From Candidatus Poribacteria bacterium (lineage in GTDB: Bacteria > Poribacteria > WGA-4E > WGA-3G): 39,366 nucleotides of DNA. The DNA lies in assembly GCA_009839745.1 (NCBI GenBank), contig VXPE01000022.1, positions 1 to 39,366 on the forward strand, given 5' to 3'. The notes beneath the pieces are model-generated. The model was not told the origin of the DNA. It did no database searches and worked only from the letters and a program-made list of their open reading frames with translations. A program made the position numbers and the translations under genes. Position 1 is the stretch's first letter. Each line of letters starts with the position of its first letter. Of the stretch, positions 1-39,366 are shown piece after piece.

Positions 1-238
1 CCTGGGTTTGATCATAAACATAGACCCATTGTGGAAATATCGCTTGAAGATATTTCATCAGGTGGGCAGCGACAGCATCAGGGTCCCAGCTCCCTCTGCA
101 AAGGAACTTTGGAAAAGACCCATACCGCGTCTGGGAACCACTCGCTTGGTAAAGTTGCGTCAAGGTGCCTGAACCTGTGTGGGTAATAAACCCATAGATG
201 AACGCTTGGAAAAGCGCAAAGTTTTGGGAGTTGAACAT
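1..238 (-). CDS. Transposase N-terminal part (IS4/IS701-like DDE), cut by left edge
   Basis: Reading the minus strand from an ATG at 238 to the edge gives 79 uninterrupted codons. They contain GFITHTGSGTLTQLYQASGS, then FPKFLCRGSWDPDAVAAHL and WVYVYDQT. I recognise this pattern from the N-terminal region of DDE transposases of the IS701/IS4 type, where WVYVYD(E/Q)T leads to the first catalytic Asp region. The frame stays open upstream to a TAG at 338-340 but has no other ATG, GTG or TTG, so 238 is the best start. The C-terminal catalytic part lies outside the window, so I cannot say whether the element is intact. Its end must lie between 238 and lepA at 345, so the element borders or supplies the lepA promoter. 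Family assignment is by remembered motifs, not by search. Confidence 0.7.
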   Translation of the reverse strand, partial: MFNSQNFALFQAFIYGFITHTGSGTLTQLYQASGSQTRYGSFPKFLCRGSWDPDAVAAHLMKYLQAIFPQWVYVYDQTQ

Positions 239-305
239 AAACCGAAACTCCGATAGAATACCTTCTTGAAAAAGCTCGCAGACGGAATAAAAAAATAAGA
301 TTCTA

Positions 306-335
306 TGGACAACCCGACAGAAGGTGTGATATACT
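306..335 (+). promoter_or_regulatory. Candidate promoter of lepA (TGGACA-18-TATACT), near-leaderless
   Basis: TGGACA at 306-311 and TATACT at 330-335, preceded by TGTGA, form a plausible sigma-70 promoter with an 18-nt spacer. The lepA ATG is only 10 nt beyond the -10 box, so the transcript would have almost no leader. No Shine-Dalgarno sequence is visible before the ATG, which agrees with that. Confidence 0.45.
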
Positions 336-344
336 ATCTATATT

Positions 345-2150
345 ATGCCAACGAATCTTGAAAACATACGGAATTTCTGCATTTTAGGGCACATCGACCA
401 CGGAAAAAGCACCCTGAGCGATAGACTCCTCGAGCACACAAACACGCTCACCGAGCGCGATATGCGCGAACAGGTGCTTGATTTGATGGATTTAGAGCGT
501 GAACGCGGGATTACCATTAAAGCAACGGCTGTCAAACTCCATTACCCCGCCACTGACGGAAACCGCTACGAACTCAACCTGATCGACACTCCCGGACACG
601 TCGATTTCACGTACGAGGTCTCCCGTAGCCTCGCGGCGTGCGAAGGTGCCATCCTCATCGTTGATGCCGCGCAAGGGGTTGAAGCACAAACCTTAGCGAA
701 CGCATATCTCGCGATTGACAATGACCTTGAGATTATCCCAGTCGTCAATAAAATCGATCTACCCACCGCACAACCCGATGAAGCCAGACGGCAGATAGAA
801 GAGGTCATCGGTATCCCCGCCGACGATGCGCTCCTTGTTAGCGCGAAAATGGGGATCGGTATTCCCGCCATACTGGACGCAATTATCAACCGAATCCCCG
901 CCCCCGTTGGCGAGCCTGAAGCCTCTTTAAAGGCACTCGTGCTCGACTCTGTCTATAATAACTATCGCGGTGTCATCATGTATACACGAATCTTCGAGGG
1001 GAGTGTGAAGCCGGGGGAAAAGATTCAACTCATGGAGACGAAACGCTCATACGAAGTTGAGGAGGTCGGCATCTTCACGCCACAAATGCAACCGACTCCC
1101 GAACTCCGCACGGGTGCTGTCGGCTACCTCATCGCAGGTATCCGAGAAATCGACAAAGCAAAAATCGGGGATACAATTACACACCATACGAAACCGACAG
1201 CAACACCCCTTCCCGGTTATCGCGAGATGAAACCGCTTGTATTCAGCGGTCTCTATCCAGCGGACACAAACCAGTTTCATGCCTTGCGCGAGGCACTCGA
1301 CAAACTGCGCCTCAACGATTCCTCCTTCACTTTTGAACCCGAGACGTCTGTTGCGCTCGGATTCGGGTTTCGGTGCGGGTTTCTCGGTTTACTTCACATG
1401 GAGATTATCCATGAACGCCTCGAACGGGAATTCGGACTCGCGCTTGTTCGAACTGCCCCGAGCGTGATGTATCGAGTCTACTTGAAAACCGGTGGATACG
1501 TGCCGGTCGACAATCCAGCACATCTTCCAGAGCCAAATGATATCGAACGCATAGAAGAACCGTATGTCAATATTGACATTATCGTTCCGCGCGACTATAT
1601 TGGAAACGCGATGGAACTTTGTCAGAAGCGTCGGGGTGTATATAAGCGGATGAATCAATTGGACGCAAGCCGCGTGCAATTGTTGTATGAACTTCCGCTC
1701 AGCGAAATGCTAACGGATTTCTATCCGAAACTCAAATCATTGACACGCGGGTACGGTTCGTTAGAATACGACATTGGGGAATACAAAACCGAAAAACTCG
1801 TTAAATTAGATGTGCTACTGAACGGTAATCCTGTAGACGCGCTCTCGACGATTTTGCCACGAGACAATGCAGAAACGCGGGGCAAGGCATTAGTGTCCAA
1901 GTTGAAAGAACTCATTCCGCGTCAAATGTTTGAAGTCCCCGTTCAAGCCGCAATTGGTAACAAGATTGTTGCCCGTGAAACAGTGCGAGCCCTCCGAAAA
2001 AACGTTACTGCGAAATGCTACGGCGGCGATGTGACGCGAAAACGGAAATTGTTAGAGAGGCAGAAAGAGGGCAAAAAGCGACTCAAACAGATCGGTAATG
2101 TCGACGTCCCACAAGAAGCCTTTACAGCGATGTTGGCAACTGATGAATAG
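345..2150 (+). CDS. lepA: Elongation factor 4 (LepA), translational GTPase
   Basis: The 601-residue length is standard for EF4, the ribosome-dependent GTPase that remodels or back-translocates stalled ribosomes. G1 is GHIDHGKS at residues 15-22, the switch II motif DTPGH is at 81-85, and NKID is at 135-138. The LepA-specific C-terminus is present ([20 protein letters not shown] followed by [17 protein letters not shown]), so both ends are complete. The start ATG at 345 gives the usual [20 protein letters not shown] beginning. There is no Shine-Dalgarno, but a -10-like TATACT lies 10 nt upstream, suggesting near-leaderless initiation. In many bacteria lepA is followed by lepB, as here. The identification is secure. 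Confidence 0.98.
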
Positions 2151-2205
2151 AAAAAACAAAACACACAATCGCGAACAATCAAATACCTATACTGGAGAAA
2201 GGAGG

Positions 2206-2312
2206 ATGCCATTCTCTCCAATGGGACTACACTTTGACAGAGAGTCAGTTTAGGCGTAAGTTTCCTCAAGGCAATCCATTCAGAACCCGATTCGTTCAAG
2301 GCAAACTAAATT
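2206..2312 (+). pseudogene. Remnant of a second signal peptidase I (lepB-like) gene
   Basis: Read in the frame ending at the TGA at 2310-2312, this stretch encodes TLTESQFRRKFPQGNPF. The intact lepB 600 bp downstream has ALTASQFKRKFPEGKPF, so 12 of 17 residues are the same. No start, catalytic Ser/Lys region or GDNRDxSxDSR motif accompanies it. After the matching block the sequence diverges and stops. I read it as the decayed piece of an ancestral or duplicated lepB left in the lepA-lepB gap. The left limit is uncertain; the well-supported part is 2238-2290. Confidence 0.6.
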
Positions 2313-2324
2313 GAGAAAAGGAGA

Positions 2325-3131
2325 ATGCTCTTTTCATTGAAGCTTCATAACATTATGAATAACGACGATATTCAATTATCTAAATGGCAAAAATTTCGGA
2401 AGACAATTGTATGGGAATATACCCAAGTTATTGTTGTAGCACTCATTCTCGTTTTCGGATTTATACGTCCCTTTGTTGTCGAGGCATTCAAAATCCCCTC
2501 CGGCTCAATGGAAGATACGCTTCTTATCGGGGACCGGATTCTGGTATGTAAATTTATCTACGGCATTAAAATCCCAGGCACGGACATCAAGGTTCTTGAT
2601 TTCCATAAGCCTACCCGAGGAGATGTTTTCGTTTTCATCCCACCCCACGATCGGGAACGAAATTTCATCAAGCGCATCGTAGCCGTTGAAGGGGATACTA
2701 TTGAGACCCGCGGCGACACACTCTATGTAAACGGTGAAGCGGTCGACGATGGGTATTACACCAAACACATGACCTTTAGCCATTTCAGAAGAGGGAATTT
2801 TCCACCCTTCCGTCAACCCGAGTATCTGCCAGAGAGTGATGGTTTTTCCGATTTCGCCCTAACGGCAAGTCAATTCAAACGTAAGTTCCCTGAAGGTAAA
2901 CCGTTCACTGTCCCCAAAGGCATGGTGTTTGCTATGGGTGATAATCGTGATCAAAGCAGCGATAGCCGTTCGTGGGGACCTGTGGACGTAAACGACATCA
3001 AAGGGCAAGCATTTATGGTGTACTGGTCATTTGACTCCCGTCCAGCGAAATTGTGGGAAGTGTGGAAAATGGTAGGGAACGTCCGTTTCAATCGAATCGG
3101 CAAACTCATCCATGCCTACCCATCTTTTTAA
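2325..3131 (+). CDS. lepB: Signal peptidase I
   Basis: This membrane-bound serine protease (S26A) removes signal peptides from exported proteins on the periplasmic face. One N-terminal transmembrane helix lies at about residues 31-50. The catalytic Ser is S61 in PSGSMEDTLLIGDRI and the general-base Lys is K116 in FIKRIVAVEGD. The C-terminal signature GDNRDQSSDSRSWGP is intact. At 268 residues it is a normal single-helix type. ATG 2325 is preceded by AAAAGGAG at a good distance, which favours it over the in-frame ATG at 2355. It follows lepA as in many genomes. Many substrates with signal peptides are encoded in this same window. A fragment of a related gene lies just upstream. Confidence 0.95.
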   Translation: MLFSLKLHNIMNNDDIQLSKWQKFRKTIVWEYTQVIVVALILVFGFIRPFVVEAFKIPSGSMEDTLLIGDRILVCKFIYGIKIPGTDIKVLDFHKPTRGDVFVFIPPHDRERNFIKRIVAVEGDTIETRGDTLYVNGEAVDDGYYTKHMTFSHFRRGNFPPFRQPEYLPESDGFSDFALTASQFKRKFPEGKPFTVPKGMVFAMGDNRDQSSDSRSWGPVDVNDIKGQAFMVYWSFDSRPAKLWEVWKMVGNVRFNRIGKLIHAYPSF

Positions 3132-3138
3132 GGATTGC

Positions 3139-3304
3139 TTCTGAGCTGCTGCGGACGTTGTCCTTGCAGATTCTGAATCGTTAAAAAGCCTTTGATAACT
3201 TGGAACTGGTTGGCATTAACCAAAAATCACCGTGAAACGAAGTGGAACGATTTAACCATCAACTCGACTCCATTACAAATGTTAAAGCACGAGTTGATGG
3301 TTAA
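3139..3304. repeat. Composite intergenic element, family 3 copy 1: conserved block plus 15-bp inverted repeat
   Basis: The block GAGCTGCTGCGGACGTTGTC followed by CTTGCAGAT (about 3145-3173) recurs almost unchanged at 34722-34749. Downstream is a perfect 15-bp inverted repeat, TTAACCATCAACTCG (3252-3266) and CGAGTTGATGGTTAA (3290-3304), with a 23-nt loop, 20 nt before the selB ATG. The 34.7-kb copy also has a perfect 15-bp inverted repeat of different sequence. No T-run follows, so this is not a typical intrinsic terminator. It could instead affect selB translation. Confidence 0.7.
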
Positions 3305-3324
3305 CAAATTCAATAGTTTAAAAA

Positions 3325-5265
3325 ATGCATCAACACAGACGACACCTCATCATTGGAACAGCGGGACATGTTGACCATGGGAAAACCGCGCTCGTCGGGG
3401 CACTTACCGGTATGGAGACCGACCGGCTCAAGGAAGAGCAAGAACGTGGTTTGTCTATTGAGTTAGGGTTTGCCTACTTCGACCTCTCGGACGACTCACA
3501 GGCAGGTATCGTTGACGTTCCAGGTCATGAAAAATTCATCCGAAGCATGCTCTCCGGGGCTTACGGTATGGATATAGTCCTCTTCGTCGTTGATGCGAAA
3601 GAAGGTGTTCAGGAACAGACCCTCGAACATCTGGCAATCTTAGATCTGCTCGGAATCTCAAACGGCATCCTCGTCATGACGAAATCCGACTTGGCGACCG
3701 CTGATGAATTGGCAGAAGCAACCGAAATGACGCAGGAGATGCTCATCGGGACAAGCCTTGAAGCCATCCCAACTGTGAGTGTTTCGGCATTAACCGGCGC
3801 AGGTATTGAAACACTAAAAGAGACCATCGTCAAACAGGTGGCACTCGCGACGGAAACGGAAGAGAACGATGGTATCCCGAGATTATACGTTGACAGGGTT
3901 TTCACCGTTCAAGGGTTCGGCGTTGTTGTGACAGGCACGCTCATCGGTGGATCGATCCATCGAGACCAGCGGATGGTGATTCTTCCGCAGGGACATGCTG
4001 TGCGGGTCCGAGGGATACAGGTCCATAATGAAGCGGCATCCGTAGCGCAGGCCGGACAACGGACAGCATTAAACCTTTCCGGTATCTCTGCACAGGACCT
4101 CCAACGCGGCGATGTGCTCTGTCCAATTGATTTCTCACGAGTGACAGACAATATTGACGTGTCGATGCAAGTGCTGTCTTCATTTCCAAGGATACTTGAA
4201 CATTGGACGCGTCTCCGGGCGTATCTCGGCACTCGCGAAATATTTTGCAGATTAATCCTACTCGTGGACGATGCCATTTTGCCGGGGGATACCGTCCAGG
4301 TTCAACTCCGCTTAGAACAACCCATCCTAACGTTCAGAGGCGACAGAATTATTTTACGCGATTTTTCAGCGCAATATACAGTCGGGGGTGGTGAAGTTAT
4401 TAACCCATTTGCCCCAAAGCATAAGCGGTTCACCCCTGAAACGATCGCTACTTTAGCACAATGGGAAGAAGCCGATGATGCCCAGGTCGTGAACACTGTC
4501 TTGGAAAATAGCGAGTCACTCTGCGTGCCAGAATCCGCTCTTCACTACTATCTACCGCAGTCCCAGACGAACGTGAATGCGATCTTAACCGGCTTGGAAG
4601 CAGACGGGAAAATTGTGCGCTGGGATAAATCGGGCAGATCACCGCTCGTTTCTGATGCGGTTCGGACGGCAAATATCAAAGAGAAAATTATAGAAACGTT
4701 GACAGCGTTCCATTCGGCAGAACCTCTCCTTGCCGGCCAAAATTCTTCACAACTGCGTCGAGAACTCAAATTGGACGAAATCGGCTTTGAGAAACTCGAA
4801 AACCGACTCATTACCGAGGGTCAACTCGCCAAAGACGGCAATCTTCTCCGATTGGCATCTCACGAAATCCAGTTTTCCGAAGAGGAAGAAACAGCGAAGG
4901 AGAGACTCGAAAAACTATTCTTGGAAGCAGGTATGAATACACCCACTTTCAACGAACTCAGCGCACACCTTCCAGACTATACACCGCAGTTGCTGGAATC
5001 CACGTTTTTCGCACTTCTGAACCTGGGACAGTTTGTCAAAATAGCGGATAACTTCTTTATTCACAAAACCGTTTTTGAGGAGATACAGGAATTATTAACC
5101 ACTTACCTTCGCAAAAATGATACAATAACTGTTGCCGAATTTCGAGAAACGGCACAAACTTCTCGAAAATATGCCGTGCCGTTCTTGGAATACTGCGATA
5201 GCCGGAACCTCACGATCCGAGACGGGAATATCCGTAAGTTGCATCCGCGGCACAGAGCACCATAA
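3325..5265 (+). CDS. selB: Selenocysteine-specific elongation factor SelB
   Basis: SelB is a GTPase that carries Sec-tRNA-Sec to UGA codons bearing a SECIS hairpin. The N-terminus begins [20 protein letters not shown] with the P-loop at about 14-21. DVPGH is at 64-68 and TKSD at 119-122 (G4). EF-Tu-like domains 2 and 3 follow ([20 protein letters not shown]), then a long C-terminal region of about 270 residues fitting the winged-helix repeats that bind the SECIS RNA. At 646 residues it has full family length. The tRNA-Sec gene selC lies 84 nt downstream, which confirms the assignment. No selA, selD or obvious selenoprotein is in the window. A 15-bp inverted repeat lies just before the ATG and no strong Shine-Dalgarno is visible. 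Confidence 0.97.
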
Positions 5266-5349
5266 TTACATCACTTACTTTCTACTGGAATTCACCCAAA
5301 ACCACCGTGAACGTCGTGAACGGGAACCAGATTTAATAGTTAAAAAAAT

Positions 5350-5443
5350 GGGGGAGGATAGGGTCCGGTGGCCCTACCGGTCTTCAAAACCGGCTTGTCC
5401 ATGCAAGTGGATAGGTGGGTTCGACTCCCACCCTCTCCCGCCA
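5350..5443 (+). tRNA. selC: tRNA-Sec (anticodon TCA)
   Basis: The 94 nt including an encoded CCA fold with all the hallmarks of bacterial tRNA-Sec. There is an 8-bp acceptor stem (5350-5357 with 5432-5439, one G-U). The D-stem has 6 bp with only a 4-nt loop (5360-5365, CGGT, 5370-5375). The anticodon stem CCGGT/ACCGG carries loop CTTCAAA with TCA at 5384-5386. A long extra arm follows (5394-5414), then T-stem GTGGG/CCCAC with loop TTCGACT. The discriminator base is G5440. The 8+5 acceptor/T geometry separates it from a TCA suppressor of ordinary type. It is adjacent to selB. A TAGTTAAAAAAAT stretch immediately precedes the mature 5' end. Confidence 0.97.
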
Positions 5444-5464
5444 TTAGCTGAGAAGTAGACGGCA

Positions 5465-5554
5465 GCCATGCAACAACGGCGCATGGCGGATTTTTGAAAG
5501 GTTGGTGCCCAGCTGAGACTTTCCTGACAGCTCCCGTTAGGGGTAAATTAAAAG
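5465..5554 (+). repeat. Family 1 intergenic element, copy A (leader of lipA)
   Basis: It starts with a 7-bp hairpin, GCCATGC / GCATGGC (5465-5471, 5481-5487), around the loop AACAACGGC. It ends in CCGTTAGGGGTAAATTAAAA directly before the lipA ATG. This is the most diverged right end, but the stem carries compensatory changes relative to the GCCTGC/GCAGGC copies. Confidence 0.7.
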
Positions 5555-6448
5555 ATGTTAAAAACGCTTCCATTAGTTGAGCAAAGAACACCGCAAAGAC
5601 GGCATCCGTCCTGGATCAAAGCTCGAATGCCGAGTGGCGTTAACTACGCTGAACTCAAGAAATTGATGCGGAATCTGCAACTTCACACAGTCTGCGAAGA
5701 AGCGCGCTGTCCGAATATCGGTGAGTGTTGGAACAGCCGGACCGCCACCTTTATGATACTCGGTGATGTCTGCACGCGTCGCTGCATGTTCTGTGCGGTC
5801 AAAAAAGGCACGCCCGGTGGGATCGTCGATGCCGATGAACCGCGCAGACTCGGTGCAGCCGTCGGTCACTTAAAACTCAAGCATGTGGTTATCACCTCAG
5901 TCAATCGGGACGACCTTGTGGACGGAGGCGCGGGTATCTTCGCCGCATGCATCGCCGAAGCCCGGAAACATCGTCCGGGATGCACCGTGGAAGTCCTCAT
6001 CCCCGACCTCGAAGGCAATTGGGAGGCACTCGCTGTCATCGTGCAAGCACGACCTGAAGTGCTCAATCATAACACCGAAACAGTTCCACGTCTTTATCGT
6101 CGCGTCCGTCCGTATGCGAATTATCAACAAACCTTGAACCTGCTCCGCACCAGCAAACAACTGGATGCACAGATGCTCACAAAGTCGGGACTTATGGTCG
6201 GCTTAGGTGAGACTGTGACAGAACTCTTAGAGACAATGGAAGACCTCCGCAACACCGAATGTGATATTCTCACTGTGGGTCAATACCTCTCCCCTTCCGC
6301 GCGGCATTTGCCCATTCAACGCTATTATACCCCTGAAGAATTTGAAGAGATCAAAGAAGCAGGCATCGAAATGGGGTTTCGACATGTAGAGTCGGGGCCA
6401 TTAGTGCGGAGCTCCTACCATGCCGGTGAACAAGCAAGGTTAGCATAA
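5555..6448 (+). CDS. lipA: Lipoyl synthase (radical SAM)
   Basis: LipA inserts two sulfurs into the octanoyl chain on lipoyl domains of the 2-oxoacid dehydrogenases and the glycine cleavage H protein. The auxiliary 4Fe-4S cluster ligands are C47, C52 and C58 in VCEEARCPNIGECW. The radical SAM CxxxCxxC is C73, C77, C80 in CTRRCMFC. The C-terminal RSSYHAGE (from R285) carries the serine that ligates the auxiliary cluster. The 297-residue length is typical. The start ATG at 5555 directly follows a family 1 element ending GGTAAATTAAAAG. The only Shine-Dalgarno-like bases are the AGGGG about 12 nt upstream. No lipB lies nearby. Confidence 0.97.
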   Translation: MLKTLPLVEQRTPQRRHPSWIKARMPSGVNYAELKKLMRNLQLHTVCEEARCPNIGECWNSRTATFMILGDVCTRRCMFCAVKKGTPGGIVDADEPRRLGAAVGHLKLKHVVITSVNRDDLVDGGAGIFAACIAEARKHRPGCTVEVLIPDLEGNWEALAVIVQARPEVLNHNTETVPRLYRRVRPYANYQQTLNLLRTSKQLDAQMLTKSGLMVGLGETVTELLETMEDLRNTECDILTVGQYLSPSARHLPIQRYYTPEEFEEIKEAGIEMGFRHVESGPLVRSSYHAGEQARLA

Positions 6449-6527
6449 AACTAACCTCTATTATAGCATTTAACACGGGTCCTCTCCTCAATCGCGCCCT
6501 CTACATATCTCCAAGAAATTTTCAGAC

Positions 6528-6556
6528 TTTACATTAAATCCGATTTTTGATATACT
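6528..6556 (+). promoter_or_regulatory. Promoter of the PQQ dehydrogenase operon (TTTACA-17-TATACT)
   Basis: TTTACA at 6528-6533, a 17-nt spacer and TATACT at 6551-6556 match sigma-70 hexamers at five of six positions each. The leader to the ATG at 6674 is about 110 nt. Nothing else notable is seen in the 225 nt between lipA and this gene. Confidence 0.6.
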
Positions 6557-6673
6557 AATGCCTGAATCACACATTTTTGCAGCACTGCAAAATACCTCGC
6601 GTTTCCTTCATGACACGGTTTCTAAAGAAGTAAGAAGTTGGGATTGTCTCACCATCAGCACAAGGAGGGGAAC

Positions 6674-8401
6674 ATGAACAGACATATTTTCTCTGAAGCA
6701 TCAAACTGTTGTTCACACATAAAACGCGTAAGTTTCATTATCTTCGTCGTAAGTTTAGTATTTGCTGCGACACCGAGTCTCATCACAGCCGGAACCACAC
6801 CGGATATCCAACCCGTCACGAACGAGATGTTACTCTCATCACAAGACGACCCTGAAAGCTGGCTGATGTATGGACGGGACTACAGAAGCTGGCGATATAG
6901 TCAACTCACACAGGTTAACACTGAAAACGTCAAAAAACTCGTCCCGAAATGGGCATTTCAAATTGGAACACCCTTCGATAAGTTTGAATGCACGCCACTT
7001 GTCGTCAACGGTGTGATGTTCGTCACCACTCCCTACAGTAGTATCTACGCTGTGGACGCAAGAACCGGTAAGGAAATATGGCGGTATAATTATGAACTCC
7101 CCGACGATTTAGCGATCTGCTGCGGTATGGTGAACCGGGGCGCTGCTATCTTGGGCGATAAAATCTTTTGGGTAACGCTTGACGCACACCTGCTCGCCCT
7201 TGATGCGAAAACCGGCAGGGTCCTCTGGGACAGAGTGGTCGGGGATCTAACGAACGCTGAATCCCTTACTGTCGCCCCGTTAGTCGTCAAAGACAAAGTG
7301 ATTGTCGGCATATCAGGCGCAGAATACGGCATCCGAGGCTACATCGATGCGTATTACGCCGAAACAGGTGAACAGGCATGGCGATTTTACACCGTCCCTT
7401 CAAAAGACGAGCCCGGCGGTGACACATGGGAAGGCGATTCATGGATGACAGGTGGCGGATCCGCCTGGGTCACAGGTTCCTACGACCCGGAATTGAATCT
7501 TGTCTACTGGGGAACGGGTAACCCGGCACCAGACTGGAACGGTGCTGTCCGGAGAGGCGACAACCTCTATACCGACTGTATCGTTGCGTTGGATGCCGAT
7601 ACCGGAAAACTCAAATGGTATTTTCAAGCCACCCCCCACGATCTATGGGATTGGGACGGCGTGAGTGAACCCGTCCTGATCGATATGGAGATAGATGGCG
7701 CGCCGGTCAAAGCGTTGATGCAAGCGAATCGTAACGGCTATTTCTATGTACTTGATAGAACCAACGGAAAATTTCTATACGCAAGCACTTACTGCGAACA
7801 GAACTGGTCGGCGGGACTCGATGAAAACGGGCGTCCTACCGTCCTACCCGGCGTATCCACCTCAGAAGAAGGCACGATTCGCGTCTGTCCCGGCGTTGAA
7901 GGCGGCAAGAACTGGCCCCCCTCAGCCTATAACCCGCTCACAAATTACCTCTATATCCCATCGCTGGAACTCTGCGGTTCCTTTCATCAAGGGCGCGTTT
8001 TCTATGTGAAAGGTCTACCCTACCTCGGAAGTGGTATGACAGCAGAGAGGAACGAAGCTGGAGACATGGAGATGTGGGGACATATCAGTGCAATCGATGT
8101 CTCTACAGGTGAGATTAAATGGCGACACAAAACGAACTTCCCACAATGGGGCGGATGCCTCACAACGGCAGGCGGTCTCGTTTTTTCGGGGGATTTAGAG
8201 GGCAGATTCATGGCACTCTCGGCAGAAACCGGCGAAGTGCTTTGGGATTTTCAGACTGGATCCGGGGTTCTTGCACCGCCTATCACCTATCAACTTGACG
8301 GTGTCCAATACGTTGCGATAGCGTCAGGTGCTGTGAAATATGCTGAAGTTAATGCTCGCGAAGGCGGAACCCTTTTTGTGTTCGCGCTCTTTGATGAATA
8401 G
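6674..8401 (+). CDS. XoxF-like PQQ-dependent alcohol dehydrogenase, periplasmic, probable lanthanide type
   Basis: An eight-bladed quinoprotein of 575 residues that oxidises an alcohol (substrate not predictable) and passes electrons to cytochrome c. A signal peptide lies at about 16-40. The vicinal disulfide C149-C150 is in AICCGMVNRG, metal ligand E217 is in SGAEYG, and a GTGNPAPDWNG region is present. The PHDLWDWDGVSEP motif gives catalytic D326 and, two residues on, D328. In methanol dehydrogenases an Asp at this +2 position marks lanthanide enzymes (XoxF, PedH, ExaF), whereas calcium MxaF has Ala. ATG 6674 is chosen for its AAGGAGG at 6662-6668 and the fitting signal peptide; an in-frame TTG at 6638 lacks these. 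The binding protein and cytochrome genes follow, as in xoxFJG operons. Confidence 0.88.
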   Translation: MNRHIFSEASNCCSHIKRVSFIIFVVSLVFAATPSLITAGTTPDIQPVTNEMLLSSQDDPESWLMYGRDYRSWRYSQLTQVNTENVKKLVPKWAFQIGTPFDKFECTPLVVNGVMFVTTPYSSIYAVDARTGKEIWRYNYELPDDLAICCGMVNRGAAILGDKIFWVTLDAHLLALDAKTGRVLWDRVVGDLTNAESLTVAPLVVKDKVIVGISGAEYGIRGYIDAYYAETGEQAWRFYTVPSKDEPGGDTWEGDSWMTGGGSAWVTGSYDPELNLVYWGTGNPAPDWNGAVRRGDNLYTDCIVALDADTGKLKWYFQATPHDLWDWDGVSEPVLIDMEIDGAPVKALMQANRNGYFYVLDRTNGKFLYASTYCEQNWSAGLDENGRPTVLPGVSTSEEGTIRVCPGVEGGKNWPPSAYNPLTNYLYIPSLELCGSFHQGRVFYVKGLPYLGSGMTAERNEAGDMEMWGHISAIDVSTGEIKWRHKTNFPQWGGCLTTAGGLVFSGDLEGRFMALSAETGEVLWDFQTGSGVLAPPITYQLDGVQYVAIASGAVKYAEVNAREGGTLFVFALFDE

Positions 8402-8432
8402 TTGTCAGTTATCGGTTGTCGGTTATCAGTTA
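8401..8432 (+). repeat. Tandem GTTATCGGTTGTCGGTTATC-type degenerate repeat
   Basis: The stretch after the dehydrogenase stop repeats a GTTRTCRGTTATC unit. The same unit, in reverse orientation (ACTGACAACTGATAACTGAC), occurs at 16677-16700, and weaker forms occur at 25549-25570 and 10497-10512. All are intergenic. Confidence 0.5.
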
Positions 8433-8493
8433 AGAGACGCTTCGGTTGATTCAGAAATCTCTTTAACCGAAAACCAATAGATAGGAGGGTACC

Positions 8494-9363
8494 GTGAAAC
8501 ACTATATCCTTTTGTGGGCAGCACTTTTCATACTGTCTGCTCCGATGTTGCACACTGCAGACGCTGTCGATGCCTTGGAAGAAATTCGAGCAGCGGGTGT
8601 CTTAACGGTCTGTATGGACATCCGAAATCTGCCTTACTCCAACGCTGATCCCGAACTTCCTGGGTTATATGTTGAGATAGCACATCTACTGGCAGAGGAA
8701 CTCGGTGTTAAGTTGGAACTCCACTGGCTTGACACCCTCCGTGATAGTCTGCTGGCTGACATGATACGCGGACATTGCGACTGTGTGATCGGAGTTCCCA
8801 TTGAGGAGCGCGCCATGAGTGAAGCGATTCAATTGGGGAAAAACGTTGATTTCTCTACACCCTTCTACGGGACCGGATACGTATTGGTAAAACAGAAAAG
8901 TAATCAAGCGTCACCGAAAACACTGGAGGACATTAAGTTAGAAACGATTGGGACAGAAGCGGGCTCCATCGCCAGCGATGTCCTTCGACAGATGGGATAT
9001 AAGCGTCGCGTTTATCGCTCACAAATTGCTGTCTTGGACGCTCTCAAGAAAGGGCAAATTGCTTACGGATATGTCTGGTCAAATATTGGGTGGTTGATTG
9101 AAAAGGGTTCCCGAATTCAGCAGCCAGAACACACGGATACTGTTTATCCTGAATTAGAGATTGTTAAAGAATACACCCCTGAAGCGCGTCTCCGTTGGAA
9201 TATCGCTATAGCTTTTGGCAAAGATACATCAACACGAGAAACACGTGAACTTCAAGATGTTGTTAACACAATTATCGAACAGAAATGGAGTGAAGAAAAA
9301 CTCAGAGAACTCTCTGAAAAGTATTATTTGCCTTACTTCGCTCCGTTTCAGGAGGATGAATAG
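8494..9363 (+). CDS. XoxJ-like periplasmic solute-binding family 3 protein
   Basis: A 289-residue protein with a cleavable signal peptide (about residues 1-24, ending HTADA). It shows a family 3 binding-protein fold: EIRAAGVLTVCMDIRNLPYSN at the N-terminus, GLYVEIAHLLAEELGVKLE, and a second lobe with TIGTEAGSIASDVL. The initiation codon is GTG 8494, preceded by AGGAGGG. Its position between a PQQ dehydrogenase and a c-type cytochrome matches MxaJ/XoxJ, which in methanol-dehydrogenase operons is thought to help activation or maturation of the dehydrogenase rather than transport. No permease or ATPase gene lies nearby, which argues against an ABC uptake role. The family call is firm; the XoxJ role is from context. 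Confidence 0.82.
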   Translation: MKHYILLWAALFILSAPMLHTADAVDALEEIRAAGVLTVCMDIRNLPYSNADPELPGLYVEIAHLLAEELGVKLELHWLDTLRDSLLADMIRGHCDCVIGVPIEERAMSEAIQLGKNVDFSTPFYGTGYVLVKQKSNQASPKTLEDIKLETIGTEAGSIASDVLRQMGYKRRVYRSQIAVLDALKKGQIAYGYVWSNIGWLIEKGSRIQQPEHTDTVYPELEIVKEYTPEARLRWNIAIAFGKDTSTRETRELQDVVNTIIEQKWSEEKLRELSEKYYLPYFAPFQEDE

Positions 9364-9365
9364 AA

Positions 9366-10289
9366 ATGATGTATTATTCTACCCGCGTTCGAACCTCTAC
9401 CGTCCGAATAACGTGGTGCATTCTTCTCCTCTCTCTGGGGCTAATTCTCTTCTTTTTTTCTGTCGTAAATGCCCAAAACTTAGAGGTGGATATTGCCCCC
9501 GAAGCACCGAGAGACGTGAGTTATGACGAAGACGTTATCGACGGTGCGTTCTACTTCCGTTTGATGTGTTGGAATTGTCACGCCCAACAAACACGCGGTG
9601 GCAAAGCCCCCGATCTCTTTAAACCGCAGTGGCTTTACGGATGGACCGATGACGGTATCTTCCAAACCGTATTCAACGGGCTCCCCGGGACCGAGATGCA
9701 GAAGTTTGGTGGCAAACTTTCTGATGAAGCGATTAATATGATTGTCGGCTACATTCGTTCGGAACAAGCGAAAGCGGCAGGGGTCTCCTTAGAGGAAGCG
9801 AAACCTACTCAGGACTGGACGCCATATATGAAAGGCGATGTCAAAACAGGGGAAGCCATTTTCTTCTCAGAAGGATACGCTTGCGGTAAGTGTCACACAG
9901 TTCACGGGAGAGGTGCCACCGGAACAGGCAGCGAAATAGGTCCCGATATGACGTATGTCGCTCGCACCCGTTCGCCGCAATTCATTGTCGAGTCCATTCT
10001 CAATCCACGCGCGTATATCGCGCCTGAATATGAAATGATTACCATTTTCACGACAGACGGACAGGAAATCACAGGTAGGAAGCGCCACCAATACGATCAT
10101 AGAGACAGGATAGACCCTGAAACGATCCAGTTACTCGACAATTCTGGGAAGTTGTGGACAACCTATCTCATAAAGGATATAAGGAGCACCAGCGTTCCAC
10201 AAGCAGGTGTTATGCCCGAAAACTTCGCAGATATTCTGTCAGTCAAACAGATGCACGATCTTTTGGCGTATCTATTCACATTGAAATAA
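9366..10289 (+). CDS. Diheme cytochrome c with planctomycete-type heme-binding C-terminus (XoxG-like electron acceptor)
   Basis: A 307-residue exported cytochrome with its signal at about 13-36 (ending VNAQ). The first heme site is C68-W-N-C71-H72, with M111 in GTEMQKFGG as probable axial ligand. The second is C173-G-K-C176-H177. The tail runs GSEIGPDMTYVARTRSPQFI, then DGQEITGRKRHQYD, and ends MPENFADILSVKQMHDLLAY. This pattern is familiar from the putative heme-binding domain common in planctomycetes. The gene starts 2 nt after the previous stop, with GGAGG inside the preceding gene's end. It is probably the electron acceptor of the PQQ dehydrogenase two genes upstream. The pairing is inferred from operon structure. 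Confidence 0.85.
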   Translation: MMYYSTRVRTSTVRITWCILLLSLGLILFFFSVVNAQNLEVDIAPEAPRDVSYDEDVIDGAFYFRLMCWNCHAQQTRGGKAPDLFKPQWLYGWTDDGIFQTVFNGLPGTEMQKFGGKLSDEAINMIVGYIRSEQAKAAGVSLEEAKPTQDWTPYMKGDVKTGEAIFFSEGYACGKCHTVHGRGATGTGSEIGPDMTYVARTRSPQFIVESILNPRAYIAPEYEMITIFTTDGQEITGRKRHQYDHRDRIDPETIQLLDNSGKLWTTYLIKDIRSTSVPQAGVMPENFADILSVKQMHDLLAYLFTLK

Positions 10290-10367
10290 CCGTCAGCAGT
10301 CAGGTCGATTCGCTCTCGGCTTTCAGTAAAGAGGTTCTCGTTTAACAGGGGAAACCCGCAGAAACAT

Positions 10368-10397
10368 CGGATTTCGTCTACGGATAGACGAAATCCG
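10368..10397. repeat. Perfect 13-bp hairpin with CGGA tetraloop after the xox-like operon
   Basis: CGGATTTCGTCTA (10368-10380) and TAGACGAAATCCG (10385-10397) pair perfectly around CGGA. It lies 79 nt past the cytochrome stop. No T-run follows on either strand, so termination is possible but not of the classical kind. About 50 nt downstream, CTTGCGGGACAATGT (10445-10459) also occurs at 22903-22917. Confidence 0.7.
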
Positions 10398-10518
10398 TAG
10401 CGCCAGAACGGATGCGCGTGTGGCATCCGAGGACAACGTGTGGACTTGCGGGACAATGTATTACATTGCAAATACCCCAAGCAAAACACTCTCTTTACTG
10501 ATGACTGACTGCTATTCT

Positions 10519-10547
10519 GTCATTTAACCGCAAGGAACATTAAAAAG
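10519..10547 (+). repeat. Family 1 element, right end only (leader of dapB copy 1)
   Basis: ATTTAACCGCAAGGAACATT is followed by AAAAAG and the ATG. A 35-nt stretch (10519-10553), including the first dapB codons, is identical to 11394-11428. No clear hairpin of the family is seen on its left. Confidence 0.7.
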
Positions 10548-11351
10548 ATGATTGGTGTGATTATTAATGGGGCATGTGGCCGTATGGGCCGGCTTATTAT
10601 CCGAGGTGTTACTGAACAAACCGATATGGAAATCGTCGGCGCGATTGAATTCCCGGAACACCCACAGATCGGGAGTGATGCGGGTGTTGTTGCCGGCATC
10701 GGAGAAATAGGAGTCGCGGTTACAGGTAACCTTGAAGATGTACTTGACGCCGCAGATGTTGTCATCGAATTCTCGAAACCTGAGGCTACCCTGCAACACC
10801 TCCGACAGGTCGTCAATGCCGACAAAGCGATGATAATCGCAACAACCGGATATGACCCTGATGAACTCGCCGCTGTCGAGGAACTCGCATCACAGATCCG
10901 TTGCGTAATGGCACCCAACATGAGTCTCGGTGTCAATGTGATGATTCAGGCACTGGAATTAATTGCTAAAGCCCTTGGGGACGATTACGACATTGAAGTG
11001 ATAGAGGCACATCACAATCACAAAGCAGATTCACCCAGCGGCACAGCCCTCCGCTTAGCGGAAACCGTTGCTCAGGCATTGGGGCGAGATTTAGATGAGG
11101 TAGGTGTCTACGGTCGCCACGGCATCGTTGGCGCAAGACCGAAAAAACAGATAGGCATTCATGCGGTTCGAGGGGGTGATATCGCCGGCGACCATACGGT
11201 GTTGTTCGCAACAGAGGGTGAGCAACTCAGCGTCGTCCATCGAGCACATAGCCCAGAGGCTTTCGCTAAAGGCGCAATCCGCGCAGCGAGATGGGCCATC
11301 AACGCCCCTAAAGGATTACATGATATTAGCGAAGTCCTGTTTCAGGAATAG
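10548..11351 (+). CDS. dapB: 4-hydroxy-tetrahydrodipicolinate reductase, copy 1
   Basis: DapB reduces hydroxy-tetrahydrodipicolinate with NAD(P)H in the diaminopimelate/lysine pathway. The Rossmann motif is GACGRMGR at 8-15. The active-site segment EAHHNHKADSPSGTALRLAE has H155 and K159 matching the catalytic His and Lys of the E. coli enzyme. The GDHTVLFATEGEQL segment near the C-terminus is typical. At 267 residues it is full length. The ATG directly follows a family 1 right end. The gene is intact and is followed by a second intact dapB 71 nt later, so this is a recent tandem duplication. A DapL-type aminotransferase gene lies 3 kb downstream. Confidence 0.95.
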   Translation: MIGVIINGACGRMGRLIIRGVTEQTDMEIVGAIEFPEHPQIGSDAGVVAGIGEIGVAVTGNLEDVLDAADVVIEFSKPEATLQHLRQVVNADKAMIIATTGYDPDELAAVEELASQIRCVMAPNMSLGVNVMIQALELIAKALGDDYDIEVIEAHHNHKADSPSGTALRLAETVAQALGRDLDEVGVYGRHGIVGARPKKQIGIHAVRGGDIAGDHTVLFATEGEQLSVVHRAHSPEAFAKGAIRAARWAINAPKGLHDISEVLFQE

Positions 11352-11393
11352 TAGACACGCCTCTATATCAAAATCGTCAAAGCTCAAATCCAC

Positions 11394-11422
11394 GTCATTT
11401 AACCGCAAGGAACATTAAAAAG
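11394..11422 (+). repeat. Family 1 element, right end only (leader of dapB copy 2)
   Basis: Identical to the leader of copy 1 across GTCATTTAACCGCAAGGAAC and the following ATTAAAAAG. The dapB duplication therefore carried this element, or the element was homogenised along with the gene. Confidence 0.75.
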
Positions 11423-12220
11423 ATGATTCGTGTTGCTATCACCGGTGTTTGCGGTCGTATGGGACGTTGCATCACGCGTGGCATTGTCCAACACCCCAAT
11501 ATGCAACTCGTCGGAGCCGTCCAATACCCTTCACATCCACAGATTGGAAGTGATGCGGGTGTTGTCGCCGGTATCAGTGAGATTGGCGTAACCATTACAG
11601 GCAAACTTGACGACGTACTTCATCGTTCAGATGTTGTCATCGAATTTTCAAAGCCTGAAGCAACCCTGGATCACCTCCAACACGTCGTCGATGCAGATAA
11701 AGCCATGGTTCTTGGAACAACCGGTTTTACCGCAGACGAACTCGCGACCATCCAAGCACTTGCTTCACAGATCCGTTGCGTAATGGCACCCAACATGAGT
11801 CTCGGTGTCAATGTAATGATACAAGCATTGGAATTAATTGCCAAAACCCTCGGAAATGATTATAATATTGAAGTGATAGAGGCACATCACAATCACAAAG
11901 CAGATTCACCCAGTGGCACAGCACTCCGTGTAGCGGAGACTCTTACCACGGCACTTGAGCAAGATTTAGACGAGGCGGGTGTTTACGGTCGCCACGGCAT
12001 CGTTGGTGCAAGATCGAAAAAACAGATAGGCATTCATGCGGTTCGAGGTGGCGACATCGCCGGGGATCATACGGTGTTGTTCGCAACAGAGGGTGAACAA
12101 CTCAGCGTCATCCATCGAGCACACAGTCCAGAGGCTTTCGCCAAAGGCGCAATCCGCGCAGCGGAATGGATAATTGACGCGCCTAAAGGGTTACACGATG
12201 TTAGCGAAGTCCTGTTTTAA
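11423..12220 (+). CDS. dapB: 4-hydroxy-tetrahydrodipicolinate reductase, copy 2
   Basis: Same reaction and same motifs as the upstream copy: GVCGRMGR at the N-terminus and an intact EAHHNHKADSPSGTALRVAE catalytic segment. It has 265 residues. The two copies differ throughout the N-terminal nucleotide-binding half and in the segment after the active site. They are nearly identical in the blocks around QIRCVMAPNMSLGVNVMIQA and the catalytic site. All key residues remain, so both are probably active. They might differ in cofactor preference or expression, but nothing in the sequence shows which. The end overlaps the start of the next gene by 23 nt, implying translational coupling. Confidence 0.95.
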   Translation: MIRVAITGVCGRMGRCITRGIVQHPNMQLVGAVQYPSHPQIGSDAGVVAGISEIGVTITGKLDDVLHRSDVVIEFSKPEATLDHLQHVVDADKAMVLGTTGFTADELATIQALASQIRCVMAPNMSLGVNVMIQALELIAKTLGNDYNIEVIEAHHNHKADSPSGTALRVAETLTTALEQDLDEAGVYGRHGIVGARSKKQIGIHAVRGGDIAGDHTVLFATEGEQLSVIHRAHSPEAFAKGAIRAAEWIIDAPKGLHDVSEVLF

Positions 12221-14234
12221 CCGACACCTGATAACTCACACCTATTTTATTGTGCTCTTTATCGGTATTCTATTTATGGTCGGCTGTGAACAAACAGCGT
12301 CCCAAAAACGGGTCCGGTACGAGTGGAAAACTGTCATAGAAGGCGATTGGAGTTCACACCTCTACGATGTTCATTTCGTTTCTGAAAAGCGGGGTTGGGC
12401 AGTTGGTAACGCCATAGATATAATTCCTGGTGCTGATTTTGGGGAAGGCGCGGAAAGTCTCATCATTCACACAAACAACGGTGGGGAAACGTGGCACAGA
12501 CAACACAGCGGCGTTTTCAACAAACCTCTCCGAAACGTGTATTTTCGTTCAGCGTCAGAGGGCTGGTGTATCGGTGAAGGCGGCGTTCTGATCCGGACAA
12601 CCGACGGCGGGGAAACATGGCAGCACATTGAAACCGGGACGGAAAACAACCTGCATGACCTCTTCATAGGCGATGGAACGGGTTGGAGTGTCGGCGACTG
12701 GGGCACAGTGCTAAAAACAACCGACGGTGGGCAGACATTCGCACAGATTGATGGACAGGTGTTCGGCAGAAAGTCATTGAAAGGTGTCCATTTCGTAGAC
12801 GAAAACCGAGGATGGATCGTTACCTATAGCACACCGACCTCCGAAATAAACTCAGGAAAGGCCGGCTACATCTATCGGACAACCGATGGTGGAGAAACTT
12901 GGGAAGTCCAATTCGTGACAGAAGCCGCCCTGTTCAACCTCCATTTCATAGACAAACAAACGGGTTGGGTTGTGGGTGATCGACGGAGCGTCTTCGTAAC
13001 AACCGATGGCGGGAACACATGGGACTTCGTCACTCGCGGAACGAATGAACGCCATAAAAGTAGCTACGGTCAACCGGATTATCTCGGCAATGAGCCGCTG
13101 CATACCTTTACACTTTACGATATTGACTTTATAGATGCCCAAAACGGTTGGATTGTCGGCGACTTAGGCGTGATTCTCCACACCGCGTCGGGTGGAAAAG
13201 AAAAATGGAAACATCAACGCGGGGGTCCCCGTTTCCACAACAGCGCGGATGCCGTCCTGTTAGGTGTTGACTTTGTTTCCAAGCAAATCGGTTGGGCAGT
13301 CGGTGAAAACGGCACCATCCTGCACACCCGCAACGCGGGTGTAACATGGGAATCACAATCCAGTCCGAGTCATCTCTTGGTAGGTGTATGCGCCATCTCG
13401 CCCGATGAAGGATACGTTGTCGGTGACCGGGGCGCGATTCTACGAACCGAGGATGGAGGTGTCGTATGGAACGCGCAAGACAGCCGCACGACTGAGTGTT
13501 TTGGGGCAACGCATTTCGTGTCATCACAAATAGGATGGGCGGTTGCAGAAGCCGGCGTCGTCCTACAGACCACAAATGGTGGAACCGTATGGCAACGTCA
13601 AGTTTCAGGGACACAGCAGGACCTGCTCAGTGTTTTCTTTACAGACGAAAAAAATGGATGGTGTGTCGGAAGCGGCGGTGAAATCATCCACACAGATGAT
13701 GGTGGGAAAACATGGCAACCGCAAAAGAGCGGAACCCATTGGAATCTGTTTGACGTTTATTTCATCTCCAAACGACGCGGTTGGGCAGTCGGTCTAAACG
13801 GCACAATACTTTTTACAACTGATGGCGGTACCAATTGGAAGTTGTTACCGATCAGCCAACGCTACCCATCTTTTCTATTAGATGCCGTCACCTTCGTCAC
13901 TCCGGAGAGAGGCTGGGTCGTAGGATTAGATTTACGCAGTTTGGGTATGGATGGTTTGATCCTACATACCGAGAATGGCGGGAAAACATGGCAACGTCAA
14001 GAGAGCCATACCCGCAATTTTCTTGACGACGTATTTTTTCTATCAGAAACAGAAGGCTGGATTGTTGGAAAAGAGGGACTTGTCCTTCATACAAAGAATG
14101 GTGGACAAAACTGGAGACCGCAGCATACAGATACCAGAACGGATCTGAAGGCTATCCACGTAAGCAGTACAGATAGCGGATGGGCAGTTGGACAAAACGG
14201 AACAATTCTCAGATATGAAGCCGTTCCGTTTTAG
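12198..14234 (+). CDS. Lipoprotein of 14 Ycf48/BNR-like propeller repeats
   Basis: A 678-residue predicted lipoprotein. After a short charged start come the hydrophobic stretch YFIVLFIGILF and lipobox MVGC. The rest is 14 repeats of the type hFVsxxxGWaVGxxGxIlxTxDGGxTW, as in Ycf48-like photosystem-II-stability propellers. Since Ycf48 has seven blades, 14 repeats suggest two propellers (inference). Ycf48 acts in photosystem II assembly, but non-photosynthetic bacteria have many homologues of unknown role, so no function is assigned. I chose ATG 12198, inside the end of dapB copy 2; an in-frame ATG at 12174 would only add eight residues. Coupling to a lysine gene is unexpected for a surface lipoprotein. 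Confidence 0.85.
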   Translation: MLAKSCFNRHLITHTYFIVLFIGILFMVGCEQTASQKRVRYEWKTVIEGDWSSHLYDVHFVSEKRGWAVGNAIDIIPGADFGEGAESLIIHTNNGGETWHRQHSGVFNKPLRNVYFRSASEGWCIGEGGVLIRTTDGGETWQHIETGTENNLHDLFIGDGTGWSVGDWGTVLKTTDGGQTFAQIDGQVFGRKSLKGVHFVDENRGWIVTYSTPTSEINSGKAGYIYRTTDGGETWEVQFVTEAALFNLHFIDKQTGWVVGDRRSVFVTTDGGNTWDFVTRGTNERHKSSYGQPDYLGNEPLHTFTLYDIDFIDAQNGWIVGDLGVILHTASGGKEKWKHQRGGPRFHNSADAVLLGVDFVSKQIGWAVGENGTILHTRNAGVTWESQSSPSHLLVGVCAISPDEGYVVGDRGAILRTEDGGVVWNAQDSRTTECFGATHFVSSQIGWAVAEAGVVLQTTNGGTVWQRQVSGTQQDLLSVFFTDEKNGWCVGSGGEIIHTDDGGKTWQPQKSGTHWNLFDVYFISKRRGWAVGLNGTILFTTDGGTNWKLLPISQRYPSFLLDAVTFVTPERGWVVGLDLRSLGMDGLILHTENGGKTWQRQESHTRNFLDDVFFLSETEGWIVGKEGLVLHTKNGGQNWRPQHTDTRTDLKAIHVSSTDSGWAVGQNGTILRYEAVPF

Positions 14235-14285
14235 TCCCAGCGGGGAAACCCAAGGTGTGTAGAGAAACATTACACCCAAAACGCA

Positions 14286-14379
14286 GCCTGCAACAACGAC
14301 GCGAGGTTTTTCTTCAACTCGAACCCGGAAACTGTTAAAGCACAGACTGCATCGCTTAGCCGCAAGGAAAAATTAAAAA
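14286..14379 (+). repeat. Family 1 intergenic element, copy B (leader of the PhyH-family gene)
   Basis: GCCTGCAACAACGACGCGAGG (split at 14291/14292 between stem and loop) begins the copy, with a weakened stem. It ends in CCGCAAGGAAAAATTAAAAA with the ATG at 14380. Length is 94 nt. Confidence 0.75.
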
Positions 14380-15123
14380 ATGACAGACGAACAGAAATAT
14401 CTATTTGATCTGCAAGGCTTTATTGTCCTGAAGAGTGTTATCCCCCAGATAGTAGTCGAGGCGTGTAATGCTGTGTTAGATCAGTACGAGAATATGCCGC
14501 CCGACGACTATCCACCCCCGCTGTGCCTCGGCACACAGCGAACGGAGAAAGAACTCTACATCTCTAACATCTTGGAGGCAGACAGTGTATTCAATACGCT
14601 GATCGACATCCCGGAGGTTCTGGATGTAATTCAAGGTGTAACCGGGGGTCCGTATCGACTCAATCATACCTACACAATTTACCGGTGGGGGGGTGGCTAT
14701 ACCGGGTTGCACATGCACGGAACACCGATTATCCCGAAATGCCAATATCATTGTAAAAACGGAGAGATGGTATCAACCTTAACAAAAGCGGTCTTTCCGA
14801 TGCTGGATTGTGATATGGAGGACGGGTGTTTCGCTGTTATACCGGGGGCACATAAGAGCAATTTCGCAAAACCTTGGGGAAGCCACCCGGATGAAAACCC
14901 TGTGCTGACCCCGATCCCAGCAAAAGCAGGGGATGCCATTATTTTTACAGAGGCACTCACACACGGGTCGGTCATCAATGTTTCCGGTAAACCGCGTCGG
15001 ACACTCTATTACTGCTATAGCATCGGCTATATGCCAGATTGGGGCGGTCAAGGTCTACATTTCAGCCCGAACGTTATGGACAGCCTCAACGAATCCCAAC
15101 AGTCAATCCTTCATCTAAAATAA
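14380..15123 (+). CDS. Phytanoyl-CoA dioxygenase (PhyH) family protein
   Basis: A 247-residue protein of the PhyH-like Fe(II)/2-oxoglutarate oxygenase superfamily. Recognisable parts are YLFDLQGFIVLKSVI at the N-terminus, CFAVIPGAHKSNFAKP in the core, AGDAIIFTEALTHGS with the distal His at about 195, and RRTLYYCY with the 2-oxoglutarate-type Arg at 206-207. The usual HxD metal motif is not obvious: the corresponding place reads G-L-H111-M-H113-G-T-P. Either the metal site has an unusual ligand set or the ligand order differs in this subfamily. Substrate is unknown. The start directly follows a family 1 element. It lies between lysine-pathway genes without evident functional link. Confidence 0.85.
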   Translation: MTDEQKYLFDLQGFIVLKSVIPQIVVEACNAVLDQYENMPPDDYPPPLCLGTQRTEKELYISNILEADSVFNTLIDIPEVLDVIQGVTGGPYRLNHTYTIYRWGGGYTGLHMHGTPIIPKCQYHCKNGEMVSTLTKAVFPMLDCDMEDGCFAVIPGAHKSNFAKPWGSHPDENPVLTPIPAKAGDAIIFTEALTHGSVINVSGKPRRTLYYCYSIGYMPDWGGQGLHFSPNVMDSLNESQQSILHLK

Positions 15124-15225
15124 TTTTTAACTATGGACTCCTGGACTGCCCTTCAAATGTAAAGCAAAGACAAATTATGCCATTTGAGGCATAATTTCAC
15201 TACGGGCAGGTTTTTGGTGAGTCCA
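15124..15225. repeat. Nested palindromic intergenic element, family 2 copy 1
   Basis: It begins TTTTTAACTATGGACTCCTG right at the stop of the PhyH gene. Three nested pairs follow: TGGACTC (15134-15140) with GAGTCCA (15219-15225), CTGCCC (15146-15151) with GGGCAG (15204-15209), and AAATTATGCC (15172-15181) with GGCATAATTT (15188-15197). The same opening sequence with a different hairpin occurs at 22853-22926. Confidence 0.7.
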
Positions 15226-15267
15226 CAACTACCATAAGGATATGTGCGGCATATCATCCAAAAACAA

Positions 15268-15398
15268 GCCTGCAACAACGGCGCAGTTTTTTTTGCTTGG
15301 GGTTTTTGCTTGGGTGTTTCTGCGGATTTCTTCAGCCCGAACACACAAGCCGTTAAATTCGCGGATCCTATGACTTATCCGCAAGGTAAATTAAAAAT
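15268..15398 (+). repeat. Family 1 intergenic element, copy C (leader of dapL)
   Basis: GCCTGCAACAACGGCGCAG (15268-15286) begins the copy and a run of eight T follows, which looks terminator-like. Its right end is CCGCAAGGTAAATTAAAAA just before the ATG. It is about 40 nt longer than the other copies because of an internal stretch with TTTTTGCTTGGG twice, also found once in the copy at 16700-16811. Confidence 0.75.
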
Positions 15399-16568
15399 AT
15401 GATTACAATCGCAGAACGGTTAGAAAAACTTCCACCCTATCTTTTCGTAGACCTGCGCCAAAAAATGCAGGCAGCACAAGCACGCGGTGTCGATGTGATT
15501 AGCCTCGGTATCGGTGACCCGGATCTTCCAACACCTGACCCAGTTGTTGAAACCTTATGTAGTGCGATCCAAAATCCCGATGATGCAGACAGGCACCGCT
15601 ACGGCTGCGACAACCCTGTTGACGATTTTCCACAGGCAGTCCTCGACTTTTACCAGCACCGTTACGGGGTCACATTATCCGATGATCAGGTAGCGACAAC
15701 ACTCGGTAGTAAAGACGCAATCGTCAAAATGGCACTCGGTATCCTCAATCCGGGCGATATTGGTATAGCGGCGAGTCCAGGCTACCCTACCTACAACATC
15801 GGACACGTCTTCGCCAGTGCAACGACCTACTATGCTCCGCTTCTGCGAGAAAACGATTTCTATGTTGACTTTGACGCTATTCCTGATGAAGTGAAACGAC
15901 TTACCAAAGTTCTCTGGATCAACTATCCAAACAATCCGACAACCGCCACTGCCGACCTCGATTTTTTCGAGCGTGCCGTGGAGTTTGGTAGACAAAATAA
16001 CATCCTGATCGCGCACGACAACGCCTATAGTGAGAACACCTACGACGGTTATCGCTCACCCAGTATATTGCAGGTGGAAGGTGCAGCGGAAGTCGCGGTT
16101 GAGTTTTTCTCATTAAGCAAAGCGTTTAACATGACAGGCTGGCGCTTGGGGTTTGTCGTTGGCAACCCAACTGCTGTTAGTGCAGTCAAAACGGTGAAAG
16201 ACAATATCGACAACGGTTCACTCCGCTCACTTCAATTCGCCGGGGCAAAGGCACTTTCAATAGCGGACGAGATTACACCCGCAATTAACGTCGTTTATCA
16301 AAAACGCCGCGATATGGTGGTAGATGCCCTGAGAGACAGCGGGTGGACAATCGAGAAGCCGAAAGCAACAATGTATGTTTGGGCACCGGTCCCTGAGCGT
16401 TTTAACGGTTCAAGTCGTGCCTTTGCGACGGCATTGCTTGAAGAAACAGGTGTTGTTGTAACACCAGGTCTCGGATATGGACAGTGGAGCGAAGGCTATT
16501 TTAGAATCTCGCTGACATACCCAGACGGAGTGATTGCGGAAGCAATTTCGCGTATTCGCGATTTTTAA
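15399..16568 (+). CDS. dapL: LL-diaminopimelate aminotransferase-type class I/II aminotransferase
   Basis: A fold-type I PLP enzyme of 389 residues. The PLP lysine is K241 in SLSKAFNMTGWRLGF. Other conserved parts are GIGDPDLPTP at 38-47, TLGSKDAIVKM at 101-111, NYPNNPT at 175-181 and DNAYSE at 207-212. The start ERLEKLPPYLFVDL and the IGDPDLPTP block resemble DapL enzymes, which convert tetrahydrodipicolinate directly to LL-diaminopimelate, bypassing succinylated intermediates. Two dapB genes 3 kb upstream support that role. Related alanine/aspartate-type aminotransferases share much of the pattern, so substrate is moderately sure. The ATG follows a family 1 element with no other Shine-Dalgarno. 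Confidence 0.82.
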   Translation: MITIAERLEKLPPYLFVDLRQKMQAAQARGVDVISLGIGDPDLPTPDPVVETLCSAIQNPDDADRHRYGCDNPVDDFPQAVLDFYQHRYGVTLSDDQVATTLGSKDAIVKMALGILNPGDIGIAASPGYPTYNIGHVFASATTYYAPLLRENDFYVDFDAIPDEVKRLTKVLWINYPNNPTTATADLDFFERAVEFGRQNNILIAHDNAYSENTYDGYRSPSILQVEGAAEVAVEFFSLSKAFNMTGWRLGFVVGNPTAVSAVKTVKDNIDNGSLRSLQFAGAKALSIADEITPAINVVYQKRRDMVVDALRDSGWTIEKPKATMYVWAPVPERFNGSSRAFATALLEETGVVVTPGLGYGQWSEGYFRISLTYPDGVIAEAISRIRDF

Positions 16569-16647
16569 ATTTACCTTGCGGTTCGGTCAGGGCGGTTTGC
16601 TGCATAAAGTTTCTTTGCGTATATCCGCCTGCGCCGATGTTGCAGGC
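16562..16647 (-). repeat. Family 1 intergenic element, copy D (inverted, overlapping the dapL stop)
   Basis: On the minus strand it starts with hairpin GCCTGC / GCAGGC around AACATCGGC (16647-16627) and ends CCGCAAGGTAAATTTAAAAA, covering the dapL TAA at 16566-16568. A 59-nt part (16575-16633) is repeated at 16710-16768 with one difference. Confidence 0.8.
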
Positions 16648-16676
16648 TACGCGCTTAGGTCTAACAAAAACCTTTC

Positions 16677-16700
16677 ACTGACAACTGATAACTGACAACT
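16677..16700 (+). repeat. ACTGACAACTGATAACTGAC simple-type repeat
   Basis: This short, internally repetitive sequence sits between two family 1 copies and is the reverse of the repeat at 8401-8432. Function unknown. Confidence 0.5.
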
Positions 16701-16811
16701 AAATTATATCTTGCGGTTCGGTCAGGGCGGTTTGCTGCATAAAGTTTCTTTGCGTATACCCGCCTGCGTGTTTTTGCTTGGGTATTTTTGCGTATTGTTG
16801 CAGGCTGCTGT
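16700..16811 (-). repeat. Family 1 intergenic element, copy D2 (inverted, with stretched loop)
   Basis: This is a second copy of the inverted element 135 bp from copy D. The hairpin arms GCCTGC (16762-16767) and GCAGGC (16800-16805) are 32 nt apart instead of 9, because of an insert containing TTTTTGCTTGGGT. The right end is degraded to CCGCAAGATATAATTTAG. Confidence 0.7.
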
Positions 16812-16848
16812 CTTCGGACGGAAAAGTAAAGATAAAACCAAACCGTAA

Positions 16849-16934
16849 GCCCGTAACGTAGTGGAGGGCGGATTCGAGGAATACGCGTCAAAGTTTCACA
16901 TTCACTTCATCACTCCGCAAGGTAAAATTAAAGA
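16849..16934 (+). repeat. Family 1 intergenic element, copy G (leader of the SpoIIE sensor gene)
   Basis: The arms are changed to GCCC (16849-16852) and GGGC (16866-16869). GGCGGATTCGAGGAAT follows, resembling the interior of the copy at 20800-20885. The right end CCGCAAGGTAAAATTAAAGA abuts the ATG at 16935. With copies D and D2 it fills the 366-nt gap between dapL and the sensor gene. Confidence 0.6.
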
Positions 16935-19900
16935 ATGAAAAACTCCATTTTAATTTTTAGCATCATCCTTTTGATCCTCCTTGTCTGTATTGAGACGGAG
17001 TCTGAGCAAATCCTTACCTACACCGTCGCCGATGGATTGATAGGTCCGGTTGTCCCTGTCGTTTTTCAGGACAGTCGGGGGGATCTATGGTTCGGTTCCG
17101 ATCGGGGTGGGGTGAGCCGATTCGATGGGATCAGGTTTGAATCTTACATCGGATCTCCCGATACTTCTGAGAACGCACCCACCTCCAATGTAGGACCTGG
17201 GGCACTCCTTGGACAGACCCGACAAATCGTCGAAGACAAATGGGGACATATCTGGTTCCTCACGCATTTCCGCGCAGAAAACTCCGGGAGAGTCAGTCGG
17301 TTTGACGGTTCTTCTATTAATCTGATAGGCACCGGCAATTCACTGCTGGTTGACGATCACGGCGATATATGGGTCGGTGAAAACCAGCAACTCACGAAGT
17401 ACATCACTCCAGGGGTCCAACGCCTGCCCCAAGCACATCCAAACGAAATTATAGGCGAAGATCTGCTCCGCTCAAGGGATTTCGCAATAAACATTATCTT
17501 TGAAAGCGATGATGGAACGATTTGGATCGGTGGCAGCGAAGGTGAAGAACAACCGCAGGGTGTAATCCTCAGTTTCCGAGAGAACCGTTGGGTAGAGGAC
17601 CCCTTAAAAATCACGGACAGTGATAACGCAAACGAGAAAACGGATGATGGAACACAGCGGGTTCATCCAAATATTGGATTTACACGCTACGACTTGTCAA
17701 ACCTTAACGCTGTGAATGCAATAGAAACAATAGGTGAAGATACTTCTGGAAACCTGTGGTTCGGTGGCTACAATCTTCTCTTACGTTTTGATGGGAAAGT
17801 CTTTGAGAAAATCCTTCCTTTAGCTTGGGGACAGAGTGGCTCCATAGGTAGTAAACCTGCATCAATCCAGAGACTGGCATCAATACAGAATGACACGAAA
17901 AATCGAGTCTGGTTCAGCGATGGACGCACGACAAGATGGTGGCATGACTCTCAGCACGGAAACCTACTGGGGTTTCTTGAGCTCGAGGATGCATGGGGCA
18001 ATCTATGGTTTACTGACGAAACTGGAGCACATCAATACGATGCCAACCTCACGCAACTGCCCGACCGTATCAACAGTGGACTCGGCGTTGAAGGGATTCA
18101 TACGATTTATGAAGCCATAGATGGTAAATTGTGGTTTGGCCACGATAATGGCGTAACATCATTTGACCCAACACCTGCTATCAGCACACACGCTGGCCTC
18201 GGAACCAATAGAGTCCGGATGATATTTGAGGACAGTCGAGGTTACCTCTGGTTTAGTGTGCCAGGGGGTGTCGCCCGTTACGATGCAGAATCCGAAGAAC
18301 TTACCACACATATTTTCAGAGTGAGTTTAGTGCAAAATGATTCATCGCGCGCCTCTCAAACTGACAATAGAACTATGGAACGCGTTCGGCCCTTTCGAAC
18401 TGAAATCGAAAAAATATTTGAAGTTGGCGGGCACGTTTGGTTTATTGACGAACCAGGGGTGGGCGGGAGTTCCACGCAATTGCGATATACTTTCTTTCGA
18501 TACGCAAATGGCAAGTTCGGCCAAGTGTCTATTCCTATCCAAACAGCAATCGGGCCCGGTGGCGAACGGTCAGATACCAACACGAATGTTCTCATCCACG
18601 AAGGAGAACATACTTGGATGGCTTTCGGAGGGCACCTCTTTAAAGCCGACGCAACAGGATTATTACGGTTGACAAACACCGGCTTTCAAAGAATCCCGTT
18701 TCAAGAAATCGGTCCGAACACTACTCCTACTCCAATCTCCCCAATAGCGTTCGGTGCAGCCGCTATCACCGATGTATACAGAGATTCCAACGATAGATTA
18801 TGGGTCCACTTCGATAACGGAAAGTCCCTACGCTATCCGAAAGAAATTAACACCACACCAAATCGTCCGAGTAAACCTGAAACCCTGCCCCTTCAAGCGA
18901 CAACCCTGTTAAAAATCGCATCAGGCAGCAAATGGTTTTTTAACGCCGTAACGGGGAAATTGATACTTTGGAGTGACACTGAACTCGGTAACCCACTTCC
19001 GCTCGACGGAGAATCGAGTACGCTCCCGATTGCTGTTTGGAAGAACCCAAGGGAGACAAATAACCGAATAACTTTTCTTTTTCCCGATGCTCTCAAAACC
19101 TATCACGGCACAACACTCATTTCTCTTGAGGACATTGAACTCGCTGAACTACAAGACTCCCTAACGACGCAAGAGGGGGTGCTCTGGTTAGCAACATCCC
19201 GCGGGGTCATCCGCTATGATGGGGAAAACGCGAGAACCTATACAACAAAAGAAGATGGCTTTCTCGTTGATAACGTGAAGGATGTCATGGAGGATAGTCG
19301 CGGAAATATATGGTTCGCGACATGGGGCGGCGGCACTGTCCGATACGACGGCGAAACCTTTTATAACCTCACAACAAAAGACGGTCTCACTCATAACAAT
19401 ATCTCGAAAATTCATGAATCTGCCAATAAAGATATTTGGTTTACAACCGAAGGCGGCGTCACACAATATACACCCACACGTGGTGGACTGCCAGAATGTC
19501 GACTGACCTCTCTTGAATCCGATAAAATTTACACCGACCTTTCATCGAGTTTAACACTGCCCTCGCGCGGAACGAAGATTTTAAATATCCAAGGTATCAG
19601 TCCGCTCCGAGAAGGGCTGTCCTATCGATTTAAATTAATCGGACTGGACACTCCCACATGGACAAACGTTTCGGCAGAGGAGTTCTCGCTTCTGGCAACA
19701 GGTGCCGGGGGAATCTCCGAGGCGTGGACCCCTTCTACCGCCTCCGTGTCAACGCCGCAGCATATCATGCGCGACAGTGGTATTGTCCAAGAACTCCAAA
19801 ATCAAGACGGGATTCTGCGTATCCGATATACAGGGCTTAAAGCAGGCAATTACAGGTTCCTCGTCACGGCATTCCGTAAAGATTGGCCCTATACACATAC

Positions 19901-20807
19901 ACCAGCAGTGGTGGATTTCAGCATATCGCCACCCCTCTGGACGCGGTGGCGAACTTATCTCCCAACAGTCATCTTTATGACCGTCGTTCTAACGCTAATT
20001 GGTCGTCTGATTGTAAACCGTCGCCATACCCTACAACTGCGTAATGAAGTGCGTCAAAGGGAAGAAGCGGAGATACAACGTATCCGTGCCGAACTGAGCG
20101 AGGCACAGAATATTCAGATGGGACTTTTGCCGACCGAAGCCCCGGATACGAAAGGGTTTGATGTTGCGGGTATGTCGGTCCCCGCGACACAGGTAGGTGG
20201 CGACTTCTACGATTATCTCACCGTCGCGAACGGACAGACCGCTATCGCGGTCGCAGATGCCGCCGGAAAAGGATTAAGAGGCGCGATGAACGCCGTGCTA
20301 ACGAATGGAATGCTATATGAAGTCTCGCGTTTCAAGTCCGAATCGGGTATCATTCTTACCGATCTCAATGCCGGGTTAGCACCTCGCATGTATGGACCGA
20401 GTTTCATCGCGCTGAACCTCGCTGTCCTTGATGAAACCAAGAGACGGGTTGACTATGCGAACGGGGGACAACCCTATCCTGTTCTTAAGCGAGGTGCGGA
20501 GATCATTGAAATTGAAAATAGCGATCTTCCACTCGGCAGTATGAAAAAGGTGGAGTATGAGTCGGTCACCTTCGATTTAAATGCGGGTGACATCCTAATT
20601 TTTCATAGCGATGGTCTGATTGAGGCACTCAATACGGACGAAGAAATGTATGGCACGGAACGTTTAAAGGAAGTGGTTTCAAAAATTCCTGATAGTTTCA
20701 CAGCGACAGAAGTCATTCAAAGCCTCGTTGAAGATGTTCAAAACTTCGTCGGAGAAGCGGAGCAATACGACGATATGACAATCGTTGTTATCAAAATCCC
20801 CTTTTAA
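16935..20807 (+). CDS. Two-propeller membrane sensor with cytoplasmic SpoIIE/PP2C serine phosphatase
   Basis: A 1290-residue protein. The signal or anchor is at 4-19. About 15 Reg_prop repeats (for example LWFGSDRGGVSRFDG and IWFATWGGGTVRYDG) follow to about residue 850, enough for two seven-bladed propellers as in Bacteroides hybrid two-component sensors. A Y_Y_Y-like beta domain follows at about 870-1000. One transmembrane helix is at 1006-1025, a coiled coil at about 1028-1056, and a PP2C-like SpoIIE domain at 1057-1290. The metal-site motifs VGGDFYDY, VADAAGKGLRGAMN, FHSDGLIEA and YDDMT are intact. Inferred role: periplasmic ligand sensing controls dephosphorylation of an anti-sigma-antagonist. 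No partner STAS or anti-sigma gene lies in the window. Confidence 0.9.
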   Translation: MKNSILIFSIILLILLVCIETESEQILTYTVADGLIGPVVPVVFQDSRGDLWFGSDRGGVSRFDGIRFESYIGSPDTSENAPTSNVGPGALLGQTRQIVEDKWGHIWFLTHFRAENSGRVSRFDGSSINLIGTGNSLLVDDHGDIWVGENQQLTKYITPGVQRLPQAHPNEIIGEDLLRSRDFAINIIFESDDGTIWIGGSEGEEQPQGVILSFRENRWVEDPLKITDSDNANEKTDDGTQRVHPNIGFTRYDLSNLNAVNAIETIGEDTSGNLWFGGYNLLLRFDGKVFEKILPLAWGQSGSIGSKPASIQRLASIQNDTKNRVWFSDGRTTRWWHDSQHGNLLGFLELEDAWGNLWFTDETGAHQYDANLTQLPDRINSGLGVEGIHTIYEAIDGKLWFGHDNGVTSFDPTPAISTHAGLGTNRVRMIFEDSRGYLWFSVPGGVARYDAESEELTTHIFRVSLVQNDSSRASQTDNRTMERVRPFRTEIEKIFEVGGHVWFIDEPGVGGSSTQLRYTFFRYANGKFGQVSIPIQTAIGPGGERSDTNTNVLIHEGEHTWMAFGGHLFKADATGLLRLTNTGFQRIPFQEIGPNTTPTPISPIAFGAAAITDVYRDSNDRLWVHFDNGKSLRYPKEINTTPNRPSKPETLPLQATTLLKIASGSKWFFNAVTGKLILWSDTELGNPLPLDGESSTLPIAVWKNPRETNNRITFLFPDALKTYHGTTLISLEDIELAELQDSLTTQEGVLWLATSRGVIRYDGENARTYTTKEDGFLVDNVKDVMEDSRGNIWFATWGGGTVRYDGETFYNLTTKDGLTHNNISKIHESANKDIWFTTEGGVTQYTPTRGGLPECRLTSLESDKIYTDLSSSLTLPSRGTKILNIQGISPLREGLSYRFKLIGLDTPTWTNVSAEEFSLLATGAGGISEAWTPSTASVSTPQHIMRDSGIVQELQNQDGILRIRYTGLKAGNYRFLVTAFRKDWPYTHTPAVVDFSISPPLWTRWRTYLPTVIFMTVVLTLIGRLIVNRRHTLQLRNEVRQREEAEIQRIRAELSEAQNIQMGLLPTEAPDTKGFDVAGMSVPATQVGGDFYDYLTVANGQTAIAVADAAGKGLRGAMNAVLTNGMLYEVSRFKSESGIILTDLNAGLAPRMYGPSFIALNLAVLDETKRRVDYANGGQPYPVLKRGAEIIEIENSDLPLGSMKKVEYESVTFDLNAGDILIFHSDGLIEALNTDEEMYGTERLKEVVSKIPDSFTATEVIQSLVEDVQNFVGEAEQYDDMTIVVIKIPF

Positions 20808-20885
20808 TTTTTCCTTGCGGAGAAATAACGTGCGTTTCAACTTTTGCGTGCGTTCCTTAAATCCGCCTGTCCCGTTGTTGCAGGC
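20800..20885 (-). repeat. Family 1 intergenic element, copy E (inverted, overlapping a stop codon)
   Basis: On the minus strand, GCCTGC / ACAGGC around AACAACGGG (20885-20865) leads to CCGCAAGGAAAAATTAAAA, which covers the sensor gene's TAA at 20805-20807. Length is 86 nt. Confidence 0.75.
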
Positions 20886-20931
20886 TACACCTTTGGTTTA
20901 ATGTTCTACTCTTATAAGGGTATCAGTTGCC

Positions 20932-22851
20932 CTAAGCCCCCATGAACTCAATAACTGTTTGCCGATACTCTTCAGGGAGACCGATGTCAAACCGCCGCCC
21001 TTTGACAACATACCCGGAAAATCCGTCTGCCTTCCGTAATTCGTCTAAACAGGACGTAAGTTGAAATTCGCCTCGCTCCCGGAGATTATGGGTGATATTT
21101 CGTTCCAGAAACTCGAAAATCTGGGGTTGAAGCACATAGATACCGAACACCGTTAAGAACTGGTCCACATCCATCCCATCCACGTGCAAATGTTCCATGG
21201 CATACTCAGGATCGGGTTTCTCATAAATCTCTGTGAGAGAGAGTAGGGAATTCTCTTCTCTCCATGCGCCGGTGACGCAACCGAAGTTCGACAACTGCTC
21301 AATCGGTGTCACTTTCAGCCCGACGACACTATGGCCCACCCGCTCATAAGCCTCTACGACCTGTCGTGCACAACATCTCTCCTCATCTGAACCGTAGAGA
21401 TGATCGCCGAGCATGAGCAGAAACGGTTCGTTCCCAACCCATTCTCTCGCGCAATAGACGGCATGTCCGAAACCCTCTTGAACGTCTTGTGTGACGAATG
21501 ACACACGGCTCCCTAATTCCAGCAGTGCGTCGCAATACGCCTGGTTCTCCTTACTGAGTTTGTTATAATGTTCAATCCGTGGCGGTGTCTGGAAAAACGA
21601 TTCAAAAAGCTCGGTATCTCCGGGCTGCACGATAAGGCAGACCTCCTCAATGCCAGCATTGATCGCCTCCTCAACGATTGCCATGATTGCCGGTTTGGCA
21701 CGTCCAGACTTATCAATAACAGGGAAGAGTTCCTTCTTCATCGCCTTTGATGCCGGAAAGAGTCGCGTTCCGAAGCCAGCGGCAGGAATAACGGCTTTGC
21801 GGACATGTCGACCCGCCTCAATAACCAGTTTCAGGCACGACATCTCCAAATCCCGTTCAATAATCTCAATGACGCGCTGTTGGCTCGCTTCATCTTTGAC
21901 AATGAATTGGGCAGAACCATCCCCTTGCGATCCGACACCTTTACCGCCCCAGATATACGGCTGAATCGGTTCATAATTCAGGACTTTGTGGAGAACAGGT
22001 GCCGTCAATTGTGATGGACATGCGGGTATCAAATGTTTATCGAATTCCGTTTGTGCGCACGTCATGAGTTTACCGACCGCTTCTGCATCTCCATCGCGAA
22101 GTGCTTGATACGCCTGCTGCGTAATCTCTGCACTCAACCGACCGAGATAGTGTTGCACGTTTTTTTCTAATTCACTCTCTGCAAATGGATAACAGTGATT
22201 TAATTGGCTCAATATCAGGCGTGTATCTTTACTGGCACCGAGATCGACAATTACAAGGTACATATCGTGAGGTACACTGAAGTCTTTTACATCAATATGG
22301 TCACCGTCAAACGTCATGAGAATAGGACGTTGGTATGCACACCCTTGGTCCATGCGTCCACACCGTGAAGGCGTTGTCGTCTCCCCTCGGTAAGCATATT
22401 CCATTTCTCCGCGCGTTGTTAATTTAAGATCATAGGTCCGGTTAAAGGCGCGTGCCACCAGAACACTGATAGCGGCACTCGAAGATAACCCTTTTCTGAC
22501 AGGTAAATCTGTGAGATAGTTGTCGATTTCCAAGCCTTGCACACGGTAGTTCGTTAAAATCTCATAGGCAACGCCAGCAGCATAACTAAAAAACTCACCT
22601 TTTTCAGCTTCAGCAAGAAGTGCGCTTCGCTCCATAGGCAGACTATAAGGACCGTGACGTGTCCCATCGCTGAGGGTCGTTTTTAAAATCAGACGGTTCG
22701 GATGCGGTTTAACCTCGGCGTATACACCTTGGTTTGTGCTGGTTATTAACGTATAGCCCCTTTCGAGCTCTGCGTTACTTCGCCGGTGCCCACCTGCCCA
22801 ATCGCTGTGCTCACCGAACAGGCAAATCCTTCCCGGCACAAAAAGTTTCAT
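20932..22851 (-). CDS. Bifunctional GHMP sugar kinase / sugar-1-phosphate nucleotidyltransferase fusion
   Basis: Two enzymes in one 639-residue chain. Residues 1-345 are a GHMP kinase: PGRICLFGEHSDWAGG (6-21), ATP-loop RKGLSSSAA (119-127), catalytic-type D168 in GRMDQG, and motif 3 KGVGSQGDGSAQ (304-315). Residues 350-639 are a GalU-like nucleotidyltransferase: AAGFGTRLFPASKAMKKELFP (357-377), a LMLGDHLYGSDE region, and EIYEKPDP. Together they could turn a free sugar into sugar-1-phosphate and then into a UDP- or dTDP-sugar, a salvage route. The order is opposite to the bacterial fucokinase/GDP-fucose pyrophosphorylase. The sugar is not predictable. The ATG follows a family 2 element, with AGGAGG 14 nt upstream. 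Confidence 0.9.
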   Translation of the reverse strand: MKLFVPGRICLFGEHSDWAGGHRRSNAELERGYTLITSTNQGVYAEVKPHPNRLILKTTLSDGTRHGPYSLPMERSALLAEAEKGEFFSYAAGVAYEILTNYRVQGLEIDNYLTDLPVRKGLSSSAAISVLVARAFNRTYDLKLTTRGEMEYAYRGETTTPSRCGRMDQGCAYQRPILMTFDGDHIDVKDFSVPHDMYLVIVDLGASKDTRLILSQLNHCYPFAESELEKNVQHYLGRLSAEITQQAYQALRDGDAEAVGKLMTCAQTEFDKHLIPACPSQLTAPVLHKVLNYEPIQPYIWGGKGVGSQGDGSAQFIVKDEASQQRVIEIIERDLEMSCLKLVIEAGRHVRKAVIPAAGFGTRLFPASKAMKKELFPVIDKSGRAKPAIMAIVEEAINAGIEEVCLIVQPGDTELFESFFQTPPRIEHYNKLSKENQAYCDALLELGSRVSFVTQDVQEGFGHAVYCAREWVGNEPFLLMLGDHLYGSDEERCCARQVVEAYERVGHSVVGLKVTPIEQLSNFGCVTGAWREENSLLSLTEIYEKPDPEYAMEHLHVDGMDVDQFLTVFGIYVLQPQIFEFLERNITHNLRERGEFQLTSCLDELRKADGFSGYVVKGRRFDIGLPEEYRQTVIEFMGA

Positions 22852-22852
22852 T

Positions 22853-22926
22853 TTTTTAACTATGGCCTCCTGGACATCACTCCTTGCGCAAGCCTATAAA
22901 GGCTTGCGGGACAATGTTTCGTGATG
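22853..22926. repeat. Nested palindromic intergenic element, family 2 copy 2
   Basis: TTTTTAACTATGGCCTCCTG (22853-22872) matches the copy at 15124 with one base changed. The inner hairpin CGCAAGCCT / AGGCTTGCG (22887-22895, 22900-22908) and outer CATCAC / GTGATG (22875-22880, 22921-22926) have different sequences but the same nested design. It forms the leader of the kinase fusion gene on the minus strand. The rest of the gap to 23061 shows nothing else I can name. Confidence 0.65.
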
Positions 22927-23061
22927 GTTTTTGATAAATTCCGACGCGATTGGGGATAGGCACGGTTAGAAACCTCTCTGTTTTCTCTACTCACGCTCTG
23001 AATTGTCGCTGTTATCAATGATATTATATTATGAAGTCAACCCTTAAGTCAACAAGGTCCC

Positions 23062-25476
23062 TCATTTCCTGTCTCGCGCCCATTGACATCTTTGTTTCCA
23101 CTCCTCTGCCTTTCGTATGGTTCCGAGGGGCAGCGTTACATCCTCCGCTATCATAGAGAATGCCGCCATTGCATTCACATAATCTCTCTGGTGATACCCA
23201 TTGATGCCCACCTTCCTCCATGTCTCTAACACAAGACTTTGGTATTGTTGGGCTGTCAATTGCCCTAACGAAGGTATCTCGGAGAAAGCCGGACCCGATG
23301 CCTCTACTTCCTCCAAAAGGGTTATCGTCCGATGCAGATACTGATTACTGCTTTGCCACGCAGCTTCTCCATGAAGCAACTCACCCGCTAAAAGATATGC
23401 CAACCACATATCAGGTGCGGTTTGCATACACATCGATAGATGCGCCATCTTCTCCCCAGCATCCTTAGGCTCAACTAAAACGACACGGAGCAACTCGCGC
23501 AGGGACCGATTTTCTGGCACTGTCCCGTTCAACTGGGTATCCCATCCGCCCGGAACTACATTCGGATAAGAGAGTGCTGCAATCCGCTTGATTCGCCTTC
23601 GCTCAATTGTCTCATACTCTGTTTCAACCGCTGCGTATGCATTCATCGCTTGTTCATACTCACCCTTGAGCCAATAAAGGTCACCTTTCAATAGCATCGC
23701 TTCTGGGCTGAACCGTGTGTCCTCTTTGCTGGCAATATCGGTCGCTAAAGATAACGCTTTATCATAATCCTCCATTCGATACGCGGTGTACATCAACCCC
23801 CAACGTGTGCTCAAGTTCCCAGGTTCATCTGATAGTATCGTCTCAAAAGTCTCCATAGCAGTGACAAAATCTTTGCGGTAATATGCCTGCCAAGCGGTAT
23901 CTCGCAATGCTGCTATCTCATGGGCACAGACCTGTTCAAAAACACTTTGTCGCTTTAAACGGTATGTGGCGTAGGCGACTTCATCGTCTCGCAACGGGAC
24001 TGTTTCCAAAAATTCAACCCACTCGGCTTCCAGAGCAGATAAGTCTTTCGTGTAATGCTCCACAAAATCGCCGGTCGGAAAAACACCCTTAAATTTTTCT
24101 ATGCCGTAGGTATCAACAAGAAACCGAACGAAGGAGCCTGCCAACAGGTAACTCCGCGAACCGGCATGCCTCCAAAATCCAAACCCCATGACGCCTGACA
24201 ACGGAGGTGCGACCTCCATCTCACGCATCGCCTTTGCCCACTGATGTCCTGTGAGCCTGCCTTCATCCCAATCTGCGGCGACCGCAATCCCTTCGTGAAG
24301 TCCTATTTTTAGACTCACCTTCAACGGGGACCACGGCACAGTAAAGACGTGCGCCAATTCATGTTTCAGAACAGGATGCGGAAAGCCCTGTGCATGAATG
24401 TGAAACCCGTGTCCGAATGGGTCTTCAACAGACGTGCCGCGGGCACCCATCAACCGCTTTTTCTGTTCAGGGGAGGCATAGATATACGCCCGGACCTTAC
24501 GAGATTGCATCGCGCCTTCAGGATCGAGATATCCAGACACCTGTGCATACTGAAATTCACAATCATCAGCGATCCGTTCAATCTCCGCTTCAAGCTCGCG
24601 GGCATAGAAGATTTCAAAGTGTGCCGTTTCACGCAAGCCTCCGAGTTCGCGGGCAATATCGGCGCGCGTAGGTCGTATTCCCAAGGTTCCTGCATAGAAC
24701 TGGAAACCGAGTAAGCCGATGGCTAACAGATATAACCCTATAATATGGCGGGTTTCCAACGGACTGAAAAGCTTACGCCACCTCAACTGCGGCATCAATC
24801 CTGTCTCTCTACTCACCTCACATAGACTGACAGCAAGTCCCAAAAATAGCAGTGCCCACAATAGCGTTTCCGCCCGTGCGATCAGGAGTGTATTTGTTAT
24901 CGGAATAACGAAATCATAAATCGGTCCTGGGAAATACCCGAATGTCGCGTGATACGCAAACACGGGTGGATGAAATATTAGATTGATAACTACCGGAATA
25001 CAAGAAAGCAAAATATGACCGAAGTAGGCAAGGTATGCCAACCACCGTTTTTCGATCCAGAACCCGAAAAACACGCCTGCTGCCGTGGCGTATAGGCAAC
25101 TAATTCCGGACAAAAGAATAAAAAAGAGGAACCCTTCACCGAAGTTGCAGTTCTCAATGCGAAACGCGTTCAGCAGAATGATACCGAGCGGTAATCCCAA
25201 TAAACCTACGTTAAATATCAGTGCCTCATAAAAACACCGCATGACGATTTGTCCCGGCATACCGCGAAGCGCACTGGGGTTTCGTTTCATCTGCCGCAAC
25301 ACTGTCAGCGTTACGTGCGCGCCCGCGAAAGAGATACCAAGTGCCACTACAGCGCAAAACTCAAAGGCAAGAATATTAAACAACGGAACATTGGCAAGCA
25401 CCAGCGCCAATACACCGAATGTAATGAACCACAACCAATATGAAAATGTCCTGTGAACCGTAAGTGTTATGGGCAT
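23062..25476 (-). CDS. Multi-spanning membrane protein with HExxH gluzincin domain and TPR-like tail
   Basis: An 804-residue protein. The N-terminal 270 residues hold about seven hydrophobic segments (WFITFGVLALVLANV, HILLSCIPVVINLIF, IIGLYLLAIGLLGFQFYAG among them). A peptidase-MA-like domain then carries H372-E373-L-A-H376 and a third ligand E395 in IGLHEGIAV, the HExxH-x18-E spacing of gluzincins. The C-terminal 300 residues contain TPR-like helical pairs such as TRWGLMYTAYRMEDYDKALSLA and LYWLKGEYEQAMNAYA. It is probably an inner-membrane metalloprotease with its catalytic domain outside the cytoplasm. Its substrate is unknown. ATG 25476 follows a TTTTTAAAAAG leader without clear Shine-Dalgarno. 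Confidence 0.8.
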   Translation of the reverse strand: MPITLTVHRTFSYWLWFITFGVLALVLANVPLFNILAFEFCAVVALGISFAGAHVTLTVLRQMKRNPSALRGMPGQIVMRCFYEALIFNVGLLGLPLGIILLNAFRIENCNFGEGFLFFILLSGISCLYATAAGVFFGFWIEKRWLAYLAYFGHILLSCIPVVINLIFHPPVFAYHATFGYFPGPIYDFVIPITNTLLIARAETLLWALLFLGLAVSLCEVSRETGLMPQLRWRKLFSPLETRHIIGLYLLAIGLLGFQFYAGTLGIRPTRADIARELGGLRETAHFEIFYARELEAEIERIADDCEFQYAQVSGYLDPEGAMQSRKVRAYIYASPEQKKRLMGARGTSVEDPFGHGFHIHAQGFPHPVLKHELAHVFTVPWSPLKVSLKIGLHEGIAVAADWDEGRLTGHQWAKAMREMEVAPPLSGVMGFGFWRHAGSRSYLLAGSFVRFLVDTYGIEKFKGVFPTGDFVEHYTKDLSALEAEWVEFLETVPLRDDEVAYATYRLKRQSVFEQVCAHEIAALRDTAWQAYYRKDFVTAMETFETILSDEPGNLSTRWGLMYTAYRMEDYDKALSLATDIASKEDTRFSPEAMLLKGDLYWLKGEYEQAMNAYAAVETEYETIERRRIKRIAALSYPNVVPGGWDTQLNGTVPENRSLRELLRVVLVEPKDAGEKMAHLSMCMQTAPDMWLAYLLAGELLHGEAAWQSSNQYLHRTITLLEEVEASGPAFSEIPSLGQLTAQQYQSLVLETWRKVGINGYHQRDYVNAMAAFSMIAEDVTLPLGTIRKAEEWKQRCQWARDRK

Positions 25477-25587
25477 CTTTTTAAAAATTGACGATCGTGT
25501 TTAGTGTTTATTTTACTGAGATCTCTCCTCTGTGTCAAGCAGAATTCTACTGACGACTGATCACTGACACCTCTCACGAAAATTTTC

Positions 25588-25616
25588 TTGCAGTTTTAGA
25601 TAAAATATGTTAAAAT
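25588..25616 (+). promoter_or_regulatory. Candidate pspA promoter (TTGCAG-17-TAAAAT)
   Basis: TTGCAG at 25588-25593 and TAAAAT at 25611-25616 are 17 nt apart and lie 118 nt before pspA. No sigma-54 type GG/GC pair, as used by the enterobacterial psp operon, was noticed. Confidence 0.45.
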
Positions 25617-25733
25617 ACGGTAATATGGGTATCTAAACGCGGTGTAAAGCCGTCAGAGGACACTTGTATAACCCGCAAATCTAATATAGGAAGACCGCTC
25701 TTTTAATGCGCACGCTCAACAGGAGAAATAACA

Positions 25734-26570
25734 ATGGCAAATGGATTCACACGATTTTTTAAGGGTATCTGGTACACATTGTCAGGAAAGGCACACGAAT
25801 CCGCAGATAGGATGATGGAAAACCCCGAAGCCGTTAGAGGGGCTTACGAGGACATTATCAACGACAAAAAAGGGAATATCCAACGCTATAAGCAGGCGAT
25901 CGGTCAACTTATCGCACTCGTTGAACAGAAAAGATCTACGGTTAAAAGCCTTACCGAAGAAGTGGAGCGACTCGAAGAACTCAAATCCGGAGCGATCGCC
26001 AAGGCACAGCAGACTGCTGCCCAATTACAAGGCGAAGGACTCTCACAGGAAGAAATCAAGGTGCATGGTGAATACACGCGATGCGTCACTGCCTATCAAG
26101 ACTTCAATTCCAACTTGGTGGAGAAAACAGGTCGGATCACGGAACTTGAAAATGAGATTGAAAGTGCGCAAGCCGATATTGAGTCCCACAAACTTCAGAT
26201 TACCAGTCTACATCGCGATTTAGATAAGATTAAATCCGAGCAGTCTGAGGCAGTTGCGGATCTGATTACTGCACGGGAGCAAGAGGAAATCGCCGATATG
26301 CTCTCCGGTATCAGCATGGACGGCACCTCCGCTGAATTGACCCGCATGCGCGAAATACGTGAGAAAGCGAAAGCGCGTTCAACAGTCGCACAGGAATTGG
26401 CTGGCACCGATTCAAAAAGCGAAGAGGAAGAATTCCTCACTGCCGCGCGTTCCTCTGCTACCAATGATGAATTCGATGCCTTAATCTTCGGAGCCCAGCA
26501 AACCGATGCAAAGACAGAGACGGAGACTCCCAAAAAGACAACCGATTCCGACTCCGAATTGCCGGTATAA
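25734..26570 (+). CDS. pspA: PspA/IM30 (Vipp1) family membrane-stress protein
   Basis: A 278-residue, almost wholly helical coiled-coil protein. The opening MANGFTRFFKGIWYTLSGKAHESADRMMENPE fits the PspA N-terminal amphipathic helix followed by the first hairpin. Long heptad regions run from about 30 to 200. An acidic, low-complexity tail (SEEEEF, then TETETPKKTTDSDSELPV) extends beyond the usual 220 or so residues. PspA/Vipp1 proteins assemble into ESCRT-III-like rods that bind and protect the inner membrane. AGGAG lies 8 nt before the ATG. An AAA+ ATPase gene follows 66 nt later, probably in the same transcript. Confidence 0.9.
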   Translation: MANGFTRFFKGIWYTLSGKAHESADRMMENPEAVRGAYEDIINDKKGNIQRYKQAIGQLIALVEQKRSTVKSLTEEVERLEELKSGAIAKAQQTAAQLQGEGLSQEEIKVHGEYTRCVTAYQDFNSNLVEKTGRITELENEIESAQADIESHKLQITSLHRDLDKIKSEQSEAVADLITAREQEEIADMLSGISMDGTSAELTRMREIREKAKARSTVAQELAGTDSKSEEEEFLTAARSSATNDEFDALIFGAQQTDAKTETETPKKTTDSDSELPV

Positions 26571-26636
26571 CGCGCCACAAAAACGCAGCATCTCACGCGC
26601 AGTTGCGTCACCTCGAACAGAAAGGGGCGGTGAGCC

Positions 26637-28496
26637 ATAGCCGTTAAAAGTCCAACCTATACATTCCTGAAAGAAGCCGGACTGCTCATCAATTCGGGGA
26701 CCTCTCGTAGTCTCGTCCTATCTGGAAATATTCACGACCTCTTCTTCGTCCGAGACGGAGATGCTACGGATTATGTTCCACTCGTCCCCTTCCTGACCCG
26801 CAGCTGGGACATTCCAGGGTTCATCCTAATCGTTTACGAACTCAATGGACCCATCCGATTTTCGAAAGCGGCTGAACGTGAAAAGGTTAAACGTGCGTTC
26901 AATCTATGGCGCGGCGCAACGGAGGCAAATCTTGACATCAATGCCAGCACGGGTGTCCCCCGCCCGATACAAGCAGCCGTTGAACGCACCACGCCTACCG
27001 AAGCCGATGATCCCGCAGATACCTCCTTTACGCAGTACATGAACGATGCCATCGGTAGTCCGACATTGGCACTTGAACTCCTACGGCAGTTCTGCCTGCT
27101 CTCCCGCACCACGAACGCGCACGGTGAAAAACTACTACAGGAAAAATTGATAATCCTGATAGAAGCAACCGACATGTTGCTACCGGAAGGCGAAATCCGG
27201 AGTTTGTCGCTACAGGACAGGCACCGGGTCAGTATCGTTCAAGATTGGATATCAGATTCCAATTTCATGGAAGGGAACGATACCGTCATCTTCATTGCGG
27301 AATCAGCAAGCCTCCTGAACTCTCGGATCACAAGGCTGCCACAGGTTATCCCCCTCGAAATACCAGCACCCGGGATGGTAGAACGCCAACATTTTATCTC
27401 ATGGTTTAACAATACACCGAAGTTAGTGGAAAAACCGCTAAACCTTTGGGGGACACAAGCCCAATTGGCGATGCTCACAGCCGGTTTATCCCTCCAAGCC
27501 CTGCGACAGATGCTCCTTTCGGCGCGCTACTCGGGTGAGAAATTACAACCTGAAGCTGTTATCGACAAAGTTTCCGAATTCATCCAAGCACAGTTAGGCG
27601 ATGATGTCGTAGAGTTCAAAAAACCTGCGCACAGTCTCCAAGACATCGTTGGCAACAAAAAATTAGTGGATTTCCTGAAGACCCAATTGATTCCGCGTAT
27701 CACTTCAACCGGTCCTGATGCGATCCCCGGCATGAGCGTCTGCGGTCCCATCGGTAGCGGAAAAACGTTCATTTTCGAGGGGCTCGCCGGTGAACTCGAC
27801 ATCCCTGTGCTCGTCCTCAAGAACATTCGGAGTATGTGGTTCGGACAGACAGACGTTATCTTTGAACGACTCCAACGCTTGCTGATGGCACTTGTGAAGG
27901 TACTCATCTTCGTTGATGAAGCGGACACCCAATTCGGCAGTGTCGGGACGGATGCCCATAGCACAGAACGGCGTTTGACAGGAAAGATACAGGCGATGAT
28001 GTCAGACCCGAAACTCCGCGGCAACATCACGTGGCTGCTGATGACCGCTCGGATTTATCAACTCTCACCCGACCTACGGCGAGAGGGCAGAGTCGGTGAT
28101 ATGGTAATCCCAGTCCTCGACCCAAAGGGTGAAGACCGCGAAGCGTTCCTCCGCTGGACGCTTGCCAAAGTCATTGCCGGTCCCCTGCCTGAAGATGCAA
28201 TCGAACGACTTGTGCAACTGACAGAAGACTATTCCGCGGCGAGTTTCGCATCGCTACGTTCCGATTTGGAAGCCGCCAGTCTCATCAAGCAAGGCAAATT
28301 GACACTCGATGAAATCATCACTGTCGCGGAAGATCGCATCCTACCGAACATCGGTCCGATTCGACACTACCAAACCTTGCAAGCTCTCGTCAACTGCACC
28401 CGAAAATCGCTACTCCCGGGAGACTACTCTCCTGAGATTCGGGAGTCATGGGTAAAACAAATTGCTCAACTAGAAGCCATCGGAATTAGCAGATAG
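26637..28496 (+). CDS. AAA+ ATPase paired with PspA (Vps4-like role suggested); apparent AUA start
   Basis: The active AAA+ module has Walker A GPIGSGKT (370-377 counting from 26637), Walker B LIFVDEAD (423-430), sensor-1 LLMTAR, and paired arginines in DLRREGR. Upstream is a degenerate ATPase-like module without a P-loop, including LVLSGNIHDLFFV and later VIFIAESASLL. The first ATG in frame is at 27039, but 134 sensible codons precede it (SRSLVLSGNIHDLFF, PGFILIVYELNGPIRF), bounded by a TGA at 26631. This stretch has no ATG, GTG or TTG. The best start is ATA at 26637, with AAAGGGG and GGTGAG before it. Next to PspA, the pair resembles ESCRT-III with its disassembly ATPase (inference). Confidence 0.83.
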   Translation: MAVKSPTYTFLKEAGLLINSGTSRSLVLSGNIHDLFFVRDGDATDYVPLVPFLTRSWDIPGFILIVYELNGPIRFSKAAEREKVKRAFNLWRGATEANLDINASTGVPRPIQAAVERTTPTEADDPADTSFTQYMNDAIGSPTLALELLRQFCLLSRTTNAHGEKLLQEKLIILIEATDMLLPEGEIRSLSLQDRHRVSIVQDWISDSNFMEGNDTVIFIAESASLLNSRITRLPQVIPLEIPAPGMVERQHFISWFNNTPKLVEKPLNLWGTQAQLAMLTAGLSLQALRQMLLSARYSGEKLQPEAVIDKVSEFIQAQLGDDVVEFKKPAHSLQDIVGNKKLVDFLKTQLIPRITSTGPDAIPGMSVCGPIGSGKTFIFEGLAGELDIPVLVLKNIRSMWFGQTDVIFERLQRLLMALVKVLIFVDEADTQFGSVGTDAHSTERRLTGKIQAMMSDPKLRGNITWLLMTARIYQLSPDLRREGRVGDMVIPVLDPKGEDREAFLRWTLAKVIAGPLPEDAIERLVQLTEDYSAASFASLRSDLEAASLIKQGKLTLDEIITVAEDRILPNIGPIRHYQTLQALVNCTRKSLLPGDYSPEIRESWVKQIAQLEAIGISR

Positions 28497-28512
28497 TAGA
28501 GAAAATTATGCA

Positions 28513-28542
28513 TTAGCACACAATCCAATTTTGTGTTATACT
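28513..28542 (+). promoter_or_regulatory. Promoter TTAGCA-18-TATACT with inverted repeat between the hexamers
   Basis: TTAGCA is at 28513-28518 and TATACT at 28537-28542. ACACAA (28518-28523) and TTGTGT (28531-28536) form an inverted repeat within the spacer, the typical place for a repressor operator. Confidence 0.5.
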
Positions 28543-28593
28543 GCATAGCGCCCCACGAAGTATTCCACATAATATTTTACAAGGAGCATTATC

Positions 28594-28776
28594 ATGTCAT
28601 ATTCTGATGACACCTCCAGCGAAGAAAGAATTACAGCCTTCCGCGAGAAACAACCTACCTGCCGTGCCGGTTATATCAACACTGGTGTGTACCTCTTCAC
28701 GGCTTGCTCATATTCACCAACTACGTCCGCTAAGGCATGGTTTTCCAGGGGGAGAGGTCGGTGGGCTTCGTGGTGA
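28594..28776 (+). CDS. Small hypothetical protein (60 residues)
   Basis: I do not recognise this protein. It begins MSYSDDTSSEERITAF and ends WFSRGRGRWASW; there is no transmembrane segment and two cysteines. Support for expression is good for so short an ORF: AAGGAG at 28581-28586 lies 7 nt before the ATG, and a promoter with an operator-like inverted repeat lies 50 nt upstream. It sits between the AAA+ gene and a toxin-antitoxin pair. It may be a truncated remnant of a larger gene, since the basic, tryptophan-rich end looks like out-of-frame sequence. Confidence 0.4.
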   Translation: MSYSDDTSSEERITAFREKQPTCRAGYINTGVYLFTACSYSPTTSAKAWFSRGRGRWASW

Positions 28777-28785
28777 TTGAGATTC

Positions 28786-28814
28786 TTGACATATTATATC
28801 CATTTGGTTATAAT
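28786..28814 (+). promoter_or_regulatory. Perfect consensus promoter TTGACA-17-TATAAT of the toxin-antitoxin operon
   Basis: TTGACA (28786-28791), 17-nt spacer, TATAAT (28809-28814). The toxin ATG is at 28820, five nt after the -10 box, so transcription would start on or next to the A of the ATG and give a leaderless message. An operator would have to overlap this promoter. Confidence 0.8.
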
Positions 28815-28819
28815 ACATT

Positions 28820-29194
28820 ATGGATCACGAAAGGCTGAACTTAAGAGACGCTATATGGGTCGGGGATTCTAAGGCAAAGCTGAAGGACTTTCCGCAGTCC
28901 GTTCAAAAGGATATAGGGGACGCTTTGTTTATTGCACAGGCGGGAAGTATGTCTCCGGCGGCTAAACCCTTCAAGGGCGTTGGCTCAGGGGTTTTTGAGA
29001 TACGAGCGGATTCTAGGACGGACACTTATCGTGCCGTGTATGCGGTGAAAATTGGAGAGAGGGTTTATGTGCTGCATTGTTTTCAGAAAAAATCAAGGCG
29101 CGGAATTAAGACCTCCAAGAAAGACGTAGACCTTATCAAGAGACGCCTCAGAATGGCGCAGGAACTGGAGAAGAATTATGAGCAAGAAGATTGA
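28820..29194 (+). CDS. Type II toxin, RelE/HigB (Gp49-like) family
   Basis: A 124-residue basic protein with the HigB/Gp49-like pattern: IWVGDSKAKLKDFPQSVQKDIGDALFIAQ, then KPFKGVGSGVFEIRAD, then YRAVYAVKIGERVYVLHCFQKKSRRGIKT and a C-terminal helix. These toxins are ribosome-dependent mRNA interferases related to RelE. The toxin precedes its antitoxin, as in higBA loci, and overlaps it by 17 nt, implying coupled translation. A perfect sigma-70 consensus lies so close that the message should be leaderless, and no Shine-Dalgarno is present. No active-site claims are made beyond family resemblance. Confidence 0.88.
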   Translation: MDHERLNLRDAIWVGDSKAKLKDFPQSVQKDIGDALFIAQAGSMSPAAKPFKGVGSGVFEIRADSRTDTYRAVYAVKIGERVYVLHCFQKKSRRGIKTSKKDVDLIKRRLRMAQELEKNYEQED

Positions 29195-29501
29195 ATGTGA
29201 AAAGAGTTCAGGCAACGTGTTTAAGGATCTAGACTTGCCGGATGCCGACGAACTGTTTCTTAAAGCGAAACTTGGGTTTGAAGTGTTTCAGATTATAGAA
29301 GGTCGTCAGCTCACCCAAGCGGAAGCGGCGAAGATTCTCGGAGTGAAGCAGCCTGAAATCTCACGACTCAAAAAAGGAAAGTTTAATCATTATAGCGTTG
29401 AACGGCTGTTGACGTTTCTGAATCGATTGAACCGCGATATTGAGATTCGCATTACTTCCTCAGGATACAGAGAGGGACAACAGCGGGTTATTACGGTTTA
29501 G
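29178..29501 (+). CDS. XRE-family antitoxin (HigA-like)
   Basis: A 107-residue protein with a helix-turn-helix: GRQLTQAEAAKILGVKQPEISRLKKGKFNHYSVERLLTFLNRL is the XRE/HTH pattern of HigA-type antitoxins. It should bind the toxin through one surface and repress the operon through the HTH. ATG 29178 lies within the toxin's last codons, with GGAGAAG upstream serving as ribosome site. The operator has not been located. The likely target is the promoter at 28786-28814. Confidence 0.88.
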   Translation: MSKKIECEKSSGNVFKDLDLPDADELFLKAKLGFEVFQIIEGRQLTQAEAAKILGVKQPEISRLKKGKFNHYSVERLLTFLNRLNRDIEIRITSSGYREGQQRVITV

Positions 29502-29681
29502 TTCAAGGCACAACTCACCCTGTCGCATCAACGTGAAAACGCGCTCATCGACGAGCGATCCAAACTCCTCGCCCTGTTATCCGCAGAGAAAGCCGAAAAA
29601 GCACGCTCGCCTGCCGCCAGCAGACGAAAAGTTCCGGAAATCTCCAAACTGGCTGCTCCGGCTCGTCGGTGCGCGATAGTG
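29502..29681 (+). pseudogene. Degenerate coiled-coil gene remnant after the antitoxin
   Basis: Directly after the antitoxin TAG, the same frame reads on as LTLSHQRENALIDERSKLL and ALLSAEKAEKA, an amphipathic helix typical of real coding sequence. One frame over, it continues as FRKSPNWLLRLVGAR and a stop at 29677-29679. Many mobile-element-associated DNA-binding proteins end in such a coiled coil followed by W-x-R-L-x-G. I read this as a frameshifted C-terminal remnant. It has no start or Shine-Dalgarno. The remaining 150 nt to 29830 show nothing I can support. Confidence 0.4.
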
Positions 29682-29830
29682 TTGCCGAATCCGAAAAGTG
29701 GAAACCCTGGTTGCAAACCGTGAAGAAACACCTCAGCAAAAGCCCTACCGGGCCTGGGGAAAACATCAAATTACCGAAATATTTTATTAATTTTCATCCA
29801 ATCCCGCTAACAAAAAACAAAACGTCTCGC

Positions 29831-30973
29831 TTAGAGATCGATAACCGCTCCAGTCGCTGCCGAACGATACCCGGCACAGATAATTTCTACGGAATGTGCC
29901 GCAAATTCGGCGTTCATTTCGCTCTCTACCCCCTTTTCAATACAATCGACAAAGGCACCGAATTCACGGGCGCTGTCGTCATGACTCCCGATGTCTATCC
30001 ACTGTTGCTTCGGCGGCGTTCCAAGCTCCGCCTGCGTGCTGCTCCACATCCCCATCGGATCGAGCGGATGCGGTGAAGGGGGTTCAAACGCCGATTCAGC
30101 CGCAAATACCTCCAAACGATTCGCTGACGCATCAAAGGTCAGACTCCCTTGGGTGCCGACGAGATGCACCTTTCGCACACCACCTTGTGCATGACTCTGC
30201 CACCCGTAACGTCCACCGGCGATCGTGGCTGTGATCCCATCTTCCAACGTTAGGAGCAAAGCACCGAAGTCCTCAACATCGCAGCCGAGATGCTCCTTAA
30301 AGAAATAGTTCGCCGTTCCCCCGAACACACGCTGTACCCGCTTCTGTGTCAACCAATTCACCATAGACACCGCATAGACACCGACATCGAACATTTCAGG
30401 TTTCGCTTCAACGAAACTGTAGCGCTCACGTTCGGATTTTTCGACCCTTTTTTGTCCGACAGGCGCGCTACCGGGATGTCCCTTGGAGAACAGGACATCA
30501 CAATGAACCGCCTGAAGTTCGCCGATACTTCCACTTGTCAACGCCTGCTGGACAGTGCGTGCCCAGGCACTGTGAATGTTGCTGAACATCTGGCTTCGCA
30601 CGCCGCTCTTCGCAACCGCCGCAACGATCTTCTCCGCATCTTCTGGTGTGAACGCCATCGGCTTATCGAGATAGACATGCTTTCCCGCTTCGGCACATTT
30701 CGCCCCTATACGCCCGCGACGTTCTACGTCTGTACAGAGACTTACGATATGCACATCCTCGCGTGCGAGTGCGGCATCGAGGTCTATGAACGGCAAATCC
30801 AAAGATTCAGCGAGCGAACGTGCTAACCGAATCCGTTCTGAGGGTGCATCCGGTTCATCGGCGAAAGCGACCAACCGACAGCGTGCGTCCTGTGCAAAAC
30901 TCGATGCGTAATTCTCTTGATGTGTACGATTTCCACCGAGTAGGAGAACCCCATATTTTCCATTCTCTTGCAT
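29831..30973 (-). CDS. Gfo/Idh/MocA-family oxidoreductase
   Basis: A 380-residue NAD(P)-dependent sugar or polyol dehydrogenase-like protein. The N-terminal Rossmann domain starts YGVLLLGGNRTHQENYASSF, in which the usual GxGxxG is reduced to LGGNRTH. The family's catalytic lysine motif is D-K-P at 103-105 in GKHVYLDKPMAFTPEDAEKI. The C-terminal beta-sheet domain includes GLLL-type segments such as DFGALLLTLEDGITATIAGGRYGW. Substrate unknown. The upstream gene on the same strand ends 2 nt before it, so they form an operon. TTGGAGG precedes the ATG. The degenerate nucleotide loop could weaken cofactor binding. Confidence 0.88.
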   Translation of the reverse strand: MQENGKYGVLLLGGNRTHQENYASSFAQDARCRLVAFADEPDAPSERIRLARSLAESLDLPFIDLDAALAREDVHIVSLCTDVERRGRIGAKCAEAGKHVYLDKPMAFTPEDAEKIVAAVAKSGVRSQMFSNIHSAWARTVQQALTSGSIGELQAVHCDVLFSKGHPGSAPVGQKRVEKSERERYSFVEAKPEMFDVGVYAVSMVNWLTQKRVQRVFGGTANYFFKEHLGCDVEDFGALLLTLEDGITATIAGGRYGWQSHAQGGVRKVHLVGTQGSLTFDASANRLEVFAAESAFEPPSPHPLDPMGMWSSTQAELGTPPKQQWIDIGSHDDSAREFGAFVDCIEKGVESEMNAEFAAHSVEIICAGYRSAATGAVIDL

Positions 30974-30975
30974 GT

Positions 30976-31419
30976 TTAAGCCTCCAAGGTAATAGGTTGA
31001 CCGCTCTCAAGCGATTGCGCGATAGCCGCTGTCAATTCACCCGTGGCACCCAATTGTGGGGATGTAGCGTTCAGGTAGTGCCGACCCACCGGCGTTTCGT
31101 GATAGATAACACCTTTATTACCGACCAACATGATGTCAATCGCTGTCTCGACTTCGACCCGATTGACACTCAATAGTGCCATCTGTCCTCCCGCATAGTG
31201 GAGCATTACCGTGACCTGTGTTGCGCCTGCATCTCCTTGCACATAGACCCGCACTGGCGATGAGGGCATCCATCCATTCGCGAGTGCTGCCATCTCTGAC
31301 ACCGGTGATAGCAAATTCGAGGCATCACCCCCCACATGCAGGACGCACCGCAGGAACACTGGACTCCCAATCCGTTCTTTCTCAATTACAGATTGAACAG
31401 ATGTTTTAAGCAATTCCAT
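30976..31419 (-). CDS. Stand-alone Gfo/Idh/MocA C-terminal-domain-like protein
   Basis: A 147-residue protein without a Rossmann domain. Its sequence (SPVFLRCVLHVGGDASNLL, VTVMLHYAGGQMALLSVNR, IDIMLVGNKGVIYHETPVG, and a final AAIAQSLESGQPITLEA) follows the beta-sheet and last-helix pattern of the C-terminal half of Gfo/Idh/MocA dehydrogenases. It is co-transcribed with, and lies 2 nt upstream of, a complete family member. It could be a partner subunit or the surviving half of a broken gene. AAAGGAG before ATG 31419 favours an expressed gene. Confidence 0.65.
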   Translation of the reverse strand: MELLKTSVQSVIEKERIGSPVFLRCVLHVGGDASNLLSPVSEMAALANGWMPSSPVRVYVQGDAGATQVTVMLHYAGGQMALLSVNRVEVETAIDIMLVGNKGVIYHETPVGRHYLNATSPQLGATGELTAAIAQSLESGQPITLEA

Positions 31420-31469
31420 ATCTTCTCCTTTCCAAAGTTTGTAGGTTTTCCCATACTGCGAAACAGGAA

Positions 31470-31557
31470 GCCTGCAACATCGGCGCAGGCGACTCCAGAG
31501 GAAGGCACTTCTCGCACGAAATCACGTTTATTCCGCCGCAAGGTAAGTTAAAAAATA
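31470..31557 (+). repeat. Family 1 intergenic element, copy F
   Basis: The hairpin GCCTGC / GCAGGC around AACATCGGC (31470-31490) is perfect. The right end CCGCAAGGTAAGTTAAAAAA is followed by ATATTG rather than a usable ATG. Here the element borders a promoter, not a start codon. Confidence 0.8.
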
Positions 31558-31587
31558 TTGACGAATCTACTTACATTATGCTATATT
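31558..31587 (+). promoter_or_regulatory. Candidate rhodanese promoter (TTGACG-18-TATATT)
   Basis: TTGACG at 31558-31563 and TATATT at 31582-31587, immediately after a family 1 element and 115 nt before the rhodanese ATG. Confidence 0.5.
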
Positions 31588-31701
31588 TTGTCAAACCCGT
31601 TTTGGCTTACACTTTATGAGTATGGGCTTGCAAGCTGCGCCCTACACTGCCAAAATTCTCTCAAGTTCAATCAGCAGTTTTCAACCCTTATGGAGGAAAC
31701 A

Positions 31702-32067
31702 ATGCCACTAAAAACCCTTAAACAACTCGTTGCTGAAGCGAAAGCGAATGTCGGACACATTTCACCCGACGAACTTACGGACGCAAAACAATCGGTTGTC
31801 CTGATAGATGTGCGTGACGAACCCGACTACGATGAAGAACATCTACCGGAGGCGGTTTCTCTACCTCGCGGCTACCTTGAACTCGATATCGATGAGATCG
31901 CCCCTGAGGCAGACACACATATCATTACGTATTGCGGCGGTGGGACCCGTGCTACGCTCTCTGCACACACCTTAAAAAACATGGGTTATGAAAACGTATC
32001 CGTGCTAACGGGTGGATTCCGTGGTTGGAAAGCCGAAGGACTCCCCACCGAAGCATCCGACGAATAA
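31702..32067 (+). CDS. Single-domain rhodanese-like sulfurtransferase
   Basis: A 121-residue cytoplasmic protein with one rhodanese domain: VVLIDVRDEPDYDEEHLPEAVSLP, then the active-site loop from C78 in TYCGGGTRA, and the ending LTGGFRGWKAEGLPTE. The catalytic cysteine is present, so it can carry a persulfide. I chose ATG 31702 because GGAGG lies 5 nt upstream; an in-frame TTG at 31558 would add an unlikely 48-residue leader that overlaps the promoter. No partner gene identifies its sulfur acceptor. Confidence 0.92.
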   Translation: MPLKTLKQLVAEAKANVGHISPDELTDAKQSVVLIDVRDEPDYDEEHLPEAVSLPRGYLELDIDEIAPEADTHIITYCGGGTRATLSAHTLKNMGYENVSVLTGGFRGWKAEGLPTEASDE

Positions 32068-32132
32068 GTGTCCCTAATGCATGTAGATTAGCATAGCTGA
32101 CAGACATTGTCAACATTTTAGGTCTTCAGCAG

Positions 32133-32153
32133 ATTTTTAATTATACCTTGCGA
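32133..32153 (-). repeat. Family 1 element, right end (inverted) downstream of the rhodanese gene
   Basis: On the minus strand TCGCAAGGTATAATTAAAAA matches the family right end with one change in the core. To its left (32154-32225) the hairpin is not recognisable. The remainder of the gap to 32261 contains the palindrome CCAAGCTTGG at 32213-32222. Confidence 0.5.
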
Positions 32154-32261
32154 GGGACAACACTGTTTCAGAGTTTGACGCGCCTTTTTAAGAGTCGCTT
32201 TCCACTCCGTTCCAAGCTTGGTTTTTGATGTTATGCTTTATAGACACCAAGGGAGAAAATT

Positions 32262-33290
32262 ATGCGCCACAGATACATCTTCTGCGTCCTGATACTCGTC
32301 GCACTTTTCATCGGCAATAGCGATGGACAGAAGAAACAACTCAATGTCTTTACATGGGCGGGTTACGTCAGTGACGACATCCGCGAGGGATTTGAAAAGG
32401 AATACGGGGTGAATGTCCTCATTGATACTTATGCGAGCAACGAGGATCTCCTTGCCAAGTTGTTAGCAGGTGCAACGGGATACGACATCATTATGCCATC
32501 CGACTATATGGTGTCGATCTTAATCAAACAAAACCTGTTAGCTGAACTAAACCGCGACAACATCCCTAACTTCCAGAATATTAGTCCGCTGTTCCTCGGC
32601 AAATACTTCGATGCCGAAAACCGATATTCTATTCCTTACACATTCGGCACTGCGGGGATCGCCTATGATTCGTCCGTCGTCACACCGGCACCCGACAGTT
32701 GGACAGTGCTTTGGGACACGCAATACAAGAACCAATTCAGCATGTTAGACGACCAACGCGAGACCATCGGTGCTGCGCTAAAAATGCTCGGATACAGCCT
32801 CAACACCACCGATCCAAATGAAATTAAAGCGGCGAAAGAGAAACTTATCGCCCAGAAACCGATCGTGAAACAGTATAAAAGCGAGGCAGAAGAACTCCTT
32901 ATTGCCGGGGACGTCGTCATGGCACACTGCTGGAGCGGCGATGCGTTCCGTGCGACCGAAACCCGTCCGACAATCCGATACGTCATCCCCAAAGAAGGGT
33001 CCAGTCAGTTTATAGACGCGGTCTGCATTCCGAAATCCGCACCGCATAAGGCACTCGCCGAGCAATTTCTCAATTATTTGCTCCGTCCCGAAGTGAATGC
33101 CAAGATTACCGCTTTCACGAAATACGGCACCTGTGTGCCTATGGCGAAAGAACACTTACCGGAACATCTACGGGAACACAAATTCATCTATCCGCCAGCA
33201 GAGGTTTTGGAATCCCTTGAATGGCTGAAAGATCCGGGGGATTTTACGAGGCACTACAACCGAGCATGGGAAGAGATTAAGGCAAAATAA
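32262..33290 (+). CDS. Polyamine-type (PotD/PotF-like) periplasmic binding protein
   Basis: A 342-residue protein with signal peptide (about 1-22, ending GNSDG). Family features are LNVFTWAGYVSDDIREGFEKEYGVNVLIDTYASNEDLLAKL at the start, GYDIIMPSDYMVSILIKQ, the hinge region IPYTFGTAGIAYD, and HCWSGDAFRA. Spermidine/putrescine binding proteins share these, including acidic and aromatic ligand residues. The transporter's permeases and ATPase are not in the window, so the protein is either an orphan or served from elsewhere. GGGAG lies 7 nt before the ATG. A sulfatase gene follows 14 nt after the stop, suggesting co-transcription. Confidence 0.87.
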   Translation: MRHRYIFCVLILVALFIGNSDGQKKQLNVFTWAGYVSDDIREGFEKEYGVNVLIDTYASNEDLLAKLLAGATGYDIIMPSDYMVSILIKQNLLAELNRDNIPNFQNISPLFLGKYFDAENRYSIPYTFGTAGIAYDSSVVTPAPDSWTVLWDTQYKNQFSMLDDQRETIGAALKMLGYSLNTTDPNEIKAAKEKLIAQKPIVKQYKSEAEELLIAGDVVMAHCWSGDAFRATETRPTIRYVIPKEGSSQFIDAVCIPKSAPHKALAEQFLNYLLRPEVNAKITAFTKYGTCVPMAKEHLPEHLREHKFIYPPAEVLESLEWLKDPGDFTRHYNRAWEEIKAK

Positions 33291-33304
33291 GGAGGAAAAA
33301 TTAA

Positions 33305-34702
33305 TTGCGTAGACCCAATATCCTATTCATCATGTCCGACGACCACGCTTCACACGCTATCAGCAGTTACGGGAGCCGGATTAACCAAACCCCGAATTTG
33401 GATCGTATCGCAGACGGCGGTATGATTCTCCAAAACTGTTTCTGCGTCAACTCTATATGCACGCCGAGCCGTGCGAACATTTTGACCGGTAAACACAGCC
33501 ATCTCAACGGTGTCAAGACGCTATCAGATCCCCTTGACGGTAGGATACCGAACGTCGCGAAGATGCTCCACGCGGACGGCTATCAGACGGCAATGGTAGG
33601 CAAATGGCATCTCGGTCACGGCGGTAACGCAGATCCGACAGGTTTCGACTACTGGAACGTCTTACCCGGACAAGGCCTCTATCACGATCCCGTGATGCTC
33701 GAACCCGACGGCGAGAAAACCCATAAAGGCTATACCACCGACATCATCACGGATTTCTCATTGGAATGGTTGCAGAATCGGGACAAAGAGCGACCGTTCT
33801 TTATGATGTGTCACCACAAAGCCCCCCACCGTCCGTGGGATTCCGATGAGAAGCATGCACACATGTTCGAGGACGAAGATGTTCCGATGCCGGACAACTT
33901 CTTCGACGATTACGAGAACCGCTCAAACGCAGCAAGGGATGCGAAAATGCGGGTCTTCGGTCACATGAGCGAAAGAGACCTCAAGATTGATACACTCGGT
34001 CCACCACCTGAAGGATTGTCGGAGGAAGAATTAGCAAACTGGCAGTATCAACGGTATATCAAGGAATATCTCCGTTGCGTCGCCTCCATCGACGATAATG
34101 TCGGACGGATGCTTGACTATCTCGATGCAGAAGGTATCGCAGACGACACGATCGTCATCTATACCTCCGATCAAGGCTTTTTCTTGGGCGACCACGGCTG
34201 GTATGACAAGCGGTTCATGTACGAAGAATCCTTACGGATGCCGTTCCTCGTCCGCTATGCGCGCGAGATTCAACCCGGCAGTTCATGCGACGCAATGGCA
34301 CTGAACATAGATTTCGCAGAGACTTGGCTCGACTATGCGGGACTCCCTATCCCAGAGGACATGCAGGGAACGAGTATGCGACCACTTCTCAATGGTGAAA
34401 CACCGGACGATTGGCGAACGTCAATGTATTATCGCTACTGGATGCACCTCACACACCATTATGTTCCCGCACACTACGGGATCCGAACAGATCGCTATAA
34501 ACTCATCTATTACTACGGCGAGGCACTCGGCACGACGGGTTCTATTGATGAACCGAAAGAACCCGAATGGGAACTCTTCGATCTTGAGAAGGATCCGAAC
34601 GAAATGTGCAGCGTCTACGACGATCCAGCGTATGCCGACATCGTCACCGAACTGACAGCAGAGTTATACCGACTCAAAGCAGAGGCTGGAGATGCAGAAT
34701 GA
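33305..34702 (+). CDS. Type I sulfatase (arylsulfatase family)
   Basis: A 465-residue formylglycine sulfatase. The maturation motif is C52-T-P-S-R56 in NSICTPSRANILTGKHSHLNG, where the Cys is converted to formylglycine. Metal ligands include D12 and D13 of IMSDDHASHA and the pair in YTSDQGFFLGDHGWYDKRFMYEESLRMPF. No signal peptide is seen, so it may act in the cytoplasm, possibly on short sulfated sugars, unless exported otherwise. The initiation codon is TTG 33305, preceded by AAGGAGG; the reading frame starts RRPNILFIMSDD exactly where the family begins. The next gene is a mannonate-dehydratase-like protein. Confidence 0.94.
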   Translation: MRRPNILFIMSDDHASHAISSYGSRINQTPNLDRIADGGMILQNCFCVNSICTPSRANILTGKHSHLNGVKTLSDPLDGRIPNVAKMLHADGYQTAMVGKWHLGHGGNADPTGFDYWNVLPGQGLYHDPVMLEPDGEKTHKGYTTDIITDFSLEWLQNRDKERPFFMMCHHKAPHRPWDSDEKHAHMFEDEDVPMPDNFFDDYENRSNAARDAKMRVFGHMSERDLKIDTLGPPPEGLSEEELANWQYQRYIKEYLRCVASIDDNVGRMLDYLDAEGIADDTIVIYTSDQGFFLGDHGWYDKRFMYEESLRMPFLVRYAREIQPGSSCDAMALNIDFAETWLDYAGLPIPEDMQGTSMRPLLNGETPDDWRTSMYYRYWMHLTHHYVPAHYGIRTDRYKLIYYYGEALGTTGSIDEPKEPEWELFDLEKDPNEMCSVYDDPAYADIVTELTAELYRLKAEAGDAE

Positions 34703-34798
34703 TTTTAACTATTAACGCTGAGCTGCTGCGTCCGTTGTCCTTGCAGATGTCCAATTGTTAAGAAAGGATTTTAAACCTAAACCCCTTTCTTAACAATT
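34703..34798. repeat. Composite intergenic element, family 3 copy 2
   Basis: TTTTAACTATTAACGC starts at the sulfatase stop. GAGCTGCTGCGTCCGTTGTC and CTTGCAGAT follow, as in the copy at 3139. A perfect 15-bp inverted repeat comes next: AATTGTTAAGAAAGG (34753-34767) and CCTTTCTTAACAATT (34784-34798), 16-nt loop. It may act as a terminator; the TTTT after the second arm is short. Confidence 0.7.
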
Positions 34799-34876
34799 TT
34801 AGATACTTGTTCTCACTGCAAAACAAATGCAGGCAAGTCCCAAACATAACCTTTAAGAAACCAATGGAGGCAGAAA

Positions 34877-35896
34877 ATGGCAACGCAAACCCCATTACAA
34901 AACATTGCACCCGGTATGAAAGTCACGGCACAGATGTCACCGGAACCGAGCGAGGCAGATTTGCAGCTTGCCAAGCAGATGGATGTCGAATACGTCGTCC
35001 TCTGGACAAACGGCGAAAATGCAAATTACGACTATTTCATGAGTCGCCGTGAGATATTTGAGAACGCAGGACTCAAAATTTATGGGTTCGGCAACAGCGA
35101 TGTCCACAATCAGGACGGGATTGTGCTGAACTTAGAGAACCGCGACGCGAAGATCGAACAGTATAAACGATACATTCGCGACCTCGGTAGAGCAGGGATT
35201 CCGTATACAACCTACGCACACATGGGCAACGGCATCTGGAGCACCGAACGTGAGACAACCCGGGGAGGGGCAAGCGCGCGGGCATTTAACCTCGACGTAG
35301 CACAGGAAGGGCACTGGGGCGGTAAATTGTATCCGATGCCGCTTTCACACGGACGCGAATTCAGCGAGGACGAGATCTGGGACAACTACGCCTATTTCAT
35401 CAAGCAAGCTGCGCCCGTTGCAGAAGAAGCAGGCGTGATGATCGGTATCCACCCCGATGACCCACCCGCGGTGCATCTCGCAGGAATTCCGAGGTGTATC
35501 TTCAGCAGTTTTGAGGGTTATAAACGTGCCCTTGAAATCGCCGATAGTCCGAACGTCGGTATGTGTTTCTGTGTGGGTTGTTGGCTGGAGGGCGGTGAAC
35601 TCATGGGCAAAGATGTCATTGAATCCATCCGTTACTTCGGCGAGCGGAACAAAATCTTCAAAGTTCATTTCCGCAACGTCGATCAGCCACTTCCACATTT
35701 CGTTGAGACCTTCGTTGACAACGGTTATCAGGATATGTACCACGTCGCGAAAGTGCTCCGCGAGGTTAATTTCAACGGCGTGCTGATCCCCGACCATATC
35801 CCACAAATGGGCGATGACGGTCGCGTCGGCACAGCATATACGATCGCCTACATGAATGCACTCGTGAAACGAGCGAATGAGGAGGTCGCCGCGTGA
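34877..35896 (+). CDS. uxuA: Mannonate dehydratase (UxuA)-like TIM-barrel protein
   Basis: A 339-residue protein of the xylose-isomerase-like TIM-barrel group, closest in my reading to D-mannonate dehydratase, which turns D-mannonate into 2-keto-3-deoxygluconate in uronate breakdown. Motifs are MIGIHPDDPP (His and Asp near the metal), GMCFCVGCWLEGG, KIFKVHFRNV and LIPDHIPQMGDDG. UxuA proteins are normally 350-400 residues, so this is slightly short. GGAGG lies 7 nt before the ATG. The stop overlaps the next gene's GTG. With the sulfatase upstream it suggests catabolism of sulfated or uronate-containing glycans. It may be a related dehydratase or isomerase acting on another sugar acid. Confidence 0.78.
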   Translation: MATQTPLQNIAPGMKVTAQMSPEPSEADLQLAKQMDVEYVVLWTNGENANYDYFMSRREIFENAGLKIYGFGNSDVHNQDGIVLNLENRDAKIEQYKRYIRDLGRAGIPYTTYAHMGNGIWSTERETTRGGASARAFNLDVAQEGHWGGKLYPMPLSHGREFSEDEIWDNYAYFIKQAAPVAEEAGVMIGIHPDDPPAVHLAGIPRCIFSSFEGYKRALEIADSPNVGMCFCVGCWLEGGELMGKDVIESIRYFGERNKIFKVHFRNVDQPLPHFVETFVDNGYQDMYHVAKVLREVNFNGVLIPDHIPQMGDDGRVGTAYTIAYMNALVKRANEEVAA

Positions 35897-37215
35897 GGAT
35901 ATCCGCACGAGCCTTTTTACTCTTGCTTAGCTTTCCACTGACCGTGATGGCGGATTGGAGCGATTTTCTCGGTCCAGAACGAAACGGTAAATCGCAAGAG
36001 AAGATAGAGATCGCGCCATGGAGAAACACGGGTCCCCCGGTCGTTTGGCACAAGAAGATTGGGACCAGTTACGGGGCACCTACCATCTCAGACGGACGCC
36101 TGTTTATCTTCGCGCGTCATGGCGACATGGCGCGCCTCACCTGTATGGAAAGCAACACCGGGATCGAAATCTGGCGATTTGAATACCCGACAGACTACGA
36201 GGATATGTACGGATATAACAACGGGCCGCGGTCTTGTCCTGTCATTGACGGAGAACGCGTGTATATCTTCGGTGTTCAGGGAAAGTTGCACTGCCTGAAT
36301 GTTTCGGATGGAAACCTGTTATGGAAGGTGGATACGGCGGTCCGTTATAATGTGGTTCAAAATTTCTTCGGCACCGCCTCAACACCGATTGTTGAAGGCG
36401 ATTTACTCATCGCTCAAATTGGAGGTTCTCCACCGGGTACCCCGAAAGACGTTTGGGCATCAGATGGCAATCCACCCCCAAACGGCACGGGCATTGTCGC
36501 GTTCAACAAACAGACTGGGGATGCCGTTTACGAAATCAGTGACCAATTAGCGAGTTATGCCAGTCCTATCACAACAACAATTGATGGACGCCGTTGGGGA
36601 TTCATGTTTGCTCGTGGCGGGCTTGTCGGCTTTGAACCGATGACCGGTGAAATAGACTTCTACTACCCATGGCGCTGTCCGAAGATTGAATCCGTTAATG
36701 CTTCATGTCCAGTCGTTGCCGACGATCTCGTCTTTATCAGTGAATCCTACGAGGTAGGCAGTTCTGTCCTCCAAGTGTATCCGGGTGGCTACAAGGTTAT
36801 TTGGAAAGATCCACCGCGCCGCCGAAACCAAGCGATGCGGTTGCACTGGAACACCGCCATCCATCACGAAGGCTATCTCTACGGTAGTAGTAGTAGACAC
36901 ACCAGCGGTGCGGAACTCCGATGTGTAGAATTCAAGACCGGCAAAGTTGTGTGGGGACAACGCGTTGACGAACGCGCCTCGTTACTCTGGGTAAACGACT
37001 ACTTTATCTACCTCGGTGAATATGGACGGTTGATGCTGCTCAAATGCACCCCTGAAAAGATGGAGATCATTTCTGAAGCAGTTCCCAGAGACGAAAACGG
37101 GAGACAATTTATAGAATATCCTGCTTGGTCGGCACCGTCATTGTCAAATGGACTGTTATACATCCGAGGCAAAGACCGATTAGTCTGCCTTGACCTACGT
37201 TCAGAGACAAAGTGA
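35893..37215 (+). CDS. Exported PQQ-like beta-propeller protein
   Basis: A 440-residue protein with signal peptide (ending VMADW). It contains repeats of the PQQ-enzyme type (LTCMESNTGIEIWRFEYP, LHCLNVSDGNLLWKVDT, LVCLDLRSETK) and begins WSDFLGPERNGKS, like the outer-membrane or periplasmic PQQ-like propellers abundant in planctomycetes. It lacks the catalytic Asp, vicinal cysteines and Ca/Ln ligands of true quinoprotein dehydrogenases such as the one at 6674, so it is probably a binding or scaffold protein. GTG 35893 overlaps the stop of the preceding gene (GTGA), with GGAGG 8 nt upstream: tight translational coupling to the mannonate-dehydratase-like gene. Confidence 0.83.
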   Translation: MRISARAFLLLLSFPLTVMADWSDFLGPERNGKSQEKIEIAPWRNTGPPVVWHKKIGTSYGAPTISDGRLFIFARHGDMARLTCMESNTGIEIWRFEYPTDYEDMYGYNNGPRSCPVIDGERVYIFGVQGKLHCLNVSDGNLLWKVDTAVRYNVVQNFFGTASTPIVEGDLLIAQIGGSPPGTPKDVWASDGNPPPNGTGIVAFNKQTGDAVYEISDQLASYASPITTTIDGRRWGFMFARGGLVGFEPMTGEIDFYYPWRCPKIESVNASCPVVADDLVFISESYEVGSSVLQVYPGGYKVIWKDPPRRRNQAMRLHWNTAIHHEGYLYGSSSRHTSGAELRCVEFKTGKVVWGQRVDERASLLWVNDYFIYLGEYGRLMLLKCTPEKMEIISEAVPRDENGRQFIEYPAWSAPSLSNGLLYIRGKDRLVCLDLRSETK

Positions 37216-37243
37216 TTACACCTCGACCCATTGAAACCCTTGA

Positions 37244-38332
37244 TTACGGTTTCCACAACGTCGCCTCGATGAACCGCTCACCGTCCGGCTCCTCATCGAA
37301 ATAGTAGGCGGTCACTATCGTACCGTCAGGACGTTGAATTGTGCGGGGATACCCGATATCATGATCTCCACCCTTATCGCGTAAAACGATCTCTTCACCC
37401 CAAGTCTCACCCGCATCACTGCTCAATTTAGCACATATCCGATGCGGGGCATCCCGGTACCCGTAAATGAGGCACAGGCGTCCGTCGTGAAGATGGGTTA
37501 GCGTTGGTGGGTTTCCTCCGCTTCCCGTATTCTCTACAGGTCGGTTCATGTAATTCCACGTCTGTCCGTTATCATCTGAGGCGTAGAGGTCAATCCAGTT
37601 CTGCCGCTCTTCCCAGTCAGCATTCGTATTACCACTGCCTCCGCGGCACCGAACCGCCACCAGAATCTTTGAATCAGACAACCGAACACTCGCGGGCATA
37701 ATCGCGAATCCCTCTGGTTCGGGTCCGATCTGAGACAGCAACGAAAAGGATTCACCGCCGTCGGTTGTTTGCGCACAGAATATCAAACCTTCCTCACCAT
37801 CTGCTTTCGATGCGGTGAGGAACAGCAGACACTCGTCGGGACCTGAGATGAGGTAGTCTGTTCGAGCAGCGATACCGGTATAGTCGAACATCGGGAGTCG
37901 AAACGGACCTTTCCAACTCTGGCACCGGTCAAAAGAGGTGTAAAACCACGAGTACGCCCCTGCCCTTAACCCTGACCTGCTGCACATCATCGCGAAATCA
38001 GGGTGCGTAAAATCCACACGTGAGGGTGTCTCAAAAGAAGCCTCAGCTGTCAGCCGATGCTGTTCTTCCACGTGTTCATCTGCAGAAAGCGTCCCTCTTG
38101 CAGGTAAACGGCACGGTGTTTCCGAAACGTTCCAAGTCTCACCGCCATCAACACTGCGTGCCTGCATGCCCACAAACGGTTTATCGCGGTCGCGGCGGTG
38201 GAACCCTGCATCCGATTTATGATACCCCACCGTAAATCCGACAACGATCTCGTTATCCCATGCCCATATACCGTAATTCGCTGGCCAACCGGCGTATCGA
38301 CCTGGCTCTCGATAAATTGTAATCTGTCTCAT
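37244..38332 (-). CDS. Sialidase/BNR-repeat family propeller protein
   Basis: A protein of 362 residues from ATG 38332 (MRQITIYREPGRYAGWPANYG); an in-frame ATG at 38419 would add 29 residues without better ribosome-site support. Five Asp-boxes of the S-x-D-x-G-x-T-W type are visible: ARSVDGGETW, TSFDRCQSW, QTTDGGESF, ASDDNGQTW and LSSDAGETW. These mark six-bladed sialidase-like propellers. GYPRTIQRPDGTIVTAYYFDE near the end is typical of this group. No signal peptide is seen. Many such proteins in this type of genome act on glycans other than sialic acid, so the substrate is open. It faces the sulfatase/uronate operon tail to tail. Confidence 0.85.
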   Translation of the reverse strand: MRQITIYREPGRYAGWPANYGIWAWDNEIVVGFTVGYHKSDAGFHRRDRDKPFVGMQARSVDGGETWNVSETPCRLPARGTLSADEHVEEQHRLTAEASFETPSRVDFTHPDFAMMCSRSGLRAGAYSWFYTSFDRCQSWKGPFRLPMFDYTGIAARTDYLISGPDECLLFLTASKADGEEGLIFCAQTTDGGESFSLLSQIGPEPEGFAIMPASVRLSDSKILVAVRCRGGSGNTNADWEERQNWIDLYASDDNGQTWNYMNRPVENTGSGGNPPTLTHLHDGRLCLIYGYRDAPHRICAKLSSDAGETWGEEIVLRDKGGDHDIGYPRTIQRPDGTIVTAYYFDEEPDGERFIEATLWKP

Positions 38333-38453
38333 GCTTGTCTTTATTCTCCCATCTTGGTGATATAGATTTGCAAAATATGCCTCAAAGAATTCACAGAATA
38401 TTTGCTTAAACCTATTCAATTAACGTGAGTTTGATAAATAATTGTGCAATTTT

Positions 38454-38482
38454 TTGTAGAAAGAGAACCCTTTTGGTATAAT
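38454..38482 (+). promoter_or_regulatory. Candidate promoter TTGTAG-17-TATAAT inside a palindromic segment
   Basis: TTGTAG (38454-38459) and TATAAT (38477-38482), 17 nt apart, point into the convergent small membrane-protein gene. It would drive a 29-residue ORF or an antisense RNA. Confidence 0.45.
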
Positions 38483-38519
38483 GAAGGTATCCGATATCTT
38501 CAAACCAAAGGAGTTCTCT
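38462..38519. repeat. Large imperfect hairpin downstream of the small membrane-protein gene
   Basis: The arms are AGAGAAC/GTTCTCT (38462-38468, 38513-38519), CTTTTGG/CCAAAGG (38470-38476, 38505-38511, with one G-T pair) and GAAGGTATC/GATATCTTC (38483-38491, 38493-38501, one mismatch). It covers the last codons of the minus-strand gene and could end its transcript. Confidence 0.6.
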
Positions 38520-38826
38520 GATGGGTATTGTACCACTTTTCTGCGAAATACACGACTTTTTTATGATGTCCGAGCATGTACGCAGACAAGTTATCGTTGT
38601 CGTCCTTTAGACGATCTATAATGTCTTTGTCATCTAACGTCGCTATGAGCCTTGCGAGCAAACTACTTGCTATTCTTTTCGCTCTAACCTCGCTATTAAG
38701 GGCATCGACCTTCTTTTGAGCTTCATCAACCTTTGCCTCAAAGTTCTCACACGCATACACAGCAACAACGACGGTAAGGACAGCGACGAGCAGAACAATC
38801 GCGAAAATGCGAAGATGTTCCATCAT
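38500..38826 (-). CDS. Small single-pass membrane protein with coiled coil
   Basis: I do not recognise a family. The 108 residues start MMEHLRIFAIVLLVAVLTVVVAVYACENF, one transmembrane helix at about 5-25 with a cysteine at its outer edge. A heptad-rich segment follows (FEAKVDEAQKKVDALNSEVRAKRI), then a polar, basic tail. AAAGGAGG lies 6 nt before the ATG, so translation is likely. The gene begins 11 nt after the stop of an acidic protein on the same strand, forming an operon. The general pattern resembles small anchors or spanin-like and adaptor proteins, but no function can be given. Confidence 0.7.
   Translation of the reverse strand: MMEHLRIFAIVLLVAVLTVVVAVYACENFEAKVDEAQKKVDALNSEVRAKRIASSLLARLIATLDDKDIIDRLKDDNDNLSAYMLGHHKKVVYFAEKWYNTHQRTPLV
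38521..38610 (+). CDS. Possible 29-residue peptide ORF antisense to the membrane-protein gene
   Basis: The ATG at 38521 is preceded by AAAGGAG (7-nt spacing) and by a TTGTAG-17-TATAAT promoter 39 nt upstream. It encodes MGIVPLFCEIHDFFMM and on to a TAG. It lies wholly opposite the 3' end of the minus-strand gene, so the promoter and ribosome-site matches could be chance. Confidence 0.22.
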   Translation: MGIVPLFCEIHDFFMMSEHVRRQVIVVVL

Positions 38827-38837
38827 GGCATCCTCCT

Positions 38838-39366
38838 TTAGTGCGTATGCCGACGCTTCGGCTCAACGGGTTTTTCTTGTTTAAATTCATCATACCTTTT
38901 ATAGGCAGCCGCTTCTCTTTTATCCCAATCTTCGAGTTCGGCGACAAGGGAAGCCTTTTCCGCATCACTCATATTCTCAAGAAACGCCATGCGTTCCTCT
39001 TGGGACATATTGAGATACAAGTCGTCGAAAAATTCATCTTGATCTTTCAAGACTTTTTTCCATTCTTCATAACGTTTGTCAGATTCCGCACTCCACTTTT
39101 TGTATCCCACCCACCACTTTGTATGCCGGTCAGCATCTTCCCAGACTGCCTCGTAGTCTTGGCAGTCGGGATATTTCTGCTGATGCCGTATGACTTGGTT
39201 TCTTCGCACGCGTTCATAGGTGGCGAGTTCTTCGTCTGTGAAATCCGCTAGATCGGGATCGACGATCTCCTCGAAGGAACCATCTTCAAATGGAACTTCC
39301 TCTGCTATGACGGGTTCATGCGGTTCAGCGTGCCACTCTTCGCCGTGCCAGTGTCCGCTCTCGTAG
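38838..39366 (-). CDS. Acidic, charged hypothetical protein, N-terminus beyond the right edge
   Basis: The frame is open from the right edge to the stop at 38838, giving 175 or more residues. The visible start is rich in His and acid residues (GHWHGEEWHAEPHEPVIAEE). A long charged helical region with many Trp, Tyr, Lys and Glu follows (WWVGYKKWSAESDKRYEEWKKVL), then NMSQEERMAFLENMSDAEKASLVAELEDWDK. An internal GTG at 39209 is possible as a start, but the coding character continues upstream, so I treat the gene as cut by the window end. The helical EEW/WDK character suggests a coiled-coil or low-complexity protein. No known domain is recognised. It heads an operon with the small membrane protein. 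Confidence 0.65.
   Translation of the reverse strand, partial: YESGHWHGEEWHAEPHEPVIAEEVPFEDGSFEEIVDPDLADFTDEELATYERVRRNQVIRHQQKYPDCQDYEAVWEDADRHTKWWVGYKKWSAESDKRYEEWKKVLKDQDEFFDDLYLNMSQEERMAFLENMSDAEKASLVAELEDWDKREAAAYKRYDEFKQEKPVEPKRRHTH

Follow-up and report, generated by a model that had tools for sequence, protein, structure and literature searches.

The window, that is, the whole analysed stretch of 39,366 nucleotides from the sponge-dwelling lineage Candidatus Poribacteria, contains a dispersed element at eleven places. The initial annotation listed eight of these as full copies and three as right ends only, and all eight full copies were confirmed at their positions. The features, with bit scores from the model R1, are as follows:

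5444..5554, plus strand: variant copy with hairpin GCCATGC..GCATGGC and right end CTCCCGTTAGGGGTAAATTAAAAG (66.4 bits), adjoining ATG 5555 of a gene with lipoyl-synthase N-terminal and radical-SAM domains (Pfam)
10526..10547, plus strand: solo right end AACCGCAAGGAACATTAAAAAG, adjoining ATG 10548
11401..11422, plus strand: solo right end AACCGCAAGGAACATTAAAAAG, adjoining ATG 11423 (weak R1 match at 11310-11423, 32.9 bits)
14264..14379, plus strand: full copy (63.9 bits), adjoining ATG 14380 of a PhyH-domain gene (Pfam)
15246..15398, plus strand: copy with internal micro-inserts (35.1 bits), adjoining ATG 15399 of an aminotransferase gene
16561..16669, minus strand: antisense copy (103.8 bits), in whose right end the aminotransferase gene has its TAA stop codon (16566-16568)
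16700..16829, minus strand: copy with a micro-insert in the hairpin loop (46.6 bits; repeat families D9 and D10)
16827..16934, plus strand: copy with GCCCGTAACG hairpin (90.8 bits), adjoining ATG 16935, head-to-head with the preceding copy (model matches overlap by 3 nt)
20800..20907, minus strand: antisense copy (96.9 bits) at the 3' end of gene 16935-20807, including its stop codon
31448..31557, plus strand: intergenic copy (88.6 bits)
32133..32239, minus strand: degenerate intergenic copy with right end GCAAGGTATAATTAAAAAT (51.1 bits)

In the initial numbering, six places are gene leaders (5465, 14286, 15268, 16849, 10519, and 11394), two are antisense copies at gene stops (16562 and 20800), and three are intergenic (16700, 31470, and 32133). 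The proposed role as a gene leader thus holds for six of the eleven and fails at 31470, which adjoins no genuine start; the nearby rhodanese-domain ORF comes with a GGAGG of its own and has its ATG at 31702. The right ends noted at 10519 and 11394 are present, but their independence is doubtful, since the genes starting at 10548 and 11423 are tandem duplicates (75% over 300 nt) and the two may represent one insertion, later duplicated. The copy at 5465 is a variant whose right end is CTCCCGTTAGGGGTAAATTAAAAG rather than CCGCAAGG, and a micro-insert of the TTTTTGCTTGGG type is found in those at 15268 and 16700(-).

The element is approximately 101-109 bp long and runs, from 5' to 3', from an A-rich left arm through a covarying hairpin with a GTAG tag and a spacer to a near-invariant tail CCGCAAGG(A/T)AAAATTAAAAA. 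The conservation profile (81 of the 130 matches, with length 106-112 and score above 55 bits) upholds the fixed architecture described earlier for a unit of 86-94 nt but not its left limit, as conservation of TTAAACCAAA..GTAG begins about 17-20 nt further left. Conservation is highest at the right end rather than in the palindrome, and the spacer is of fixed length, placing the right end 44-46 nt beyond the hairpin in 67 of 72 pairs. The GTAG tetranucleotide that accompanies the palindrome of REP sequences is found at 64, 58, 96, and 83% in its four positions (hairpin foot placed in 77 of 94 matches), beside a covarying stem. The alignment comprised 80 copies (the 81 minus two tandem duplicates, plus the 5465 variant). 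Both sides of the stem are changed in 46 cells, a value reached in 0 of 500 shuffles and by no slide (20 at most), although two other measures are ordinary (pairs with both-side change, 74 of 500 shuffles; pair types, 78 of 500). The fold z-score against mononucleotide shuffles is -2.6 for the hairpin versus -0.37 for the spacer.

Conservation extends over about 104 nt without a second supported hairpin, in contrast to a REP unit of 20-40 bp or a mirrored REP pair. A two-hairpin layout of the IS605 type was rejected, because the right CC-GCAA-GG makes only two pairs and never covaries; of the hairpins near both ends in IS200/IS605 elements, only the left one is present. Similarly, a second helix in the spacer was rejected: the mutual-information signals between columns 41-49 and 73-80 reflect a CCGAA versus TTTCT-like subtype difference and do not stand out inside one subtype (53 copies). 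A MITE would have terminal inverted repeats, but the ends TTAAACCAAA.. and ..AATTAAAAA bear no inverted-repeat relation to one another; a strict TTAA target was discarded since TTAA is weak at the left end.

A covariance model built from ten copies recovers all eight full copies of the window, together with 32133(-) and the weak match at 11310-11423; the six window copies among the ten match by construction, whereas the genome-wide matches do not. In the two long contigs C36 and C41 (360 kb), which were already known to contain matches, it yields 33 matches at E<=0.01, or by extrapolation about 460 copies per genome; L119-L138, picked for their richness in matches, were excluded from this density. 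The pattern CCGCAAGGTAAATTA occurs in the genome 85 times with at most one mismatch, against 2 for the reversed pattern. The family therefore extends far beyond the window, contrary to the concern that copies might exist only there. Within the genus, 37 of 38 genomes contain it (G073 with few copies), as do 3 of 34 others of the order; the copy counts are lower bounds, only the top 53-150 candidates per genome having been scored. The tail motif AAGGnAAATTAAA, which covers both element tails and solo tails, is found at 77, 106, and 160 per Mb in genomes G000, G023, and G008, and at 5 per Mb in the element-free G021; it is absent from 40-kb samples of G001 and G007, so that density varies within the genus. 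Carriage by phages was rejected, with the exact tail pattern in one viral contig and the exact hairpin pattern in none. We found no account of the element in the open-access literature on Poribacteria, intergenic or repetitive elements.

The earlier suggestion that the element has become the leader of many genes is borne out genome-wide: among the 115 of 130 matches above 40 bits, 65 have their right end at a gene start (-6 to +15 nt), and 5 have their left end no more than 20 nt from a divergent start. The start codon is at offset -3 to +1 from the right end in 52 copies, 47 of them with ATG; genes were called by a simple greedy ORF picker accepting ATG, GTG, and TTG, and one of the five TTG or GTG starts (31470) is wrong. 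An ATG follows TTAA by 0-6 nt at 51 of 117 element right ends, compared with 34 of 226 other intergenic TTAAAA sites, which may themselves contain undetected old tails (Fisher p = 1.6e-8). The 16S rRNA of the organism ends in GGCTGGATCACCTCCTTT, and AAGG(A) of the tail can therefore pair with it. Counted against a role in ribosome binding is the spacing of about 11-12 nt between AAGG and ATG, the textbook optimum for Shine-Dalgarno spacing being shorter. Twenty downstream proteins, hand-picked (19 from the 52 exact starts, plus the one at 15399 in the window), fall into twenty different Pfam families, and element-led genes include those with Pfam domains of rRNA adenine dimethylase, lipoyl synthase, AIR carboxylase, and two NADH dehydrogenase subunits. 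The element appears to supply the predicted ribosome-binding site (RBS) of many unrelated genes, housekeeping ones included.

Comparison of orthologous sites revealed high turnover. At 5444..5554 no full copy exists in G023, G010, G005, and G021 (G013 is not assessable), G010 may keep a right-end remnant, and G017 has eight tandem copies. G008 keeps CGCTTAGCCGCAAGGAAAAATTAAAAA alone at 14264..14379, and at 15246..15398 a solo tail is seen, AAGGTAAATTAAAAATATG in G023, G010, and G005 and AAGGTAAATTAGAAATATG in G011. In genomes without the 16561..16669(-) copy, e.g. G001 and G017, the reading frame continues beyond that point. The 20800..20907(-) copy is present in G008, G013, and G010 and absent in G023, G001, G017, G009, G007, and G021 (G005 is not assessable), and that at 31448..31557 is absent in G008, G023, G017, and G009, the only genomes among ten in which both anchors were present. 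A right end similar to that of 32133..32239(-) occurs in G008, G023, and G010. Between G000 and G023, which are 94.7% identical, complete sharing is limited to 1 of the 14 full copies in G000 and 3 of the 8 in G023. Of the full G000 copies, 11 do not align in G023, which has another element copy at three of these sites and a tail remnant at one. At several orthologous genes the start codon is native and the element stands in place of the old leader: GGAGGAGAT-ATG and AAAGGAGAAAGCATT-ATG of G023 correspond to CCGCAAGGAAAAATTTAAAA-ATG and CCGCAAGGAAAATTAAAAA-ATG in G000.

Presence/absence polymorphism, the tandem array, inverted pairs, and this turnover among close relatives argue for mobility, and we consider it probable, at roughly 0.7, that the family is a non-autonomous, REP-like mobile element carrying a ready-made predicted RBS. 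The initial reading as a non-autonomous mobile REP/MITE-like element is supported as regards mobility but not strict REP or MITE membership, given ends that are not inverted repeats, no linked RAYT found, and no transposition event directly observed.

The mode of spread admits a second, unlikely though still plausible explanation, in which leaders are converted by recombination or template switching among similar A-rich SD-ATG regions, without transposition. Replacement of leaders up to the ATG at several sites, rather than clean insertion, counts against insertion and for conversion. One G000 copy, absent from G023, has matches of at most 87% to the whole element in three genomes and combines left and right modules with different nearest relatives and a breakpoint just after the hairpin, hinting at recombination. 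The best identity of non-adjacent copies (among 81) is 85%, without near-identical unlinked copies, which is odd for recent copy-and-paste. At C36:118368, AATTAA stands at both ends, the right-hand one belonging to the element. The cleanest empty site, C41:95541, has no target duplication, a point for conversion, but it is also a near-clean insertion of 131 bp, which conversion explains poorly. The same applies to inverted pairs found in only one of the two compared genomes, once in each, and to copies that lie antisense at gene stops or between genes.

No mobilising enzyme was found. In a rather improbable alternative, a RAYT (Y1/HUH) transposase would mobilise the family as a REP/REPIN of the GTAG superfamily, with the right part merely hitch-hiking. 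The GTAG before the palindrome, hundreds of copies, head-to-head pairs, and tandem array would fit, the genome contains Y1 genes with flanking GTAG palindromes, and GTAG is described as participating in TnpAREP cleavage (PMC8266576). However, Y1_Tnp, present in 33 of 37 genomes of the genus, is uncorrelated with the element: it is missing at E<=1e-8 in G013, G060, G065, and G066 (81-94% complete), which nevertheless hold at least 53 copies each, whereas G021 has five Y1_Tnp and zero copies. Only two (L040 and L250) of 36 Y1_Tnp loci, 7 in the own genome and 29 further ones listed for the genus, have an element match within about 3 kb, and a Y1/RAYT partner was rejected. The better conservation of the right end than of the palindrome also disagrees with hitch-hiking. 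Separately, five candidate pairs of left and right ends were noted for a parent element with a gene between them.

About half of the copies are sense leaders and the hairpin covaries, as in a cis-regulatory RNA inherited with its genes, yet such a riboswitch-like leader is very improbable: a single short hairpin is structured (spacer z, -0.37), twenty targets represent twenty Pfam families, the element is not kept at orthologous genes, and antisense and intergenic copies exist. A riboswitch was rejected for want of a conserved structured aptamer and a regulon, and the Rfam search of the window gave no match apart from tRNA-Sec. Finally, chance similarity, for which one could invoke that native leaders are likewise A-rich, is practically negligible and does not dissolve into base composition, as once feared, since in 827 kb an nhmmer profile finds 151 matches at E<1e-3 and none once the DNA is shuffled in blocks of 3 nt, and G021, of similar composition (GC 0.473 vs 0.485), has no element and a low tail density.

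With the GTAG-tagged REPs and REPINs, as characterized in PMC3733652 and PMC3116915, the element has in common the tag with a covarying hairpin, hundreds of copies in mostly intergenic position, head-to-head pairs, tandem clusters, and a spacer whose length is better preserved than its sequence. It differs in having one hairpin and a long near-invariant RBS-like tail instead of a mirrored second REP, in its strong placement at start codons, and in that no linked RAYT was found. The TAACTGA direct repeats of Beggiatoaceae, as presented in PMC4679880, likewise lie mostly a few nt upstream of start codons, without a functional theme and at some presumably essential genes, but are described as heptamer arrays with little Shine-Dalgarno character, whereas the element measures about 100 bp and includes a hairpin and an SD-like motif of its own. 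No TAACTGA heptamer is found in the element consensus; such heptamers occur in the genome separately from it. The IS200/IS605-derived PATEs and bacterial MITEs are short, non-autonomous, and dispersed and, like the element, have a hairpin near the left end; the element lacks their inverted-repeat ends, a supported right hairpin, and a found parent element. Its mixed orientations argue against an integron attC site. A retroposon, suggested by the A-rich fixed 3' end and left-truncated fragments, was not adopted, the excess of such fragments being partly a detection bias because the right end holds most of the information.

Under the preferred reading of a mobile element with a predicted RBS, the element would move or be copied via its GTAG-tagged hairpin, and its TTAA/A-rich right end would be joined to A-rich DNA just upstream of start codons or, alternatively, would land antisense in T-runs at gene ends. 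The gene would remain translatable owing to AAGG(A/T)AAAATTAAAAA in the right end; the native Shine-Dalgarno sequence would become redundant and be lost, and later decay of the left part would leave a solo RBS tail. Tentatively, and with less than even confidence, we extend this to an "RBS cassette", a selfish mobile DNA that docks exactly on native starts, displaces the host Shine-Dalgarno sequence, and joins the translation signals of housekeeping genes, so that the tail could not be deleted after the mobile part dies and hundreds of genes in one genus would be seeded with a uniform initiation region.

Dispersed bacterial repeats are usually discussed in terms of promoters, terminators, and mRNA stability. 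Here one repeat family appears to have captured the translation initiation regions of many genes, and such a takeover would account for a tail far better conserved than the remainder. If so, the spread of repeats is a route for the evolution of translation signals, and the family provides a natural experiment in leader exchange, within a phylum for which the listed records are all metagenome assemblies.

The eight full copies and three right ends assigned to the window by the initial annotation were all found at those places. A model of ten copies matched all 150 scored candidates in the organism's own genome, a Candidatus Poribacteria (5.04 Mb, 141 contigs), i.e., at least 150 copies; two long contigs (C36 and C41, 360 kb) contain 33 matches at E<=0.01, about 92 per Mb, which extrapolates to approximately 460 copies per genome. 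The consensus of 80 aligned copies is nnnGTAGCCTGCAACAACGGCGCAGGCGGATnTACGGAAAGGCACGTnAAAnnTCAAACCCACCTnACCGAACCGCAAGGAAAAATTAAAAAA, with the arm TTAAACCAAA standing 5' of it, and the best-conserved part is the tail CCGCAAGGnAAAATTAAAAA. The distance from hairpin to right end is 44-46 nt in 67 of 72 pairs. A variant of the 5465 type forms a tandem array of eight copies in G017 with a period of 101 nt, which provides a unit size. Inverted repeats of the CAGTTATCAGTTAAGAGG..CCTCTTAACTGATAACTG family and TAACTGA-like heptamers occur in many intergenic regions (e.g., window 8399-8423 and 16677-16701) and constitute the left arm in some copies.

Alternative pairings of the left hairpin among aligned copies include GCCTGC/GCAGGC, GCTTGC/GCAAGC, GCCC/GGGC, GTCC/GGAC, and GCTC/GAGC. 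Both sides are altered in 46 cells, a value reached by none of 500 shuffles and compared with at most 20 in slid registers; the counts of pairs with changes on both sides (74/500) and of pair types (78/500) are ordinary relative to shuffles. Against mononucleotide shuffles, the hairpin folds with a mean z of -2.6 (below -2 in 76% of copies), and the spacer folds no better (z -0.37). The sole Rfam match in the window is a selenocysteine tRNA gene at 5350-5439 (RF01852, 78.1 bits), immediately 5' of the first copy. A micro-insert of ~22 nt, GAAACRCCC(AAG/TAT)CAAAAACC, sits in the hairpin or at its border with the spacer, and is nested in other repeats too:

Window 15290-15325, micro-insert
Window 16765-16795, reverse strand, micro-insert
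L104:2173, micro-insert
L124:5616, micro-insert
L129:10999, micro-insert

It occurs 19 times in 827 kb of the own genome (three within called ORFs; reversed control, 0) and not at all in 216 kb of G021; in G010, hairpins with and without it are adjacent to each other.

The position census covered 115 matches above 40 bits in 827 kb, with ATG, GTG, or TTG from -6 to +15 nt of the right end taken as a start. Of their right ends, 65 lie at a called gene start, 12 are antisense at gene stops, 12 fall within a called ORF, and 26 lie elsewhere; in five matches a divergent start is found no more than 20 nt from the left end. At offsets -3 to +1 there are 52 start codons, 47 of them ATG. A called ATG start is located 0-6 nt from TTAA at 51 of 117 element right ends (49 of the 51 at +3 or +4); for the remaining intergenic TTAAAA sites, some of which may be old tails that escaped detection, the figure is 34 of 226. 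The AAGG(A) of the tail is plausible as a Shine-Dalgarno sequence, since the own 16S rRNA gene (1518 bits) has the 3' end CCTCCTTT. The element bears this SD-like tail and adjoins native start codons, and ribosomes would probably use the tail. The 20 downstream genes examined represent 20 different Pfam families, including rRNA adenine dimethylase, lipoyl synthase, AIR carboxylase, and two NADH dehydrogenase subunits. The element also has a shorter sister, composed of AATTAAYCARAAACCT, the hairpin GCGCGTAATGAAATGGAGCGC, and AGCCCAGGAGCNCATAAATTAAAAA. This sister has its own AGGAG, some copies adjoin ATG, and the leader that G013 carries at the start codon of 14380 is related to it. Its copies include:

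L134:13303, sister element
L131:159, sister element
L129:2284, sister element
L127:4085, reverse strand, sister element

In an order-wide search of 72 genomes (E<=1e-5), the element was present in 37 of the genus's 38 genomes (the own genome counted among them), in 2 of 20 other family members, and in 1 of 14 genomes of other families; G021 had no match and G073 had four. The tail motif AAGGnAAATTAAA, counted both inside the element and alone, has a density of 77-160 per Mb in G000 (the own genome), G023, and G008, and occurs once in 216 kb (5 per Mb) of G021 and not at all in 40-kb samples of G001 and G007.

Synteny with the window was found in ten genomes of the genus. At the 5465 site, the full copy is missing from G023, G010, G005, and G021, with one copy in G008, a partial one in G009, and eight in G017. 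Four genomes have both anchors of the 31470 site (G008, G023, G017, and G009), and all four lack the copy; the 20800 copy is present in G008, G013, and G010 among nine assessable genomes. The gene start at 15399 is kept and the leaders vary: the element in G000, G008, G017, and G009, a solo tail in G023, G010, G005, and G011, and a AAAGGAGAATACTTTG-type leader in G001 and G007. Contig C41 aligns with G023 over 119 kb at 94.7% identity. Among its 14 full copies, 1 is common to both genomes, 2 are partial, and 11 unaligned; the corresponding numbers are 3, 1, and 4 for eight full G023 copies, and 5, 1, and 7 for 13 G000 fragments in the aligned range. Inspection of 13 G023 counterpart intervals (the 11 unaligned full copies and two fragments) revealed seven without the element, four with a different copy, and two with a tail remnant, full copies accounting for three of the four and one of the two, respectively. 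Two intervals demonstrate plain leader replacement, GGAGGAGAT-ATG and AAAGGAGAAAGCATT-ATG in G023 versus the element tail in G000.

Window 15135-15232 is a distinct insertion with ends TGGACTC..GAGTCCA and an apparent AACTA duplication, missing in G023, as is a MITE-like insertion at C41:46903 (L111 near position 6903; ends TATAGTAAA..TTTACTATA). A further dispersed repeat, which ends in TTTTAA on both sides and has arms resembling GACGTTGTCCTTGCAG, occupies window 3126-3187 and 34703-34764 and L115 near position 2988; a G000/G023 indel at C41:122988 resembles it.

At two places, an inverted pair with right ends outward is found in just one of the two genomes, G023 in one case and G000 in the other. 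Seven head-to-head pairs occur among G000 matches; the overlap is 15-16 nt in four, as though both members had a single TTAA-like left end in common, and 11, 3, and 2 nt in the others. No enzyme moving the element was identified in a search for Y1_Tnp in 37 genomes of the genus: such genes were found in 33 genomes (G021 has five genes) and at E<=1e-8 are missing from four genomes rich in the element. In the own genome, GTAG palindromes (GTAGGTGCGGTTTCCTAACCGCAC; GTAGGCACGCTCCGTCGTGCC) flank the Y1_Tnp genes at L044 and L045, which resemble RAYT/REP pairs. Pairwise identity of 81 copies averages 68% (best non-adjacent, 85%); the copies are either old or quick to change. For one G000 copy missing from G023, the closest relatives in G000, G008, and G023 reach at most 87% across the element, and its modules match others separately (left, 93-100%; right, 86-89%). 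It therefore seems that modules recombine, and transposition has a real rival in leader conversion; how the element moves is inferred.

The element is dispersed, nearly confined to the genus, and quick in turnover. Known related families have single traits in common with it, but it does not show the full set of defining traits of any family tested; for this reason we file it as a novel variant within the REP/MITE kind of dispersed bacterial repeats.
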